A stretch of DNA of 64,000 nucleotides, from assembly GCA_002067095.1 (NCBI GenBank), contig MVQD01000086.1, forward strand, positions 21,029 to 85,028, in the 5' to 3' direction. The translations under genes and the position numbers were made by a program. The notes under the pieces are model-generated. The model saw only the letters and a list, made by a program, of their open reading frames with translations, did not search any database and had not been told where the DNA came from. Positions 1 through 64,000 of this stretch are shown one piece after another (the first letter of the stretch is position 1; every line of letters starts with the position of its first letter). The DNA comes from Methanoregulaceae archaeon PtaB.Bin056 (lineage in GTDB: Archaea; Halobacteriota; Methanomicrobia; Methanomicrobiales; Methanospirillaceae).

Positions 1-3000
1 CTCGCCATCGCCAAAATTCCACTCCCAGGAATTCGGACTTCGGAGCGACATGTCATTGAACTGGACTGCCAGGGGAGCTGACCCGAAGCTCCTGTTCATC
101 GCAAAGAACGCGATAGGGGGAACGCCGGGGACCGGGGGGATCGTGGGTTTCGGGGTGATGGTCGGGGTGGGGGTGATCGTCGGGACCACGGGTTTTGTTC
201 GGATCCATACGAACGATGTATATACGCTGCTCCCGCCAGGATTGAAGGCCCTAAGCACCGGGGTGTATGTTCCAGGGGTAGCGTAGGTATGCACCGGGTT
301 CTGCTCGGTCGAAGTGTTTCCATCCCCAAAGTCCCATCGCCATGCGGTGGGTGTCCCCTTCGTCCGGTCGGTGAACCTCACCTCAAGCGGGCCGTACCCC
401 GACATCGGGGAGGCGGAAAACCACGCCGCAGGCGGCCTGCCCGACGGGCTGACCTGGATATAATCCGTCCTTATTTTGGTATCCTGTGCATCGATGTTTC
501 CGGCCGCAAGCGAGACTGTGAAGGTGCCAGGATAGAGATAGGTGTGGGTCACCTGGAGAGTCTCGTTTGCCCAGGTGGTGGTCCCGTCGCCGAAGTCCCA
601 GGACCTTGTGGTGACGACCCCGGTCGAAGTGTCGGTGAACTCCACGTCAAGCGGGGCTTTCCCGGCCGTTGCGTTTGCGGTAAAGTCTGCGACCGGCGGG
701 TCGAGCGGGAGAGTCCCGATGGCGTACACGCTGCCGTCGTTGCAGCCGAAATATACGATGCCGCCTGCAACGGCAGGGCTCGAGAGGATTGCGTCACCGG
801 CGGTATAGTTCCAGAGGAGGGAGCCGGTTGCGGCATCCAGGGCATAGAGGTTCCCGTCGTAGCTCCCGGCATAGACCACGTTGCCTGCAACGGCAGGGCT
901 CGAGAGGATTGCGTCACCGGCGGTAAAGTTCCAGAGGAGTTCCCCGGTTGCGGCATCCAGGGCGTATACGTTGTTGTTGTCATTGCTCCCGACGTAGACT
1001 GCTTTATTTTCAACGGCAGGGCTCGAGTACGCGGTTTTCCCGGCCGGATACTCCCAGAGGAGTGTGCCCGTCGCGGCATCCAATGCACAGAACGGACGAC
1101 CCGAGCCGCTGCCGGCATAGACAATCCCGTCCGAGACTGCGGGGCTTGCATACAGGCCCGCGTCGTCTCCTGCGCCCGCCTCCCAGAGGAGGGCCCCGGA
1201 AGTCGCGTCAAGGGCAAAGAGGTCTCCCCCGTAGGTCAGGACAAAAACCCTGCCATCAGAGACCGCCGGGCTCGAAAAGATGCGGTTGAGATCATAGGGC
1301 GAATCCGGGGTGGAATAGGTCCAAAGCAGCCTGCCCGAAACCTCGTCGAACGCGTAGACAACCCCGTCCATGTTGCCGATGTAGACTGTCCCCCCGAAAA
1401 CCGCCGGGCTTGAGCTGATACTGCTGCGCACGGTTGTCCGGATCGGGAGCCTGTATTTCCACAGGAGGTCTCCGCTGTAAGCATCGACGGCATGGAGTTT
1501 TGTCTTCATCCCCCCGATGTACACGACACCGTTTGCAACGGCAGGGCTCGAGCTCACGGGGTCATTTCGCTCCAGCGTGTCATACTTCCAGAGGACTGCC
1601 CCCGTCTCTGCATCCAGCGCGTATAGGTTCCGGTCCTGGCTCCCGACGTACACGGTGCCATCTACGACCGCAGGGCTCGATGTCACCCGGCCCCCGGTCT
1701 GGCAGGTCCAGAGCAGGGATGGGACGGCCCTTCTCCCCCCGTCATTGTACACGCCCGTGTTGGCAGGGTCGGACCGGAACTCGCGGGCCGTTACCGCCGC
1801 AGGGTCGTCGGTGACAAAAAAGACGACTGCGTTCGAGGTCTCTCCAGTCGCGTGATCCATGACGGTGAGAGTGACCCTGCGGGAGTGGGCCAGGAGGCCG
1901 GCCGCAATGTCCACCGAGAGGCAGGTCTCGTTTTCAAACTGCGTCACCTGCTCTTTGCCGTCCCACGAGACGGAACACGACGGGGTAAATCCGGTGCCGC
2001 AGACGTGGAGCGTAAACTCCGGGCTGCCCACGATTACGCCGGCCGGGTCAAGGGAGAGGACCGAGAGGGATCCCGTCGTTGCCGTGCTGGTCACCGCGGT
2101 CTGGTTCACGAGCCCGGTTGTCCCGACCGACCGGACGGCGAGGGTATACGGCGTAGACGGGAGAAGCCCGCCTGCCGTCCACGTGCCCGTCCCGGCAGAC
2201 ACGTTCTCCTGGAAGACGCCGTCGAGGAAGACCATTACGTGGGAGAACCCGATCACCTTGGGGTCCGTCCAGGCCCACGTGATCTCTCTCCCGTTGATCG
2301 TGGCCGGGTGGAGTTCAGCGACGCATTCCGGTGGTTCGTCAGGGAGCGTGGCAAGGGCATACATCGTCCCGCCCGACCCCGTCGCATAAAGGACTCCGCC
2401 TGCAATCACGGGACTTGAGAACCCCTGTTCGGTGGTCGCATAGGTCCAGAGCAGCTCCCCGGTCCCGGCATTGAGGGCAAAGATGGTTCCGTCCGAGCTG
2501 CCGGCATAGACTATGCCGTTTGCATAAGAGGGGCTGTTCCTGACCGGGCCGCCTGCGGTATAGTTCCAGAGCATCTCCCCTGTCCCGGCATCGAGGGCAG
2601 AAACGGTCCCATCCCAGTCCCCGATGTAGATAGTGCCACTGGCAACGGCAGGGGCGGACTCAACGGAGTCGGCCCCGGGACGGTTCCAGAGCAGGGTCCC
2701 GGTGGACCCGTCGATGGCGTAGAGGATTCCGCCCGTGGTCCTGATATAGACCGTGTTGCCAGAGACGACCGGGCCTGACGAGACAATCTCTTCCCCGGTC
2801 TCATAGTTCCAGACGAGGTCTCCCGAGGTCGCATTGAGGGCAAAGAGTTCTCCGTCCTGGTCCGCGATGTAGACGCGGCCGTGTGCCACCGCGGGGCCTG
2901 ACCGGACCTCGCTCCCGGCATTATATGTCCACAGGAGTGCCCCGGTCCCGGCGTCGAGGGCGTAGACCTTTTCGTCCGTGCTACCGGCGTACACGGCTCC

Positions 3001-4773
3001 CCCTGCCACCGCCGGGCTCGATGCAATGAGCCGTCCGGTTGTGTACTGCCAGAGGAGGGCCCCCGTAGACGCGTTGAGGGCGTAGATGTTCTTATCGCTG
3101 CTGCCGGTGTAGACAACTCCTCCTTCGACCGCCGGGCTGCTCTCACCTCCCCCGTGAGGGGAGACCCAGAGGACCTTTCCGGTCAGTGCGTCGAGTGCGT
3201 ACATCTCGTAGATACTGTTGACGTAGAGGACACCGTCTGCCAATGCAGGGAGGGACCCGTAATAGTTCTCTATCTGGGACTTCCAGAGGAGTTCGTTTCC
3301 GGGCCGGGTGCCGCCGTCATTGTAGACCCCCGAGTTGTAGAGGTCAGATCGGAACTTCCACGACCGCCTTCCCGCCTCCGGTCCGGTCCAGGCCGTGTGG
3401 TTCACCCATGTCGCGTTGACGCTGCCACCGGCCGAAACCGTCCTCGTACCAATGGTATGCGGCGTTTCCGGCAGGAGCCCGGTCGCAGTCCAGGTCCCTG
3501 TCCCGGCCGTGACGTCCTCCCGGAACTCCCCGTCGAAGTATACTTTAACGATGGCAAACCCGGGCGTTTCGGGATCGGTCCACGCCCACGTGATGGAGCC
3601 TTCCGTTGCCGCCGTTGCATGAAGACCGGTCACGCCTGCCGGCGGAGCTTCCTGCGACGACCCGAAGGCATAGATTCCGCCGTCATGGCACCCGACATAG
3701 ACGATGCCATTGGCTACCGATGGGCTTGAGAACACCCAGTTCCCCGTCAAAGAGCTCCAGAGGAGAGCGCCGGTTACTGCATCCAGGGCATAGAGGTTCC
3801 CATCGTTGCTCCCGATATAGACTACGCCGTTTGCAACCGCGGGACTCGAAGAGACGCCATGCCCTGTCGTGTAACTCCAGAGGAGGTCTCCACTTCCTGC
3901 ATCGAGTGCATAGATGTGATGGTCGTGACTCCCGAAATATACGACGCCGTCTGCAATGGCAGGGCTTCCGAAGACTGCACCGCCCGTTGTAAAGTTCCAC
4001 AGGAGATCGCCATTCGTTGCATTGAGAGCATACAGGTTGTCATCCCAACTCCCCACATACACCACCCCATCTGCGACGGCAGGGCTTCCGAATACATAGT
4101 CCGCGGTCGTAAAGTTCCAGACAAGATCCCCGGTTGATGCATCGAATGCATAGAGGTTCTGGTCATAACTGCCAATGTACACAATACCATCTGCGACCGC
4201 AGGGCTGGATGTCACATAGCCGACAGGCCATGGAGAGGAACTTTTGGTAGAATTCCAGAGGAGTGCCCCATTGGATGCATCGAGTGCAATAATCTTGTGC
4301 GGACCCTCTCCTGCATAGACCACACCGTCAGCCACTGCCGGACTGGACCGTGCCACCTGCTCCGTCGTATAATTCCAGATGAGGTTCCCTGTCCCGGCGT
4401 CGAGTGCGTAAATATTGTAATCGTCACTTCCAAAATATACCACATTGTCTGCAACCGCAGGACTCGACCTTATTTCCCGCCCGGTCGTATACGACCAGAT
4501 GAGATCTCCCGTGACCGCATCGAACGCATAGAGTGAGTGGTCATCGCTCCCGACATATACCACTCCATCTACCACTGTCGGGCTGGAATACACTTCTTTT
4601 TCTGTGGTGTAGTTCCATACCACCATCCCGTCAGGCCTCGTCCCCCCATCGTCATAGACTCCGGAGTTGGAGAGATCGGAGCGGAACTTCCAGGCCTGCC
4701 CTTCGGCGGATACATGTGAGGATGAGACGAGAACGAGCAAGAAAAGTACAGTGAGAATACAATATGGTTTCAC
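1..4773 (-). CDS. Giant secreted PQQ-propeller/PKD surface protein (3' end beyond window)
   Basis: The frame is open from a GTG at 4773, preceded by a GGTGG-type ribosome site, to the window edge (1,591 codons); the stop lies outside. Residues 1-26 form a signal peptide. Three beta-propeller modules follow, at about residues 28-370, 468-800 and 990-1350. They are built of roughly 40-residue PQQ-like blades (SSPAVADGVVYVGS, LYALDA, LLW), and each opens with the same entry motif of the type FRSDLxNSGVYNDGG. Fibronectin-III-like domains separate the modules, an IPT/TIG-like domain precedes the third, and two complete PKD domains (FGDG motifs) plus the start of a third follow, joined by a Thr/Pro linker. 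Such proteins are displayed on the methanogen cell surface; the ligand is unknown. I infer an adhesion or envelope role. The GTG start and open 3' end make it easy to miss. Confidence 0.9.
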   Translation of the reverse strand, partial: MKPYCILTVLFLLVLVSSSHVSAEGQAWKFRSDLSNSGVYDDGGTRPDGMVVWNYTTEKEVYSSPTVVDGVVYVGSDDHSLYAFDAVTGDLIWSYTTGREIRSSPAVADNVVYFGSDDYNIYALDAGTGNLIWNYTTEQVARSSPAVADGVVYAGEGPHKIIALDASNGALLWNSTKSSSPWPVGYVTSSPAVADGIVYIGSYDQNLYAFDASTGDLVWNFTTADYVFGSPAVADGVVYVGSWDDNLYALNATNGDLLWNFTTGGAVFGSPAIADGVVYFGSHDHHIYALDAGSGDLLWSYTTGHGVSSSPAVANGVVYIGSNDGNLYALDAVTGALLWSSLTGNWVFSSPSVANGIVYVGCHDGGIYAFGSSQEAPPAGVTGLHATAATEGSITWAWTDPETPGFAIVKVYFDGEFREDVTAGTGTWTATGLLPETPHTIGTRTVSAGGSVNATWVNHTAWTGPEAGRRSWKFRSDLYNSGVYNDGGTRPGNELLWKSQIENYYGSLPALADGVLYVNSIYEMYALDALTGKVLWVSPHGGGESSPAVEGGVVYTGSSDKNIYALNASTGALLWQYTTGRLIASSPAVAGGAVYAGSTDEKVYALDAGTGALLWTYNAGSEVRSGPAVAHGRVYIADQDGELFALNATSGDLVWNYETGEEIVSSGPVVSGNTVYIRTTGGILYAIDGSTGTLLWNRPGADSVESAPAVASGTIYIGDWDGTVSALDAGTGEMLWNYTAGGPVRNSPSYANGIVYAGSSDGTIFALNAGTGELLWTYATTEQGFSSPVIAGGVLYATGSGGTMYALATLPDEPPECVAELHPATINGREITWAWTDPKVIGFSHVMVFLDGVFQENVSAGTGTWTAGGLLPSTPYTLAVRSVGTTGLVNQTAVTSTATTGSLSVLSLDPAGVIVGSPEFTLHVCGTGFTPSCSVSWDGKEQVTQFENETCLSVDIAAGLLAHSRRVTLTVMDHATGETSNAVVFFVTDDPAAVTAREFRSDPANTGVYNDGGRRAVPSLLWTCQTGGRVTSSPAVVDGTVYVGSQDRNLYALDAETGAVLWKYDTLERNDPVSSSPAVANGVVYIGGMKTKLHAVDAYSGDLLWKYRLPIRTTVRSSISSSPAVFGGTVYIGNMDGVVYAFDEVSGRLLWTYSTPDSPYDLNRIFSSPAVSDGRVFVLTYGGDLFALDATSGALLWEAGAGDDAGLYASPAVSDGIVYAGSGSGRPFCALDAATGTLLWEYPAGKTAYSSPAVENKAVYVGSNDNNNVYALDAATGELLWNFTAGDAILSSPAVAGNVVYAGSYDGNLYALDAATGSLLWNYTAGDAILSSPAVAGGIVYFGCNDGSVYAIGTLPLDPPVADFTANATAGKAPLDVEFTDTSTGVVTTRSWDFGDGTTTWANETLQVTHTYLYPGTFTVSLAAGNIDAQDTKIRTDYIQVSPSGRPPAAWFSASPMSGYGPLEVRFTDRTKGTPTAWRWDFGDGNTSTEQNPVHTYATPGTYTPVLRAFNPGGSSVYTSFVWIRTKPVVPTITPTPTITPKPTIPPVPGVPPIAFFAMNRSFGSAPLAVQFNDMSLRSPNSWEWNFGDGE
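763..961. repeat. 120-bp tandem repeat inside the propeller gene
   Basis: Positions 763-805 recur exactly at 883-925 (43 bp, offset 120 bp), and similarity continues at lower identity to about 961. The offset equals one 40-residue propeller blade. This DNA-level identity is much higher than between other blades, so it looks like a recent blade duplication. Confidence 0.85.
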
Positions 4774-4902
4774 GATTCCACCTTTCTCTATTGTAGTAAC
4801 TAAAAAAACAGTCGGCCACTATTTATGCATTTCCACGTCCTTTCGCAGAAGAGATCGGCGATCGAAAATCCGCTCGGTTTATAGTCCGGATATGTGCCTT
4901 GA

Positions 4903-5060
4903 CTATGGAGCGGCCGCCTGCGTCAACCCCTGCAAACACCGCCACGACCATGTCATGCCCTTCTGCAAGAGTCTTTGGGACAGAGACGAAGTTCCACCCC
5001 GAACGGAGGAGGATGGTTCTTCCCGCAGGAGTCGGGGTCGGCGTTTTGGGGGTGGGAGCT
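4903..5060 (-). pseudogene. Fragment of a Thr/Pro-linker surface protein gene
   Basis: The reverse strand encodes about 46 residues (TPTPAGRTILLRSGWNFVSV onward to GVDAGGRSI) that closely match the central part of the intact gene at 5665-6912. There is no start, stop or remaining sequence of the gene on either side. It is therefore a relic of a duplicated paralogue. The remainder of 4774-5180 holds the promoter side of the propeller gene (AT-rich stretch near 4800) and no other convincing coding sequence. Confidence 0.75.
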
Positions 5061-5180
5061 CCCGTGCCTTATGAGATTGACCCGGACGGGAAACCAATTC
5101 TGTTGAGAGAGTTGGATTGGATTGGCCGATCGGGTTGATCGAGCTGGCCCACCCTCAAGATTATCATTTCAGCGGGTGAA

Positions 5181-5561
5181 ATGAAGTGCGTGAAATGGTA
5201 TCATCTTACCCCAGTGCAATGGGTAATTCTGATCGTGCTTATTGCCCTTGCCAATACCTTCACTGTCACCCAGAGGTATGTGGTACCTGAAGTGCTGCGG
5301 CCCGTTGCCTACGTGCTGTTCCTTATTCTCCTTATTCTCGCCTTCTTTTTCATCGTCAGCCCGGTGGAACCGCTGCTGCTTGCAAAGACCCTTGCCTTCA
5401 TTCTCGGGGTGATCGCGATAGTGCTCATCGTTATTCAGGATGTGATCCTTGCATCCACCCTGTCCTGGAAGGCCATGGTCATATTCCTGGGAGCGGTGCT
5501 TGCTCCCTTCATCGCCTGGCATATCTATGGGGCATTGCACAACCGGATTCTTTCACACTGA
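5181..5561 (+). CDS. Small four-helix membrane protein, unknown function
   Basis: The 126-residue product has about four hydrophobic helices (around residues 14-30, 38-60, 66-88 and 94-115) and short basic or polar ends, with no cysteine pair or motif I recognise. A weak GGTGA lies just before the ATG. The gene stands alone between two leftward surface-protein genes. It is clearly membrane-embedded; no function can be assigned. Confidence 0.65.
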   Translation: MKCVKWYHLTPVQWVILIVLIALANTFTVTQRYVVPEVLRPVAYVLFLILLILAFFFIVSPVEPLLLAKTLAFILGVIAIVLIVIQDVILASTLSWKAMVIFLGAVLAPFIAWHIYGALHNRILSH

Positions 5562-5664
5562 GTCCCCGGGACCCACGCGTTTCACTGCAGGACCTGGAGG
5601 AGTTATTGCAGCATCAATTAGAGAGGATGGGGCATACTCCCATCTCTCGCAGCAGGTGTGCTCT

Positions 5665-6912
5665 TCAATATTCTATTGCAACCAGCGTCCCGTTCCCGTT
5701 CATCTTCACCCAGTATCCTTGGAAGGGATGGAGGTGCCGGGTATCGCTGTGGGTCCCGGACCCGTCCTTTACGATCGATGTCTCGTACTTCTGCAGGGTC
5801 GAATCGTACCCAAAGATCTGAAACCAGGTGTCATTGACTGACACGAGGGCATACCGCGCCTGCATCGGTTCCGTAGAGGAGAACCCGATAGTGTTCCAGC
5901 CGGAATAGAGTTGCTTTGTCGTTGTTTCCGGCATCCCGCCTGAGGCATAGACGAGAGGCACCTCCCTCGCATCCGATGAGTAAATCCAGATCCCATCCAG
6001 CAGCCTCAAGGTATCCCCATATCGCAACTGCCTCCAGCTCTGGTTCTGCCCGTCGTATGTGAAGATGGAACGGCCCCCCGTGTCAACCCCTGCAAACACC
6101 GCATCGACCATATCATGCCCTTCAGCGAGTATCCTCGGCACCGACACGAAGTTCCACCCCGACCGGAGGAGGATGGTTCCTCCCGCAGGAGTCGGGGTCG
6201 GGGTCGGCGTGGTGGAGGTTGGATCCGGAGTGGTCGGTGTTGGCGTGGGATTGGTTGGAATGGGGGTCGGGGTTGTCGGTGCCGGGGTGGTGGGAGTGGG
6301 GGTGATCGTGACCTGGTTTCCGACCGGAAGGGTACGCGAGAGTGCAGTTTCCCCGTCGACAAGGACCGTGATCGTGACATTTCCGTCAGTTACCCCCTCG
6401 ATAAAGAATGTGATCGCCGAATCGTCCGGGCCGGACTTGCTCCCCGCAAGTGAGAGGGAGGCCACGATGTTGGGAGCTCCCGATGCCGCCTCACCTCCAA
6501 GGGAGATGAGATCGTAGGTCCCTGCTGGTATGGTGCCAGTCGTGGAGGTTGAGAACACCCCGTCCTGGGAGAGCCCTACCCTCCTCACCTCGGTGTCACC
6601 CTTCCTGATCGTCATCACGTTGGTCCCGGTGTTCCACAGCGTCGCAGAGATTGAGCCGTCGTGTAAGGTAAAGGGGAGGAAAAATTCCCTTACTCCGAAC
6701 GAGAACGGGCTTTCCGGTATCGCTGCAAAGGTGCCGTCAATGCTGATACAGAATGTTGAGGCATCCGAGAGGTTCCCGATCGAAATGGTCACCTGGTCTC
6801 CCGGCATGACGTGGTCAGGTGAGATGGAGACTGATGCCGTGGAGACTCCCTGCACGACGAGCAGCACTGCAAGCACCGCGAAGGCAAGGCAGGAACGAGT
6901 CATTGGCGCCAT
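5665..6912 (-). CDS. Cell-surface protein with Thr/Pro linker
   Basis: The 415-residue protein begins with a signal peptide (residues 1-26; a second possible ATG lies at 6903). An N-terminal beta-rich domain covers about residues 27-200. It is followed by a roughly 50-residue linker of TPTP repeats, probably glycosylated, and a C-terminal domain of about 165 residues starting at GGTILLRSGWNFVSVP. The last domain contains two SGWN repeats typical of methanogen surface proteins. I infer an S-layer-associated or secreted protein. A fragment of a sister copy sits at 4903-5060. Confidence 0.8.
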   Translation of the reverse strand: MAPMTRSCLAFAVLAVLLVVQGVSTASVSISPDHVMPGDQVTISIGNLSDASTFCISIDGTFAAIPESPFSFGVREFFLPFTLHDGSISATLWNTGTNVMTIRKGDTEVRRVGLSQDGVFSTSTTGTIPAGTYDLISLGGEAASGAPNIVASLSLAGSKSGPDDSAITFFIEGVTDGNVTITVLVDGETALSRTLPVGNQVTITPTPTTPAPTTPTPIPTNPTPTPTTPDPTSTTPTPTPTPAGGTILLRSGWNFVSVPRILAEGHDMVDAVFAGVDTGGRSIFTYDGQNQSWRQLRYGDTLRLLDGIWIYSSDAREVPLVYASGGMPETTTKQLYSGWNTIGFSSTEPMQARYALVSVNDTWFQIFGYDSTLQKYETSIVKDGSGTHSDTRHLHPFQGYWVKMNGNGTLVAIEY

Positions 6913-7280
6913 GGAATTCTCCCCGGGGATTCGTCACAATCAGATGGTCCATACTCCTTATTAGGAATTCGGTGCCGGCCGGGTCGTTTCGGGTCTTCAG
7001 AATCCTGCCTTTCGTATCGTTTAATCTTGCATATGTGAGGTCGTCACGGAACGTTTTCATGAGAGTGCACGGAGAATACCCCGTGGAATCTCAAACGTTC
7101 ACGTGCCGATCGATCCCTCAACACCCTCACCCTCTGCGCGGGCGAGCGTGCGGTCACTGGGGAATCCCCATATCATACACACGACGAGCCGCTCCTCGTT
7201 TATTCCCATCTCCGATAAGAATTCCCCGGATCCCTGCAAGGCAGTTTTTTGGTCATCCTGCCTGTTCCAGGCTTGCGGGA
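6913..7280. other. Non-coding spacer with promoter of the surface-protein gene
   Basis: This 368-bp stretch between two leftward genes contains no convincing reading frame. It should hold the promoter for the gene starting at 6912 and the end of the upstream transcript; an AT-rich patch near 6955-7035 is the likely promoter area. Confidence 0.4.
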
Positions 7281-7841
7281 TCAGCCCTTCCTGTAATTCT
7301 TCCCGGCTGAAAACGCCTCTCCTGCATCGTCACCCACGCGGTAGTAGGAGTGCTGCGCGTAGATGATCGGGTCGATCTTCCGGATGTCCGGCACCCCGTT
7401 GGTCACGCAGGACTTCGCGGCATGGATCTCCACGACCTTCCCGATGACCAGCAGGTGGCTCCCGCAGTCCACGGACTCGAACAGTTCGCACTCGATGTTG
7501 ACCGGGCACTCCGCGGCCATAGGTGCAGTCCCGAGTGTCCCGTATACCGATCGGAACACCCCGGACTTGTCCTCCCTGGCACCTGATACCAGGCCGCAGT
7601 GGTCGGTCTCGACCACCTGGGATGAGGTAGGCACGTTCAGCGAAAATGTCCGGTTCTCCTCGATCCCCTTCCAGGTGTACCGCCCCTTGTTGATCGCGAC
7701 GCAGACCATCGGCGGCGCCATGCACGCGACAGTCGCCCAGGCAGCAGTCATGTAGTTGGGCCTTCCCAGGACATTTGCACCCACGAGCACCGTGGGCATG
7801 ACACTCATATACGGCATCGGGCCAAGCGTTATTTTTTCCAT
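7281..7841 (-). CDS. Flavin reductase-like (flavoredoxin) FMN-binding protein
   Basis: The product (186 residues from the ATG at 7841, chosen because GGAGG lies five bases upstream; another ATG is at 7853) matches the flavin-reductase-like split-barrel family. It has the N-terminal PMPYMSVMPTVLVGANVLGRPN segment split around the FMN site, a central TFSLNVPTSSQV segment, and a C-terminal DIRKIDPIIYAQHSYYRVG motif. Such proteins bind FMN and pass electrons between reduced pyridine nucleotides or ferredoxin and partner proteins in the cytoplasm. No partner is adjacent, so the physiological acceptor cannot be told. Confidence 0.85.
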   Translation of the reverse strand: MEKITLGPMPYMSVMPTVLVGANVLGRPNYMTAAWATVACMAPPMVCVAINKGRYTWKGIEENRTFSLNVPTSSQVVETDHCGLVSGAREDKSGVFRSVYGTLGTAPMAAECPVNIECELFESVDCGSHLLVIGKVVEIHAAKSCVTNGVPDIRKIDPIIYAQHSYYRVGDDAGEAFSAGKNYRKG

Positions 7842-7969
7842 GCGCTCCTCCATCGGGTATGCGAATCAATTGTTCGCCCCAGGACAGTATCAGGGTAACG
7901 TTTCCTGGGTCCGCAGTGAATATCCCGGATGGATAAATCCATCCAGGGAAAAATGAGGGTCTCTTCCCT

Positions 7970-9235
7970 TTACGCGGCACACGGCGTATACATCCCGCTT
8001 GCGACAATGTAGGTCTCTGAGTCGCTCCCCTCTACACGCCGAATATACGCCGACTTGTAATAGACGCCGTTTCGGTCGGGGATCATCCAGATGTAGTCCA
8101 CCCAGCCGGTCCCCTCCGCAAGGGCCTTTTCAACGATCTGCTCCCTGAACGGGGTGCCGGCGACATCGGTCTTCCCCTTCATGTTCACCCCGATCAGATG
8201 AGGATTGTCGGCTTCCGCGACGATGGTCACGTTCGTGTCGTACACAAAGACATAGAGGGCCCGGTTTTCGCGGTCCCAGAACGGGTGCTCGCCTGCGTTG
8301 ATACGTGCGATGGTCCCGGGGGCGTCATGCATCAGCGCATCAGCGGTGTAGTCCACGAGCGACACCACCTGTTCACGCGACACTGGCGGCTCCGGGGTGC
8401 AGGAGACCCCGAGATACCGGTACATGATCCGCTGGTACTCGGTGATCCCGGTCTCGTCCGGCTCGTACCGCAGACTGTCGAGGGCTGCCTGGAACCTGGC
8501 GACGAACTCGTCCGGCGTGTTCTTATTGAAGGCGTAGTAGTGGTCCTGGTATTCGAGCGTGTAGACTACGGAAAACGCATTGGGATCGCCGGTCACCTTC
8601 CCTGCATGGTACCTGCCGACAGTCTCGCCGTAGCACCAGAGGTCGAGCGTCCCGTCCTGCATCGCGGAGATGAGGGAGCGGATCGTGGGATAGGCGATGA
8701 TCCGGGACGCGTTCACGCCGAGTCCCAGGAGCTGGAGATGAGCAGAGTCGTCCCTGACCACCCCGATGCGGTAGCGGTCCAGGTCTGAAGGAGTGGTAAT
8801 CACTGGGGACCTGTCCTTCAAAGAGAAGAGCACCTTCCGATCGGAGCCGAGCGGGCCTGCCCACTTGAAGAGGTGCTCGCGCTCGGGGAGTCGAACGGTG
8901 GCGAACACTACGGTGTTGTTGCGGGAGAGCGCCGTCTCGTAGGCCTGCGACCATGAGAGCACCGTGATGCGATCGGAGGAGACTGCGTTACCCATCCGTT
9001 TGAGAACCCCGCGGAGAAGGTCAACGGATATCCCCCTGATCGTCCCGTTCTCGACGTAGTTGAGCGGGGGGTAGTCCTCGGTGAGGAACATCAGGTCTTC
9101 GGGAGCAGTCGCAGGGGGTGCGGTCACACTCGGGGCTGCAGGCAATTCAGTCGTCTGGGGGGCCATGCAACCCGAAAGGAATACCGCGCCTGCGAGCAGT
9201 CCAAGCAGAAGCAAAAGGAGAGTCGGTCTCATCAT
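7970..9235 (-). CDS. Lipoprotein with solute-binding and Cache domains
   Basis: The chosen start (ATG 9235, AAGGA just upstream) gives a lipoprotein signal ending in LSGC. About residues 45-270 are a family-3 extracellular solute-binding domain (YPPLNYVENGTIRGISVDLL, RYRIGVVRDDSA). About residues 290-420 form a single-Cache domain (HPFWDRENRALYVFVYD, IGVNMKGKTDVAG, GTGWVDYIW). The combination is that of an extracellular ligand sensor anchored by a lipid. No kinase or chemotaxis domain is attached and none lies next to it, so signal output is unknown. Confidence 0.8.
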   Translation of the reverse strand: MMRPTLLLLLLGLLAGAVFLSGCMAPQTTELPAAPSVTAPPATAPEDLMFLTEDYPPLNYVENGTIRGISVDLLRGVLKRMGNAVSSDRITVLSWSQAYETALSRNNTVVFATVRLPEREHLFKWAGPLGSDRKVLFSLKDRSPVITTPSDLDRYRIGVVRDDSAHLQLLGLGVNASRIIAYPTIRSLISAMQDGTLDLWCYGETVGRYHAGKVTGDPNAFSVVYTLEYQDHYYAFNKNTPDEFVARFQAALDSLRYEPDETGITEYQRIMYRYLGVSCTPEPPVSREQVVSLVDYTADALMHDAPGTIARINAGEHPFWDRENRALYVFVYDTNVTIVAEADNPHLIGVNMKGKTDVAGTPFREQIVEKALAEGTGWVDYIWMIPDRNGVYYKSAYIRRVEGSDSETYIVASGMYTPCAA

Positions 9236-9424
9236 CCACCATCCTTGGTTGAGTGGTTCCGCCGTGCATCTCTTATGCATTGCGGAATGGTCGTGGGTGG
9301 GGGGCAAAGGGCCTTTGAGGGAAAATTGGGAGACTGCCCTTTCCCGTGGGGAGGGATCGGTCCCTTCACACTTTCACTCCCCACCCGGGCGATCTTGTAG
9401 ACTCCATGAAGCCGCTCTCCCCGC

Positions 9425-9622
9425 ATGCACGACGACCCGCCGCTCGTCTGTTGCCCTGTCTGTAAATCGGCAATGGTCACCCGGATCAACGAGAGAGGCC
9501 TCTGGGAGTGCCAGTACCACCTCTGCCGGGCGGTGTTCCTGCTCTACCCCCGGATCCCGCACGACCAGGCGCCGCTCATACGTGAGGACGGGAGCTGGTA
9601 TTTTGCCAAAGGGGGGCCGTGA
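9425..9622 (+). CDS. Small zinc-ribbon-like protein
   Basis: The 65-residue product carries CPVCKS near the start and WECQYHLC about 20 residues later, a CxxC...CxxxxC pattern that could hold one zinc ion. It lies between two leftward lipoprotein genes. No good ribosome site precedes the ATG, so the start is uncertain. Function unknown. Confidence 0.5.
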   Translation: MHDDPPLVCCPVCKSAMVTRINERGLWECQYHLCRAVFLLYPRIPHDQAPLIREDGSWYFAKGGP

Positions 9623-9665
9623 TCCCCTCCATACGCTGTTCCGTGAAAGGAGGGGAGATACTCCC

Positions 9666-10514
9666 TCACGTCTCCCCGATCACGAGCACCCGCCACTCTG
9701 TCCCGTGGAGCTCCACCGTGTCCCAGAAGGTCTCCTTCGAGACGACCTCACCGGACCCGGTCCGGTGGAAGGAGCAGGTGTCGTACCCGGTGCGGTTTGC
9801 CGCATAATGGCGGGCAAGATCGAGTATCTCCGGGAATTCTGCATAGAGCGTCTCGTTGAAGGTCTTGCGCCCGACCTCTTCGGGGTCGGCGTCATAGAGG
9901 ACCCTTCCTCCAGGCTGTGCAGCCATGAAAGAATACGGGGTGCCGGACACGGCGGTCTCCGCGACGGGGCGGACGAGGGCATCGGGCGAAAATGCCATGC
10001 TTATCACGCCGGCAAACTCCTTGTCCATGGAGAAGACCGGGTGAGCGATCACCACGCCGTCTCCTCCTCCGGCAAGCGCAAGAAGTTCGCTCATCAGGGG
10101 AACTCTTTCTGTTACGGCCTTCTGTACGATCGCATAGCCGATGAGGTCCTGGCCGACAAGGACCTTCGCATCGCCAGGTTCTGCAGCGAGCACGGTGCCG
10201 TCCGGGCCATAGGTGATCACGTTCATGACCGCGGGGTGAGAGGCCGCTGCTTTTGCGAGCACCGCGTCCGCGGCGGGGCCGGAGAGCCCCCTCGTCCCGA
10301 GGGCATCTGCGGCATCAGAGACGGTGAGGTCGAGCTCATAGAGGGCAGACTGCACGCTTCCGGTCACATCCCAAAGCGCCTGCTGCATGGCCGCGTGGCC
10401 GGTGAGCGGGGTCGGTGCGGGAGTGATCGGTGAAGTCTGTTCCTGGAGGCAGCCCGCAACGAGGAGAAGGCCGGCAACCACGGCAATAAGGAAAAAATTA
10501 TAGTACCTATTCAT
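9666..10514 (-). CDS. Double-Cache-like sensor lipoprotein
   Basis: The 282-residue protein has a lipoprotein signal (VAGC at about residue 22) followed by one long extracellular region with Cache features: an N-terminal helix, then VMNVITYGPDGTVLAAEP, GQDLIGYAIVQKAV, FSMDKEFAGVISMAFSP and a second PEEVGRKTFNETLY unit. It lacks any membrane-spanning output domain. Together with the solute-binding/Cache lipoprotein to its left it suggests a set of surface sensors or ligand-binding proteins. The ligand is unknown. Confidence 0.7.
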   Translation of the reverse strand: MNRYYNFFLIAVVAGLLLVAGCLQEQTSPITPAPTPLTGHAAMQQALWDVTGSVQSALYELDLTVSDAADALGTRGLSGPAADAVLAKAAASHPAVMNVITYGPDGTVLAAEPGDAKVLVGQDLIGYAIVQKAVTERVPLMSELLALAGGGDGVVIAHPVFSMDKEFAGVISMAFSPDALVRPVAETAVSGTPYSFMAAQPGGRVLYDADPEEVGRKTFNETLYAEFPEILDLARHYAANRTGYDTCSFHRTGSGEVVSKETFWDTVELHGTEWRVLVIGET

Positions 10515-10722
10515 GAGGTATCATGTAGACTCCGTGCCGTTTTGTTATTTTTGCTCTGGCGTGATGACGGGCGTCCACCCGCGCATCGGAATGCACAGTG
10601 ACCAGGACATCGATATCGGGAAATCTTTATATTGCCAATTCGTCATTTCACTCCTTGACCAGCAGCAAAGGGATCACGAAATTTCCTCGCCTGCATGGTC
10701 AAACAGGAAAGGGGGTGTAAAA

Positions 10723-11223
10723 TTGAACATACGGGACCATTCTCTATTCTGGCTTCTTGTCATGATCGTGATTTGCTCTCCTGTCATGGCAGCCGGTGCG
10801 TCTGAGTATCCGGCATTAAAGAGCATTGCAGCCTCCCTGCCGATGGAGGACTTAAAAACCGCAGAGGTCACGGCCGATGCCAATGCGCAACTTGGCACGA
10901 TCTCGTATTACCTGTGGGATAGAACGGCGGTTGCAAAACATACCTATGACGGTTCCAAGATCATTTCGGTGCCGTGGGGATCGATGCTGGTGTGGGAAGT
11001 GACAGGGAGAGTGAATGGTGGCCCACACCAGACGGGTATGATATTCATGTATGACATGTTCGCGGGGGAAGTAACGGATTCAATTCTTCTCAAACCGAAC
11101 AAGTGGGCAACCCTCAGGACGAATCCCGGATTCTATGTCACCGCTGATACGGGTGTTGAGATCCTTGTCATTGCCCCGGATGGCGATATCGCCTACGAAG
11201 CAATCTTGATTGACATACCCTGA
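10723..11223 (+). CDS. Small secreted protein, TTG start
   Basis: A TTG at 10723 is the preferred start because GGGGGTG stands five bases upstream and the product then opens with a good signal peptide (LNIRDHSLFWLLVMIVICSP, cleavage after MAAGA). Starting from the in-frame ATG at 10513 would bury the signal. The mature part is about 140 residues, beta-rich (SVPWGSMLVWEVTGRVNGG), with no recognised domain. Function unknown; secretion is well supported. Confidence 0.65.
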   Translation: MNIRDHSLFWLLVMIVICSPVMAAGASEYPALKSIAASLPMEDLKTAEVTADANAQLGTISYYLWDRTAVAKHTYDGSKIISVPWGSMLVWEVTGRVNGGPHQTGMIFMYDMFAGEVTDSILLKPNKWATLRTNPGFYVTADTGVEILVIAPDGDIAYEAILIDIP

Positions 11224-11975
11224 ATATTTTTGATTGGCGGGAATCTGGAAGCATCCCTGATTTTCTCACGTCAATATCTCGAACCAAATGATAAGTCAGG
11301 GTCCAAAGATGCGAATTTTTTTTAAAACCATTCCTCATGTACCGGAGACCGGGTATCCCGAATGAGCAGATGTGCAAATCTCACGCATGCCGGAGCCATC
11401 CAAACGCCGGGGCATGGAAAGCCCTTCTGACCGGGTCTGTGAACACACCACCCACCGTAATACATTCAATGAAGCCGTAAAAACTGTACAGGACGAGGCC
11501 CGAAGAATTGTATGATTCGCTCTTTTTGTCATTGCCCCGGAGGGCCCCCGTTACAGGCTGGTGGTAGAGAGAATCGCCGCGATGAGACCGGCATAAAAGT
11601 CATGGCCGGAGCGTGCGGCCATGCTCGATTCCCCCCGAGAGCAAAGCGGAGATGCGCCGGAAGTTCCAAAAGTAGTATGGCTGCCCGTTCTCCATGATGC
11701 AGGGGCCGGCCCGTGATAAAGACCCTCCCGGGACAGAGGAAGCGCATTCCTCATTCTGGTCACACAGCACGGATCCCGCGTTCACCCGCCCTGTCACCTC
11801 CAGGAACCGGGATAAGGGATATGGCCCGTGCCGTCCGGGTGTCGATAAAGACCAGAATGATTTTCTGGCCCCGGCACCGACAAATACCAATACCTGGTCC
11901 CGGTAAGACTCCCCCACTATACGATCCGAAAATGCAGTGGGTGAAACGGGACTCTTCCGAGGAACGTGTGAAAAA
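11224..11975. other. Long non-coding or decayed stretch
   Basis: About 750 bp between two rightward genes contain no intact gene. On the reverse strand, between about 11530 and 11910, short protein-like runs occur in two different frames (FVGAGARKSFWSL, then HDFYAGLIAAIL), which could be a frameshifted relic, but I recognise no family. The right end should hold the promoter of the NHL gene. Confidence 0.35.
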
Positions 11976-13025
11976 ATGAGACCACTACGACTGGTATTGA
12001 TACTCCTCCTCCTCATTGTTGTGCCCCTCTCCATGGTGTCCGGCTCCGGGACCTGGGGGGTTGTCGCCGCGTGGGGTGCCGAAGGCAACGGGGCGGGGGA
12101 ATTCTCCGGCCCGTACGGGATCGCGGTCGACGAGAGCAAAGAGATGATCTATATCGTCGACGAGAGCAACCATAGGGTCCAGGTATTCGACTCAAACGGC
12201 ACTTTCCAGGCGATGTGGGGGGAGCCCGGGTACGATGCGGCCGGTGAGTTCAACCACCCGACGGATATTGCGGTCGCTCCCTCCGGGTCGGTGTACGTGG
12301 TGGACAACTACAACCACAGGGTCCAGGCCTTTGACCGGAATGGAGAGTTCCTTGCTCTCTTTGGCTCCTATGGAACCGGCGACGGGGAGTTCAACCTTCC
12401 CACCGGTATCGCGATCGATGCTGCAGGAGATGTCTACGTAACCGACCTGAACAACTGCCGCGTCCAGAAGTTTACGGCTGACGGGACTTTCATCAACGCA
12501 TGGGGCTCCGAAGGGAGCGGGCCGGGGGAGTTCATGAACGCCGAGGGTATCGCGGCAGGCCCTGACGGGAGCATTTACGTCGCGGATACCCGGAACAACC
12601 GGACCCAGAAATTCGACTCATCGGGGACGTTCCTCCTCGAGTGGGGACATTCCGGGGACAGGGAAGGGGAGTTCATCTACCCGATTGACATTGCCGCTGA
12701 CGCGAACGGGAACGTGTACGTGACCGACTGGGGCAACAACCGCATCCAGGTGTTCGATGCCTCGGGCACGTTCCTCTCGGCGTGGGGAGCCAATGGTACC
12801 GGGCCGGGCCAGTTCAACGGGCCGACAGGGATTGCAGTCGACGCCGCCGGCAATGTCTACGTGACAGAATGGGCAGCGAACCGGGTCCAGAAATTCTCCT
12901 CTTCGGCAACCCTCGTTCCGACCACGTCCACGCCCACCGGCACGGCAACGGCACCCCTTGGGTGCGCAGCCCTTGGGGGGGTTGTCCTCGCCATGCTGTT
13001 CCATGCAGGACTTAAAAGGAAGTGA
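11976..13025 (+). CDS. Secreted six-bladed NHL-repeat protein
   Basis: Starting at ATG 11976 (the upstream in-frame ATG at 11937 would bury the signal), the product has a signal peptide. Six consecutive NHL repeats follow, each with GEF(N/S)xPxGIA, VYVxD and NxRVQxF motifs, enough for one closed six-bladed propeller. A short Thr/Pro stretch and a C-terminal hydrophobic helix with basic end (LAMLFHAGLKRK) suggest membrane anchoring with the propeller outside. NHL propellers bind proteins or glycans; the target here is unknown. Confidence 0.85.
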   Translation: MRPLRLVLILLLLIVVPLSMVSGSGTWGVVAAWGAEGNGAGEFSGPYGIAVDESKEMIYIVDESNHRVQVFDSNGTFQAMWGEPGYDAAGEFNHPTDIAVAPSGSVYVVDNYNHRVQAFDRNGEFLALFGSYGTGDGEFNLPTGIAIDAAGDVYVTDLNNCRVQKFTADGTFINAWGSEGSGPGEFMNAEGIAAGPDGSIYVADTRNNRTQKFDSSGTFLLEWGHSGDREGEFIYPIDIAADANGNVYVTDWGNNRIQVFDASGTFLSAWGANGTGPGQFNGPTGIAVDAAGNVYVTEWAANRVQKFSSSATLVPTTSTPTGTATAPLGCAALGGVVLAMLFHAGLKRK

Positions 13026-13115
13026 AACCCCAATCACTCAATTGTCCTTGGATCAGGGGAATGCCCTTGATCTTTTCATCCTGTATGCGTGTGCAGCAGG
13101 GAGACCGGGGGATTT

Positions 13116-13589
13116 TCATGGGGGACTCAATAGTATCCGGTCGAGAATTTCTGCCGCGTCCCTGACGGGACATCGGGCACCTGGTTGTAAAGAGGCCTTC
13201 GTTCTTCGCACGCTGATATTCTGCGGGATTGTCCAGGTTGCAGCCAAGGAGCGCCGTGCAGTTGATCGAGCCGTTCCGTTCCGAGAATTGACGGATGAAT
13301 TCCCTGACAAGTGCCCGGGTCTTATCAGTCGCGCCATCGTCACCGGCAACTGCCTTCCCATACTTTACGCAAATCACAAGGACTGCACCGGATACCGCCC
13401 CGCAGATATTTCCCGTTTTTGATATCCCTGCACCAAATCCGCAGGCAACTTTTCTCGCTACATCCAGGGTCAAGACCCAATTCTTTCAAAAAAAGTGGAG
13501 AATACTGCCGCTGAACAGGTGAAGCCTGCACGAAAATATGCAAGGGCCTCGTCTGGTTTTTCCAGGTTGACATCTCCATTCTCTCTCAT
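13116..13589 (-). pseudogene. Frameshifted C_GCAxxG_C_C family redox protein
   Basis: Reading across three frames restores a typical family member. It starts MRENGDVNLEKPDEAL at 13589 with AGGGGAGAG upstream, runs through FTCSAAVFS, FLKELGLDP, VARKVACGFGAG and CGAVSGAVL to CTALLG and TTRCP, and ends VRDAAEILDRILLSPP. Three single-base insertions break it: in the T7 run, after GACCC, and in a CCC before GTCAGG. All expected cysteines remain. The family is associated with redox and sulfur genes, and this copy closes a sulfur-relay operon. It is either a recent pseudogene or a poorly assembled gene. Confidence 0.8.
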
Positions 13590-13633
13590 TTCTCTCCCCT
13601 GAAACGCCCAGGTTTGCCAGTCTTTTGGAGATA

Positions 13634-13849
13634 TCACTTCCCCAGCCTGACAAGATACCGGTTATCGGCCGCCTGGTCCCATGAGACCTGGTATCCCTGG
13701 CCCGAGAACGGCGAGCAGGTGTTGTCCACCTGCTCCCTCGTTGCAAAGAAGGCGACCGCGTCGCCCTGTGGGAGCTTGTTCAGCAGGATCTTCAGTTTGA
13801 TCATCAGGTTCGTGCAGGTAAGTTCGGTGAAATCCATTGGTTCAGTCAT
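13634..13849 (-). CDS. TusA/SirA-like sulfur-carrier protein
   Basis: The 71-residue protein has the size and fold pattern of TusA-like sulfur carriers: an N-terminal strand leading to the single reactive cysteine (FTELTCTNL), a helix LMIKLKILLNKL, the PQGD turn and the final strands. The usual CPxP is replaced by CTNL, keeping the sulfur-accepting cysteine but losing the prolines. A good GAGAGG ribosome site precedes it. It follows the double DsrE gene by 17 bases, as expected for sulfur transfer from transporter to carrier. Confidence 0.75.
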   Translation of the reverse strand: MTEPMDFTELTCTNLMIKLKILLNKLPQGDAVAFFATREQVDNTCSPFSGQGYQVSWDQAADNRYLVRLGK

Positions 13850-13866
13850 GGCAGCCTCTCCTCTCT

Positions 13867-15030
13867 TTAAAAGAATATGAGCCGTGACGCGGCCCCATCG
13901 TTCTCCGCTTTCCAGAGCACCCGGGCAAGGTCTTCGTTTCGCAGTCGCGGGATAGTCACAAACCCGGGTGAGAGGTCGATCCCCCGGTCGTCAAGCGACG
14001 GCCCGTGCACGAAATACTCAAGACCCGGGACGTCTGTCGTGACCGCGACCATCTCCTGGACATTGAAGACCTTGTCGTTTGCGGGGACCTCGTGGGTCCC
14101 GTGGAGTGCATATACCCCGTCCTCGATGAAGATGACCGTTGTCGGGATCCCGCCCATCGCAGCGGCGAGGGCAAGCGAGAGCCCTCCAAAGGTCCATTCC
14201 GTACAGTACGGGGGGTGTGCGATGAATACCACAAGGGGCGGGACGCGATCTTCCCGCCTCCCGTCCGGCACCACGTTCCCCGATGCAGACGATATTATCG
14301 GAAGGTTCCCGGAAAACCGGGAGAGTATCTCTTTCAGCGGCAGTATGGCGATCTCTTCGATGGCGGAGGCGGGCTCGCAGAACCCTGTCCCGGGGTTCAT
14401 CTGGTAGTAGCCCCTTGCTGTCGCACACCGGGAGCAGGCCGCAAACCAGGGCTCCCTCCCGGCCTGGACAGCGGATGCAGAGATGCCTGCGATCGCCCTC
14501 CCGATATTCTCAAACTCGGATGGACGCTGGCCGTTGTGCAGGGTATGGACGCCGTCAAGATAGGTGTAAAGCTCCGGCGAGAGCCCTCCTCCCTGGACTG
14601 CCGAAAGGAACCTCACCATGTAGACGGTGGCCCGGCTCATGTACGGGCCTTCGCAGAGGAGAAAGCCTGCCTTTTTAGTTCCCTTCCACCCGGAAACAAG
14701 GGAAGAGACGAGGGACTGCCAGAACGGGGCATCTTCCTGGCTTCCCGCGACTGTAACCCATGGGGATCCGGTCGCAACGAAACCCCGCAGGCCGTGGAGT
14801 ATGAGTTCGTCCCCGTCGGCAACGATGCGGATGCCGTCGCGCTCTGCAAGCATCCGCCAGAAATCCCTTGTCCTCGCGTCAACGAGGCTGTAGAGTGCGT
14901 CGCCTGTGAGATACACCGTTGTGCCGAGAGGGACGCCGCCTGTCCTCGCAGATGCCCGGAGCGTCTCCGCCACCCAGCGAAGGCGCTCAGCCGGTACCAG
15001 GTCGCAGAAGAGGAAAGTCGAGACGGCCAT
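13867..15030 (-). CDS. Double DsrE-domain sulfur-relay protein
   Basis: The 387-residue protein appears to contain two DsrE/DsrF-like domains. One is about residues 1-130 (TFLFCDLVPAERL through FVATGSPWVTV). The second is about 250-385 (PLVVFIAHPPYCTEWTFGGL, TTVIFIEDGVYAL, VPGLEYFVHGPSL). Between them a segment carries CSRC. DsrE-type proteins hand persulfide sulfur between carriers in the cytoplasm. The gene sits six bases behind the YedE-like transporter gene and just before the TusA-like gene, so it is probably the middle step of a sulfur (or selenium) uptake and relay route. Confidence 0.7.
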   Translation of the reverse strand: MAVSTFLFCDLVPAERLRWVAETLRASARTGGVPLGTTVYLTGDALYSLVDARTRDFWRMLAERDGIRIVADGDELILHGLRGFVATGSPWVTVAGSQEDAPFWQSLVSSLVSGWKGTKKAGFLLCEGPYMSRATVYMVRFLSAVQGGGLSPELYTYLDGVHTLHNGQRPSEFENIGRAIAGISASAVQAGREPWFAACSRCATARGYYQMNPGTGFCEPASAIEEIAILPLKEILSRFSGNLPIISSASGNVVPDGRREDRVPPLVVFIAHPPYCTEWTFGGLSLALAAAMGGIPTTVIFIEDGVYALHGTHEVPANDKVFNVQEMVAVTTDVPGLEYFVHGPSLDDRGIDLSPGFVTIPRLRNEDLARVLWKAENDGAASRLIFF

Positions 15031-15036
15031 GGTGAA

Positions 15037-15561
15037 TCAGGCTCCGAACCCAAGCGTTTTCATCAGCGCAACCACCCACCCCGACACGAGCGCTGCAAAG
15101 AGGATTGAACCTGCGCACATCCCGACAAAGAACCAGGCTGCCCTGTAATTCCCCTCTGATGCCATGACGGTCTGGCGGATGGGGCAGCCGCCGATGAGCA
15201 CCGCGATCAACCCGATGAAAAAGCCGGGAACTATCGAGAAGATGAGATACGCAGCGGCATCCAGGCCTCCGGGAGCACCGGGGATTGGTGTTGCAGGTCC
15301 GCTCGTAAGTGCCCAGAAGAAGTGCTCCATTGCGGCCGGGGTGAGGAACCAGAAGAGGAGATACCCGGCAAAAGACGCCACGATCAGTGCGAGGTACCCG
15401 GAGAGGAGACGGGTGTGACGGAACAGGAAATAGTCCCGGAACCCGCCTATCGAGCAATACCCGGATCGCTGTGCAAGGTATCCTATGAGGATGCCCAAAA
15501 GAAGCGTCATGATGGGGACAAAGAAGACTGCAGCATCTTCCGGAAGGATCCCGCTTGCCAT
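15037..15561 (-). CDS. YeeE/YedE family half-transporter B
   Basis: The start at 15561 overlaps the stop of the upstream gene in TGATG, showing translational coupling. The 174-residue product has about five membrane helices and the family signatures GYCSIGGFRDY near the N terminus and GGCPIRQTVMASEG in the second half, whose cysteines are those implicated in thiosulfate passage in YeeE. Bacterial YeeE is one longer chain; here two half-size genes in tandem presumably form a heterodimeric pore. Confidence 0.8.
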   Translation of the reverse strand: MASGILPEDAAVFFVPIMTLLLGILIGYLAQRSGYCSIGGFRDYFLFRHTRLLSGYLALIVASFAGYLLFWFLTPAAMEHFFWALTSGPATPIPGAPGGLDAAAYLIFSIVPGFFIGLIAVLIGGCPIRQTVMASEGNYRAAWFFVGMCAGSILFAALVSGWVVALMKTLGFGA

Positions 15562-16091
15562 CAGGCGCCCTCCTGCTCGGCCTTCCTGAGCATGAAATAG
15601 GCTCCCAGGACCACGCCCGCCGCCATCGAAACGATGAAGATGACTGCCATGAGGTCCCCGTACCCTGTCCGAAGAGCTGCCCGGTAGGGGCACCCCCCGA
15701 ATATCATCGCAAGGTTCAGGACAAGGATACCGGAGATGAAGTAAATGAGATAGTCCCTTGTTGTCCCTTTCTTTATCCTGTGCTCGCGGTGAAGGGTGGC
15801 AGAGATATAGCCCCCGATCAAAACTCCTGCCACGCTCATGACCGGCAGGAGTGAGTTCTTCGAGATGGCGGCCAGGGCAAGGTTCGTGCCTGCGATGATG
15901 TTGGTCAGGCCGTTCACCATGTCACGGGTATGGCATGCGACGCAGAACCCGTACGCCTCAGGACCCCCAGCACTGATCAGGAGGGCTTGCGAAAATGCAG
16001 CAAGGACCCCGATCAGTGCACCAAGGAATGCCGGGTGCCTTGAGAGCAGGGACGCATAATATCGTATCGTATTGGTGTATTCATCTGGCAT
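15561..16091 (-). CDS. YeeE/YedE family half-transporter A
   Basis: This 176-residue membrane protein heads the sulfur-relay operon. It carries the paired family motifs FCVACHTRDMVNG (about residues 49-61) and GGCPYRAALRTGYGD (about 133-147) within five hydrophobic helices. It matches the half-size archaeal members that pair with a second half. The AT-rich run just upstream (16102-16130) should contain the operon promoter. The likely substrate is thiosulfate or another reduced sulfur species, inferred from the family. Confidence 0.8.
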   Translation of the reverse strand: MPDEYTNTIRYYASLLSRHPAFLGALIGVLAAFSQALLISAGGPEAYGFCVACHTRDMVNGLTNIIAGTNLALAAISKNSLLPVMSVAGVLIGGYISATLHREHRIKKGTTRDYLIYFISGILVLNLAMIFGGCPYRAALRTGYGDLMAVIFIVSMAAGVVLGAYFMLRKAEQEGA

Positions 16092-16555
16092 AATGAGCGG
16101 GATATCATTTAAAATTTTTTAAAAATAAGTATTCCGATGCATTTTTACGCGTATGAGAAAAAATGCCCATGTAAATGCGGCGAATTTAAGAATGAAGAAG
16201 AAAGATGCGCAGGATGAAAATGAAGGGAGAGAGAAGATCACGACATGGATCTTCTGACTATCGAAGGATTCATGCAGGGCACGATAGATTTTCGAAGTGA
16301 TCCTCGCTGCATGCTGCTCCTCTGCAATCGGGATTCTCCTTGCTGTGATGGCCACCAATGTGCCATCAATTCATCCTGATGCTGTCAGCACTCCTGAAAT
16401 TCCCATTCGTGATTGATCTTTTGGCCCTTGAGGGTGTGCACCCCGTAATTTCCCGTCGTACCCAATGGCCCTGTAAAAGAAGACAATACCAGAAAGGATG
16501 TGGGGATTCGAGAGAAAGTCCAGGCAATTTTTTCGACTGAAGATGATGAAAAAGG
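16092..16555. other. Spacer carrying the sulfur-operon promoter
   Basis: This 464-bp region lies between two leftward genes. A strongly AT-rich block at 16102-16130 next to the transporter start is the probable promoter. Short open frames on both strands have no recognisable motif or ribosome site. Confidence 0.45.
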
Positions 16556-16984
16556 CTACATGCGTCCGGATTTGCGGGGCAAGGTGTACCCAAATCGCCT
16601 GAACTCGTTCCTGATGAACGCCTGTGCCGCGGGAGTAATCTGGTAAATGATATACAGTCCTTGCTGCTCCCCCTCGATCATCCCGGCTTTCTTCAGGATC
16701 GTGAGGTGATATGAGAGCCTGGAATCGGCTATCTTCACGACAGATTTGATGATGCAGACGCAGAGCGGCTGGACCATCAGGAGGGCGAGGATTTTCAGCC
16801 GTGCTGGATCGGCACAGGCCTGGTACCAATCGCGCATCTTATCGAAGACTTCATCGGGAGGGAGTTGTTTGATAAGTCCCTCAACACCGCCGCAAGAACA
16901 GAGCGAATCGACGATCTCCTTTGGAAGGCAAAGGTCACCGGTCCCCTTACCAACAACCTTTACAGATGCTCCCCGTACCTTCAT
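16556..16984 (-). CDS. ArsR-family transcriptional regulator (first copy)
   Basis: The 142-residue protein has an ArsR-type winged helix at about residues 60-120 (DPARLKILALLM, SRLSYHLTILKKAG, GLYIIYQIT). Cysteine pairs CVC at the end of the first helix-turn and CSCGG near residue 30 are candidate metalloid ligands. A degenerate copy of the island-wide TTCAA-N6-TTGAA dyad lies at 16985-17000, directly touching its start codon, which suggests self-repression. It stands divergent to the arsenic genes on its right and is my first candidate for the regulator of that dyad. Confidence 0.85.
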   Translation of the reverse strand: MKVRGASVKVVGKGTGDLCLPKEIVDSLCSCGGVEGLIKQLPPDEVFDKMRDWYQACADPARLKILALLMVQPLCVCIIKSVVKIADSRLSYHLTILKKAGMIEGEQQGLYIIYQITPAAQAFIRNEFRRFGYTLPRKSGRM

Positions 16985-17000
16985 TTCAAAATAATATAAA
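16985..17000. promoter_or_regulatory. Degenerate TTCAA-N6-TTGAA dyad at the ArsR start
   Basis: TTCAA-AATAAT-ATAAA keeps one perfect half site and three of five bases of the other. It ends one base before the ArsR start codon (complement of 16984), the same placement seen for the perfect copy at 48300. A TATATAG element at 17012-17018 lies beside it. Probably the autoregulatory operator. Confidence 0.5.
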
Positions 17001-17071
17001 ATACCTGGCTCTATATAGAACTTTAGTGAACTGCTGATAGGAGAAGGGCAGACTTAATAGAGGGAATATAC

Positions 17072-17387
17072 GTGAGCGAGGTGGACCTTGTCCCCTGTAA
17101 CCCGGACAAGGACGCATCAGATCTTGAAAAGGAGATCTGTTCCTGGGTTGCCCGATACGCCGCTGACCATGGATGGGTGCTTAACCCTGACTGCCGTGTC
17201 CTGGACAATAGTGATCAGGGGACTTGCGGGGAACTGCAAAAAGTTCGGCAGGCCCTATTGCCCCTGCCGTATCCGGAGCGGGAACCCGGAAAAAGACCAG
17301 GATATTGTCTGCCCCTGCGTCTTCCACAAAGACGAGGTATCAACCGATGGACACTGCCACTGCAACCTGTTCTACCAGTCCGGTTAA
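17072..17387 (+). pseudogene. Ferredoxin-thioredoxin reductase catalytic chain, frameshifted
   Basis: Frame one, from GTG 17072, reads MSEVDLVPCNPDKDASDLEK up to NPDCRVLDN. Frame two resumes with VIRGLAGNCKKFG and ends in FYQSG. Together they give a full-length FTR beta-type chain with all iron-sulfur and redox cysteines (NPDC, GNC, CPCR, CPC, CHC). One extra base near 17210 (AATAGTG where AATGTG is expected) breaks it. Such chains reduce thioredoxins with electrons from a [4Fe-4S] cluster. In this redox and metalloid setting it would feed the small thioredoxins further on. Decay or an assembly error. Confidence 0.75.
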
Positions 17388-17472
17388 AAAAGGAGGATGA
17401 GGGAACACGCACCACTGCCTTGTCGATAGGGGTGCTCACATCACAGTAACATCTACAGCTCTTTCCCACTAA

Positions 17473-17488
17473 TTCAATTTTTCTTGAA
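17473..17488. promoter_or_regulatory. TTCAA-N6-TTGAA operator before DUF2193 gene
   Basis: An exact 16-bp dyad (TTCAA, TTTTTC, TTGAA) in the AT-rich spacer, 93 bases before the ATG at 17581. It is one of five exact copies in the window, all upstream of genes in the metalloid island. Confidence 0.75.
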
Positions 17489-17580
17489 TAAATTTGATAA
17501 AGGATCAGAGTTCAGTGACCATTGTTGCCTTCCCGATGTTGCCACGAACAACCGGGAGAGTACCAAGAGGTGAAAGAAGA

Positions 17581-19080
17581 ATGACCGAACTCTACAAAAA
17601 GATGGTCCACGAGGCGATGGCTGCCCAGCGGGCCGACGTCGGGATGATAAAGAAGAAGCGGGGGCAGGCATTCGTCATTGCGGATGCAAAGGTCTACCTC
17701 GACGCGGTGAAGACGATGAAGCCGGCAGGGGACCAGTCAAAGGCGGTCTTTGCCCTTCACACAAATTCGGTCAAAGCCCATTTCGACGTTCTTGAAGGAC
17801 TGACCAAGACAGTCAGGCCCGAGGACGATCCCTTCGTCGAGCACTACCAGACCCCTGTTGTCCTCGAGATCCTCTATGACCAGGACCCGGCGTTCAAAAA
17901 GAGCGTCGATGCATTTGTAAAAGCAATCAAAAAGTCCGAAGCACTGATCGGCCGGGAGTCTGCACGCCGGTATGCAGGGTTCTACGGCCCGACATGCGTC
18001 GTTGATTTTGCCCTTATCCCGGGGAGCACGAGCAATGTCGTGAACCAGGTCCTGCAAAAGACTGACATCCCCGTGGCCCACAAGCAGGCAATCCTTGCAT
18101 CAAAGTCCTGGGGGATGAACACGTCCTATGGTATCGGGGAAGTATTTGCCCACGAGACCGAAAAAGGTGCGACCATCGCTGATGCGGTCAAGGCTGAGAT
18201 AAAGATGCTGCAGGAGGTCTATGACAGCCCGGTCGAGACTCAGGCAAAGCTGATGGACGATGCCGGCATGACCTCGTTTGACTGCCGGAAGTACATGGCA
18301 GGGTACCGGAAGAGGATGGAGTCTACGGTCAGGGCTGCTATCGACGATGGTGTCCACTACGGCAACATCGTGACCATCCCTGCGTATTGCGTGGGGGATA
18401 TTGCCCACCACATCGCCCAGTCCACCTTCAACATGTGCAAGGACGATGTCATCATGGCAACGATTGAGGCTGCCACTGAAGTGATGGACAGGAACCTGAA
18501 TGCTGCAGTACCGAAGTTTAAGAACGAATACGACGTCCTCTCGGTTGCAACCGGGGCGTCGGCATGCGCTGCTGAATACCTGCTCGAACTGGACGGGTTC
18601 AACGCCATCATGGTGGTCGACCTCCTCACGAAGCGGTGGCATAACTACGTCCAGCTGTACCCGCGCCGCGGGGCAGCGGCCGAACTGCACAACTGCGACT
18701 TCATGGACATGATCTACCGGGGCTGGAAGTACATCGACAAGGCCCGGAGAGCCCAGAACGGGCAGCCCGGCATGCTGAAACCGAAGGTGGGCGGCTTCGA
18801 GGTCGACCTCTCGCCCATCCATGAGAACGAGGTGCTGATGAACCCGCAGCGGTATGCGTACCCGGCGTGTGCCATCACGGTCCGGGCATCCGCGATGCTC
18901 CGGCTCGCCGATTACCCGTGCCTCCTGACGAGCGAACCGGTCACCGCGACCCTCATGACCAACATCATCGCCCTGCATAAGGAGGTTGCCGCAGCTCCCG
19001 CCCGTATCTGCAAGGACTGTGCATCGGCCGCCCTGATGGACTTCCGTCACTGCTATTGCCAGTGGAAGGAAGCGGTCTGA
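17581..19080 (+). CDS. DUF2193-type methanogen protein
   Basis: The ATG at 17581 has AGAGGTGA upstream; the longer in-frame start at 17494 has none and would cover the promoter. The roughly 499-residue soluble protein matches the size and motifs of the archaeal DUF2193 family, known almost only from methanogens and without assigned function. It is cysteine-containing, with a C-terminal cluster ICKDC...RHCYCQW that could hold a metal or metalloid. It heads a run with a DUF2180 protein and an aquaporin and carries the TTCAA-N6-TTGAA dyad in its promoter. I infer metalloid-responsive expression; the biochemical role is open. Confidence 0.75.
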   Translation: MTELYKKMVHEAMAAQRADVGMIKKKRGQAFVIADAKVYLDAVKTMKPAGDQSKAVFALHTNSVKAHFDVLEGLTKTVRPEDDPFVEHYQTPVVLEILYDQDPAFKKSVDAFVKAIKKSEALIGRESARRYAGFYGPTCVVDFALIPGSTSNVVNQVLQKTDIPVAHKQAILASKSWGMNTSYGIGEVFAHETEKGATIADAVKAEIKMLQEVYDSPVETQAKLMDDAGMTSFDCRKYMAGYRKRMESTVRAAIDDGVHYGNIVTIPAYCVGDIAHHIAQSTFNMCKDDVIMATIEAATEVMDRNLNAAVPKFKNEYDVLSVATGASACAAEYLLELDGFNAIMVVDLLTKRWHNYVQLYPRRGAAAELHNCDFMDMIYRGWKYIDKARRAQNGQPGMLKPKVGGFEVDLSPIHENEVLMNPQRYAYPACAITVRASAMLRLADYPCLLTSEPVTATLMTNIIALHKEVAAAPARICKDCASAALMDFRHCYCQWKEAV

Positions 19081-19104
19081 ACTACGTTGGAAAGGTGAGA
19101 ACGC

Positions 19105-19314
19105 ATGAAATGTTACGTATGTGCAAAGGAAGGGCGTTCCTCGGATGCGGTCGCAGTCTGCATCGTGTGCGGGATGGGGCTCTGCAAAGAGCATGCCATG
19201 CGCGAGGAACTGGAGATGTGGGAAGGGGGCTACCCCTTCCCGGCCCGGAGGGTGAAGGCAAAGATACCACGGATACTCTGTCCCGAGTGCTACCAGGCAC
19301 TGAAGGGGAAGTGA
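19105..19314 (+). CDS. DUF2180-type small zinc-binding protein
   Basis: The 69-residue protein has the family layout: MKCYVCAKEG at the start, CIVCGMGLCKEHAMREE in the middle and ILCPECYQ at the end, giving four CxxC-type pairs and a histidine for two zinc sites. It lies 24 bases behind the DUF2193 gene and 4 bases before the aquaporin gene, so it is surely cotranscribed. Function is unknown; it resembles B-box or ribbon-type binding modules. Confidence 0.85.
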   Translation: MKCYVCAKEGRSSDAVAVCIVCGMGLCKEHAMREELEMWEGGYPFPARRVKAKIPRILCPECYQALKGK

Positions 19315-19318
19315 GACG

Positions 19319-20074
19319 ATGAGCGATCTCGCAAAGCGTTGCATTGCAGAACTTGCAGGAACGGCGCTCCTTGTTTACTTCGGCGCGGGTGCCGCGGCGA
19401 TCACCCTCATGATCGCACGCGGGACAGATACGGGGACACCGTTCAACATCGGGATTGGCGCACTGGGGGGGCTGGGGGACTGGTTTGCCATCGGTATGGC
19501 GTTCGCCATCGTGATCGCCGCAGTCATCTATTCCATGGGCAGGGTCTCGGGTGCCCATATCAACCCTGCAGTGACTGTCGCGCTCTGGGCAACGAAGAGG
19601 TTTCCCTCCGGCGATGCCGGTGCGTACATCGTTGCCCAGTTGATCGGGGGAGCTCTTGGCAGCCTGCTGTTTGCTGCCAGTGCCGGTATGGACGCGGTCA
19701 CGGTCGGGGGGCTCGGCGCCACCGCCCCCTTCCCCGGGATCGGCTACGGGCAGGCGATCCTCGCCGAAGCCATCGGGACCTTCGTCCTGATGATGGTCAT
19801 CATGGGGATTGCCGTCGATAAGAAGGCTCCCCAGGGCTTTGCCGGGCTGATCATCGGGTTAACAGTCGGAGGGATGATCACGACAACCGGCAACATCGCG
19901 GGAGCATCGCTCAATACGGCCCGCACCTTTGGCCCGTACCTGATCGATTCCCTCCTCGGCGGACCGGACCTCTGGGTGTATTTCCCGATCTACATTGTCG
20001 GGCCCATAATCGGCGCGATCCTCGCGGCATTCTTCTATGACTATCTCGCGGGAGGGGAGAATTCAACCGAGTGA
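19319..20074 (+). CDS. aqpM: AqpM-like aquaglyceroporin with an NTA second motif
   Basis: The 251-residue protein has six membrane helices and the two half-helix signatures of the MIP family. The first is canonical (GAHINPAV, about residue 80). The second reads GASLNTART instead of NPA. Archaeal AqpM conducts water and small neutral solutes. Aquaglyceroporins also pass As(OH)3, and some bacterial ars operons use one as the exit route. Its place between DUF2193/DUF2180 and the convergent arsM gene fits such a role. The Pro-to-Thr change in the selectivity motif is unusual and could alter the pore. Confidence 0.85.
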   Translation: MSDLAKRCIAELAGTALLVYFGAGAAAITLMIARGTDTGTPFNIGIGALGGLGDWFAIGMAFAIVIAAVIYSMGRVSGAHINPAVTVALWATKRFPSGDAGAYIVAQLIGGALGSLLFAASAGMDAVTVGGLGATAPFPGIGYGQAILAEAIGTFVLMMVIMGIAVDKKAPQGFAGLIIGLTVGGMITTTGNIAGASLNTARTFGPYLIDSLLGGPDLWVYFPIYIVGPIIGAILAAFFYDYLAGGENSTE

Positions 20075-20123
20075 AGACACTGGAAGGCAAGGGGGTGGCC
20101 CTTGTCCCCCCCGCTCCTCCGGC

Positions 20124-20963
20124 TCACCGTACGGCATTCTTCTCTCGTTTGATCGCGTGAATCAGGATGCGTGCGAGGCATCCTTCGACCTCTTGTTTTT
20201 CCGGGACCTGGAGATTGCCGGCAGCATCCCGGGCCATCGGATCATTCAGGGCACAGTCCAGGGAAAACGGCGTCTCCTTTACAATATGCACATCCTCAAA
20301 GCCTGCAGCCTCAACAGTATCAATATACTCCTGCCGCCGCATCGCCCCAGAGACGCATCCCACGTAGGCTTCTACCGATTGCTGGAGAAATTCAGGAAGG
20401 GGCTTTAAAAGAACGGTATCTGATACGATCAAACGACCGCCGTTTTTCAGGACGCGGAACGCCTCGCGGAAGACCTGCGGCTTGTCAGGGGAGAGGTTGA
20501 TGACACAGTTGGAGAGGACCACGTCAACAGAGTTGTCTGCAACCGGCAGGTGCTCTATCTCTCCCAGGCGGAACTCGATATTCCGGATATCTCCCTTTCG
20601 CGCAGTCTCGCGTGCCCTTGCGACCATCTCAGGGGTCATGTCGACACCGATGACCTTCCCGGTCTCCCCGACCCTCCGGGCCGCAAGGAAGCAGTCAAAG
20701 CCAGGTCCGGCGCCAAGGTCGAGCACTGTCTCTCCCAGAGAGAGGGACGCGATCGCGACCGGGTTTCCGCAGCCGAGTCCGAGATTTGCCCCCTCGGGGC
20801 TTGCGGCAAGATCCTCATTGCTGTAACCCACCTTTTGCGCAATCGTGTCCGCGGTCTTGGCTGATCCGCAGCACGACGAGGAAGGGCCGCAGCACGAACG
20901 CTGCTGCAGGGCGACCTTGGCATACCCTTCCCGAACATTCATCCTAATTTTTTCTTCTGACAT
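20124..20963 (-). CDS. arsM: Arsenite S-adenosylmethionine methyltransferase ArsM
   Basis: The 279-residue enzyme has the SAM motif LDLGAGPGFDC and the ArsM hallmarks: N-terminal cysteine cluster SCCGPSSSCCG, GLGCGNP, NCVINLSPDK and VGCVSGA. The last three hold the three arsenite-binding cysteines. It methylates As(III) stepwise in the cytoplasm, giving methylated and volatile arsines. It is transcribed leftward, 12 bases behind an AbrB-type gene, and faces the aquaporin gene. Length and motifs are normal for the family. Confidence 0.93.
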   Translation of the reverse strand: MSEEKIRMNVREGYAKVALQQRSCCGPSSSCCGSAKTADTIAQKVGYSNEDLAASPEGANLGLGCGNPVAIASLSLGETVLDLGAGPGFDCFLAARRVGETGKVIGVDMTPEMVARARETARKGDIRNIEFRLGEIEHLPVADNSVDVVLSNCVINLSPDKPQVFREAFRVLKNGGRLIVSDTVLLKPLPEFLQQSVEAYVGCVSGAMRRQEYIDTVEAAGFEDVHIVKETPFSLDCALNDPMARDAAGNLQVPEKQEVEGCLARILIHAIKREKNAVR

Positions 20964-20975
20964 GGGTCATCTTCG

Positions 20976-21239
20976 TTACAGGGCCTCTTTGACCATGGGT
21001 CCAACCACGGTTTTCACGGGTTCTGACAACTGGTCGACCGGAATAAGCATGATACAGCAGACCTGTCCCCCCTTCTCCCAGCTGACCGCGGCGAGCTTGT
21101 CGCCGGGGTTGATCCCGGCCTTTGTCCTGAGCTCCTTTGGGATCACCATCTGTCCCCTATCATCCATGCTCACAATCGCCTCCACGCTGCAACGACCGCT
21201 CTGACCAGGCACGGGACAACATGCATCTTTCTTTGCCAT
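20976..21239 (-). CDS. Cysteine-tailed AbrB/SpoVT-type protein (HgcAB-associated type)
   Basis: The 87-residue protein has a swapped-hairpin AbrB domain (VEAIVSMDDRGQMVIPKELR, AGINPGDKLAAVSW) preceded by ACCPVPGQSGRC and containing QVCC in the second strand. These cysteine pairs distinguish the group often annotated as HgcAB-associated, which also travels with arsM. It is cotranscribed with arsM (12-base gap). A metalloid-sensing DNA-binding role is plausible, as is a metal-carrier role; no hgcA or hgcB is visible in this window. Confidence 0.8.
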   Translation of the reverse strand: MAKKDACCPVPGQSGRCSVEAIVSMDDRGQMVIPKELRTKAGINPGDKLAAVSWEKGGQVCCIMLIPVDQLSEPVKTVVGPMVKEAL

Positions 21240-21579
21240 GTGGGCTGTATGTTGGTGTCCACAACATATAATACCTCTGATTAATCAAAAAATTCTGATC
21301 ATACTGAAAATGGCAGCTCCCGGTCCGGGACCATGAGGAAAACAGGATGTGGGAATATCGTGTCATCAAGGGGATGAAAACGACATGCCCTCTCCTGCCC
21401 GCGATGGGTGGTGGGCTTCCTTCCTGCACCCCTCGCCAGAGAAAAATTCGCACCATTCACTTTTAGTTATCCTTTTCACAGACCTGCAGGGTGATCATGC
21501 GAGGAGAATGCCCCTGGAAAAAAAATGGGACGAAGGGGACCAGTGTGTGCTACTTTAATAATGTTTATCGTTCCATCAT
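21240..21579. promoter_or_regulatory. Divergent promoter region arsM operon / ArsP permease
   Basis: About 340 bp of non-coding DNA between divergent units. On the reverse strand a TATTATATG element at about 21266-21274 lies some 30 bases before the AbrB start. The right half leads into the operator at 21580. Short open frames here have no recognisable product. Confidence 0.5.
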
Positions 21580-21595
21580 TTCAATTGTATTTGAA
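21580..21595. promoter_or_regulatory. TTCAA-N6-TTGAA operator before ArsP permease
   Basis: An exact dyad (TTCAA, TTGTAT, TTGAA), about 140 bases before the permease ATG, followed by AATAATTGGAGGG. A 34-codon open frame with a good GGAGG starts at 21609 and could be a leader, but nothing about its product is recognisable. Confidence 0.75.
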
Positions 21596-21734
21596 ATAAT
21601 TGGAGGGATGAATGAAACCGCAATACCTGTGCATGATGCATGCGTTATCCAGGCGGGTCCCGGAATGGCGAAACGACGCATTCCTCGGGTTCAAGGCCCG
21701 AGGTACCGATAAAACTTCAGGGGGTGAATGAGGG

Positions 21735-22808
21735 ATGACGGATCCCATATTCGGGTCCCTCCTGCTTGGCTGGGAGACGCTTGCAGGGTATCTCCAGGAG
21801 CACGTCCTCACCTGCCTCGTGCCTGCGTTCTTCATCGCAGGAGCGATTGCGACCTTCATCAAGAAGGAGGCCATCCTCAAGTATTTCAGCCCTGATTCGC
21901 CAAAGTCAATCGCGTATGGCCTGGCCTCGATATCCGGGACCGTGCTTGCAGTCTGCTCCTGCACGATACTCCCCATGTTTGCCGGGCTCTTCAAGAGGGG
22001 GAGCGGGATCGGGCCTGCCACCACGTTTCTGTATGCCGGACCGGCTATCAACATCCTTGCCATTGTCTACACGGCAAAAGTGCTCGGGTTTGACCTCGGG
22101 ATTGCAAGGGCCGCCTTTGCAATCGTGATGTCAATTATCATCGGCCTCGTGATGGCGATGCTCTTCCGGTCCTACGATACGGAGACGAAGGAGAAGATGA
22201 AACTCATGCCCTCGGTCCCCGGCGGGGAGAAGGCAGAGCGGCCCCGCTGGGTTGTGCCCCTCTTCTTTGTCCTCCTGGTGGGAATCCTGATCACTGGCAC
22301 GTCACAGCTGGACTGGCTGATCAAGTTTCCCATCATCTACGCGATGACTCTCGTGATCGCCTACCTCCTGGTCTACTTCTTCGAGCGGGACGAGGTCACC
22401 GAGTGGGGATACGAGACCTGGGACCTGACAAAGAAGATCTTCCCCATCCTGATCATCGGGACCTTCTTTTTGGGGATGCTCGCATTCTTCCTCCCGCCCG
22501 AGACGTTCCGGCCGTTCTTCGGGACCAACTCGATACTCTCCACGCTCCTTGCAGCCATCGTCGGGACTATCCTGTACATGCCCACGCTCCTCGAAGTGCC
22601 TGTCATCGGGACAACGTTTGGCTATACGAGCGGGGTGATGGCGGGAGGCCCGGCACTCGCTCTCCTGCTCTCAGGGCCGAGTGTCAGCCTCCCCTCACTC
22701 CTCGTCCTCTACAGGATCATGGGGATAAAAAAGACAGCGGTGTATGCGGTATTGGTCATCATCTTCTCGGCCCTTGCAGGGTTTGCCTACGGGCTGTTTC
22801 TGGGGTAG
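21735..22808 (+). CDS. ArsP/DUF318-type permease
   Basis: The 357-residue protein has about eight to ten membrane helices and the diagnostic CSCTILPMFAGLFKRGSG motif near residue 75, followed by FLYAGPAINILA. In characterised ArsP proteins this cysteine region binds trivalent organoarsenicals for export; related members move Cu or Zn. The central soluble loop (about residues 150-175) is charged. With arsM on one side and thioredoxin-like proteins downstream, export of methylated arsenic is the most economical guess. Confidence 0.85.
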   Translation: MTDPIFGSLLLGWETLAGYLQEHVLTCLVPAFFIAGAIATFIKKEAILKYFSPDSPKSIAYGLASISGTVLAVCSCTILPMFAGLFKRGSGIGPATTFLYAGPAINILAIVYTAKVLGFDLGIARAAFAIVMSIIIGLVMAMLFRSYDTETKEKMKLMPSVPGGEKAERPRWVVPLFFVLLVGILITGTSQLDWLIKFPIIYAMTLVIAYLLVYFFERDEVTEWGYETWDLTKKIFPILIIGTFFLGMLAFFLPPETFRPFFGTNSILSTLLAAIVGTILYMPTLLEVPVIGTTFGYTSGVMAGGPALALLLSGPSVSLPSLLVLYRIMGIKKTAVYAVLVIIFSALAGFAYGLFLG

Positions 22809-22821
22809 GGTGAAGTATCAT

Positions 22822-23082
22822 ATGGGAGAGAGAGATACACCGTGCTGTGCGGCAGAAGCGCTGCGCCGCATCCGCCAGGTGGATGTCGGGGGCATTACCG
22901 TCGGGCTTGCGATGCTCGACGACATCATCGACGAGGTGCAGGGGCTTTCCCTTGCATCAAAGGATGCAATCGTCAATGAACTCATCAAGCGCGTAAAGGT
23001 CTACAATTACATTCCTCCATCAGCCGAAGAGAATTACCGGAAGGCAATCCTGCGGGAGTATGAAAAAAAGGTGAAACCATGA
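22822..23082 (+). CDS. Small helical CC-protein of the arsenic run
   Basis: ATG 22822 has GGGTGA ten bases upstream. The 86-residue product starts with DTPCCAAEALRRI and ends in KVYNYIPPSAEENYRKAI, a pattern shared by small archaeal proteins often labelled NAC-family transcription factor, an annotation with little support. It has no transmembrane part. Its stop overlaps the next start (ATGA), so it is coupled to the thioredoxin-like gene. The N-terminal Cys pair may bind metal or metalloid. Confidence 0.7.
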   Translation: MGERDTPCCAAEALRRIRQVDVGGITVGLAMLDDIIDEVQGLSLASKDAIVNELIKRVKVYNYIPPSAEENYRKAILREYEKKVKP

Positions 23083-23312
23083 AGATCGAGATCCTTGGAA
23101 CCGGTTGCATGAAATGCAAAAGACTGGCAAAGAACGTTGAACATGCCGTGGCTGAACTCGGCATCACCGCCGATATCCAGAAGGTGGAGGACATCACCGC
23201 GATCATGGACCGGGGGGTTATGCTCACCCCTGCGCTGATAGTGGATGGTGAACTGAAGGTGTCAGGCCGGGTGGCCGATGTAAAAGAATTAAAGGAGATC
23301 TTACAGAGGTGA
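23079..23312 (+). CDS. Small thioredoxin-like protein
   Basis: The 77-residue protein is a minimal archaeal thioredoxin of the redox-active disulfide protein 2 type: ILGTGCMKCKRL carries the CxxC site, and MLTPALIVDGEL gives the cis-proline strand. Such proteins are often fused to or paired with DUF318/ArsP permeases. Here it is coupled to the gene before it and immediately precedes a DGC-type zinc-binding protein, suggesting thiol chemistry serving metalloid reduction or delivery. Confidence 0.88.
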   Translation: MKIEILGTGCMKCKRLAKNVEHAVAELGITADIQKVEDITAIMDRGVMLTPALIVDGELKVSGRVADVKELKEILQR

Positions 23313-23317
23313 AATCA

Positions 23318-23713
23318 ATGGCAGAGGAAGTGAAATGCGTCTGCGGTGGACCCGGCGTCGGAGAAGGCGGGAAGAAAAGAGTTCTCTTCCCCTGTTCCGG
23401 AGCCTCCAACACCGGCCAGATGTCCAACCATGCTGCGGTCCGGCTCGCACAGGAGGGGTTTGGTATCCTCGCATGCACTGCCGGGATTCCCATCCGTGCC
23501 CCTGCGACGATGGACAAGGTCGCGAAAGGGGAGGAGATGGTTGCCATCGACGGGTGCCCCGTGGCATGTGCAAGAAAAGTCCTCGAGCAGCAGGGGATCA
23601 CGGTAGGCCAGCATATCATTGTGACCGAACTTGGGATCAAGAAGACCGGCGAGCTGATACCATCCGACGAAGAGATCGAGAAAGTCGTTGACGCCGCATG
23701 GAGCGGTTCATAA
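23318..23713 (+). CDS. DGC-domain putative zinc-binding protein
   Basis: The ATG at 23318 is favoured by AGGTGA seven bases upstream; a GTG at 23309 is the alternative. The 131-residue protein has the DGC family cysteines: KCVCGG, PCSGASNTGQ, ACTAGIP and the DGCPVACARK motif. Members occur with arsenic and mercury genes and are thought to bind zinc or another soft metal. A shorter relative lies at 46390. It ends the ArsP-thioredoxin run. Confidence 0.82.
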   Translation: MAEEVKCVCGGPGVGEGGKKRVLFPCSGASNTGQMSNHAAVRLAQEGFGILACTAGIPIRAPATMDKVAKGEEMVAIDGCPVACARKVLEQQGITVGQHIIVTELGIKKTGELIPSDEEIEKVVDAAWSGS

Positions 23714-23833
23714 GGCGAGCGATACGTGCATATATAGTCACGGGATATGGAATGTTCCCCTCATACATCATGCATGGACTGAATGGAGAGAGGGCAGAGG
23801 GGAAGGAGAGATCAGTATCCTTTTTAAGGGGGA

Positions 23834-24919
23834 ATGGATGTGACCGAGCGACGCCTGAGCACGTTTGAAAAATACCTCACCGTATGGGTAGTCCTCTGCA
23901 TCGTTGCAGGGATCGCTCTTGGAGCGATTGCGCCCGGTGTTGCCGTAGCCCTCGATTCCTTCTCTGTCTACCAGGTCTCGATCCCGATTGCAATAGCCCT
24001 CTTCTTCATGATGTACCCCATCATGGTGAAGATCGACTTTGCCGAGGTCCTCAAGGCCGCACGGACACCGAAACCCGTGGCCCTCACCCTCTTTGTGAAC
24101 TGGGCCATAAAGCCGTTCACAATGTATCTCCTTGCCACGTTCTTCCTCGGCTACGTCTTTGTCTCCTTCATCCCCGGGATTGATGTGCTTGCAGACGGGA
24201 GCACGGTCGAACTCTGGAGGAGTTATGTCGCAGGCTGCATCCTGCTTGGCATCGCACCCTGCACCGCAATGGTCCTGATGTGGAGCTACCTGGCACGGGG
24301 AAACGACGGCCTCACCCTGATCATGGTTGCCATCAATTCGCTCACCATGCTCGTCCTCTACGCGCCGCTCGGTGGGTTCCTCCTCGGGGTGAACGCGATG
24401 CCTATTCCCTGGGAAACCATCCTCCTCTCGGTCGCCACCTATGTCGGCCTCCCCCTCATTGCCGGGTACTACACGAGGAAATGGATAATCAGGAGGTGGG
24501 GTATGGCCTGGTTCGAGACAAAGTTCCTGCACGTTTTAACGCCGGTCTCGATAATTGCACTCCTGGGGACACTCGTCCTCCTCTTCACTTTCAAGGGGAA
24601 CGTCATTGTCGAAAACCCGGCAACCATCCTCTGGATTGCGATCCCCCTCTTCATCCAGACCATGCTCATCTTTTCCATCGGGTACTTCGCCCTGGCCCGC
24701 TGGCTGAAGCTCCCCTACCGGGACGCGGCACCCGCAGGGATGATCGGGGCATCAAACCACTTCGAGGTCGCGATTGCCACGGCAACCATTCTCTTCGGGC
24801 TTGGTTCCGGAGCAGCTCTCGCAACGGTGGTGGGAGTCCTGATCGAGGTGCCCGTGATGCTCATGCTTGTGAAGATCTGCCTGCGGACGCAGGGGTTATT
24901 CCGGAGTGAACCGGTATGA
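23834..24919 (+). CDS. acr3: Acr3-type arsenite efflux permease
   Basis: The 361-residue protein has ten membrane helices and the Acr3 signatures: [19 protein letters not shown], the essential cysteine in [20 protein letters not shown], and the C-terminal [10 protein letters not shown] with [10 protein letters not shown]. It exports As(OH)2O- driven by the membrane potential. A TATA-like GCATATATAG lies at about 23732. The stop overlaps the next start in ATGA. Confidence 0.93.
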
Positions 24920-25779
24920 AAATGAAATCAATGCTTGTGCCATTAGAAATCCATGGTGCGGGAGCGGTGATGGTCCCTGCTGTGGAAGAGATCGCCCGTC
25001 TCGGTATCGAGAGGGCTGACCTGCTGTATGTGATCAACATTCGTGAGACGGCAGGTGATCCAGGGTTATATACACATGACCAGGAGGTGATGAACGAGTG
25101 GAAGAACCGCATACAGGCATGCGGGGTTAAAGATGTGAACGTTGAGGTTGCCAAAGGCATCCCCTGGATCGAGATCCTGGAAAGAGCAGAGGGAAAACTT
25201 CCCTCCCTCATCGTGATGGGTTCGCACGGCAGATCTCTCATCCCCCGCATGCTCCTCGGAAGCACGACCGAGAGTGTGCTCCATCATGTAACAGCCCCCC
25301 TCCTTGTCCTCCGCCTCACAATCATGAAGAGTGGTGACCCTGACACCTGCACAATTCGCCAGGGGCTCTTCCGGCGGGTCCTCTACCTCACCGACTTCTC
25401 CGGACCGGCAGAACGGTGCATCCCGTTCATCGAGTGGCTGGCCGGTGCGAAACCCGAGCAGCTGGTCATCATGCACGTCCAGGACACCCGTCGTCTCTGG
25501 ACTGCTACGCAGAAACAGATTGCTGAATTCAACCACAAAGATGCCGGGAGGCTCGCAGAACTGAAAAAACGGTTTGAATCGACCGGTATCCCCCAGGTCG
25601 TGACCGAGCTCGTCACCGGAAATGCAATCGATGAGATCCTGGCAGTGGAGGACTCCTTCGCACCGACCATCATCGTGATGGGGGCAAAGGGCAGGACGAG
25701 CAGCGTGAGTTCCCTCCTGGGGGGTGTCACGGAAGCAATAGTCCACCGGGCAAAGGCGCACGTGCTGGTAGCAAGGTAG
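24916..25779 (+). CDS. Tandem UspA-domain protein
   Basis: The 287-residue protein consists of two universal stress protein domains. The first (about residues 1-135) ends in [24 protein letters not shown], the second (about 150-287) in [24 protein letters not shown], each with the GxxG-Sx ATP-binding loop. It is translationally coupled to acr3 (four-base overlap). Usp proteins coupled to transporters may tune transport according to ATP; here that would be arsenite export, by inference from the overlap. Confidence 0.88.
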
Positions 25780-25873
25780 GACATGGGGGATCCAAGGAAG
25801 CATCGGATCCGTAAAGGCGGCCCCGAATGGCCTGGAAGACGACTCTTTCAGGGGTTATATCAAGTACGGAGCA

Positions 25874-26683
25874 ATGAGTGAAGGGATTGAAGAGGTGAAT
25901 AAAAGAATGACTCATGTTGAAGATGTGAGAAGAGCCGGACAGAGGATGAGAGAGATCCTCGGCCTTCATGGGGCCCCCATCGGGGTTCGTTTCCTGAAAA
26001 AAGACCAGATGGATCGTTTGGCTGAACCCTGCTCGGAAGGGCACATGCGGTTCTGCCAGGCGCTGATGCGGGCCCGGCATGGGATGAGAACGGTGATCTG
26101 CAAGGAGAACATTGCATGCCCCGCTGCGGCCTGTGCATTCGGGTTCAAGCCGCTTCCAGAGCCGTTGAAGACCGGCAAGGGTCTCGTCGGGTTCGGCATC
26201 ACGGCAAGGGAAGAGGTCGGGGTGAGGATGTTTGAGGGGATGACGGTCTTTGACAAGGGTAATATTGACCGGATCGAAGTATTCCCTCTCGATCAGGCCC
26301 GGAAAGAGCCGGATGTCGTGGTGGTCGAGGACGAGGTGGAGAAGCTGATGTGGATAGTGCTCGCCTCGATGCACAGCCATGGCGGTGAACGGGTCCGCGG
26401 GACAACGGCCGTCCTCCAGGCCACATGCGTAGATGCAACAATCATCCCTTACCAGGAACAGCGGCTCAATTTCAATTTCGGGTGCTACGGGTGCAGGGAT
26501 GCGACCGACATCGGCCCGGGTGAAGCGATCGTCGGGTTTCCGATCGATGAGCTCCCAGCAATCATCACCCACCTGGAATACCTGAACAAGAAAGCGCTCC
26601 CCCATTCTCGGGGCAAGCATGCCTTGGAAGCGTTCATGAAACAACAGAAAGGTGGGGATGAAGGTTCATGCTCCTCGCTGTGA
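25874..26683 (+). CDS. DUF169 family protein
   Basis: The 269-residue protein matches DUF169: GAPIGVRFLKK near the start, RFCQALMRAR, CPAAACAFGF, and the C-terminal FGCYGCRDATDIGPGEAIVGFP. Several conserved cysteines suggest a metal or cofactor site. It is common in methanogens and other anaerobes and has no established function. A second possible start is the ATG at 25907. It sits alone between the Usp gene and a second arsenite-type permease. Confidence 0.85.
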   Translation: MSEGIEEVNKRMTHVEDVRRAGQRMREILGLHGAPIGVRFLKKDQMDRLAEPCSEGHMRFCQALMRARHGMRTVICKENIACPAAACAFGFKPLPEPLKTGKGLVGFGITAREEVGVRMFEGMTVFDKGNIDRIEVFPLDQARKEPDVVVVEDEVEKLMWIVLASMHSHGGERVRGTTAVLQATCVDATIIPYQEQRLNFNFGCYGCRDATDIGPGEAIVGFPIDELPAIITHLEYLNKKALPHSRGKHALEAFMKQQKGGDEGSCSSL

Positions 26684-26811
26684 CCAACAGAGGGGCTTGA
26701 AAATACATGTGATGTATCATGCACACAGGCGTGCCGAATACGCACGCGATACGCTTGTTCCAGGCGTAAACAAGGAAAAATGAAGGTTTCAGGCAAGCCC
26801 CGGGGGATATA

Positions 26812-27846
26812 GTGGCAAAGAGAAATGCGCTGCTGAAGTATGCAGCATTCACGAGAGAATACTATGCACTTATCATCATTGCAACCCTTCTCGTGGCAGT
26901 AGCAGTCGGGCTGGTCTCATCCGCTCCAGGCCAGGTTCTCCAGCAGTACAGCGTGCTGTTCATCGTGATCATGATCGGGGCGATGGGCTTCTCCATCACT
27001 TTCAAGAGCCTCAGTGCCTCCCTCAAGGAATGGTGTGCACGCTGCCTCTCGCTCGGACTGGTATTGAACTTCCTCTTTGCACCGTTCCTGTGCTGGCTCC
27101 TTGCACTCCTGCTTCTCCAGGAATATCCTGATTTTGCCGTGGGCCTCATCCTTATCGGCGCGGTCCCCTGCGCCGGGATGGCCATGGTATGGACCGGTCT
27201 CCTGAAGGGTGACCTCCCGCTCGCGACAGTCATCAATGCCGTGACGATGGTGCTCGCACCCTTCCTGATCCCACTGATCATGCTCTTTTTTGCCGGGCGC
27301 TTCGTCGTTATTGATACGGCTGCCATGTTTGTGCAGGTGCTCCTCACCGTCCTCTTACCCCTCCTTGTCGGCATATCCCTGCGGGAGATCCTTGAATGGA
27401 AGACCTGTGCCCACAAAAGCCAGGATGAACCCCAAATACGCGGCGCGAAAGGGAGGGAGAACAGCGTTCAGCATATACTCCCCGTCATGTCTGCAGTCTC
27501 CGCGACCATGGCAGTCCTGCTCATGTTCATGGCGATCAATACGAGCATCCCGCTCATAATCAAAAATCTGCAGGCAATAATACCGCTCATCGTATCCACC
27601 GTGGCAATTTTCCCTATTTTGTTCATTATATCGTACGCGATCAGCATACGGCTCTTCCCCCATGCCCAGAACATTGCCCTCACCTATTCTTCCGGAATGA
27701 AAAACCTCCCCATTGCCATCGGGATAGCCTCGGTCAGTTTCGGGGGGCTCGCGATGCTGCCAGTCGCGGTTGGATTTGCCTTCCAGATGCTGACCGCAGT
27801 CGGGTTTTACCAGGTGTACAAGAGATCATCTTTAGGCAACCGTTAA
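26812..27846 (+). CDS. Bile-acid/Acr3-superfamily permease, second arsenite exporter
   Basis: The GTG at 26812 lacks a strong ribosome site but gives the expected N terminus. The 344-residue protein has about ten helices and motifs parallel to Acr3: VPCAGMAMVWTGLLKGDLPL holds the cysteine, and ALTYSSGMKNLPIAIG the crossover region. It belongs to the arsenical resistance branch of the BASS/Acr3 superfamily, but is clearly different from the Acr3 at 23834. A charged loop of about 25 residues breaks helices 6 and 7. Substrate presumably arsenite or antimonite. Confidence 0.78.
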   Translation: MAKRNALLKYAAFTREYYALIIIATLLVAVAVGLVSSAPGQVLQQYSVLFIVIMIGAMGFSITFKSLSASLKEWCARCLSLGLVLNFLFAPFLCWLLALLLLQEYPDFAVGLILIGAVPCAGMAMVWTGLLKGDLPLATVINAVTMVLAPFLIPLIMLFFAGRFVVIDTAAMFVQVLLTVLLPLLVGISLREILEWKTCAHKSQDEPQIRGAKGRENSVQHILPVMSAVSATMAVLLMFMAINTSIPLIIKNLQAIIPLIVSTVAIFPILFIISYAISIRLFPHAQNIALTYSSGMKNLPIAIGIASVSFGGLAMLPVAVGFAFQMLTAVGFYQVYKRSSLGNR

Positions 27847-27850
27847 TTGG

Positions 27851-29285
27851 GTGGAGAGAGGAGAGATTTTTTACGGACGTTACAGCCTGTTCTCAAAACA
27901 CCAAAAGGAACCAGCGCGCCATCCTCCTTGTCGCAATACTCACCTCGTTTCTTACGCCCTTCCTGATCTCCTCTGTCAATATTGCAATCCCTGCCATAGG
28001 ATTGGAATTCGGGGCAGATGCCGTCCTCCTCGGCTGGATCCCGACATCCTACATACTGGCGTCGGCGATCTTCCTCATCCCGGTAGGAAGGCTTGCCGAC
28101 ATCCATGGCATGCGGCGGGTCTTTTTCCCGGGGATCGTCATTGTCACCATCGCAACAGTTCTCTGTGCATTCTCCATCTCGACCCCCATACTCATCGGTT
28201 TTAGGGTACTCCAGGGGATAGGGAATGCCATGGTCTTCTCGACTGCGGTTGCCGCGCTCACCATTATATATCCACCCGGGGAGCGGGGCATGGCGCTTGG
28301 GCTCAGTGTAACGGCGTCCTACATCGGGCTCTCCCTCGGCCCTTTCATTGGAGGGATATTGACCCAGAACCTCGGATGGCGGAGCATATTCCTTGCCACA
28401 ATTCCGATCTCGGCACTTATCATCCTCCTGCTCATGCAAAACGGTGACGAGTGGACAGAGAAAATCCCGGAGCGCTTCGATCTTGCAGGGTCCATCGTCT
28501 ACGGCTCCATGCTCCTCTGCCTGATGTACGGCCTCTCGCTCCTCCCCGGGACGGAAGGGTGGACGTTTATCCTTGGCAGCCTGCCATTGCTCGCAATCTT
28601 TATTGGCTGGGAGATGCGCATCGAGAGCCCGATTATAAAGATCAGCCTGTTCCTGGAGAACCGCGTCTTTTCCTTCTCGAGCATCGCAACGATGATCAAT
28701 TACAGTGCCACCTTTGCCACAAGCTTCCTCCTTGCACTCTACCTCCAGTTCAACCGGGGATTTGACCCCCAGGCAACAGGTCTCATTATCATGGCGCAGC
28801 CGGTCGTGCAGGCAGTCTTTTCCCCCGCGGCAGGCCGGCTCTCTGACCGCGTGGAGCCGGGACTCATCGCATCAGCAGGGATGGGTGTAACGGTGGTCGG
28901 GCTTGCGATGCTTGCCCTCCTCGCAGAGGAGACGCCTCTTCTCTTCATCGTGGCCGCCCTCGTGGCCCTTGGCATCGGTTTTGCGCTCTTCTCATCGCCA
29001 AACACGAATGCTGTCATGAGCTCGGTAGACCGGAAATTTTTTGGCGTTGCCTCAGCCACCGTTGCAACCGCCCGCCAGGTCGGGATGATGCTCTCTCTCG
29101 GTGTCACGATGGTGATTTTCTCGGCGGTCATCGGGCGTGTCCAGATCACCCCGGAAGTGCACGCGCAACTCCTGGCAAGCATACAGATAGCCTTCGCTCT
29201 CTTTGCAGTCCTCTGCGCGGCGGGAATCTACTTCTCGCTCGCACGAGGGAGGGTGAGGGGGAGACAGTCTGGGCCAGCACAATGA
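27851..29285 (+). CDS. DHA2-type MFS multidrug exporter, N-terminal frame break
   Basis: The main frame encodes a normal MFS exporter (ILASAIFLIPVGRLADIHG motif A, ALGLSVTASYIGLSLGPFIG motif C, at least 12 helices). Helix 1 (ILLVAILTSFLTPFLISSVN) is encoded upstream of the first in-frame start (TTG 28002) but has no start codon of its own. A GTG at 27851 opens the neighbouring frame and would fuse to it by skipping one base in the AAAA run near 27895-27906. So a single inserted base, or an unusual start, is likely. It may pump drugs or organoarsenicals. Confidence 0.75.
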
Positions 29286-29527
29286 GTGTCAATGCTCAAA
29301 ACATCAGGCGCATGGGAACCGGGCCTCCTTTCCGTGCTGAGGCACCTGAACTCTGGCTGACTCCGGGAACGGTTCACTTTATCGGGTGCGGCGTTGTGCA
29401 GGGTCTTTCCAGGGGAGGTTCGTCTGGACAGTATGCCCCTCATGCAATGGTTCCTGCGCGAATCTCCTGCCCTGGAAATTCGCCACGGTTACGTGGTTGA
29501 TCGATTCGACAGCAGAGGCAGGGGAGG

Positions 29528-32500
29528 TCAGGGGCCTCTCCTGTTCAATGCCACTTTGTATTCCTGTGCCCCCGATTGACCAACAATTTCGAAATTAACC
29601 TGACCGGCGAGGGTCGTCGGTTGATCGTCGAGAATATGGTTCTTCTCCAGGAAAGCCATGATCCCGTCCTCAAGGATTACCTGGACACGCCCCTCTTCCG
29701 GGACACAGGAGATATCGGCGATCGCGGTCCCTTTCCATGAGGTCGTATCACTTGTACCCCTGTTGATCCGGACTGTCTCTTCGGGATACCCCGTCTCATC
29801 GAGGGAAAAGAAGGGCGTCCCATCATCACCGGTGATTCCAAGCCGGAACCGGTGCTCCACGGGGCGGTATTCGATTGACAGGACCCCAAGATCAAACCTT
29901 TCGACTGGGTCAGCAGGCATCCCGGTCCGGGAATAGCGCCACGGATATGCCGACCGTGAACAGGAAGAGATAAGATCCCTGATTATCCGTGCGTGCCGGT
30001 CATCTCCTGTGACCGCGATCCTTGAAAAATGTCCGGTGACCTCTGCGAGTTCTTCTTCCCCGACCGGGTTCTCTTCGGCAAGCCAGAAACCGCGGACCAT
30101 GACGGGGCCCTGGTCTCCCGGCCGTTTCAGGTCATGGAGGAAACGGACGATGAACACCGAACGGCGGTCCACATCCCCCTCCACCCCGGTCCTCACAAGG
30201 ATATCGCCCCGGGAGAGTATCGTCGAGCCGGCCGGGATCGGCTCGGAAAAATGCCTGTACCCGAGGAGAATGGCCCGTGCCTTCACCTCGAAAGGTATGT
30301 CGCGTGGTCTTTTCCGGGCGAAGAGGGAAGAGGCAATGTACGAACGGAGATCCCTGAGAAATGCCTGGGCTTCCGGGGACCTGGCTTCTTTGTGCCTGCC
30401 CTCGCATGTGTCCAGCTGGGAAAAGGGGATATACAACCGGTGAATCCCCAGAACCCGGTTGTCATTTCCGGGGACTTCTGATGGGAAAGGGGACCCGGCG
30501 GCAAGATCGACACACTGGTGCCTGGTACCGTTTGTCTCTGCAACAAGCATTATCCTGACCCGGGAGTCCGGGAGGATGGTATACATGACATCGCCTGTCC
30601 CCATCTGGGGTGCCCCCGAAAGAGGACGCGCATACCGAATGATCTCGTGGAGACGGGATTTGAGCAGTTCTGCGCGGGGGACGAGATCATCTTCGTGGTG
30701 TGCTGCAAGAGGCACCACGCGCCACGAGAGCGCTCCTGCCGCTCCCCTGCCCAATTCCCCGGGAACATGGTCGGTCCCGGAGAGGACAAGCGTCAGTTGA
30801 GAGTCTTTTTCCCTGTAGAAGAGGTGGACAAACGGATCCTGGGGAAGTGCACGCTCCGATACCCGGCCGTCCGGCAGGGATGCGTGGAACACCCCGGATC
30901 GTCCCTTGCCATCCTTCATCCAGCCATAGCGTGTGATCCCTGTTTCCTGGCCCGATGGCGCGACCGCTACCGACCAGTCTCCTCGTTGGGAAGCAGTAAT
31001 CGTCACGGTCCCACCTCCGGCCTCCAGTGTTCGGACGACAGTTCCGTCCCTGCAGACAGGAGATTTCCAGGGCGGGGAGGGAAGAGTGCAGGCCAGGTGG
31101 GAGAGACCCAACCCGGTGCCTGTTCTCTGGATGAACTCAGTGACAAGGTGGCTCAAGGGGGCATCATCCTCCCGTGGACCTGCGGTGCTGCCAGGATGGG
31201 TCTTTTTCCCGTCGCATTCATAGATGCAGAGGCCATGCCCTATATCCTGGAAGACGAGGTGGAAGGTCGCAGAGAACCGGTTGAGGGAAGGGAGGCAATG
31301 CCCGCCCCTCTCCGAGATGATGAGTGCGGCATTTCCAGTCTTCGTATTGACTGCCTCAAGCACAATAACGGGTCTCTGATCTTTGATCTCCGTGTCCGCC
31401 CACAGGACCCTGTATTCCTCGTCGTTGTCCACCCGGATTTCGCGACAGGCAGGAAAGGCGTTTTGAAGTTCCTCTTCTGCTCCCCTCACCTTTCCGGTCT
31501 GGAGGTGGATTTCCGCACTCGCAAAGGAGAATACCCAGTCCCGCAGGGGGTTTCTTGAGAGCATCTCCCGGCATATCCCGAGCGCCGCTTCCGGCTTGCC
31601 GAGACGCCGGTATGTGTCGACAAGGGAACGTGCAAGGCTCTCGTTATTCTTATCTGATTCCCAGGCGCAACGGAACTCTGCCAGTGCAGATGATGCGGGG
31701 ATGACATCCCGGTCAAATCCCCCGGCAACAAGTGCGTTCCGGATGGCATTCAGTTCACGGGCATCCCGCGGAGCATATCCCGCACAGAGCAGATCAACGA
31801 GATTTATGGCCTGGTGCGGGTACTGGAGCCCCCGCTCGATTGCAGCCTCCTCGTTTCGCATGGTGATGGGTTCAAAAAGGATCCCCCCGCTGTAGAGCGG
31901 ATGGAGCGCATAGTAGCCGTTCACGATATCGCGGATGAAGTCGATGTCGGCTTCTGCATATTTTGCATGGAGCACTTCCACCGCCTGGTCAGGGGGAAGG
32001 TGTACGATGGTATGGATTGAGAACCTGTCCATGAACTCGAACGAGAAGTCGTTCACCTCGTAAGGTGGCCGGTTTGGATTGATATTGACGCATATCGTGG
32101 CCCGGACCGTGGCTTCCTGCCCACCCGGCAAGCGGACGGTGCGGTCCTGGAGGAGGTCGTTCAAGGAGACCAGCACTCCCTGCTTTGCCTTGTTTGCCTC
32201 GTCCAGGACAACGATCCATTTCTGCCGGTCATCGGTCAGGGCACGCAGCCCAAGGGTCGCGGTATCCCCGGTCTTTCCCTCCTCCTCTTCGCCGAAACTG
32301 CGGTAGGTCAGGAGGTCCGAGACCCGGGTCCCCCCGCTCATCCCGATGACCAGCAGGTTCCAGTTGAGGAGGTGCGCAAGGTAGCTCTCAAGCTTGTTCT
32401 TTCCTACCCCTGCCTCGCCGATCAGCATGATGTGCTCTCCAAGCACGATATCCTGTAAAATCGCTTCGAGGTCGGAGAGGTTCTGCGGGACCTCCTCGAT

Positions 32501-33652
32501 GCACGTGTCGGGCACGAATGGCCCGCCTGGGCCGAGGGGGTGCGTAACGGTGCCGATTGAAAGGTGCGGGAGAGATCCTTTTTCACTGACTGCCACCCTG
32601 GATCGCTCGATGTGGCGGCGCTCCCCGTCATGGATACCATGGAGATCGAGGAGGTCATCCACAAGTCTCCTGGCGACAGCAGGGTGGACCTGGTCATCGA
32701 GCCAGTACATCTTTCTCCAGAACAGGGATCGAAGCATGGCCGCGTCGTCCGGGAACATCTCGAGGTGGCGGACCACGCGAATCAGGGCCCGGGTCGTCAC
32801 AGGGAACGGGAGGACCCCGTGCTCTTCGGCATAATCCCGCCGGATATCCTTTGCCACGGCCAGGAGCCGGTCGATCAGCACGTCATCCACGTGGGGCCCG
32901 TAATCCTTCAGGATCTCGAATTCCTCGTCCTGGGGGAGATAGGATACCTGGACCTTGTTCGTAAACCTGTTTGCGAACTCGCCGCTCATCACCCTCCCCT
33001 CGTAGATCCCCCGCCCCTCGCTCTTGACCGGGTTTGCAGTCGCGATGAAACGGGTATCGGGATGACCCCGGACGACCTGCTGGTGCAGTGACTTGGCCTT
33101 GTTCTCCAGCGGCTCGTTGAATTCGGCCCAGACCTCCTCGCTGCTGCGGTTCACTTCGGAGAGAACGTTCCAGTCACCCGCCACCATCCCGTCCAGCACG
33201 TCGCTCATGGTCCACCCCGTCTTCTCCTGCCCGGACTCCCCGTAGTGACGCCGCTCGGTGATATCAGACCGCCGCAGGTTCTCGTGGAAGGTGAGGACCC
33301 TGACCTGGAACGCTGTCGCCCGTTGCCGTACGTGGCCGGCATCGAGGTGTCCTTCTCCCTGCGAGGCATGCGCGAGCATTGCCTGCCGGTAGAGTTCTCC
33401 CAGGTAACGGACGAGGACAGTCTTTCCCGAGCCGGATTCACCGGTGACAAGGAGGTTATTCCGCGATGGCATCCTGATCCCGTCCCACATCTTCTGGAGG
33501 GATGCGACGTTCGTAGGAGTGAGCAGGAGACGAGGACTCTCCGGGGCAGGGATCTCAATGTCACCGATCGCAAGGACCGTTGCAACAGTGACCCGGTGAC
33601 CCTGCCGGGATGACACGACACGGAGGGGGCCAAGGCGGCTCAGTTCGAACAT
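29528..33652 (-). CDS. Double-AAA (AAA_5/MoxR-like) ATPase with long C-terminal region
   Basis: The 1,374-residue protein has two dynein/midasin-like AAA modules. Module 1 has Walker A GESGSGKT (71-78), a Walker B-like WNVLSEVNRS (161-170) with Glu in place of the usual Asp-Glu, and sensor ATANP (204-208). Module 2 has Walker A GEAGVGKN (412-419; Asn where Thr/Ser is usual), Walker B IVVLDEANKA (480-489) and CVNINPN. A TPR-like stretch (about 675-740) and some 600 residues of unrecognised, mostly beta-rich sequence follow. It overlaps the VWA gene by 13 bases, so the two are made together. MoxR-type ATPases work with VWA proteins as metal-insertion or remodelling chaperones; this pair is far larger. 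Confidence 0.85.
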   Translation of the reverse strand: MFELSRLGPLRVVSSRQGHRVTVATVLAIGDIEIPAPESPRLLLTPTNVASLQKMWDGIRMPSRNNLLVTGESGSGKTVLVRYLGELYRQAMLAHASQGEGHLDAGHVRQRATAFQVRVLTFHENLRRSDITERRHYGESGQEKTGWTMSDVLDGMVAGDWNVLSEVNRSSEEVWAEFNEPLENKAKSLHQQVVRGHPDTRFIATANPVKSEGRGIYEGRVMSGEFANRFTNKVQVSYLPQDEEFEILKDYGPHVDDVLIDRLLAVAKDIRRDYAEEHGVLPFPVTTRALIRVVRHLEMFPDDAAMLRSLFWRKMYWLDDQVHPAVARRLVDDLLDLHGIHDGERRHIERSRVAVSEKGSLPHLSIGTVTHPLGPGGPFVPDTCIEEVPQNLSDLEAILQDIVLGEHIMLIGEAGVGKNKLESYLAHLLNWNLLVIGMSGGTRVSDLLTYRSFGEEEEGKTGDTATLGLRALTDDRQKWIVVLDEANKAKQGVLVSLNDLLQDRTVRLPGGQEATVRATICVNINPNRPPYEVNDFSFEFMDRFSIHTIVHLPPDQAVEVLHAKYAEADIDFIRDIVNGYYALHPLYSGGILFEPITMRNEEAAIERGLQYPHQAINLVDLLCAGYAPRDARELNAIRNALVAGGFDRDVIPASSALAEFRCAWESDKNNESLARSLVDTYRRLGKPEAALGICREMLSRNPLRDWVFSFASAEIHLQTGKVRGAEEELQNAFPACREIRVDNDEEYRVLWADTEIKDQRPVIVLEAVNTKTGNAALIISERGGHCLPSLNRFSATFHLVFQDIGHGLCIYECDGKKTHPGSTAGPREDDAPLSHLVTEFIQRTGTGLGLSHLACTLPSPPWKSPVCRDGTVVRTLEAGGGTVTITASQRGDWSVAVAPSGQETGITRYGWMKDGKGRSGVFHASLPDGRVSERALPQDPFVHLFYREKDSQLTLVLSGTDHVPGELGRGAAGALSWRVVPLAAHHEDDLVPRAELLKSRLHEIIRYARPLSGAPQMGTGDVMYTILPDSRVRIMLVAETNGTRHQCVDLAAGSPFPSEVPGNDNRVLGIHRLYIPFSQLDTCEGRHKEARSPEAQAFLRDLRSYIASSLFARKRPRDIPFEVKARAILLGYRHFSEPIPAGSTILSRGDILVRTGVEGDVDRRSVFIVRFLHDLKRPGDQGPVMVRGFWLAEENPVGEEELAEVTGHFSRIAVTGDDRHARIIRDLISSCSRSAYPWRYSRTGMPADPVERFDLGVLSIEYRPVEHRFRLGITGDDGTPFFSLDETGYPEETVRINRGTSDTTSWKGTAIADISCVPEEGRVQVILEDGIMAFLEKNHILDDQPTTLAGQVNFEIVGQSGAQEYKVALNRRGP

Positions 33653-36600
33653 ATGTCCTCTTCCAATACATGTCCAGGACTGTCAGACTTCCACCCGGCC
33701 ATTGCAGGGCGTCCGAGCTCTCTCCTGAGCACCTCTCCAAGAGACCTGGGGAGATCGGCAATGTCGTGGACCCATGTCCCGTACGGCCTATACGTGTCCT
33801 CGATCATCTCCATGTCCGGCCCCACTCCCCATGCAAAGATGCGGATGTCATTGTGGCGGGAGAGGATCTCCTTCATCTGTGTCCTCCCCCCGACCCCCGA
33901 CTGGCCGTCAGATATGAGAAAGATCATACGGTTTTTTCCCTGTGAATCCCGAAGCCTGGCCATCCGGTCGAGTGCGCTGCCGACGGCACCGACATCATTG
34001 GTACCCCCGGACGCATGGATGACCTGCCGGATACAGAAACATCCCTGCTGAATGGTCCAGTCGTCCTGGTAGCGCTTCAGGGGGATATACTCGGAGTCGG
34101 TAAATGCTGCAATCTCGAACCGTATGCCTGTGACATGGCTGAGCGCCTCCCCAAAGAGAACGACAGCCTGGAGCGTGGCATCCAGTTTCTTCGACACGGT
34201 CTCGTCATGCATGCTGCTGCTCGCATCGACGAGGAGGGAGATGGTCCACCGGGCCTTGTCCTCCTGGCGGCCGGTCTCCTTGAATATCCGCATCGTGGTC
34301 CTGACCGCCGCGAGGTTCTCCTCGTCGATGTCGTCTCCGGTCGCAAGTTCAGTCAGGTCCAATGTCGCCAGATCTTTCTGGAACGCCTGCTGGATGTTCT
34401 TCCTGGCCACTCCGACCAGGCCGGCGACCGGCTGGTAGAACCGCTGGTACAAGGCGTAATCGTCCTGCCCTACAGCGAGGTACTCGTAGAGGGCGACCTG
34501 CCGGACCCTTTCTGCACTCTCGTCCAGAGTCTCCCATTCACTCCTCGTCCGTTCCCGGAGGGTGGTGAGGTATTGTTCTGCCTCCCGCGTAAGGGCGAGC
34601 TTTTCCTGTTCAAAGCGTTTTTCAGTGGTATCCCGAGAGATCCGGGAAGATGACGATCCGCTCACGTTCTCTTCTCGATCATCCCCGTAAATGGCATCGA
34701 AGTAGGAGAAACTCTCCCAGAGTTCAGGGCTTGATACGGCGTCCGGAACAAACGCGGGTTCCAGGCGCCCCGTGGCAGGCAGTTCCCCGGCCTCACTCGT
34801 ATTTCCGCCTGCGGTTTCGGGAAGCCGTACCCTTGCCTGCCATTCACCGGCTTCTGGTTCGGGCACTGTCCCTGCGACACGCTGGAACTCGGCCCCTTTC
34901 TCCTGCAGGGCAGAGAGGGCTTCTCTTGTCATTCCGATGCGGGAACCGGTGTCCTGCCTCTCCATCCCGGGAAGCTCTGCCATGTGTTCAAGTGCCGTTG
35001 CCATTTTACGGTATTTTCGTGCAGCCCGGCAGATATCGCGGGAGAGCGTGAGCAGTGCATTCCATTCCTCCCCCCTCTTCCCCCGATCCCCCCCGGACTC
35101 AGGGCCGGGCGGGGACCCATGCGACGCAGCAGGGCCCAGGTTCCTGATATCCTCTTTGATCCTGTCAGCCATGCTCTCAAGATGCCGTGCTGATCTCCCG
35201 AGTTGACGGCAGGTGTCAGGACTTCCGCGATCCCGCGACACTCCCCCGGAGGCAAGGGTATCAAGGAGTTCGCTGCTCTCCTGGCATTCCCTGACAAAAC
35301 GACTGGCAATGTCCTTCACCGAATCACTGTTTCTCCGGGGCCCCTCCGAAACATGGCCCGGGACTTGCTCGCCGTCTCTTTCCTCCCGCATGTCCGGGCG
35401 GGGTGTACCGGTCCCCCCGTCTTGGGCAGTCCCCTCATGGGCAGACGTGATGGGAACCTTGTACTCTTCATCGTCCAGGAATCCTGATTTCCTCCCGGAA
35501 AGTATCTTCCCGGCCGTATTCGCGCGGGGTGCATGCGGTCCCGGGACCTGCAATCCAAATGCCGAAACCGACGAAAGGGGGACAATGCCGGGGTGCGGTG
35601 CTTCAGGTCTCCCGGGCAGACGTCCCGTAGTTTTGCCGGATACAGGTTCCTGTACGAATAGCGGAGCGCACAACGGCAGGATCTCGTCCATGACTATCTT
35701 TTGGCACTCCTGGTCGGTAAGGTGAAGATTGCTGACTTTTTCCCGGGCATTTCGTGTCCCGTCCAGAACGAGTTGAACAGCAGGTGAGCGCCGCGTGTCC
35801 GGCCTTATCCCCACCCTTGATTCTAAGAGCACCTCTGCAAGGAACTGGTCGGCAGGTGGGAGCAGGTGGACTCTTGCGCGATCTGCACAGAAATCGGGCT
35901 CTCCTGATACAAGGGAATAGAACCGGTTCAGCCAGGTAGCGGCCCCGGGATGGACTGCCAGTCCCTTGCGGACCGCACGATGGTTTCCGGTTACTGCGAA
36001 AAGGAGCGATATCCAGCTCTTGGGCAGGGAGGACTCCATCGCAATCGGGGGCCGAAAACCGAATATGGACCTGTAATATGCCTCGATTGCAAGCGCCAGG
36101 GCCGATTCCCTCTCCATGTATGCCAGGTCCCTCGGGTCATACACGAGGACTTCCCGTTCGTTTATGACTTCCAGCGGGAAAATGCGTGCACTACCTTGCG
36201 TAAACGGGAAACATCGCCACGAGTATTTCCCGGTGAGGACATTCAGAAGGTGCCTGATCTCCCGAACAGTCTCGTCAAGGCTGCGGACAAGGTCTGGCCC
36301 GGGCTGTGCACGTCCAGAAGGCTGCGATGCCGCCTCCCGAAGGAAATCAAGAAATATTCGTGGCAGGCTGGAAGAGGTGTTGCTCGTGGGCCCATGCGGT
36401 TCATCGGATGTTGAATCGCCTTTGCCTTGACCACATGCAAACCCCGCAAGCACGTGCCCGGCACACTGCTCAAGGTCTGGTTGGACCATCTCCCTTTCCC
36501 CTGTGGATAGGGACTGGATGATACTGTCTGCAGCCCGGTAGAATACCCTGACATCTCGCGCCTCACCGCACTGCCGGATCGCCTGCCCTGATGTGAAGAG

Positions 36601-37404
36601 CGCAGCGGTCAATGGGGGCGAGTCCTTCAGGAAAATCTCTACACCACCATCTCCCCCGGATCCAATGATGCCGAGGTCCCCGATCGCCTGGTGCACGAGG
36701 CCTGGGAAATGCGTACCCGGGAGGGAATGGGCATGAACAAGGTAACAATAGACGGCTCTTGAGACCTTTGCACAGAACGTGGCACGGTCGACACCCAGGG
36801 GGAGAGGAATCCACCCTCCAGCGGCAGCATTGCTCCAGAAAAAGGGGGGAAGATCCAATCCCGCCGATTCCAGGAGAAGAATGGTGGGAAACCTCTGCAT
36901 GCGCGTGATGTCCGGGGAGAGGATGTCGGGAAGAGTGAGGGGGCGGGCAGCTGAACGAAGCGTCTCCTCGAGTTCCACGGGGTCGGGTGGCGCCAGGGCC
37001 CATGCCCAGTCACGGCATATCCTGCCGACCATGGACGCCTCTTCTGCAGTGATCCCACCTCCCATCAGGGGGACCAGGTCAAGCACGTCAATAATTCCGG
37101 CAACCGTTTCTTTCCCGGAACCTAACCCGTGAATGGCGATCCCCGCCAGTTCTTCACGCGATATCCCAGACTCCCTGATGATGGAAATATGACGGGAGAT
37201 TTTTTCAAGTGCCGTATGGTATCGTTTTGGATCCGCGGGTGCGACAAGCGCATCCATTGTGACCTCGTGTTCGGAACAGCTGTCGAGGAGTTCAACAAGA
37301 GAACGGCAGATCTCATCGATCTCAAAGAGAATAGGAGCCCTGGCTCCCTCATCCATCGCTCCCCAGCCGTTATTGCCTCTGTATGCGGACTGTTCCTTTC
37401 CCAT
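33640..37404 (-). CDS. Very large VWA-domain partner protein
   Basis: Starts at 37485, 37404 or 37356 are possible; none has a good ribosome site, and 37404 (MGKEQSAYRG) is a compromise. About 1,000 N-terminal residues are mostly helical and unrecognised, with a low-complexity charged stretch near the middle. The last 195 residues are a VWA domain with a complete metal site: DASSSM, GGTND and SDGQSG. The helical segment just before it (RTRSEWETLDES, YEYLAVGQDDYALYQRFYQP) recalls NorD/CbbO-type VWA partners of MoxR ATPases. The coupled ATPase follows. It probably binds a client through the VWA metal site; the client is unknown. Confidence 0.82.
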   Translation of the reverse strand: MGKEQSAYRGNNGWGAMDEGARAPILFEIDEICRSLVELLDSCSEHEVTMDALVAPADPKRYHTALEKISRHISIIRESGISREELAGIAIHGLGSGKETVAGIIDVLDLVPLMGGGITAEEASMVGRICRDWAWALAPPDPVELEETLRSAARPLTLPDILSPDITRMQRFPTILLLESAGLDLPPFFWSNAAAGGWIPLPLGVDRATFCAKVSRAVYCYLVHAHSLPGTHFPGLVHQAIGDLGIIGSGGDGGVEIFLKDSPPLTAALFTSGQAIRQCGEARDVRVFYRAADSIIQSLSTGEREMVQPDLEQCAGHVLAGFACGQGKGDSTSDEPHGPTSNTSSSLPRIFLDFLREAASQPSGRAQPGPDLVRSLDETVREIRHLLNVLTGKYSWRCFPFTQGSARIFPLEVINEREVLVYDPRDLAYMERESALALAIEAYYRSIFGFRPPIAMESSLPKSWISLLFAVTGNHRAVRKGLAVHPGAATWLNRFYSLVSGEPDFCADRARVHLLPPADQFLAEVLLESRVGIRPDTRRSPAVQLVLDGTRNAREKVSNLHLTDQECQKIVMDEILPLCAPLFVQEPVSGKTTGRLPGRPEAPHPGIVPLSSVSAFGLQVPGPHAPRANTAGKILSGRKSGFLDDEEYKVPITSAHEGTAQDGGTGTPRPDMREERDGEQVPGHVSEGPRRNSDSVKDIASRFVRECQESSELLDTLASGGVSRDRGSPDTCRQLGRSARHLESMADRIKEDIRNLGPAASHGSPPGPESGGDRGKRGEEWNALLTLSRDICRAARKYRKMATALEHMAELPGMERQDTGSRIGMTREALSALQEKGAEFQRVAGTVPEPEAGEWQARVRLPETAGGNTSEAGELPATGRLEPAFVPDAVSSPELWESFSYFDAIYGDDREENVSGSSSSRISRDTTEKRFEQEKLALTREAEQYLTTLRERTRSEWETLDESAERVRQVALYEYLAVGQDDYALYQRFYQPVAGLVGVARKNIQQAFQKDLATLDLTELATGDDIDEENLAAVRTTMRIFKETGRQEDKARWTISLLVDASSSMHDETVSKKLDATLQAVVLFGEALSHVTGIRFEIAAFTDSEYIPLKRYQDDWTIQQGCFCIRQVIHASGGTNDVGAVGSALDRMARLRDSQGKNRMIFLISDGQSGVGGRTQMKEILSRHNDIRIFAWGVGPDMEMIEDTYRPYGTWVHDIADLPRSLGEVLRRELGRPAMAGWKSDSPGHVLEEDICSN

Positions 37405-37643
37405 GGGATCTTGCTGTGTGGTTTTCCTGCTCTGCCTTTTATTGTGTAATTGTTGGCAGGGAAATGGCAAAAGTGCATGGATCATGACATGAAAGAGGTG
37501 TCACGTGCGTGACCCATGGGAAGGTTGACGGATCATGCCGATGGACAACACCCTGGAAAAATGAGAGAAGGGTGCAGGGAGTGATGGCCTTTTACGATGC
37601 AGGATGCCTGAGACAATCAAAAAGAGAGGAGGGGACTTCGTGC

Positions 37644-38186
37644 TCATCCGACACGTACGAGTCGGCGAATGAACAAGCCTTCCCAGGAGTACCCTATAAT
37701 TCCGCCGATGATGTGTCCGGCAACAATGTACGGGCGTGCCGGGCCTGCCATCATTCCGGCCTGCCCGCAATCACCTCCGGCGAAATGAATACTGTGTCGT
37801 GCCATCGCGCGCATGTGCTCCCGCATCAGATCCCGGTCTTTTGGGGGGATTGAAGAAAGGAGAGTCTCCTCCCACTCGTCATTCACCTTGTGGATCTCCG
37901 CGATGACCTCCTTTCCCTTTTCTGTCCGGAAAAGACGATACGCACGCCGGTTTCTGGCATCAGTCCTCCGTCAGATGAACCCCTCTTCTTCGAGCCGGCG
38001 GACGGCCACGGGCAATGGTTACCTTGTCAAGGTAAAGAACCGGGCAAAGGTTTCCCGTATCATCCCATCCCTTCGGGACAGGAACATCAGTATCGGGGAT
38101 TGCCCTGCAGAAATGCCCCTTGGTTTCAGGCGTGTATTAAGGAGAATGAGGTGGTACCTGTTATTAAAGGAGAACAGTTCCCCCAT
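37644..38186 (-). pseudogene. MarR-family regulator, inactivated
   Basis: The start ATG 38186 has AGGATCTT upstream. The reading runs GELFSFNNRYHLILLN, GQSPILMFLSRRDGMIRETFARFFTL, then loses one base, regains one (VRRLEEEGFI), meets an in-frame TGA where an Arg codon is expected, and continues RRTDARNRRAYRLF to the end at 37644. The parts together are a typical MarR winged-helix protein with a cysteine-containing tail. It is divergent from a CDF exporter gene it probably once controlled. Confidence 0.75.
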
Positions 38187-38361
38187 TTGAAGATCCTGGT
38201 GCAAAGGGTTTCAATACCATTACCATCCGCACAGGTATCGTGTAAAGTTGTGTATGCAACAGTTGTCGTATCACCCAAAAAAAAGAGAGAAGTACCTCGT
38301 TTCCACGACGAAAGAACAGGTCAATACCTTTTTCGCAAGAGAAGAGGATTGAAAAAAAGGA

Positions 38362-39288
38362 ATGACGATGACGGGCCAGACCCATTCCCAGGCTGAAGAC
38401 ATAAAAAAACCTCATAATAACGATCTGCGCCTGGTGAAGCAGGCCCTCATTCTCACCGTAATTTTTCTCACCATCGAAGCCATCGGGGGATACCTCTCGG
38501 GTTCTCTCTCGCTTTTCAGTGACGCAATCCACATGCTCAGTGACGTCTCAGCCCTTCTGCTCACCTTCGGTGCGTTGCGACTGGGCCAAACTATGCCCTC
38601 AAAGAGGCGGACATTCGGATATCATCGTGTCGAGACAACTGCAGCCTTTGCAAACGCGTGCATTCTCATCCTCATCGCGGCGTGGATCCTCTGGGAAGCG
38701 GTCCAGCGCATTTCGGCACCGTCTCCTGTTCAGGTCTCCCTCATGCTTCCTGTTGCGGTGGTTGGATTCATCGTGAATCTGTACATCGCATTACGGATGC
38801 ATGGGAGCCACGACCTTTCCGTGAAAAGCGCATACCTGCACGTCCTTGCCGACTCTCTTTCATCTGCAGTGGTGATCATCGCCGGGGTGGTGATCATGTT
38901 CACAGGAGAGGTGCGATTGGATCCCGCCCTCTCGATGCTCGTCTCTCTTTTCATCATCGGATCGGCGATCCCGGTGATCAGGATGAGCGGGGCAATTCTC
39001 CTCCAGTTCGCCCCGCCGGACGTCGATTTTTCTGCCCTCATCGCAGATATTGAATCGGTCCCGGGGGTGGAGGGCGTGCACAATGTCCATCTCTGGAGCC
39101 TGTGCTCGCACACGAATGTACTTGACGCCCATATCTACACCTGTGTGGAGCGGGTTGCGGACCAGGAGGTGATAAAACAGGAGATAAAGCAACGGCTGGA
39201 AAAGTACAGGGTCTATCACTCGACCCTTGAGTTCGAATGCAACGAATGCAAAGACTGTTCGGTGGTGCGGCCTTTCAGGTCTCCATGA
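38362..39288 (+). CDS. Zinc-type cation diffusion facilitator
   Basis: The 308-residue CDF has six helices with the zinc-site patterns HMLSD in helix 2 and HVLAD in helix 5, which mark Zn/Cd-selective ZitB/CzcD-like members. A cytoplasmic C-terminal domain ends in a CNECKDC cluster. It exports divalent metal in exchange for protons. AAAGGA precedes the start. It is divergent from the broken MarR gene. Confidence 0.9.
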   Translation: MTMTGQTHSQAEDIKKPHNNDLRLVKQALILTVIFLTIEAIGGYLSGSLSLFSDAIHMLSDVSALLLTFGALRLGQTMPSKRRTFGYHRVETTAAFANACILILIAAWILWEAVQRISAPSPVQVSLMLPVAVVGFIVNLYIALRMHGSHDLSVKSAYLHVLADSLSSAVVIIAGVVIMFTGEVRLDPALSMLVSLFIIGSAIPVIRMSGAILLQFAPPDVDFSALIADIESVPGVEGVHNVHLWSLCSHTNVLDAHIYTCVERVADQEVIKQEIKQRLEKYRVYHSTLEFECNECKDCSVVRPFRSP

Positions 39289-39428
39289 ATGGCCAGGGTT
39301 CGGAAGGGACATTGAATTTTTATTCCGACAGCCGGATCCTGAGAAGAAGTCTTTTTCGCTTCATACGCCCCGAAAAAAGCCTATTTTTGCACTATGCAGT
39401 ATATAGAATATTTTACGGTGGGGATTAA

Positions 39429-39448
39429 ATATTTGAATATGCGAATAT
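39429..39448. promoter_or_regulatory. ATATTTG-N6-CGAATAT dyad before the Cys-rich permease
   Basis: A 20-bp imperfect palindrome (one mismatch between the arms), 12 bases before the permease ATG, in the style of SmtB/ArsR operators. It differs from the TTCAA-N6-TTGAA dyad and is probably read by the second ArsR, which is encoded directly downstream. Confidence 0.6.
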
Positions 39449-39460
39449 AATAATGTTACA

Positions 39461-40636
39461 ATGACTGCCATCAACGACCTTGTCACATCAGGCCAGTTCT
39501 TCCTCACAATTGCCGCGGAACTCATTCTGCTTTTTATCGGGATCAGTTTTCTCGTAGGCCTCATCCAGGAATATGTGCCGGAAGAGAAGATCAGGCGTGC
39601 GCTCACCACCAGGCACATCATGACCGGGACTGCCCTTGGTGCAGTGTTTGGTGCACTCACCCCTTTCTGCTCGTGTTCGACAATTCCCATACTATTAGGG
39701 TTGATCAGGTCAAAAGTCCCGTTCGGGGCATGCATGGCCTTTCTTTTCGCATCGCCTCTCCTGAACCCGATCATCGTCTTCATGATCCTCGCATTCTTCG
39801 GGCTCGCGCCGACGCTGATCTACTGCACCATGACATTCTGTATCGCAGTGTGCTCCGGCATCGTGCTCGAACGCCGTAATTTTCTCCGTTATGTAAAGCC
39901 AATCGGAACAGGGAAGGGGAAGAGTATAGGTTCTCCACTATCCAGCGGGTGTTCCTGTACCAATGCTCCCACACCTGCAGTATCATCTTCCTGCTGTTCA
40001 GAGAGCCCTGTCATACCCCCGGTTGTACCATCGCCTGGATGTTCTTGCAACACAGAACAGAGTCTTCCCCCTGCGGGGTCAACAGCCTGCTGTCCTGGCA
40101 GTCCTGTTGCCCAACCGGGACATGAATCCACCGGGAGCTTCTTCAATGCGGCACCCACACCAGGGTCCGGGTGCTGCAGCAGGGATACCGGTGCACCCTC
40201 CCTGCACCGTACGCGTATATATTCAGCACTCCATTCTGCGCTGTCGCTCTTCCGGCAGGTACTTCCGTACCTCATCCTCGGTGCTGCAATTGGTGCCTTT
40301 ATCTACGGGTTCGTGCCGGAAGACCTGATTGTGGCACTTGCCGGCCCTGGCAATCCCCTGGCAATCCCGGTCGCCGCAATTATCGGCGTCCCGATGTACA
40401 TACGGGCAGAGACTATAATCCCCATCAGTGCCGTGCTCCTCGCAAAAGGCATGGGGATCGGTGCGGTCATGGCACTCATCATCGGGGGAGCAGGGGCAAG
40501 CATCCCGGAAGTGACGCTCCTTGCCTCGATCTTTGAGAAGAGACTCGTCGCAGCATTCGTGGTCACGATTGTCGGGGTTGCGATCCTGACCGGGTTTCTC
40601 TTCCAGGTTCTCCAGACCACTGGAGTGTTCGGATGA
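39461..40636 (+). CDS. SO_0444/ArsP-type permease with Cys-rich central loop
   Basis: The 391-residue permease has CSCSTIPILLGLIRSK near residue 70 and FLFASPLLNPI, the permease signatures, and a matching C-terminal half with GVPMYIRAETIIP. Between the halves (about residues 148-245) lies a Pro/Ser-rich loop with five cysteine pairs (CSC, CC, CSC, CC, CC), probably a metal-collecting arm in the cytoplasm. Relatives export Cu/Zn or organoarsenicals. It is followed by an ArsR gene and preceded by a separate operator. Confidence 0.85.
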   Translation: MTAINDLVTSGQFFLTIAAELILLFIGISFLVGLIQEYVPEEKIRRALTTRHIMTGTALGAVFGALTPFCSCSTIPILLGLIRSKVPFGACMAFLFASPLLNPIIVFMILAFFGLAPTLIYCTMTFCIAVCSGIVLERRNFLRYVKPIGTGKGKSIGSPLSSGCSCTNAPTPAVSSSCCSESPVIPPVVPSPGCSCNTEQSLPPAGSTACCPGSPVAQPGHESTGSFFNAAPTPGSGCCSRDTGAPSLHRTRIYSALHSALSLFRQVLPYLILGAAIGAFIYGFVPEDLIVALAGPGNPLAIPVAAIIGVPMYIRAETIIPISAVLLAKGMGIGAVMALIIGGAGASIPEVTLLASIFEKRLVAAFVVTIVGVAILTGFLFQVLQTTGVFG

Positions 40637-40677
40637 ACGAGCACGACTTTATTCGCCAAAAAAGGATATGGTAGTGT

Positions 40678-41070
40678 ATGACTTCCGGGAAGTTTCGCCG
40701 TGGTGGGACCGCGCTTCATGCCTATACCACCATCTTCAAGGCATTATCGGATGAAACACGCCTCAGGATCTATCTCCTCTTGGGAGAGGGCGAGCTCTGC
40801 GTCTGCCAGATCCAGGTCGCACTCGGGATGTCCCAGACCAAGATATCACGGCATCTTACAGTACTGCGGAATGCGGGCCTTGTTTTCGCCCGGAGGGACG
40901 GTCTCTGGATGTATTATTCGCGTACGGTCCCGGGTCCCCGCTCCCTTGGAAAATTTTTACCCCAACTCTCACACTGGCTTGAATCTGATGAAAAACTCAT
41001 GGCATCGGTTGTGTCAGACCCGCAATATGCGACACTGTCCCTGGAAGAAGTTGCGCGCATCGCAAAGTGA
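40678..41070 (+). CDS. arsR: ArsR-family regulator (second copy)
   Basis: The 130-residue protein has the classical ArsR winged helix: FKALSDETRLRIYLLL, the As(III)-binding ELCVCQIQ in the first recognition region, and TKISRHLTVLRNAG with DGLWMYYS. It ends the permease unit (42-base gap). It most likely reads the dyad at 39429; whether it also reads TTCAA-N6-TTGAA cannot be told. Confidence 0.93.
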   Translation: MTSGKFRRGGTALHAYTTIFKALSDETRLRIYLLLGEGELCVCQIQVALGMSQTKISRHLTVLRNAGLVFARRDGLWMYYSRTVPGPRSLGKFLPQLSHWLESDEKLMASVVSDPQYATLSLEEVARIAK

Positions 41071-41115
41071 CCTGTACCGGAGAGAATTCCCGAATTTTTT
41101 CCTGCTCATAAATAG

Positions 41116-41131
41116 TTCAAATTTTTTTGAA
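41116..41131. promoter_or_regulatory. TTCAA-N6-TTGAA operator before cooS
   Basis: An exact dyad (TTCAA, ATTTTT, TTGAA), directly after a TATA-like CATAAATAG at 41107-41115, so a bound repressor would block promoter access. The CooS ATG is 127 bases downstream. Confidence 0.78.
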
Positions 41132-41258
41132 TAACCTTTATTTCTTCCCACGCGTATCGTCCCATGATAAAAGGAAGTATCTCATAATTGACGCTGGTCG
41201 TCATGAACCATGCAGCACGTCGAAGAAACCCGCTTGATTGAAATGATGTGATATCGCT

Positions 41259-43217
41259 ATGGAAGAAGAACCCAAACCAACCGTTGTCAGGGAACGGATT
41301 GAGGTGTGCGAACTTGACCGTGCACGCCTTTCCCTGATGAACCCCGAACTGATCGAACAGAAGAGGGAGAACAGGACGATAGACGAGGCGGCAAAGCCGT
41401 TCATCGAGCTCACGATGAAAGAGGGGATCGAGACTGTCTGGGACCGTTACGAGATGCAACAGCCCGAGTGCAAGTACTGTGCTGCCGGGATATCCTGCCA
41501 GCGGTGTGCGATGGGGCCCTGCCGGATCATCCCGCCGCACCGGGTCCGGGGTGTCTGCGGGGCTGACGCAGACCTGATCGTGGCAAGGAACCTGCTGGAC
41601 CAGATCGCGACCGGGGCTGCCGCCCATTCGGATCACGGGAGAGAGATCGTCCTTACCCTGTATGGAATCGGCAAAGGGACGGTGAACGACTATGTCATAT
41701 CCGACCGGGAAAAACTCGTGCGCCTCGCCACCGAGTATGCCCAAAACCCCCAGGGAAAGGACGATAAAACGATTGCAGCTGAACTGGGCCAGGCAATGCT
41801 CGACGAATTCGGTACCGTCAAGGACTCTCTCCAGATTGCGTCCAGGGCACCTGCCGCTACGAGGGAGATCTGGGAGAAGGCAGGAATTGTACCCCGGGGC
41901 ATAGATCGGGAAGTCGTCGAGGCCATGCACCGTGTCCAGATGGGTGTTGCCGCAGACTATGCCAACACCCTGGTCCACGGGTTGCGGACCTCGCTGTCGG
42001 ACGGGTGGGGAGGCTCTAGCCTCGCAACCGAGATATCAGACGTCCTCTTCGGGACACCGAAACCAAACGAGTCTCTGGTCAACCTGGGAGTAATTAAGAA
42101 AGAATTTGTCAACATCTCCCTCCACGGCCATAACCCCATGCTCTCTGAAATGGTCGTGAAAGCAGCAAAAGATCCGGAGATCCAGTCATTGGTAAAGAAG
42201 GTCGGGGCAGCCGGGATCAATCTTGTAGGGCTCTGCTGCACCGGCAATGAACTGCTGATGCGCAAAGGCATCCCCAATGCCGGCAACCACTTCAACCAGG
42301 AGCTCGTAATCACCACCGGAGCCCTCGAAGCCATGGTGGTCGACTACCAGTGCATCTTCCCCTCCCTCCCGCGGACAGCAAGCTGCTACCACACCCACAT
42401 CATCTCTACCAGCCCGAAGTCCCGGATCCCGGGCTCCTACTACTTTGAGTTCGAGCCGGAGACCGCGTATGCGACAGCCAAAGCGATCGTGAAGATGGCG
42501 GTCGAGAACTTCCCGAACCGGAACCCTGACCGGGTCTTCATCCCGGTCGAGCCGGTGAAGGTGACGACCGGATTCTCGGTCGAGGCAATCAGGGGTGCGC
42601 TTGGGGGGACATTCAAGCCGCTCATCGACCAGATCGCGTCCGGGAACATCCGTGGAGCAGTCGGCATTGTTGGATGCAATAATCCCAAGGTAAAGCACGA
42701 CTACGGCCACGTTACGCTTTCAAAGGAGCTGATCAAGCGGGACATCCTCTGCGTGGAGACCGGCTGTGCCGCCATTGCATCAGGAAAAGCAGGGCTGCTC
42801 CAGCCCTCCGCGGCATCCCTCGCAGGTCCGGGTCTTGGGCCTGTCTGTAAGTCTCTTGGAATTCCTCCTGTCCTCCACATGGGCTCCTGCGTGGACAATG
42901 CCCGTATCCTGCACCTGGCAGCGGAGCTTGGGAATGCCCTTGGCGTAGGCATCCACCGCCTCCCCATTGCAGGAGCAGCCCCCGAGTGGTATTCCCAGAA
43001 GGCGGTCTCCATCGGCGCATACTTCGTCGCATCTGGGGTCTATACGGTGCTCGGGGTCATGCCGAAGATCACGGGAAGCCCCGCGGTGGTGTCTTTACTG
43101 ACAGAAGGCCTGAAAGGCGTCGTGAACGCCTCGTTTGCGGTGGAACCCGATCCGCTCAAGGCCGCGGACCTGATCTCGTCTCACATCGAGAGGAAGCGGG
43201 CCGAACTCGGCATTTAG
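41259..43217 (+). CDS. cooS: Monofunctional Ni-Fe carbon monoxide dehydrogenase CooS
   Basis: The 652-residue enzyme has the B/D-cluster cysteines in CKYCAAGISCQRCAMGPCRI (about residues 72-91), HSDHGRE, the C-cluster region LVGLCCTGNE, GCNNPK, ETGCAA and MGSCVDN. It oxidises CO to CO2 or the reverse, passing electrons to ferredoxin. It is not the acetyl-CoA decarbonylase subunit, since no cdh genes adjoin. A ferredoxin gene follows. Its promoter carries the metalloid-island dyad, which is unexpected for a carbon-metabolism enzyme. Confidence 0.93.
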   Translation: MEEEPKPTVVRERIEVCELDRARLSLMNPELIEQKRENRTIDEAAKPFIELTMKEGIETVWDRYEMQQPECKYCAAGISCQRCAMGPCRIIPPHRVRGVCGADADLIVARNLLDQIATGAAAHSDHGREIVLTLYGIGKGTVNDYVISDREKLVRLATEYAQNPQGKDDKTIAAELGQAMLDEFGTVKDSLQIASRAPAATREIWEKAGIVPRGIDREVVEAMHRVQMGVAADYANTLVHGLRTSLSDGWGGSSLATEISDVLFGTPKPNESLVNLGVIKKEFVNISLHGHNPMLSEMVVKAAKDPEIQSLVKKVGAAGINLVGLCCTGNELLMRKGIPNAGNHFNQELVITTGALEAMVVDYQCIFPSLPRTASCYHTHIISTSPKSRIPGSYYFEFEPETAYATAKAIVKMAVENFPNRNPDRVFIPVEPVKVTTGFSVEAIRGALGGTFKPLIDQIASGNIRGAVGIVGCNNPKVKHDYGHVTLSKELIKRDILCVETGCAAIASGKAGLLQPSAASLAGPGLGPVCKSLGIPPVLHMGSCVDNARILHLAAELGNALGVGIHRLPIAGAAPEWYSQKAVSIGAYFVASGVYTVLGVMPKITGSPAVVSLLTEGLKGVVNASFAVEPDPLKAADLISSHIERKRAELGI

Positions 43218-43370
43218 GAGAGTATTGTCGAATCCCTGTCTGATCAAAAGGGATTGAACCACGAGGAAGGGGGTGGAGAGAGAGTCCCGCCTGGGAGTGC
43301 AGCGCAACCCTCACCGCGTAACCTGATAAAACGGAAATTGGGAGTGGATACTGGTACTACGGTGAATTAC

Positions 43371-43601
43371 ATGATCCATGTCAGAATTCAACGGGAAGAC
43401 TGCACCTCGTGCAGCACCTGCTGGGAGACCTGCCCCGAGGTGTTCGAACAGAACAAAGACGACGGTTTCAGCCAGATCAAAGAACGGTTCAGGGTGAAGG
43501 GAAAAATTACTGAGGGAGAAATACCAGAAGACCTGAAAAATTGTGTCGATGATGCAGCAGAATCATGCCCGGTGAGCATCATCGCAATCGGGGACGCGTG
43601 A
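43371..43601 (+). CDS. Single-cluster [4Fe-4S] ferredoxin
   Basis: The ATG at 43371 is preceded by GGTGA; the longer frame from 43254 has no signal. The 76-residue protein has CTSCSTCWETCP near the N terminus and CP near the C terminus, the cysteine spacing of monocluster ferredoxins. It lies 153 bases behind cooS and probably takes its electrons, although its own promoter cannot be excluded. Confidence 0.85.
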   Translation: MIHVRIQREDCTSCSTCWETCPEVFEQNKDDGFSQIKERFRVKGKITEGEIPEDLKNCVDDAAESCPVSIIAIGDA

Positions 43602-43808
43602 GAGGGATTCCTCTCCCATCATCCCGTACATTTTTAGTTCGAGGGGCAATATTTTCTGGCAAAATGATATACGGGGGATGTACGCCGGACAGGAATTCCT
43701 GACTAATTCCGGGTTCATTGGCGTTTTTTTGCAGCTGGTGCGGTGAAAACAATGAAAATACGCCCGGCCGGTTCTTCGAAACTACTATATTCCGGGTCTT
43801 CCTATATT

Positions 43809-43824
43809 TCAATATATTTTGAAT
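43809..43824. promoter_or_regulatory. TTCAA-N6-TTGAA operator before the thioredoxin/DsbD gene
   Basis: An exact dyad (TTCAA, TATATT, TTGAA) touching a TATA-like CCTATATT at 43802-43809, 52 bases before the ATG at 43877. It would control the run leading to arsC, arsF and arsG. Confidence 0.78.
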
Positions 43825-43876
43825 CGGGAAATTGTGAGGCCCGGATTCATGGCAGACCAAAGGGATAATCACTCCA

Positions 43877-45085
43877 ATGCGTGATGGAATGGCACAAATA
43901 TTGCATGATATGAGAATACAGTTTACCGTATCCCTTGTCTTTGCGGTACTGTTACTCTCTCTGATCTCTCCGTGTGCACTCGGGGAAGAGACTGGCTCGG
44001 TCCTGAACCCATCCCAGGGAGACGAGGTCACCAGCGGTCCGGTTCACCCTGACCACCGTTTCACTGAAAATGGTCCAGTGCTTGTCTTTTTCTACAACAC
44101 CAACTGTGCAGACTGCATCAGGACCCACCCCTATGTCCTGGAGTACATCAGCAGGCATCCCGAACTCGAGACCCACCTCATCGACATCGGCGCAAGTTTT
44201 GAAAACAGGGAGCTCTTCACCGTGTACAAGGATGCATACAGGACCGGGTTCATCCCGGTCCCCTCGCTCTTCGTGGGGAATGCAACCCTTATTGGGTTTG
44301 AAGAGATCACTCTGCATCTCGAAGACGCGGTGAGAGTCCAGATGCCGGGAAGCGGAAGCCCCGTTGCTTCCCCTCCCTCATTTTTTAGCCTCGGAGACGT
44401 GGCGGCCCAGGACCTCACCATTCCCCTGGTGATTGCCGCAGGGCTTGCCGACGGGATCAACCCCTGCGCCTTCTCCGTCCTGATCATCCTCCTCTTCACG
44501 CTGGCCGCGGCAGGCTCCCGCAGGAACATGGTGCTCGTGGGAGCAAGTTTCATCGGGGCAGTCTTTGTCTTCTACTTCCTCTCGGGGATGGGCCTCTTCT
44601 ACGTCATCCAGTCCGCGGCAATATCGCGGGCGATCGGCATCATTGCCGCGATAATCGCCTTTGCCCTCGGCATATTGAGCCTCTATGACGGGATCCGGGG
44701 CGATGGAAAGCCCGCGCTTGCGATCCCGGAATCAAAGAAAGGGATGATCGACCGGTATATCCGGAAGGGATCGGTCCCCGCGGCGCTCATCCTCGGAGTC
44801 CTCGTCGGGATGTTCGAGCTTCCCTGCACGGGCGGGATCTACCTTGCCATCCTCTCGCTCATCTCAAACCAGATGACCCTTGCCGAGGGGATCCCGCTCC
44901 TGCTCGTGTACAACATCTTCTTTGTCATGCCGCTTGTCCTGATCCTCTGCGTGGTCGTGCTGGGGCTTCCGCTCGAGCGCGTCGACCGCTGGAGGCAGGA
45001 GCACCGGGGTGCAGTCCGAATCATCATGGGACTTGTATTGATCTGCCTCGGGCTGCTGCTGGCAGGCACTTTGATAGCGGGGTAG
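43877..45085 (+). CDS. Secreted thioredoxin-domain plus DsbD/CcdA-type membrane protein
   Basis: The 402-residue protein has a signal sequence (about residues 12-36), then an extracytoplasmic thioredoxin-like domain with FFYNTNCADCIRTHP (CxxC). Six DsbD/CcdA helices follow with the conserved cysteines in ADGINPCAFSVLI and FELPCTGGIYL. It should carry electrons across the membrane from cytoplasmic thioredoxin to outside thiols. It heads the arsC-arsF-arsG run, pointing to reductive handling of arsenic or its proteins at the surface. Confidence 0.85.
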   Translation: MRDGMAQILHDMRIQFTVSLVFAVLLLSLISPCALGEETGSVLNPSQGDEVTSGPVHPDHRFTENGPVLVFFYNTNCADCIRTHPYVLEYISRHPELETHLIDIGASFENRELFTVYKDAYRTGFIPVPSLFVGNATLIGFEEITLHLEDAVRVQMPGSGSPVASPPSFFSLGDVAAQDLTIPLVIAAGLADGINPCAFSVLIILLFTLAAAGSRRNMVLVGASFIGAVFVFYFLSGMGLFYVIQSAAISRAIGIIAAIIAFALGILSLYDGIRGDGKPALAIPESKKGMIDRYIRKGSVPAALILGVLVGMFELPCTGGIYLAILSLISNQMTLAEGIPLLLVYNIFFVMPLVLILCVVVLGLPLERVDRWRQEHRGAVRIIMGLVLICLGLLLAGTLIAG

Positions 45086-45142
45086 ATTTTTAATTTCTGA
45101 AAGGAATCTGAAGGAACATATCCAGCACAGGAGAAAATTTCC

Positions 45143-45922
45143 ATGATCCAGGAATCAATCGGGTTCATCGGGGGAGGCCGGGTGGTCCGTATCCTCCTCC
45201 ACGGGTGGAAAGAGGCAGGGGCGCTCCCCGAGCGTATCACTGTCAGCGACCCAAACAGGGCGGCGCTCGACCATCTCGCGGGTGAATTTCCAGGTGTCAG
45301 GGTAGTGCAGGACGGAAATGCCCTCGCAGCCGGCCAGGACCTGGTCTTTCTCGCTGTCCACCCGCCGGATGCCGGGAAGGTCCTTGGCGAAATTGCCCCG
45401 TCGCTCAAGCCAGATGCCATCGTCGTCTCGCTCATGCCCAAGCTGACGATTGCACAACTTTCCGGGATGCTCGGCGGTTTTGGCAGGATCGTGCGGATGA
45501 TCCCAAATGCCCCTTCGATGGTGATGTGCGGGTATAACCCGGTCGCATTCCCGCGGGAAATGGCGACCGGGGAGCGCCGGAAAGTGGAAACGCTCCTCGA
45601 ACCGCTCGGGCGGTATTTTGAGGTGCCCGAAGGGGACCTCGAGGCGTATGCGGTGATCTCTGCCATGGGGCCGACCTACCTCTGGTTCCAGTTCTATGAA
45701 CTGGAGAAGATCGCCGTATCCTTCGGGCTTTCACCAGAAAAGGCTGCAGAGGCCGTCCGGAAGATGGCGGAAGGAGCCGTGCAGACGATGATGTGGTCCG
45801 GGCTCACCCCTGAGCAGGTCATGGATACCATTCCTGTCCGGCCGCTTGGAGAGGATGAGGCGGCAATCAAAGAGGTGTACCGGAAACGCCTGCCGGCCCT
45901 CTTCCAGAAACTGAAGGGCTGA
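45143..45922 (+). CDS. Pyrroline-5-carboxylate reductase-like protein
   Basis: The 259-residue protein has an N-terminal Rossmann motif IGFIGGGRVVRIL, the ProC-type LAVHPPDAGKVL and IVRMIPNAPSMVMCGYNP, and a helical dimerisation domain. True ProC enzymes read GxGxM and make proline; divergence here suggests another substrate. It lies inside the arsenic run between the DsbD-like gene and arsC, an unexpected position. Another NAD(P)-dependent oxidoreductase role is possible. Confidence 0.72.
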   Translation: MIQESIGFIGGGRVVRILLHGWKEAGALPERITVSDPNRAALDHLAGEFPGVRVVQDGNALAAGQDLVFLAVHPPDAGKVLGEIAPSLKPDAIVVSLMPKLTIAQLSGMLGGFGRIVRMIPNAPSMVMCGYNPVAFPREMATGERRKVETLLEPLGRYFEVPEGDLEAYAVISAMGPTYLWFQFYELEKIAVSFGLSPEKAAEAVRKMAEGAVQTMMWSGLTPEQVMDTIPVRPLGEDEAAIKEVYRKRLPALFQKLKG

Positions 45923-45971
45923 ACAACTTGGACGTGCACGTGGTCGAGGCAGGGCAGGAAGTGAGTGGCCG

Positions 45972-46400
45972 ATGAAAAAGCGGGTTCTTTTCATCTGCAC
46001 CCACAACTCTGCACGGTCTCAGATGGCCGAGGGTTACCTGCGGGCACGGTATGGCGACCGGTATGATGCGTTTTCGGCCGGAACTGATATTTCACCCATC
46101 CATCCCCTCGCGATTGCGGTGATGCGGGAGATTGGAATTGACATCTCAGGCCAGCGCGCAAAACCACTGTCGGATCTTGCGGGAATGGAGATGGATGTCG
46201 TGGTGACCGTGTGCGATTCCGCAAAGGCCGCCTGCCCGTTCTTTCCCTGGGCAAAAGAGACCCTGCATATCGCGTTCCCTGACCCCGGCGGCGTGGCGGG
46301 GCCGGAGGAGAGGATGATTGGGGTATTCCGATCGGTGCGAGACCAGATCACTGCATTGATCGATGAGTATTTCGGGAAGGGAGATATCCGTGACCGATGA
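45972..46400 (+). CDS. arsC: Thioredoxin-coupled arsenate reductase ArsC
   Basis: The 142-residue protein is of the low-molecular-weight phosphatase type: the P-loop FICTHNSARSQMAEG carries the first catalytic Cys, VTVCDSAKAACPFFP the resolving cysteines, and FPDPGG the general acid. It reduces arsenate to arsenite using thioredoxin. It overlaps the next gene by 11 bases. Confidence 0.93.
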   Translation: MKKRVLFICTHNSARSQMAEGYLRARYGDRYDAFSAGTDISPIHPLAIAVMREIGIDISGQRAKPLSDLAGMEMDVVVTVCDSAKAACPFFPWAKETLHIAFPDPGGVAGPEERMIGVFRSVRDQITALIDEYFGKGDIRDR

Positions 46401-46779
46401 CGAACGACCTCTCCTCCTCCTGACCTGCTCGGGGATCTCCCACGCAGGGCAGCTCACCACCCTGACAGGGCACTGGCTCCATTGCCTCCACCCCACCATA
46501 GTCTCCCGCCACCTGAAGCTCACAAACCTCAAACGCCCACTTGAGAGTGAATTGTCGGACGGTGAATGCCTTATCGCGGTGGACGGGTGCGAAAAATGCT
46601 GTGCGAAGAAGAGAATCGATCTCATCGGGAAAGTTCCGGATATATACCTCGTCGCAACGGAGGAAGGAATCACCAAACGCGGGATGGAAGAGCCGAGGTA
46701 CGATGAGATAGAAGGCCTCTCCGGGGTTATTCTAAACACGATCAGGAATAAAAAAGAAGAACTAAGAATGAGAGAGTGA
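46390..46779 (+). CDS. Short DGC-type zinc-binding protein
   Basis: GTG 46390 is chosen because GGGAG precedes it; it overlaps arsC by 11 bases. The 129-residue product has TCSGISHAGQ and DGCEKCCAKKR, the cysteine motifs of the DGC family, but lacks the N-terminal Cys-rich part of the relative at 23318. Coupling to arsC suggests a linked role with thiol-bound metalloid. Confidence 0.78.
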   Translation: MTDDERPLLLLTCSGISHAGQLTTLTGHWLHCLHPTIVSRHLKLTNLKRPLESELSDGECLIAVDGCEKCCAKKRIDLIGKVPDIYLVATEEGITKRGMEEPRYDEIEGLSGVILNTIRNKKEELRMRE

Positions 46780-46782
46780 AAG

Positions 46783-47253
46783 ATGAGCGCGCATAAAGGT
46801 TTTTTTATACTGCTGCTTGCCATGGTGCTGCTCGTGCTGGCGGTCCTTGCCGCAGGGTGCACCACCCAGGCCGAACAGAAGGATACTCCGGAAAAGAACT
46901 TAACCGGGTCAGTTGAGAGAGTCGAAGTGTATCATTTCCATGCGACCCGGCAATGTTACTCATGCATCGTGCTCGGGGAATATGCAGAGGAGACGATGAC
47001 TACCTATTTTGCGCCCGAGATGCGATCAGGGAAAGTGGTGTTTGGCCATGTGAACGTGGATCTCCCTGAAAACAAGGCGGTATTCGAAAGATACCAACCG
47101 ACAGGATCATCTCTCTGGATCGGTGTCTATGACAGGGACGGGTTCCACAAGGAGCAGGACATCAAGGTGTGGTACAAACTCGGGGACAAGGACGAATACA
47201 TGGCGTACCTCAAAGAAGTCATTGAGAAGAGACTGGCAGGAGACTTCTCTTAA
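46783..47253 (+). CDS. arsF: ArsF-like secreted lipoprotein
   Basis: The 156-residue protein has a lipoprotein signal (VLAAGC at about residue 26), then a thioredoxin-like region with YHFHATRQCYSCIVLG, the redox cysteine pair. It resembles the ArsF family, named from the arsEFG locus that reduces nitroaromatic arsenicals and exports the products. It stops one base before the arsG-like gene starts. No arsE reductase is visible in the window. Confidence 0.8.
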   Translation: MSAHKGFFILLLAMVLLVLAVLAAGCTTQAEQKDTPEKNLTGSVERVEVYHFHATRQCYSCIVLGEYAEETMTTYFAPEMRSGKVVFGHVNVDLPENKAVFERYQPTGSSLWIGVYDRDGFHKEQDIKVWYKLGDKDEYMAYLKEVIEKRLAGDFS

Positions 47254-47982
47254 ATGGACCTCATGGGTGTCATGGAGGTCATGGGGACAAGCGGGATCCC
47301 CCTTGTGGCGGCCTTCTTCATCGGTCTAATGATGACATTTTCTCCCTGTCCACTCGCGACAAACATTACCGCGATCGCCTTCATCTCAAAGAAGATAGGT
47401 GACAGTCGGCATACGCTCCTTGTCGGAACACTCTACAGCCTCGGGAGGATGGTCGCCTATATCGGGCTGACCGCCCTGATCGTTATTGCAGGCTTAAACA
47501 TCCAGGCAATCTCTTTCTTCCTCCAGGAATACGGGGAGAAGCTCATCGGGCCGTTCCTCGTCTTGATGGGGATCCTGATGCTGGAGGTCGTCGACATTCC
47601 GCTTCCCGGCGGCCACGGCTCGCTGCAGAAACTCGAGATGTATCTTGGCGAGAAAGGATACTTCGGGGGGTTCGTGCTTGGGATCATCTTTGCCCTCGCC
47701 CTTTGCCCCTTCTCCGCGGTCCTCTTCTTTGGAATGCTCGTCCCGATTGCATTAAAGACAGGGGATGCGATCTTTGTCCCCGCAGTCTTTGCCATCGCCA
47801 CGGCGCTCCCGGTCATCGTCATATCTGTCATGCTTGTGCAGGGAGTCTCCCGTATCTCGGGGATGCTGTCGACGATGCAGAAGATGGAGAGATGGATAAA
47901 GAGGGCCGTTGCTGCGGTCTTTATCCTGGTGGGAATCTATTACTGTTTCATTGTCTATGGCACCTTACTCCTGGGGACATGA
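47254..47982 (+). CDS. arsG: ArsG-like CcdA-fold permease
   Basis: The 242-residue protein has six helices and the two cysteine-proline motifs FSPCPLATNITAIAF and ALCPFSAVLFFG, placing it with DsbD/CcdA-type transporters of the ArsG group. ArsG is described as exporting trivalent aromatic arsenicals; the fold could equally pass electrons to the CxxC of the ArsF-like lipoprotein encoded directly upstream. Confidence 0.83.
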   Translation: MDLMGVMEVMGTSGIPLVAAFFIGLMMTFSPCPLATNITAIAFISKKIGDSRHTLLVGTLYSLGRMVAYIGLTALIVIAGLNIQAISFFLQEYGEKLIGPFLVLMGILMLEVVDIPLPGGHGSLQKLEMYLGEKGYFGGFVLGIIFALALCPFSAVLFFGMLVPIALKTGDAIFVPAVFAIATALPVIVISVMLVQGVSRISGMLSTMQKMERWIKRAVAAVFILVGIYYCFIVYGTLLLGT

Positions 47983-48299
47983 ACTCTCCGCAAAGGTCGC
48001 GATGTGAATAAACCCTCAACAATTTTTTCACACATATGATGCCGGGGATCTCTACCAGCCAAATAGCATTTGGCCCTTTGTCCGATTACAACAGTGGGGG
48101 AGAGTTCTCTCTCTTCCCCTGCTCCTTTCCTCATGCATGAAATAGTGGCGAAGGAACCCATCCCCGGCAACCGGGCAACGCCTGCCCCAAAAGGCCGTCC
48201 GGTCATACACTTCCTCTGATGACTACCCAGTATGCAATTCTGACGCCCCGGTTGAGAATGCGCAAATGGGCAAGACCTGAAAGTATTTGAATGGCAAAA
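47983..48299. other. Spacer between arsG and the small secreted gene
   Basis: No convincing gene. A T-run at 48022-48027 may end the ars transcript, and the right edge contains the promoter of the following gene. Confidence 0.4.
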
Positions 48300-48315
48300 T
48301 TCAACAATTGTTGAA
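48300..48315. promoter_or_regulatory. Perfect palindromic TTCAA-N6-TTGAA operator touching a start codon
   Basis: TTCAACAATTGTTGAA is a perfect 16-bp palindrome whose last base is directly followed by the ATG at 48316. There is no ribosome site, so the message is probably very short-leadered or leaderless, and a repressor here would cover the transcription start. Confidence 0.82.
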
Positions 48316-48615
48316 ATGAATACAAAAGTCGTTGGTATTTTGGCCATGCTGCTTGCGGCAACCCTTTTTGTTGCACCGGCGCTTGGTGCGTTTGTGACCC
48401 CCACGAAACCGGGATCCACGGGTAATTCCTTCAGTTTCCCAAATCCCGGACCTGTGAGTAATTCCTTTGGGTATTCTTCCCAGTGGAACAGCCTTGATGG
48501 AATCAATCCAAAGGATCCGTCATCGATGGCCGCTCTCGCCTCGCAGATCAAGAACATGAACCTTCGCCCGTCTCCTCAGCGGCCATTCAGCTGGACGCCG
48601 TATTGTTTCGGTTAA
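48316..48615 (+). CDS. Small secreted protein under the arsenic dyad
   Basis: The 99-residue product has a signal peptide (MNTKVVGILAMLLAATLF, cleavage near ALGA) and an 80-residue mature part rich in Ser, Asn, Pro and Phe, ending in PYCFG with one cysteine. No family is recognised. It shares opening style and composition with the reverse-strand secreted protein at 48947. Control by the perfect dyad suggests metalloid-induced secretion. Confidence 0.7.
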   Translation: MNTKVVGILAMLLAATLFVAPALGAFVTPTKPGSTGNSFSFPNPGPVSNSFGYSSQWNSLDGINPKDPSSMAALASQIKNMNLRPSPQRPFSWTPYCFG

Positions 48616-48946
48616 AACAAGCATAGAATCTAATTTTTTCTGGTTGGGCAGGTGATATCAATGACAACGGGTATCATCATCCCATTCCATACTCGCTAAC
48701 TTCGGTATACGGAATATCCGAGGATTTATTCGGGACGGCAACAATTGCCAGATTGAGCTGTTTTACGACTCGAAGCATCCCCCGACCACCCTGACTTTTG
48801 ATCCCGGTTTCCAGGGATAATCACAAACCGGCCATCGGCGCCAGGCCAATCAACGCAAAAAATCACAGAATGAAGAGGAATTTATTTACCCATATCTGGC
48901 ATCTGCTCCAGGGTAACCGGGGGGAAAAAGAGGATTGTGGGTTATT
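48616..48946. other. Spacer between convergent small secreted genes
   Basis: About 330 bp with no supported gene. A T-rich stretch at 48633-48639 may terminate the left gene. Confidence 0.35.
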
Positions 48947-49264
48947 TCAGCAACAGCACCCGCAGCACCCGCCAGGGCAGGCTCCGGGGATGAAGAGGTT
49001 CTGGTAGCTCACGCTTGTACCGATAGATGAGGGCAGGATCAGATTCGGAGTGGGCGGTGGCCCGTAATCAGCGACCATCGAGGGGGTAAAGAATACGGAA
49101 AACGAACTCGAAGTGCCCGGGTTCATTGCGCCCAGTGGTGATTTCTGCGATGGGATCTGGAAGGTACTGACTTTACTCGGGGAAAAGATCGCTGCTGCAG
49201 AAGGCGCGATGACGAGGGCGGCAGCGATCATGGCCACCATGAGGTACAGAACTGTTCGGTTCAT
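48947..49264 (-). CDS. Small secreted protein with Cys-rich tail
   Basis: From ATG 49264 the 105-residue protein has a signal peptide (MNRTVLYLMVAMIAAALVIA) and a Pro/Ser-rich mature part. It ends in GACPGGCCGCCC, six cysteines in the last ten residues. The longer upstream frame to 49522 has no coding character. Such a tail should bind soft metals or arsenite, or be cross-linked. No named family recognised. Convergent with the dyad-controlled gene. Confidence 0.7.
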   Translation of the reverse strand: MNRTVLYLMVAMIAAALVIAPSAAAIFSPSKVSTFQIPSQKSPLGAMNPGTSSSFSVFFTPSMVADYGPPPTPNLILPSSIGTSVSYQNLFIPGACPGGCCGCCC

Positions 49265-49649
49265 GTGATGTAATTCCATATACTCATTTAAAAATTTTTT
49301 GTAATGAAGTATGTTCATGGGGTATAAAAGGTAAAACGGCCATGAAAATCCCTGGCTCTGATAATAATTGCCAGCAATTCGAGAGGGTGCACCAATCAGG
49401 CCAGGCAATGACTGCAACAAATCCTCACTCATCAGCGGGCATGGAATGGAACATGGCGTTGGGGGCGGGGAAGGGCCGGGCGATGCGACGTGCGAAAAGC
49501 GAGCGGGCAAGGCTGTCATCAAGAACCCGGATTAGTTGAAAAGCAAGCCCGGAATGTGAATGGAACTGAATGGAGAAGCACCGGACAGGAGGAAGAGAGG
49601 ATGAAATGGAGTGGAGACGAATAGAACGGGGCTTCATCACATTTCGGGA
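49265..49649. other. Spacer without recognised genes
   Basis: The left end holds the promoter of the Cys-tailed gene (AT-rich 49285-49305). No other feature with coding character was found. Confidence 0.35.
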
Positions 49650-49781
49650 TCAGATGATTTCCAGTGCCACCAACTCCTCTATCTCTTCCTCCTCCTCGTC
49701 GTCAATTCGCTTTCTTTCTTTTTCTGATGGATATGATGAGCGGGAGGTGAAGAGTTGTGCGATCCAATCGATGAATCCCAT
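49650..49781 (-). CDS. 43-residue amphipathic/acidic microprotein
   Basis: ATG 49781 has CAGGAAATAATC upstream. The product opens with a short amphipathic helix (MGFIDWIAQLFTS), then a basic stretch and an acidic block DDEEEEEIEEL. It could sit on the membrane surface. An upstream in-frame ATG seven codons earlier is possible. No family known; divergent from the CDF gene at 49985. Confidence 0.4.
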   Translation of the reverse strand: MGFIDWIAQLFTSRSSYPSEKERKRIDDEEEEEIEELVALEII

Positions 49782-49984
49782 GATTATTTCCTGTTGATTC
49801 ATTCTGGTGCGTCCACTTAATGGTTGGGAATGAGAGGAGCGCGTCAATCTGGGAGACCGGGACAACCTGAACGGTGCCCGGGAAAAAAGCAGGTGCATAC
49901 TCTTTCGTGCAAGGGGAGTGCGGTGGTACTGGGAAGAATAATCATATCGGGAGGAAAAAAACAGTGAGGAGCTGAAGTGCCGGG

Positions 49985-50980
49985 ATGGAGAGGTTCAGCG
50001 CGATTATGGAAGATTTCCGTTCGGGCATGGATGCAATTGCCGGTGCCAGTGGCAAGTCGTTGCAGGAGCAACGGACATACCTGGTCCAGCGTGCGCTTGT
50101 CATATCCATTGCGATCGGCACCATCCTCGGCATCATCGAAATTGCTCTTTCCCAGGTCACCGGGAATCGTGGCATATTCATGGACGGCTTCGTCAACATC
50201 CTCTCCATTATACCGGGAGCGCTCTCGATCTTCAGTGTGAAACTAGGCAGCCGCCAGGCTGACTGGAAAATGCATTACGGGTATCGCCGGATCGAGACCG
50301 TCATGGTCCTCTTGTTCGCGCTGGCGGTCTGCGGGGTCGCCCTGACGCAGATCGCGGAGACCCTGCTCAACCCTACTGCTGTGCTTGCCCCCCTGTTCGG
50401 GACACTGATCGCGGTGTACGCCAGCGCAGCAATCACGATCGAGTATCTCCTTTCAAGGTATCTCTGGCGGGTCGGGCACGAGCAGCAGAGCTGGCTCCTG
50501 GTCCTGGACGCAATCCTGATCCGTGGCGACATCACCATCTCGGCAATCATCTTAGCGGGGGGACTCCTCCTCGTCGCCTTCCCGGAGATCCCAGTCATAC
50601 AAACCGCCATTGCCATTATTATCATTGGGATAATCTTTGCATTCGGCCTCAAAGAAGCGGTGACGGCAATAAAAGAGCTCGTTGATGCCGGGCCGTCGCT
50701 CGAGATCAATAGGCTCATTGAAAGGATTACCGAGGAGAACCCGGAGGTCATTTTCATTTCCGAACAGCGGATCCGAACCTTTGGCGGCGCACTTTCGGTC
50801 GAGTTGACGGTAGAGGTCGATCCTTTCCTGTCAGTCAAGGAGGCATACGGCATCTCCACCGCGATCGAACGGCAAATCCGGGAGGGAGTGCAGAACATCC
50901 TTGAGGTCCGGGTCCGGGTGCACCCCGCCGGGGCATTCGCCGAGACCCTGGAATCGCCTGATGGCACACTCTTGCGGTAA
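49985..50980 (+). CDS. Cation diffusion facilitator, non-zinc-type site
   Basis: The 331-residue protein has a CDF layout with six helices and a C-terminal cytoplasmic domain (SVELTVEVDPFLSVKEAYGI, EVRVRVHPAG). The metal motifs differ from zinc exporters: helix 2 reads FMDGFVNILS and helix 5 ILIRGDITIS, without the usual His/Asp pair. A different metal (Fe, Mn) or solute is likely. It is not related closely to the CDF at 38362. Confidence 0.82.
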   Translation: MERFSAIMEDFRSGMDAIAGASGKSLQEQRTYLVQRALVISIAIGTILGIIEIALSQVTGNRGIFMDGFVNILSIIPGALSIFSVKLGSRQADWKMHYGYRRIETVMVLLFALAVCGVALTQIAETLLNPTAVLAPLFGTLIAVYASAAITIEYLLSRYLWRVGHEQQSWLLVLDAILIRGDITISAIILAGGLLLVAFPEIPVIQTAIAIIIIGIIFAFGLKEAVTAIKELVDAGPSLEINRLIERITEENPEVIFISEQRIRTFGGALSVELTVEVDPFLSVKEAYGISTAIERQIREGVQNILEVRVRVHPAGAFAETLESPDGTLLR

Positions 50981-51059
50981 TAGCACCTTGTTATCCCTGG
51001 CCATGGAATTCCCGACAGGGTGGAATATTTTTTCTGCCATGTGATATCCACTTTAGTGT

Positions 51060-52457
51060 ATGGACCGTCTCCCTGCCCCCTGCCGTTCCACGATTCGCCT
51101 AGCACGGCATGCAGCGGACTTCCTTGCATACCTTTGGACCCTGCAGCACCTGAAGCGGCTGTTCCACCTCCCCCCGGACAAGACTGCAGAGATCCAGGAA
51201 AAGAAGTTCCTTTCCCTTGTTAAGTATGCGTACAGGGAAATCCCCTTTTTTCGGCAGCGCTGGGATGACGCCGGGGTCGGCCCAGACGATATCCGGACGA
51301 TTGCGGATATCGTGAAACTGCCAGTGATCACCCGGCAGGAGGTCCGGGAAGGATTCCGGGCCGGGCTGTTTCTTCAAAAGGGAAATCCCGAAAAGAGCGT
51401 GATATTCCAGACCTCCGGTTCGACAGGCGAACCGCTGGAAGTTGTCTGGGACCGCTTATCCATGTTGAGGACAATGACCTACTTCTCACCCGGTATCGTG
51501 AGTGAGTATTCCGGACTCGAGATCCGGAGCGCTACCTTTGTCGTCGTCCTGGGTCACAGGGACACCATCCCCCCGTTCTCTCTCGATAACCCGCACGAAG
51601 CACCTCCCAGCATGACCTTTTCCAGGGGAAGTGTCTCGTTTATCGATGCACTGGAACCGCCCTCCCGCATCCTCTCATTCATCGCGGAGAAGAAACCCGA
51701 TTTCATCGGGGGATATGCCGGGATCATCACGATGCTTGCCGCATATGCGCAGGAGCACGGCATTCCGGTCTGGAAGCCCCGCCTGATCGGTGTCTCCGCC
51801 GAACCGCCGAAGCCCCAGTCAATCCGGCTCATCAGGGATATTTTCCAGGCCCCTGTGATGACAAGCTATGTGACGACCGAGACCGGCCTTGTTGCTGCAG
51901 AAAAGCGGTTCGGGAAAGGGTATGAGATACTGCCCTGGGATGTCATCGTCGAACTGCTCAACGACGATGGCAGCCGGGTTCCTGACGGGGAGGTCGGGAA
52001 CGTCGTCGTCACGACGCTCTCGAACCGGGCGATGCCGCTCATCCGTTACGCCGGGCTTTCGGATTACGCCTCGTTTAAACCACGCACGGAGGGCGGCCCG
52101 CATGTTCTCAATGCGATCTACGGGAGGAGGGTTGAACAGCTGGCACGACGCGATGGCAGCATGGTGAATCCGTATCTCCTGGACGTCATCATGGCATCCC
52201 TGCAGGGGATCGGCCAGTACCAGATCGTGCAGCAATCTATCGATGACATCGAGGTCCATTACGTTCCACTCAGAGAGGAGAACGGAACGCCGGTTTTACC
52301 GGACACGGGACCGGCCGCCCAGGCGTTTGCACGGGTATTCGGCCCAGAAGTCGTTATCCGGTTCAATCCCATGGACCAGATACCGCGGCCTGCGGGAGAG
52401 CATAAGACCCCGCTCATTGTATCCCGGGTGACAAATCCGGAAACGGGTCTCAAGTGA
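51060..52457 (+). CDS. Phenylacetate-CoA ligase-like adenylate-forming enzyme
   Basis: The 465-residue protein has the ATP loop TSGSTGEP (about residue 120), SYVTTETGLVAAE, GEVGNVVVTTLSNRAMPLIRY and the final GRRVEQLARRDG, all typical of the PaaK/CapK branch of the ANL superfamily. It activates a carboxylic acid as acyl-adenylate and may transfer it to CoA. Neighbours give no hint of the acid. Confidence 0.85.
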   Translation: MDRLPAPCRSTIRLARHAADFLAYLWTLQHLKRLFHLPPDKTAEIQEKKFLSLVKYAYREIPFFRQRWDDAGVGPDDIRTIADIVKLPVITRQEVREGFRAGLFLQKGNPEKSVIFQTSGSTGEPLEVVWDRLSMLRTMTYFSPGIVSEYSGLEIRSATFVVVLGHRDTIPPFSLDNPHEAPPSMTFSRGSVSFIDALEPPSRILSFIAEKKPDFIGGYAGIITMLAAYAQEHGIPVWKPRLIGVSAEPPKPQSIRLIRDIFQAPVMTSYVTTETGLVAAEKRFGKGYEILPWDVIVELLNDDGSRVPDGEVGNVVVTTLSNRAMPLIRYAGLSDYASFKPRTEGGPHVLNAIYGRRVEQLARRDGSMVNPYLLDVIMASLQGIGQYQIVQQSIDDIEVHYVPLREENGTPVLPDTGPAAQAFARVFGPEVVIRFNPMDQIPRPAGEHKTPLIVSRVTNPETGLK

Positions 52458-52699
52458 TTTTTCAATGCAGGATCTCATAATTTCCCAATACCCGGTGAGA
52501 CCGGGTCCACGCAGAAGGTGGCGGCAGATGATCCCTGGGATATTGTCTCTGCGTATCATAGCGGCGGGGGTTTCCCTGCCATCGCCATGCGATACGTTAC
52601 AGCCGGGAACGAGTGTATCCAATCCTTTGATACACCCGGGAGCATGGCTTTCCGCCGGTTCTCCAGTTCCCGACCTGCGGCCACGGCCGCTGCCGTGGG

Positions 52700-53389
52700 A
52701 CGTAGTGTATCTGGTCCTGGTGTATCGTCGGATCTCCCGCCCAGGCCTTGTGTTCTCTCCCGGCGTATCGCCAGGCAGACGGACTGCGTAATCTCGCATA
52801 CTATGGTTCATCGCATTCTGTGCGAAAGAGGGCCCATTATGGCACAGAAACGAAAACCGGCACGGCTGAAATGGGTTCAGTTCGAGCGGAAGCATGCGAT
52901 GACGTTCTGGCAGGGCGACTAAAAGCAGGTGATCATCGACGGCCAGGTCCAGTGGCTGATCGCGTTTCTCGACGACGCCTCCCGGGTCATCACCTGCCGG
53001 GAGCTCTTCCCGTCGCCTACGGCCAAAGTGAGATTATGGTTCCCGAGACCGGGTTCGCGCGATACGGTGTCCCAAACGATATCCTGACGGATCATGGCTC
53101 CCGGTTCGTCCCGAACCAGAAGACAAATACCCCGCACCATGCTTTCGGACGGTTCCCTGGGCACCATTCCATTCGGCATACCGTCGCCAGGCGGAACGAT
53201 ACGCAGACGCACGAGAAGATCGAACGCTTTTTTTGGGAGATTGACCGGTTGATCGCGGCCGTTTTTTCCATGGACGATGTTGTCGACTGGCAGAACAGAA
53301 TCAAACCACATGCCAGTTTGGACTGTAAGGAGCCCGAAACAGTCTTCGTTGAACGATTGCCCCCAAAACGGATCTTAGGGTATGCATAG
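52700..53389 (+). pseudogene. IS481-type transposase relic
   Basis: Pieces of an integrase-core transposase are spread over at least two frames. An N-terminal part (TMVHRILCERG, KWVQFERKHAMTFWQGD) stops at TAA in place of the usual next residue. It then continues as VIIDGQVQWLIAFLDDASRVITC, shifts frame, and resumes FARYGVPNDILTDHGSRFVPNQ to KIERFFWEIDRLI and RLPPKRILGYA. The three acidic DDE residues are still visible. No inverted repeats were identified. Clearly dead; it separates the ligase gene from the lectin-fold gene. Confidence 0.8.
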
Positions 53390-53531
53390 ACGTGGCTATA
53401 TGAGTGAGATGAATTCGAGACTCTGCAGAGTGGGAGACCGGCACAAGGTATTTGTCGATAAACGAGGAATGGAAGCTCAAGGAGATAGGGTCCGAAGAAA
53501 TTACAGAAGATTCGGCACACTATTTTAAACC

Positions 53532-55013
53532 ATGAAGAATCGCAGGACGGGAAAACATATTAACGCATACCCCTGCTGTATAGGTATTCTCCTTTTTTTG
53601 GTTATTCTCTGGATACCAGTTGTTGGAAGTGCAGCAAACGACACGACTATCATCGGCTTTTGGTGGGACTCAACGAAACCTTCCCCTGAATTATATCAGA
53701 TCGACTCAACCGGGGCAACCATCCCGAGAAAAGATGCAGCGTTCTGGGATAACTGGGCAGTGACCGGCAACATGAAAACCGTCGTCATCACTCCATCGAA
53801 TGAAATATTGTACGGTACAAATAATCGTGGAGATGGACTGGATTTGACCGGCGCTTCTGGGGATGTCATGGTAGAGATCCCTCGATTTTATACGCGGAGC
53901 ACCTATTCCAACGGGAGTTTTTACTTTTATATCTCTCCTGTACCAGTGGACGGGTTCACAGTGGCACCGATGTTCAATCAGCGCGGTTCCGGAACCGCTG
54001 CAGGCACACAAGCACCGTATTATTATGTAGGCAGATATATTGCAAGTCTGTCTGGCAACAAATTACAGAGTGCAACCGGAAAAGTGCCGGCTGTCTCGAT
54101 GACCATTGGTCAGGCACGACAGTATGCGGAGAACAAAGGAGACGGCTGGGGTATTACCAATATCTGGACGTTCTCCGGGCTTCGTCAACTCTTCTACACC
54201 GAAATGCTTACGCTAGACAGCCAGACCGCATGGGCGAAATCGCGAGGAGTGGTGGATTTCGGATATGATGGAACATTTAAAGCCAAAGACTCCGGAGCCG
54301 ACTCTATCGACACGCAGATCTCAGCACTGAATGCCACGGGAAGTGGAACGGGTGAAAATGGCAAAACTCCGGTATCATGGCGGGGCATCGAGAACTTCTG
54401 GGGGAATGTGTTTCAGTTCCAGGACGGGTTCAATGCAATAGACGGAAAAGCGTTTGTGATTAGCCCAACAGGCTTAGGAATAAGCGGTAAACCCACTGTC
54501 TTTAAGGACGTGCTGGATACAAGCGATGTTATCTCTGTCGGAGTTCTCTGCCCAGATGAAGGCTGGCAGAAGAATTTTATCAGTTCGGATGTTGCCAGAC
54601 CGCTCTTCCTGCCCTCTTCCGTCGGGGGTTCGGAAACCACATATGTGTCGGATTATTATTGGCCGCCAAATAGCACCGATCCCAGTTCACCCAGTTCACC
54701 GCTTATTCTACTTTCAGGAGGCGGTTGGAAGCATGCTGGTGGTGCGGGGATAGGACGACTGGGTGCAGATTGTAATATATCGAGAGAGCGATATGATTTC
54801 GGTGCGCGCATCGAGTTCAGACCTGCTATAACTCCCGAAGCTCCCACAGATTCCGGAAATCCCCTGATGCCGGAGGCCCCAGTCGGTGACACCACCAGCT
54901 TCATGGTCATCGGGATTCTTATCATTCTTGCCGGCGGCGGGTATGTAATCTGCCGAAATAAGAGGAAAACATCCAGTGATCAACCTCGAAAAAAAGAACC
55001 AGACAGAAAATAA
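53532..55013 (+). CDS. Secreted C-type-lectin/FGE-fold protein resembling DGR target proteins
   Basis: The 493-residue protein has a signal peptide (residues 12-35), a region MVEIPRFYTRST, FYISPVPVDGF, YVGRYIASLSG, SMTIGQARQY, and a C-terminal lectin-fold block with GIENFWGNVFQFQDG and LLSGGGWKHAGGAGIGRL ending in ARIEFRP. This arrangement is seen in phage tail proteins and in variable proteins of diversity-generating retroelements. A C-terminal membrane helix and basic tail anchor it. No reverse transcriptase or template repeat is visible. There is no ribosome site, so it may be leaderless. Confidence 0.72.
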   Translation: MKNRRTGKHINAYPCCIGILLFLVILWIPVVGSAANDTTIIGFWWDSTKPSPELYQIDSTGATIPRKDAAFWDNWAVTGNMKTVVITPSNEILYGTNNRGDGLDLTGASGDVMVEIPRFYTRSTYSNGSFYFYISPVPVDGFTVAPMFNQRGSGTAAGTQAPYYYVGRYIASLSGNKLQSATGKVPAVSMTIGQARQYAENKGDGWGITNIWTFSGLRQLFYTEMLTLDSQTAWAKSRGVVDFGYDGTFKAKDSGADSIDTQISALNATGSGTGENGKTPVSWRGIENFWGNVFQFQDGFNAIDGKAFVISPTGLGISGKPTVFKDVLDTSDVISVGVLCPDEGWQKNFISSDVARPLFLPSSVGGSETTYVSDYYWPPNSTDPSSPSSPLILLSGGGWKHAGGAGIGRLGADCNISRERYDFGARIEFRPAITPEAPTDSGNPLMPEAPVGDTTSFMVIGILIILAGGGYVICRNKRKTSSDQPRKKEPDRK

Positions 55014-55302
55014 CCTGGCCAGTCGCTTCGTCATCGGAGCGGACGTGGAGAGAGAGATCCTCGCAAATGCCGGGATCATCCAGGACGATACAGCATTCGT
55101 GGAGAAGAGGCTCGAACCTGTTGCCTGTCCCCGCTGCAAGACTCGGAATTCCCACGACTCCCAGTATTGTAACGTCTGCTCAATGGTCCTCAACGAAAAA
55201 GCGGCGGTACAGATTAGCGACTCGTTGGAAACTGCACAGGTGAGCAGCGATTATGCGGCGCTGCTGATGGCCTTGAGAAGGGATTTGGGGATGAAATCAT
55301 GA
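54976..55302 (+). pseudogene. Integrase C-terminal tail fragment with zinc ribbon
   Basis: From GTG 54976 (AGAGG upstream, overlapping the preceding gene by 38 bases) runs a 108-residue product: IGADVEREILANAGII, then CPRCKTRNSHDSQYCNVC, a zinc ribbon, and a helical end. This looks like the extreme C terminus of methanogen tyrosine recombinases, after the catalytic domain. The recombinase body is absent. It may be a relic, or expressed as a small zinc protein. Confidence 0.55.
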
Positions 55303-55328
55303 GATCTCCCGCACCATTATTTATGTCA

Positions 55329-55371
55329 GGTCATGACCTTACAAAAAATAATTTTTTGTCAGGTTATAACC
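55329..55371. promoter_or_regulatory. Two palindromes, GGTCATGACC and GGTTATAACC
   Basis: Perfect 10-bp palindromes at 55329-55338 and 55362-55371, both preceded by TCA and spaced 33 bp (three helical turns), in the AT-rich promoter 47-90 bases before the ATPase start. They look like cooperative operator sites for an unknown dimeric regulator. Confidence 0.6.
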
Positions 55372-55417
55372 CTTTAAAAAAATAAGTTTATGAAGGAGTA
55401 TCACCCTACACTCTCTT

Positions 55418-56707
55418 GTGACATCGCTCTTCGAACTCCTCACCACGCTGAATCCCTGGTGGACTGGCCAGGAATTCGAGACGGGAAAAACCCGGCTCTC
55501 CTACTTCTCGAAAATCCAGCGATACCTTGAGACCGATGAAATCATGGTACTCAGTGGGGTCAGGCGTTCAGGGAAGACAACGCTCCTTTTCCAGACCATA
55601 AAATACCTCATTGAGAGAAAGCACGTCCCTCCCAGGAATATTCTCTTCGTGAACTGCGATGAGCCCGAGATCTCCAGCCTGGAAAATCCACTCTCGAAAG
55701 TGGTCGACACCTATTGGAAGGAGATCCCCGCCAAAGGACCACTGTACCTTGTCTTTGATGAGATACAGGGCATCATGGGGTGGGAGCGGGTCATAAAATC
55801 CCTCTACGACCGGAAGAAATACAAAATAATCGTCTCTGGTTCCTCTTCGTATCTCCTGGATTCACAGCTATCCACACTGCTATCCGGGCGTTTCCTTACC
55901 ATCCCGGTATTTCCCCTGGATTTCAGGGAATACCTCTCTTTCCAGGGGATAGAATTCACAAAGGACCCGGTCGACCTCGCTGCCAGGAAATACGAGATAC
56001 TGAACCAATTGAAGAGGTACCTGCGTGAGGGCGGATTCCCCATTGTCGTGCTGCAGGAGGATAAACGAACGAAAGACGATTATCTCAAAGCCTACTACGA
56101 CAGCATCGTGTACCGTGATATCATCAGGGTCAACGAGATCAGGAACCAGAAGGCACTTTCCGGGCTTCTCCATTATCTCTTTACCAATGTTACTGCCCCC
56201 TACTCCTATCGCCGGCTCAAGGACCTGCTTGGAATAGACCTCGATGCCGTCCAGGACTACATTCATTTTGCCGGGATGGCCAAAGTCCTCTTTGAAGTTC
56301 CGCACTTTTCTTATTCCCTCAAGGCACAGAAAAGACCGAACAAGAAGATCTACTGTATCGACAATGGTCTTCGGAACGCCGTGTCTTTCCGTTTCTCTGA
56401 AGACGAAGGAAAGCTTGCCGAGAACCTGGTGTTTGTCGAATTGCTCCGGTCCGGAGCCACTCCCTTCTACTGGAAGAAGAAAAAAGAGGTCGACTTTGTC
56501 GTGAAAGGGCCCGACAATCTCCTCACGGCAATCAACGTGTCCTATACCGATACAATTCCTGCAAGAGAGAAGGAGGGGCTGAAGGAGTTTGCGGGTGAAT
56601 TCGGTGACAAGGTGAAAGAGATGATCATTCTGACGAAGGACACCGAGCAGGTCAGCGATGGTATCAGTCTCATCCCGTTGTGGAAATGGCTGTTGATGGA
56701 GAGATAA
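55418..56707 (+). CDS. AAA_14/DUF4143 ATPase
   Basis: GTG start at 55418. The 429-residue protein has Walker A GVRRSGKTTLL (about residue 47), Walker B LYLVFDEIQG, sensor IVSGSSSYLL and RREF-like region FPLDFREYLSF. The DUF4143 nuclease-like C-terminal domain has KIYCIDNGLRN, LAENLVFVELLRSG and YWKKKKEVDFVV. Family members are frequent in archaea, vary strongly and behave like selfish or defence-linked genes; the exact action is unknown. It faces a relative at 56769. Confidence 0.88.
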   Translation: MTSLFELLTTLNPWWTGQEFETGKTRLSYFSKIQRYLETDEIMVLSGVRRSGKTTLLFQTIKYLIERKHVPPRNILFVNCDEPEISSLENPLSKVVDTYWKEIPAKGPLYLVFDEIQGIMGWERVIKSLYDRKKYKIIVSGSSSYLLDSQLSTLLSGRFLTIPVFPLDFREYLSFQGIEFTKDPVDLAARKYEILNQLKRYLREGGFPIVVLQEDKRTKDDYLKAYYDSIVYRDIIRVNEIRNQKALSGLLHYLFTNVTAPYSYRRLKDLLGIDLDAVQDYIHFAGMAKVLFEVPHFSYSLKAQKRPNKKIYCIDNGLRNAVSFRFSEDEGKLAENLVFVELLRSGATPFYWKKKKEVDFVVKGPDNLLTAINVSYTDTIPAREKEGLKEFAGEFGDKVKEMIILTKDTEQVSDGISLIPLWKWLLMER

Positions 56708-56768
56708 TGACCATTTTTCTAAAAAGAGGACAGAGATATTAACTTTTTTCCCCTGCATTACTACTCTT
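56708..56768. terminator. Probable two-way terminator between convergent ATPase genes
   Basis: The 61-bp spacer has TTTTTCTAAAAAG at 56714-56727 and a T6 run at 56751-56756, T-rich on both strands, as expected for archaeal termination of both converging transcripts. Confidence 0.45.
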
Positions 56769-58031
56769 TCAATGCATTAACGCAGGATCCATGAGCCATT
56801 TCCAGAGAGGAACGATGCGAATAACTCCTTTCATGCCAAACCACTTAACTTCCTCTTCTCCTTCCTCTCCTCTGGTGAGGAGAAGAAGTCTGTCACATTT
56901 CAGATCCCGTCCTGCCTTCACCAGGGCTTTCATCTCTCGCTTCCGTGTTGCATTGCCCTGTGCATCAACGCATACCTGAATAAGTTCTGACACCTGGCGC
57001 TCACGCTGGATAACAAAATCGACCTCCTCTCCCTGAACATTTTTCCAGTAAAAGACCCTCAGCTCATCCTGGAATTCCCGGTATTTTAAAGCGATTGCAA
57101 CAAGATTCTCGTAAAGCTTCCCCTTTTCACCTGATACTCTGAATCCCTTTGCAGTGATAAAACCGTTATCAATACAATAGATTTTCCTGTGAGATGACAA
57201 CTGCTCTCTCACCTTAAAGGAAAACCTTGGTACAGAAAAAAACAGGAACGCCTCTTCGAGATAATGAAGGTATTTTTTCACCGTCAGATCGCTTTTACAA
57301 CCGGTAACTTGAGTCAATCGGTGAACTGAATACTCTGATGCACAGTTGGAACAGAGGTAGATCGCGAGGTCCGAAAGTCCCTGCGGTGCCCTCACCCTGT
57401 ATCTCCTGACAATATCCTTGAATATGATTGCATCAAAAAGCCTTGAAAGATATTCTTTCCGGTTGATATTCGTGACCAATGGCTCGGGATAACCACCGGT
57501 TTCTGAATAAAGATCCAGATGTTCCCGATATTCGCTCTCGGTCAGTTCCTCCCCTTTCAACCGGATATACTCGCGATAAGAAAACGGCAATATGGTTGTT
57601 AATGTGTGTCGACCGGTAAGGTGCGTTGCAAGATCTTTACTGAGCAGGTGGGCGTTGCTTCCGGTAATGTAGAGATTGTACCCCTGCCTGGATAATCGAT
57701 TCACAAATAACTCCCATTCGGGGAGGTTCTGCACCTCATCAAGAAGGAGGGTGGATACATTACCATATACTGACTCAATCGCCGGGCCAATATCTGATAT
57801 CGGTTGTCCACCTGCCAGCTGTTCATCGTCAAAGTTCACATAGCCAAATGGCTCTCTATCTATCAGCGAATGAATGGCAAAAAATGATTTGCCTGCCCGT
57901 CTTGGACCTATAATCACCTTAATAAGTCTATTTTCTTCTCCGGGTAAATTCACGTCCCGTGGGACATACTTTTCCCTCTTCCGAAGTTCAAGTTCCCTTT
58001 TCTGCAGTAGGATGGCATCACGAAGTGTCAT
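56769..58031 (-). CDS. AAA_14/DUF4143 ATPase, second copy
   Basis: ATG 58031 (MTLRDAILLQKREL) is preferred over 58073, which would overlap the promoter dyad. The 420-residue protein has IGPRRAGKSFFAIHSL (Walker A), TLLLDEVQNLPEW (Walker B), YITGSNAHLLS, PFSYREYIRL, and the C-terminal KIYCIDNGFITAK, VFYWKNVQGEEVDFVI. It is only distantly similar to the 55418 copy and visibly more AT-rich than its neighbours, suggesting separate acquisition. Facing gene pairs of this family suggest serial insertion at one site. Confidence 0.88.
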   Translation of the reverse strand: MTLRDAILLQKRELELRKREKYVPRDVNLPGEENRLIKVIIGPRRAGKSFFAIHSLIDREPFGYVNFDDEQLAGGQPISDIGPAIESVYGNVSTLLLDEVQNLPEWELFVNRLSRQGYNLYITGSNAHLLSKDLATHLTGRHTLTTILPFSYREYIRLKGEELTESEYREHLDLYSETGGYPEPLVTNINRKEYLSRLFDAIIFKDIVRRYRVRAPQGLSDLAIYLCSNCASEYSVHRLTQVTGCKSDLTVKKYLHYLEEAFLFFSVPRFSFKVREQLSSHRKIYCIDNGFITAKGFRVSGEKGKLYENLVAIALKYREFQDELRVFYWKNVQGEEVDFVIQRERQVSELIQVCVDAQGNATRKREMKALVKAGRDLKCDRLLLLTRGEEGEEEVKWFGMKGVIRIVPLWKWLMDPALMH

Positions 58032-58063
58032 AACTCTCTGTAAATTATGGTGGTATACTATAT

Positions 58064-58099
58064 TGTAATACAAAAAAATAGATAAAATTTTGTATTACA
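58064..58099. promoter_or_regulatory. 12-bp inverted repeat before the ATPase gene
   Basis: TGTAATACAAAA at 58064-58075 and its exact complement at 58088-58099, 12 bases apart, lie just upstream of the reverse-strand ATPase start. Probably a regulator site; a hairpin in a transcript is less likely given the location. Confidence 0.6.
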
Positions 58100-58150
58100 C
58101 TAAAAGAAATGCTAATTTTTTTAGGAAATTTTCGGCAAGTCATCAAACAG

Positions 58151-58166
58151 AATGCGAGGGGTGGGA
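58151..58166. repeat. Distal att copy (16 bp of tRNA-Leu 3' end)
   Basis: Positions 58151-58166 are identical to 63011-63026, which cover the 3' terminal 14 bases of the tRNA-Leu gene and two bases beyond. Same orientation, 4,860 bp apart. With an integrase gene next to the tRNA, this is the expected second attachment site of an element inserted in the tRNA gene. Confidence 0.85.
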
Positions 58167-59162
58167 ACCAGAAAGGAGAGTTTTATGCGTTTTTCTAGTT
58201 GGCCGCGCATATATTCGCCCCTGCGACCGACCCCCTCTCCCTACCCCGCCCCTACCAAACCGAAGGGGCAGGGCCTTCTCCCCGGTGCCCCTCCTCCTGC
58301 AGCACGGGCTCCCTCCCGTGCGGTTCCTCCCTTTGGTCAGAACCTTTTTGCAGGAGGGAGGGGACCAGGGTTATTACATATAGTTCGCTGTTCTGTTCTC
58401 AGCTGACGGGGCATCGTGTTCCGCTCACTTCCAGCTCGTCCGCTCCTCCTTTCGTCCGGTGCTCCGGACAGTCGTTCGCTCACACCAAGCCCCTGTTATT
58501 CCCCCTCTGGTCCGGGGATGATGACGCTCCCGGCTTCATCGTTTCACTCCTCGCCGGCAGCTGCTCTCACGCGCTCCTCGCAGACCATTGAGACGGACTG
58601 CTCGTCGCTGTGTCCCAAAGCCGCATAGTTCGGCTCCGCTGATGCGTCGCCAGTCTCCCTCTTCCCCCACACTCTCGTCGCATCCAGGGGGGCACTGCTA
58701 CCCCCTTCCCGCTCCTCGCCCTCCGGGCCGTGTTCCTCCTCCCCCTCCAGGAGAGGCAGTGTTTATGAGAGATGCCCTTCGGGCCAGTCGGTTCTCCGGG
58801 ATCTCGCAGGCCGACCGGTTGACCTTCTGGGCGGGAACGCGACCAGAGGGAGCGGCCGACCAGGAGAGTCAAGCCTGTCGGCCGTCTATGATTCGCGGAT
58901 AGTCACAACCAGCGGAGCGGAGGCCGCCACCGAGCGCAGCGAGGGCGTCGCCGGAGCGAAGCAACAGAAGCCCCGGGAAACTCCGCCGCAGGCCGAGCCC
59001 TCGGAGCGAGCGGAGCGAGCAGTGGGCGAAGGCCGAAGGCCCGCCGGAGAGGTTCAGGCCAGTAGAAAAGAGTAATGACTCTGCTAGCCCATCAGTATAT
59101 GACCGGGCCGGCCGGCATTCTCCAACATTTGACTCATGGTGGTTCGATGCCGGGATCCCCGG
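58167..59162. other. GC-rich non-coding end of the integrated element
   Basis: About 1 kb without a credible gene. It contains C-rich tracts (58230-58340) and, at 58915-59055, many short GAGCG/GCGAG units in both orientations, which could fold or serve as a replication or transfer region. Open frames here have proline/arginine/serine-rich random-looking products. Confidence 0.45.
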
Positions 59163-59372
59163 TCACGTTGTCTTATTATCTTCCACGAACTGCCGGATCT
59201 GGTCCTCGGTAATCCGGTATTCCTGGCCGACCTTTACCGCCTGCAGCCGCTTGGCCTTGATCATCTCACGTACCGTTTTTACGTGGATTTTCAGCAGATC
59301 GGCGACCTCGTCCGTCGTATAAAATGTGGGGGCTGGTGGAATGCTCGCACCTCCGGGTATCGCGATACTCAT
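59163..59372 (-). CDS. Excisionase/MerR-type HTH protein
   Basis: ATG 59372 has GGGAGG upstream. The 69-residue product carries the helix-turn-helix FYTTDEVADLLKIHVKTVREMI followed by a short wing, split here as FYTTDEVADLLKI and HVKTVREMIKAKR, then VGQEYRITEDQI. It belongs to the small DNA-binding family that includes excisionases. Last gene of a five-gene leftward operon; it could direct excision of the element or repress its genes. Confidence 0.85.
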   Translation of the reverse strand: MSIAIPGGASIPPAPTFYTTDEVADLLKIHVKTVREMIKAKRLQAVKVGQEYRITEDQIRQFVEDNKTT

Positions 59373-59374
59373 GA

Positions 59375-59812
59375 TCAATCCTCCCAGGGGAGCATAATGG
59401 TGATCACCGGTTCGCCCTGGTCCCCTGGTCCGCACAAGGACCGCAGGGAGATTGTCTTATGCTCGGTCACCTCGGCCCCGCCCATCGCCTCCCGCTGAGT
59501 GAGGAAAATGCATTGGAATGTAATCGAGGACCGCCCGCGAGCCCGTGGCGTTCTGGCCGCACACGCAAGCATCCAGAGCAGGTCCCAGGTCCTGCCGGCT
59601 ACACTCTGCCCTGGCATCTTGTCCAGGTCCTCGGGGGCGATAAGGTCCCACACACCGGCAGTCACAGCTACCGGGACTATGATGCCCGCCTCCCGGCAGA
59701 TGTCGCCCGGGATCTCGATAAGCGTCCCGTCCCGTAGTGCATCGGCCCGGGTGTAGGTGTGGATCACCTCCCCGAAAAGAGAGGAGAGAGTCTCTCCCTC
59801 CTGGCCACTCAC
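59375..59812 (-). CDS. DUF6573-type mobile-element protein
   Basis: GTG 59812 is chosen because AAGGAGG stands eight bases upstream and it overlaps the preceding stop (GTGA). The 145-residue product has LFGEVIHTYTRADALRDGTL and IPGDICREAGI, the pattern of small proteins common on plasmids, phages and integrative elements. Function unknown. Confidence 0.75.
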   Translation of the reverse strand: MSGQEGETLSSLFGEVIHTYTRADALRDGTLIEIPGDICREAGIIVPVAVTAGVWDLIAPEDLDKMPGQSVAGRTWDLLWMLACAARTPRARGRSSITFQCIFLTQREAMGGAEVTEHKTISLRSLCGPGDQGEPVITIMLPWED

Positions 59813-60150
59813 CGGGACCGCCTCCTTGCGGTGATCACCCGGATGCCTGCCGGGTCCGGTGCAGCCCATGCGAGATCGCAGAGATCACTTTCAGAGAGAG
59901 GGCGAGGGGCCCGGAAGTCCTGATCCCGGGAAATTCCCATTTTCCAGAGCGCCATCTCATACCCGCATTCAGGGCAGGGGATGAACAACCACATCTTTCC
60001 GGAGTCCATGAGCCATCCGGCGTCATGGGGATAGCCGAGGACCTGGTCCCCGCGAAGATCGCGCCCGCAGTGGCAGCGGGACCGGGCCAGATTGCCGTGA
60101 TTCTGGACCCAGTCGGTGATCTCCGGAAAAGGAAGATCGGGGAGGTTCAT
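59809..60150 (-). CDS. Small zinc-binding element protein
   Basis: The 113-residue product has RCHCG and CPECGYEM, two cysteine pairs for one zinc, in an otherwise unknown protein. It overlaps both neighbours by four bases, typical of compact element operons. Confidence 0.65.
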   Translation of the reverse strand: MNLPDLPFPEITDWVQNHGNLARSRCHCGRDLRGDQVLGYPHDAGWLMDSGKMWLFIPCPECGYEMALWKMGISRDQDFRAPRPLSESDLCDLAWAAPDPAGIRVITARRRSR

Positions 60151-60356
60151 GAGGTTCCCTCCAGGAGCTCCCCGGCCATCATCCGCAGGCGGATCGCCTC
60201 CCGGATCCGGGCCTCGAAGCCTGTCGAGTCGGCGAAGTCCCCGTAGATCTTGATCGCCCCTCCCTTTCCCGGCGTTCCAATCTCGATGCTATCCTGGAAG
60301 GATGAGCCCTCCAGGATCTTCTTTATCGTGATCAGCTGCTCTTCCGGCATTTTCAC
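60147..60356 (-). CDS. Small element protein, unknown
   Basis: A 69-residue protein with a helical start (PEEQLITIKKILEG) and a strand-rich middle, no recognised motif. Four-base overlaps with both neighbours and a GAGG-type ribosome site support it as real. Confidence 0.6.
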   Translation of the reverse strand: MKMPEEQLITIKKILEGSSFQDSIEIGTPGKGGAIKIYGDFADSTGFEARIREAIRLRMMAGELLEGTS

Positions 60357-60541
60357 ACCTCTATTTTATCCACGATTCCGACGTGCTCCCGCTTGCAGCC
60401 CGCGGGACCTGCGATCCTCCAGAGACGGCCGCCCTTGATCTCGTGCGTAATCTCATGGGTGTGAATACAGAACCCGGACCCAAAGCGGAGAAGGCAACCG
60501 GGGAGGGAGAGGATCTCCCCTCCGGACATTGTGATCCTCAT
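60353..60541 (-). CDS. Small element protein, first gene of the leftward operon
   Basis: ATG 60541 has GGGGTGGAGG just upstream. The 62-residue product (SGGEILSLPGCLLRFG, IHTHEITHEIKG) has no known family; two His and two Cys might bind metal. It begins back to back with the Orc1/Cdc6-like gene, the two start codons overlapping by two bases. Confidence 0.55.
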   Translation of the reverse strand: MRITMSGGEILSLPGCLLRFGSGFCIHTHEITHEIKGGRLWRIAGPAGCKREHVGIVDKIEV

Positions 60542-61076
60542 GCCTCCACCCCTGCAAGATCGCGGGCCTTTCCGCACTGGTCTGCAGGACAGGATCCGCC
60601 AGGCCCTCTTTCCTGGTGCGATCCCGGATAAGATCCTAAAAGACATCGTGGACAAGGCAATGGCCTGCGGAGACCTCAGGGTCGGGCTGGACCTGGTCCG
60701 GAGAGCATCCCTGAATGCGGAGAGGGAAGGGCTCATGGCGGTGTGCGGTCAGCACGTGGAATCGGCGTTCGAGTCCTCGAAGAACGTGCACCTGGAATCC
60801 ACGATGAAGACGCTGAACAAGGAGGAATTGAACCTGCTCACCCACATCGCCCACCTCACGCTCGAGGATCCGGACTCTCCCCTCACGGCGGGGATGCTCT
60901 ATGATTCCGCACAGATGAGGATGCGGATCAGCTATACCAACTTTCACCAGAGGATCAAGAAATTCGACGATCTGCGGTTGATCAATGTCAATCATAAGAA
61001 CCGGGGGATTGGCGGCAAGACGAGGGAGATCATCCTCCGGTATGATCCGGTGAAGGTGATGGAGGTAGGGGGATGA
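60540..61076 (+). CDS. Orc1/Cdc6 C-terminal-like winged-helix protein
   Basis: The 178-residue protein resembles the C-terminal third of archaeal Orc1/Cdc6: DLRVGLDLVRRASLNAEREG (lid helix), the segment CGQHVESAFES, then a winged helix LNLLTHIAHLTL, QRIKKFDDLRLINV, GIGGKTREIIL. The AAA ATPase part is absent and the space upstream is occupied by a reverse gene, so this is a free-standing origin-binding module. A GTG at 60531 is an alternative start. It may initiate or regulate replication of the element. Confidence 0.7.
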   Translation: MPPPLQDRGPFRTGLQDRIRQALFPGAIPDKILKDIVDKAMACGDLRVGLDLVRRASLNAEREGLMAVCGQHVESAFESSKNVHLESTMKTLNKEELNLLTHIAHLTLEDPDSPLTAGMLYDSAQMRMRISYTNFHQRIKKFDDLRLINVNHKNRGIGGKTREIILRYDPVKVMEVGG

Positions 61077-61107
61077 GGAGATTTTTAAGAACCTCCAGCC
61101 TTACATA

Positions 61108-61608
61108 TCATGTATTATATGGATATCCGAGTTCCTTTGCCTTCTCAAATGCCGCATCTGCTTCTGTATTTCTTCCTAGCGCGTTGAGCGCCTCTCCCTT
61201 GTAATACCATCCCTGAGGCTCCCTTGCATCAATTTCAATTGCTTTGTCGTATGCCGCAATTGCATCTTCGTATCTTCCCAGTTTTTCGAATGCTGCCCCT
61301 TTCATTAACCAGCACACCAGGCAACCGGGGTCGAGTACAAGTGCCCGATCATATGCCTCGATTGCCTCCTCATTTTTCCCAAGCATACTTAGAGTTTTCC
61401 CTTTGCCGTACCAAGCTTCGGAATTCATTGGATTCAGTTCAATTGCCTTTTCATACGCTATTATTGCATCCTCGTATCTTCCCATTGAATAGTTATTATA
61501 TCCCGCTTTATACCAATCCTCGTCTGGACGTGAAGGCATTGTGCATCCTGTAATCAATATCGCGATTACAAGCAAAAGAAAAACTATTGAAGTTAGACCC
61601 ACTTTCAT
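61108..61608 (-). CDS. TPR-repeat lipoprotein
   Basis: The 166-residue protein has a lipoprotein signal (ILITGC) and four tetratricopeptide repeats (YEDAIIAYEKAIELNP, NEEAIEAYDRALVLDP, YEDAIAAYDKAIEID, NTEADAAFEKAKELG). It is AT-richer than the operon beside it and is a passenger or cargo gene of the element. It binds a partner outside the membrane; the partner is unknown. Confidence 0.85.
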   Translation of the reverse strand: MKVGLTSIVFLLLVIAILITGCTMPSRPDEDWYKAGYNNYSMGRYEDAIIAYEKAIELNPMNSEAWYGKGKTLSMLGKNEEAIEAYDRALVLDPGCLVCWLMKGAAFEKLGRYEDAIAAYDKAIEIDAREPQGWYYKGEALNALGRNTEADAAFEKAKELGYPYNT

Positions 61609-61749
61609 ATACGGCGGTTTAATCTGAGTTGAATTAAATCTTACTTCAAACTAACCTCAACATTAACCAGGGAATTGCCATCATCTACCAGATAAGACTG
61701 AAGTTATCATACTCCCAAGCAATGATGGACATGTGTGGAGGTAGTGTAT

Positions 61750-62085
61750 CTAAACTGTTGTAAATTCAGCCCGAGTATCCTGACACACTATCACATCAGA
61801 CCCAGATAAATACCTACGACTCGTGATCCACTCCTCGTTAATGTCCATAAGAATTGTTCCTGCAAGACGGAGTAACGAGGCATCATTGGGGAATGCTCCA
61901 ATGGTTCGGGATCTTCGTTTCAGTTCCTTATTAAGTCGTTCAAGCATGTTTGTGGTTCTTATTCTCCGCCAGTGGTCTTGAGGAGCAATACGATAATTCA
62001 GCAGTCCTGGAATGAATCGTTCTACGGTATCTGCAGCCCGGGGAAACCCTCGAGTCTCGAGTTCATCGGCACATTCTTGGAGTCT
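61750..62085 (-). pseudogene. IS256-family transposase C-terminal fragment
   Basis: About 110 C-terminal residues of an IS256/Mutator transposase remain: LNYRIAPQDHWRRIRTTNML, ERLNKELKRRSRTIGAFPND and WITSRRYLSG, including the last catalytic Glu. The N-terminal three quarters are missing. The fragment replaces the end of the integrase gene, joining near 62080. Confidence 0.85.
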
Positions 62086-62948
62086 CCTTCCTGGAGGAGG
62101 TGAGTGATCCGGGAGTGCCGAAAGAGGTGGGGGGTGATATGCTTCTTGATCCCGGCGCGTTGCGCTATCTTCCGGATCTGGACCGCGACCCCGGCCCATG
62201 TGACCGGTCGACGTTGTTCGGAAACGAAGACGGGAGACTCGGGAGTAATCTGAAGGGGATAATCTCCTCGCCATTCGGCGAGATATTTTTGAGCCATGAT
62301 CAGGCGGATGTAACGCGGAATGCCTGTTTTAAAGTCGATGTTTACCGCAATCCCCTTTGAGTCCACCTTGAGATCGCCCCAGGTGATCTGGGAGATCTCA
62401 CCTAGGCGGAACCCTCCTTCGTAGAGTGTCATGAGCAGTGCCCTATCGCGTGAAGAGCGGCAGGCTGCCACGAGGGCACGGATCTCGTCGGGAGTAATAA
62501 GTTGGGATGCGGTCTTGGTCATCACGGGTTTTCTAGGAGTCTTTATCGCCCTCACTTTCTTCTCGGGGAGATCGCTGTATTCGTTGTCGATCATCCAGAG
62601 GAGGAACTGCTTGAGAATCGCTACGTGATCGACGATTGTGTTCTGCTTGTAAGGCCTGCCCCTAGGGCTTTCTGCCTGTTTCAGTGATTCAATACCTGAG
62701 TAAACACGCCCGATTGTCAGCTCGTGAAAAGGAGGGAGAAACCTGCGCCAGCCTAATAGCGTGAAGGCGAGTTTGTCGGTTCTTCGGTTGCTGATGCCAG
62801 CCGCTGCCCTTCGTTCGGCAAGAAACTCATTGAGGAGATCCGCATCTTGCCGGGTGATCTGGTCAAGAGATACTGCTCGATCGATGAGGTGGAAGTCGTG
62901 TACATTCTTGTTCGGAAAATAGTTTTTTGTGTTCGTTTTGGAAGGCAT
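62075..62948 (-). pseudogene. Tyrosine recombinase/integrase truncated at its 3' end
   Basis: From ATG 62948 (no ribosome site, TTTTATATG about 30 bases before, so leaderless) the protein shows the N-terminal SAM-like domain and the catalytic domain with GGFRLGEI (first Arg) and PHLFRHSRITHLL (His-x-x-Arg). It ends at LLQEGD, where IS256 sequence begins. The catalytic Tyr is therefore lost. The longer open frame up to 63116 merely reads through the tRNA gene. It lies directly beside tRNA-Leu, its presumed target. Confidence 0.88.
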
Positions 62949-63010
62949 ACAAAAAGCTGGGAACGAGCGGCATATAAAAAGAGAAGTAGGAGAATAGAAC
63001 CTGACATTAT

Positions 63011-63026
63011 AATGCGAGGGGTGGGA
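63011..63026. repeat. Proximal att copy at the tRNA-Leu 3' end
   Basis: Same 16 bases as 58151-58166, covering the acceptor and T-arm side of the tRNA 3' end. The tRNA remains intact, as is usual when an integrating element restores the gene end. Confidence 0.85.
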
Positions 63027-63097
63027 TTCGAACCCACGGACTCCTTCGAGAACGGATCTTAAGTCCGCCGGTTTTGGCCAGGCTTGCCTACCCTCGC
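63013..63097 (-). tRNA. tRNA-Leu (anticodon TAA)
   Basis: On the reverse strand a 7-bp acceptor stem (GCGAGGG with CCCTCGC), a D arm, an anticodon arm GCGGA-CTTAAGA-TCCGT with anticodon TAA, a long variable arm and a T arm with GGTTCGAATCC make a complete type II leucine tRNA. The discriminator is A and CCA is not encoded. An AT-rich promoter element lies at about 63124. Confidence 0.96.
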
Positions 63098-63267
63098 ATG
63101 CAGGAATATTCTGCATCCTACCGCATATAACTGATTGAAGACCGGCGGAGCCACCGGGGGCATCAGGAAGACTCCCGCTGAGAATGCCTCATCGTTTCTG
63201 CTTCCCGACGTACCTGCCACCATCGGAAGGGGAATTGTATCTTTTCATATGGACAGACGTCGATTAC

Positions 63268-63670
63268 ATGGTGAGAAAAACGAAAAACAGGGGGATTTCG
63301 CACGAGCTGGCAGGACCTGGCACTCACGAGCTTCATATTCCTTGCGGGAGTACTGCTCATCCCGCAGCTCCTGGATACGATGAACCGTGGGGCCGTCGTC
63401 AATTTCTTCACCGCGAGCCTGACAAGTATCCTCCTGTTCTGCATCAGTTCCATCTTTGCGTCGCTTGGCCTCTGGGTCTCGGTGATCGCGCAGTCGTTTG
63501 TCGCGGTCGTCTGGTTGTTCCTTGCGTTCTTCTCCCTCCGAAATGTCCGGGACGCCCAGTTCCCCGACAAATCCCTCTTCTTCGTGGCAAGGGATTTCCT
63601 TGGCGTCTGGATCATGGGCTCGGCATTCCTGGTCTCAAACGGCGCCCGGAGGCTTTTACGGAGGAGCTAA
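63268..63670 (+). pseudogene. Small membrane protein with a single frame break
   Basis: ATG 63268 opens with MVRKTKNRG in one frame. The rest, SWQDLALTSFIFLAGVLLIP through ARRLLRRS, is in the next frame, joined by dropping one G from the G5 run near 63290. The restored protein of about 133 residues has three or four membrane helices and no named family. If the break is real, an internal ATG at 63380 could still give a 96-residue product. Confidence 0.6.
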
Positions 63671-63818
63671 AAAAGGGAGCGGGGAAGCAAAACCCCTGTG
63701 CCGGGCATCCGGAGAGTGCCGGCCCAAACAGGAGGTGAGAGACCGCATGTGGCCCCTCCCTCCGCACCGCGGTTCATGACAACCTAAATACCACCTGCAC
63801 CCCATCCTCTTTTTGCAC

Positions 63819-64000
63819 ATGAGCAGGTACTCCCTGACCGGAAACCTGAAGGAAGCGGCTTTCCAGCGGGGCGCAGACCTCTTCGGGGTGGCGGACGCGT
63901 CCTGTTTCCTTCGTCCTGACTACCGGGGGAACCGCCCGCAGGAGATCATGCCGGGCGTCGCCTCAGTCGTCGTGCTCGGCGTCTCGGTCCCCCGCGGCGC
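63819..64000 (+). CDS. QueG-like/iron-sulfur protein, N-terminal part
   Basis: From ATG 63819 the frame is open to the window edge. The 60 visible residues (GNLKEAAFQRGADLFGVADA, then PGVASVVVLGVSVPRG) match the start of epoxyqueuosine reductase-like and related ferredoxin-domain proteins. The cofactor motifs lie outside, so the assignment is tentative. Confidence 0.55.
   Translation, partial: MSRYSLTGNLKEAAFQRGADLFGVADASCFLRPDYRGNRPQEIMPGVASVVVLGVSVPRG

Follow-up and report, generated by a model that had tools for sequence, protein, structure and literature searches.

Dyad copies in the window

An inverted repeat, TTCAA-N6-TTGAA, recurs across an arsenic resistance island in the window (the whole 64,000-nucleotide stretch of DNA analyzed), raising the question of whether arsenic genes, the gene for a CO dehydrogenase and others whose function is unknown answer to one switch, and which regulator would operate it. 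Our analysis identified five exact copies in the window: site 1, TTCAATTTTTCTTGAA (17473..17488), upstream of a DUF2193 gene; site 2, TTCAATTGTATTTGAA (21580..21595), upstream of an ArsP-type permease gene (arsP1); site 3, TTCAAATTTTTTTGAA (41116..41131), upstream of cooS; site 4, TTCAATATATTTTGAA (43808..43823), upstream of a thioredoxin/DsbD-like gene; and site 5, TTCAACAATTGTTGAA (48300..48315), with the ATG of a small exported protein directly 3' of it. A sequence-only reading had listed five copies before these same genes; the count, the gene assignments and four positions were confirmed, and the copy given as 43809 begins one base earlier. None of the five lies inside an accepted gene, all have inverted TCAA arms, and the spacer is six bases in 5/5 dyads, as that reading had also claimed.

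Five copies compare with a mean of 0.08 in 100 dinucleotide-preserving shuffles of the window, none of which reached five. The assembly (2,239,790 bp in 106 contigs, 95.65% complete) holds no sixth exact dyad, the five being its total and all lying inside 31 kb; the genome search suggested with the earlier reading accordingly returned no exact copy inside genes or ahead of unrelated genes elsewhere. A reversed control pattern had a single match in the assembly. With one mismatch allowed there were 31 further sites versus 10 control sites, and among ten of the 31 that were inspected, eight overlap predicted open frames (one by its 3' end only) and two lie outside.

Gene content of the island

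The window contains an ars resistance island in which ACR3, ArsM, ArsF and ArsG score above NCBIfam cut-offs; the ArsC-like protein falls below the NCBIfam cut-offs and reaches that of Pfam LMWPc. ArsR1 (16556..16984, minus strand) is an ArsR/SmtB-family regulator (Pfam HTH_5, 9.9e-12; NCBIfam HTH_metalloreg above cut-off), and an imperfect dyad with two mismatches in ten positions (16985..17000) abuts its start codon as a likely autoregulatory operator. Site 1 precedes a plus-strand group headed by the DUF2193 gene (17581..19080; PF09959, 8.3e-275, longer frame from 17494), whose likely ATG at 17581 was inferred from 499-aa homologues, followed by genes for a small DUF2180 protein (19105..19314; PF09947, 1.6e-37) and an aquaglyceroporin-family MIP channel (19319..20074; PF00230, 4.6e-45). 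The arsenite methyltransferase ArsM (20124..20963, minus strand; NF008823 above cut-off) is placed by island context and has no dyad directly upstream. ArsP1 (21735..22808, plus strand; PF03773, 3.1e-71) follows site 2, and the arsenite efflux protein ACR3 (23834..24919, plus strand; TIGR00832 above cut-off) is likely co-transcribed with it. Two genes at 29528-37485 encode an AAA ATPase and a VWA protein (Pfam).

The remaining features are all on the plus strand. ArsR2 (40678..41070), a second ArsR-family regulator, carries an ELCVC metal-site motif. cooS (41259..43217) encodes a monofunctional anaerobic CO dehydrogenase catalytic subunit (TIGR01702, CO_DH_cata equivalog, 682.9 bits, cut-off 478), whose cysteine-bearing regions align by eye to a solved CODH, and a single-cluster 4Fe-4S ferredoxin gene (43371..43601; PF13459, 3.8e-16) is likely co-transcribed with it. 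Site 4 precedes the gene for a thioredoxin/DsbD-like membrane protein (43877..45085; weak DsbD_TM/SfLAP matches below cut-off). The arsC-arsF-arsG operon previously proposed to follow it is right in outline, the order being thioredoxin/DsbD-like protein and then, at 45143..47982, ProC-like reductase, ArsC-like protein with an LMW phosphatase fold, DGC protein, ArsF and ArsG. Site 5 abuts the gene of a 99-aa exported protein (48316..48615), whose start resembles a signal peptide by eye.

ArsR1 as the likely regulator

ArsR1 has a winged helix-turn-helix (PF01022, 45 bits versus a cut-off of 22; NF033788, 65.2 versus 55), and its PDB sequence matches include SmtB, the cadmium efflux accessory protein CadC, and CzrA. 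Like E. coli ArsR and S. aureus CadC, it combines a winged-helix domain with a C-x-C in the metal-site helix (PLCVC in ArsR1). These cysteines, Cys75 and Cys77, precede the recognition helix and occur in 81/81 aligned family members. ArsR1 differs from both proteins in its recognition helix, LSYHL, and in an N-terminal extension with an invariant GG and a further C-x-C pair present in about 60% of members (Cys29 in 49/81, Cys31 in 52/81). The pairing of N-terminal and helix cysteines is, we presume, similar to the CadC site.

To obtain an unbiased view, all 5+5 dyads with spacers of 0-14 were searched upstream of 80 ArsR1-family genes across Methanomicrobiales. In these loci, which are mutually related and were picked for carrying ArsR1, the top dyads were TTTCA-N8-TGAAA (in 50/80 loci, 0.61 expected), TTCAA-N6-TTGAA (49/80, 0.95 expected) and ATTTC-N10-GAAAT (35/80, 0.25 expected), overlapping frames of one 20-bp operator-like sequence. 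A match with at most one mismatch was the best dyad match in 65/80 upstream regions (-300..+30), whereas among 1366 windows drawn at random from these loci the share was 1.9%; five of the 80 regions have no dyad even at two mismatches. Altogether the loci hold 106 exact dyads; 93 of them are followed within 350 bp by a homologue of a window gene, which is ArsR1 in 70 cases.

The same search bears on the possibility that base composition alone, in AT-rich intergenic DNA, produced the five copies. Such an origin would fit the AT-rich spacers and the position of the sites within AT-rich leaders, but is extremely improbable: beyond the excess over shuffles and the confinement of all assembly copies to the island, in the 80 loci the same half-sites gave 106 sites with a six-base spacer as opposed to 3, 1, 4 and 1 with spacers of 4, 5, 7 and 8, and nine control dyads gave 0-3 sites each. 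On these three lines of evidence a chance origin was rejected.

We compared the window genome with 12 congeners (genus Methanolinea). A dyad with at most two mismatches abuts the ArsR1 start in 8/10 Methanolinea orthologues, the window included, and none does in the other two. Dyads linked to ars genes occur in exactly 10 of the 13 Methanolinea genomes, namely those with an ArsR1 orthologue (at least 50% identity), and are absent from the three that lack one (G022, G023 and G027). In four genomes (G024, G028, G029 and G030) the ArsR1 orthologue (50-54%) is either distant from the dyads or carried by a different contig, and one locus with adjacent arsR1 and arsR2 (G086, L200) has no dyad within one mismatch in 3.4 kb. 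As the motif stands beside one arsenic-sensor-like gene in relatives, it is likely the switch of that sensor, and sequence comparison thus points to ArsR1 as the likely cognate regulator.

Both ArsR proteins had been put forward as candidates, and ArsR2, directly upstream of site 3, deserves consideration as the protein that binds the dyad: it has the ELCVC metal-site motif, its gene ends 45 bp ahead of site 3, and it also precedes a dyad in G026 and G031. Its own promoter argues otherwise, as the cation-efflux/ArsP2/ArsR2 unit of the window has no dyad within two mismatches ahead of its first gene (cation-efflux), and one two-mismatch site, at 39274, overlaps the end of the cation-efflux gene itself. 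Co-occurrence also speaks against it. G027, a genome 76% complete, has ACR3 and an ArsR2 orthologue yet no ars-linked dyad, whereas G020, G021 and G025 have ars-linked dyads and the protein in them that best matches ArsR2 is ArsR1 (a second, weaker match exists in G025). Among 13 ArsR2-orthologue loci, seven have no exact dyad; in three of the other six the dyad precedes cooS, thioredoxin/DsbD or DGC units, and in three it lies beside an ArsR1 gene (60-67% identity) arranged tail to tail with ArsR2. An ArsR2 operator is therefore unlikely, and of the two candidates ArsR1 is retained, the regulator beside cooS being unsupported by both its own promoter and the co-occurrence tests.

Conservation of the dyad in relatives

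The 12 congeners contain 34 exact dyads, of which 18 lie ahead of, or within the promoters of, orthologues of the dyad-bearing window genes; all 18 have spacers containing no more than two G/C. For the remaining 16, the 400 bp downstream contain no homologue of any window gene. Because the reversed-pattern control underestimates the background (two control matches versus these 16 non-ars sites in the 12 congeners), site location was used as the criterion rather than the control ratio. The length of the covering frame separates the site classes poorly, two ars-linked sites lying in chance or extended frames of more than 400 codons.

Individual placements are also kept. The position of site 1 is exact in four loci (L049, L057, L058 and L072) and has one mismatch in two (L041 and L054), the core of site 4 is identical in L056 and L066, and the placement of site 5 is repeated in L039, L053 and L056. 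A composite dyad-plus-TATA pattern had 17 matches in 232 genomes, 11 of which precede arsP1 (7), cooS (2), DUF2193 (1) or aldehyde ferredoxin oxidoreductase (1), the remaining six having no gene assigned; three of the matches, two cooS promoters and L072, are so by construction, the pattern having been built from them. The dyad before an aldehyde ferredoxin oxidoreductase gene, in one relative, is exact. The retention of the dyad before orthologous island genes supports, in silico, the shared switch that the sequence-only reading had proposed.

Promoter geometry and proposed mechanism

TATA-like boxes were called by a simple 8-base score, with the thioredoxin/DsbD and small secreted protein promoters reaching only 6/8. 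Two layouts were found, which recur across orthologues. In the DUF2193 and cooS group, a TATA-like box lies about 5 bp downstream, against the right arm of the dyad (at site 3 it begins about 5 bp after the dyad). In the group of arsP1, thioredoxin/DsbD, small secreted protein and arsR1, the dyad is at about the expected transcription start (at site 2 the TATA-like element begins 26 bp upstream of the dyad). Placement of the dyad either close to the probable transcription start or next to a TATA-like box predicts repression that metalloid would relieve.

Archaeal activators use sites upstream of the TATA box, and the layout at DUF2193 and cooS would suit one; binding by an activator, or by some unrelated regulator whose gene lies elsewhere, is nevertheless quite improbable, as the position near the transcription start at arsP1, thioredoxin/DsbD, arsR1 and the small protein gene fits repression better, and in the 80-locus search the dyad tracks ArsR1 genes. 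To our knowledge, nearly all ArsR proteins are repressors. We consider it probable that the five dyads are operators of ArsR1, acting as an arsenic-sensing repressor that silences five transcription units until a trivalent metalloid binds. An ArsR1 dimer would bind ATTTCAA-N6-TTGAAAT and block TBP/TFB or RNA polymerase; metalloid at Cys75/Cys77, with Cys29/Cys31 as possible extra ligands, would release it. The units set free would serve efflux (ArsP, ACR3, ArsG) and reduction (ArsC, ArsF, thioredoxins) and provide a channel, and would include as newcomers DUF2193, the small exported protein, and CO dehydrogenase with its ferredoxin.

Comparison with known arsenic regulators

The bacterial ArsR operator has been given as a core consensus ATCAA-N6-TTGAT (cited in PMC9137774) and as TAxAxTCAAATA-xx-TATTTGAxTxTA (PMC6555750). 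With the operators so described the dyad has in common the inner TCAA-N6-TTGA arms, the six-base spacer, a promoter-covering placement and the adjacency of arsR. It differs in the outer base of each arm, which is T/A and not A/T, in its extension ATTTCAA-N6-TTGAAAT, in its archaeal TATA promoters, and in its five scattered units, which include cooS and DUF2193. The literal ATCAA-N6-TTGAT was found in 0/80 ArsR1-family upstream regions, and the window sites carry T at the outer position. In kind, the dyad is a putative bacterial-style ArsR operator with its outer base changed.

In Pseudomonas putida, two ars operons have similar operators from which arsenite frees the repressors (PMC7994332). 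The predicted arrangement in the window is alike in that similar operators serve more than one ars operon, and unlike it in that one operator type reaches genes without a known arsenic role. For hydrogenotrophic methanogens, our analysis provides a concrete candidate operator of arsenic control together with its candidate regulator; no operator of methanogen arsenic control was found described in the literature searched.

The proposed link to CO dehydrogenase

The earlier reading had joined cooS and proteins of unknown function to the arsenic genes. For DUF2193 and the small secreted protein the link is conserved in the genus, whereas for cooS it is nearly private to the window genome. The cooS copy alone could be a chance or hitch-hiking site, with cooS having been inserted in the interval from arsR2 to the thioredoxin/DsbD unit without a functional part in the arsenic response. 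In agreement with this, G026 (L056) has arsR2, dyad and thioredoxin/DsbD without an intervening cooS, an exact dyad occurs in just 1/34 cooS promoters (32/34 have none at one mismatch), four of six cooS genes near ACR3 (G024, G028, G042 and G058) have no dyad within one mismatch, and a second cooS of the window genome (85% identical) has none. Against it, the cooS dyad is exact at 10/10 positions and its TATA-like box is spaced from it as at DUF2193, and in G036, a genome of the same family, a cooS 3.6 kb beyond ACR3 has a one-mismatch dyad within the ars cluster, in a near-identical dyad/TATA layout (-149 versus -143 in the window genome). Dyads within one mismatch precede 2/6 cooS near ACR3 versus 0/28 other cooS examined; cooS lies within 20 kb of ACR3 in 6/27 family genomes holding both, these six belonging to two genera only. 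Weighing both sides, we regard a chance or hitch-hiking origin of the cooS copy as possible but the less probable reading.

If the regulon is true, cooS and genes of unknown function would be tied to the arsenic response, and a CO dehydrogenase in the predicted regulon raises the question of why arsenic would switch on CODH; the literature searched yielded no paper that places CO dehydrogenase in an arsenic regulon. As a tentative answer, one that we hold to be rather speculative, Methanomicrobiales may have their own ArsR subfamily and operator code, and the regulon may repeatedly have taken in ferredoxin-linked carbon oxidoreductases (CO dehydrogenase in the window genome and in a second genus, and in one further genome aldehyde ferredoxin oxidoreductase), in such a way that under arsenic stress a supply of low-potential electrons would be turned on for the reduction of arsenate and organoarsenicals, with DUF2193 and the secreted small protein as new arsenic-response proteins.

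DUF2193 and the small exported protein

DUF2193 and the small secreted protein are predicted regulon members conserved within the genus, and an arsenic role for both is likely; the DUF2193 gene of L128 has no dyad ahead of it. When an AlphaFold model of DUF2193 (mean pLDDT 72.5; 30 sequences, at least 71% identity) was compared with the PDB by Foldseek, no structure matched below E = 0.2, and nothing was inferred about a known fold. PMC9431491, the sole DUF2193 paper found in the literature searched, describes a protein that is well conserved among methanogens, has a higher abundance on pyrite and may bind an Fe-S cluster. The small exported protein has no Pfam or NCBIfam match. Its gene at 48316 was missed by a simple gene caller and is supported by homologues, the protein search returning 10 including itself, of which the sole named one is from Methanolinea.

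An inverted repeat precedes genes across the metalloid island

The window contains five exact copies of the dyad TTCAA-N6-TTGAA (17473, 21580, 41116, 43808, and 48300; mean of 100 dinucleotide-preserving shuffles, 0.08). As a sequence-only reading had claimed, each copy lies upstream of a gene: the DUF2193 gene (PF09959; 17581-19080(+)), the ArsP-type permease gene arsP1 (PF03773; 21735-22808), cooS (TIGR01702; 41259-43217), a thioredoxin/DsbD-like gene that is the first of a unit with ArsC-DGC-ArsF-ArsG, and a small secreted gene encoding a 99 amino acid exported protein (48316-48615(+)). A search of the whole home assembly (2.24 Mb, 106 contigs; the window is on C86) found no sixth exact dyad anywhere. 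It returned 31 more sites with one mismatch. Of ten inspected, eight overlap an open frame predicted there, in one case only at the 3' end.

The 12 congeneric Methanolinea genomes hold 34 exact dyads, 18 of them ars-linked, that is, before arsP1, DUF2193, thioredoxin/DsbD, the small secreted gene, arsR1, or the DGC gene (a tally that includes a G026 site at a contig end, placed by its expected promoter region). The spacers of these 18 have at most two G/C. Of the other 16 dyads, none is followed within 400 bp by a window homologue, and 11 carry at least three spacer G/C. DUF2193 has the dyad at up to one mismatch in all six Methanolinea loci inspected (exact in the window, L049, L057, and L058; one mismatch in L054 and in L041, a gene fragment). 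It has an exact dyad in a different genus (L072) and none in L128, a locus labelled Methanolinea. At the small secreted gene, an exact dyad touches the ATG in 4/4 Methanolinea loci.

ArsR1 is the likely regulator

The window encodes two ArsR proteins, ArsR1 (16556-16984(-)) and ArsR2 (40678-41070(+)). ArsR1 has orthologues at 50-76% identity in nine of the 12 congeners, and the genomes with ars-linked dyads are exactly the window genome and these nine. G027 (76% complete) has ACR3 and an ArsR2 orthologue and lacks both ArsR1 and ars-linked dyads. A species-genome collection was scanned with an ArsR1 alignment, and the best 80 of 181 loci, all labelled as Methanomicrobiales groups or no finer than Euryarchaeota, were searched for all 5+5 inverted repeats with spacers of 0-14 in about 300 bases before the extrapolated start. 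The top three were TTTCA-N8-TGAAA (50/80 loci; 0.61 expected, as estimated from the remaining sequence of these loci), TTCAA-N6-TTGAA (49/80; 0.95), and ATTTC-N10-GAAAT (35/80; 0.25), which are overlapping frames of a single sequence, ATTTCAA-N6-TTGAAAT. At up to one mismatch the dyad is present in 65 of the 80 upstream regions, and 93 of the 106 exact dyads in these loci are followed within 350 bp by a window-gene homologue. In the window, ArsR1 starts directly after an imperfect dyad with two mismatches; seven of the nine congeneric orthologues likewise have one with one or two mismatches.

For ArsR2, the best match in three dyad-bearing genomes (G020, G021, and G025) is ArsR1 itself. An exact dyad occurs at six of 13 ArsR2-orthologue loci: at three it adjoins an ArsR1 gene, and at the remaining three it precedes a cooS, thioredoxin/DsbD, or DGC unit. 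The other seven loci have none, including that of G086, where ArsR1 occurs as well. The dyad is a real finding and its reading as a shared switch largely right, with ArsR1 likely to be the regulator acting through it. In four relatives (L202, L203, L204, and L200, from G087, G096, G098, and G086), a few hundred bases separate the ArsR1 and ArsR2 genes, which are arranged tail to tail and thus may form a conserved pair.

PMC9137774 gives ATCAA-N6-TTGAT as the bacterial ArsR operator core, and PMC6555750 a related 12-2-12 repeat. The methanogen dyad retains TCAA-N6-TTGA with a changed outer base, and the bacterial form occurs in 0/80 ArsR1-family upstream regions. The dyad would be an ArsR-like candidate operator that departs from the literal bacterial consensus; our literature search found no description of it for methanogens.

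Cys75 and Cys77 of ArsR1 (PLCVC) are kept in 81/81 aligned members, Cys29 in 49/81, and Cys31 in 52/81. The predicted site, an N-terminal and a helix Cys pair, presumably resembles that of CadC. As(III), a methylarsenical, or some other thiophilic ion may act as inducer.

Promoter geometry

A simple TATA score (8-mers, out of 8; start sites inferred) revealed two layouts among 29 dyad-bearing promoters. First, the best TATA-like 8-mer starts 24-26 bp before the dyad at 8/12 arsP1 promoters, and one of the best three 23-26 bp before it at 4/5 thioredoxin/DsbD promoters, so that the dyad would cover the probable start. Second, the best TATA-like 8-mer starts some 5 bp beyond the dyad at 4/5 DUF2193 promoters (score 8; the window's own is weak, 6), at both cooS promoters (7 and 6), and at an aldehyde ferredoxin oxidoreductase promoter of G044 (1/1; 7), so that the dyad would adjoin BRE/TATA. 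For the small secreted gene, the 8-mer lies 14-22 bp ahead of the dyad and scores 6 in all four promoters. Taken alone, the dyad-then-TATA layout would also fit an activator site; steric repression is compatible with both layouts.

Paired dyads 51-53 bp apart, about five helical turns, often flank a TATA-like box upstream of relatives' arsR1 (L140, L143, L173, L186, L191, L251, L252, L253, and others). Among 49 pairs 16-200 bp apart at up to one mismatch, 25 have this spacing, 17 at exactly 52 bp, which suggests cooperative or two-sided operators in these relatives. The window arsR1 has no second dyad at this spacing. A short open frame (21608-21734) between the arsP1 dyad and arsP1, alike by eye in G026 (L054), is possibly a leader peptide.

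A likely link to cooS and ferredoxin-linked oxidoreductases

The cooS link is the weakest part of the regulon reading, though the most interesting. The island product scores far above the CODH cut-off. A second cooS of the home genome, 85% identical (G000:C106:55343-57295; L102, L257), has no dyad before it. Of the 62 cooS matches listed for the family, we inspected 34 promoters (for one of them, just 223 bases upstream): one has an exact dyad (the window), one a one-mismatch dyad (G036), and 32 none within one mismatch. In an arsR1-arsP1-ACR3-arsM cluster of G036, cooS follows ACR3 at 3.6 kb, and the dyad-TATA stretch before this cooS is near-identical to the window's at a similar distance (-149 and -143, respectively). 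cooS is less than 20 kb from ACR3 in six of 27 genomes having both (G000, G024, G028, G036, G042, and G058); these come from two genera and thus represent few independent events. The dyad is found at up to one mismatch before 2/6 of them versus 0/28 other cooS inspected. G026 has the same arsR2-dyad-thioredoxin/DsbD order without cooS, which is on a separate small contig there, so cooS and ferredoxin look inserted in the window. We therefore regard the link as likely real in the window genome but recent.

In G044, from the same family, an exact dyad directly precedes an aldehyde ferredoxin oxidoreductase gene (PF01314, PF02730; L275:13019-14856) that closes an ars cluster together with the ThiF and cation-efflux genes following it. 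This is a second ferredoxin-linked oxidoreductase with this candidate operator.

Other genes of the window

Beside arsM, an AbrB-like protein (20976-21239(-)) scores above the cut-off for HgcC, an HgcAB-associated protein. Within the metalloid island, a MoxR/VWA-like pair (29528-37485(-)) consists of an AAA ATPase (1374 aa) adjoining a VWA-domain protein (1281 aa). A second sodium-bile-acid-symporter family transporter (26812-27846) lies near ACR3 (23834-24919), with a DUF169 gene (25874) adjoining. Finally, a DsrE-domain protein adjoins a sulphur-transport (YeeE-like) protein (13867-16091(-)), and their homologues are next to arsR1 in G021.
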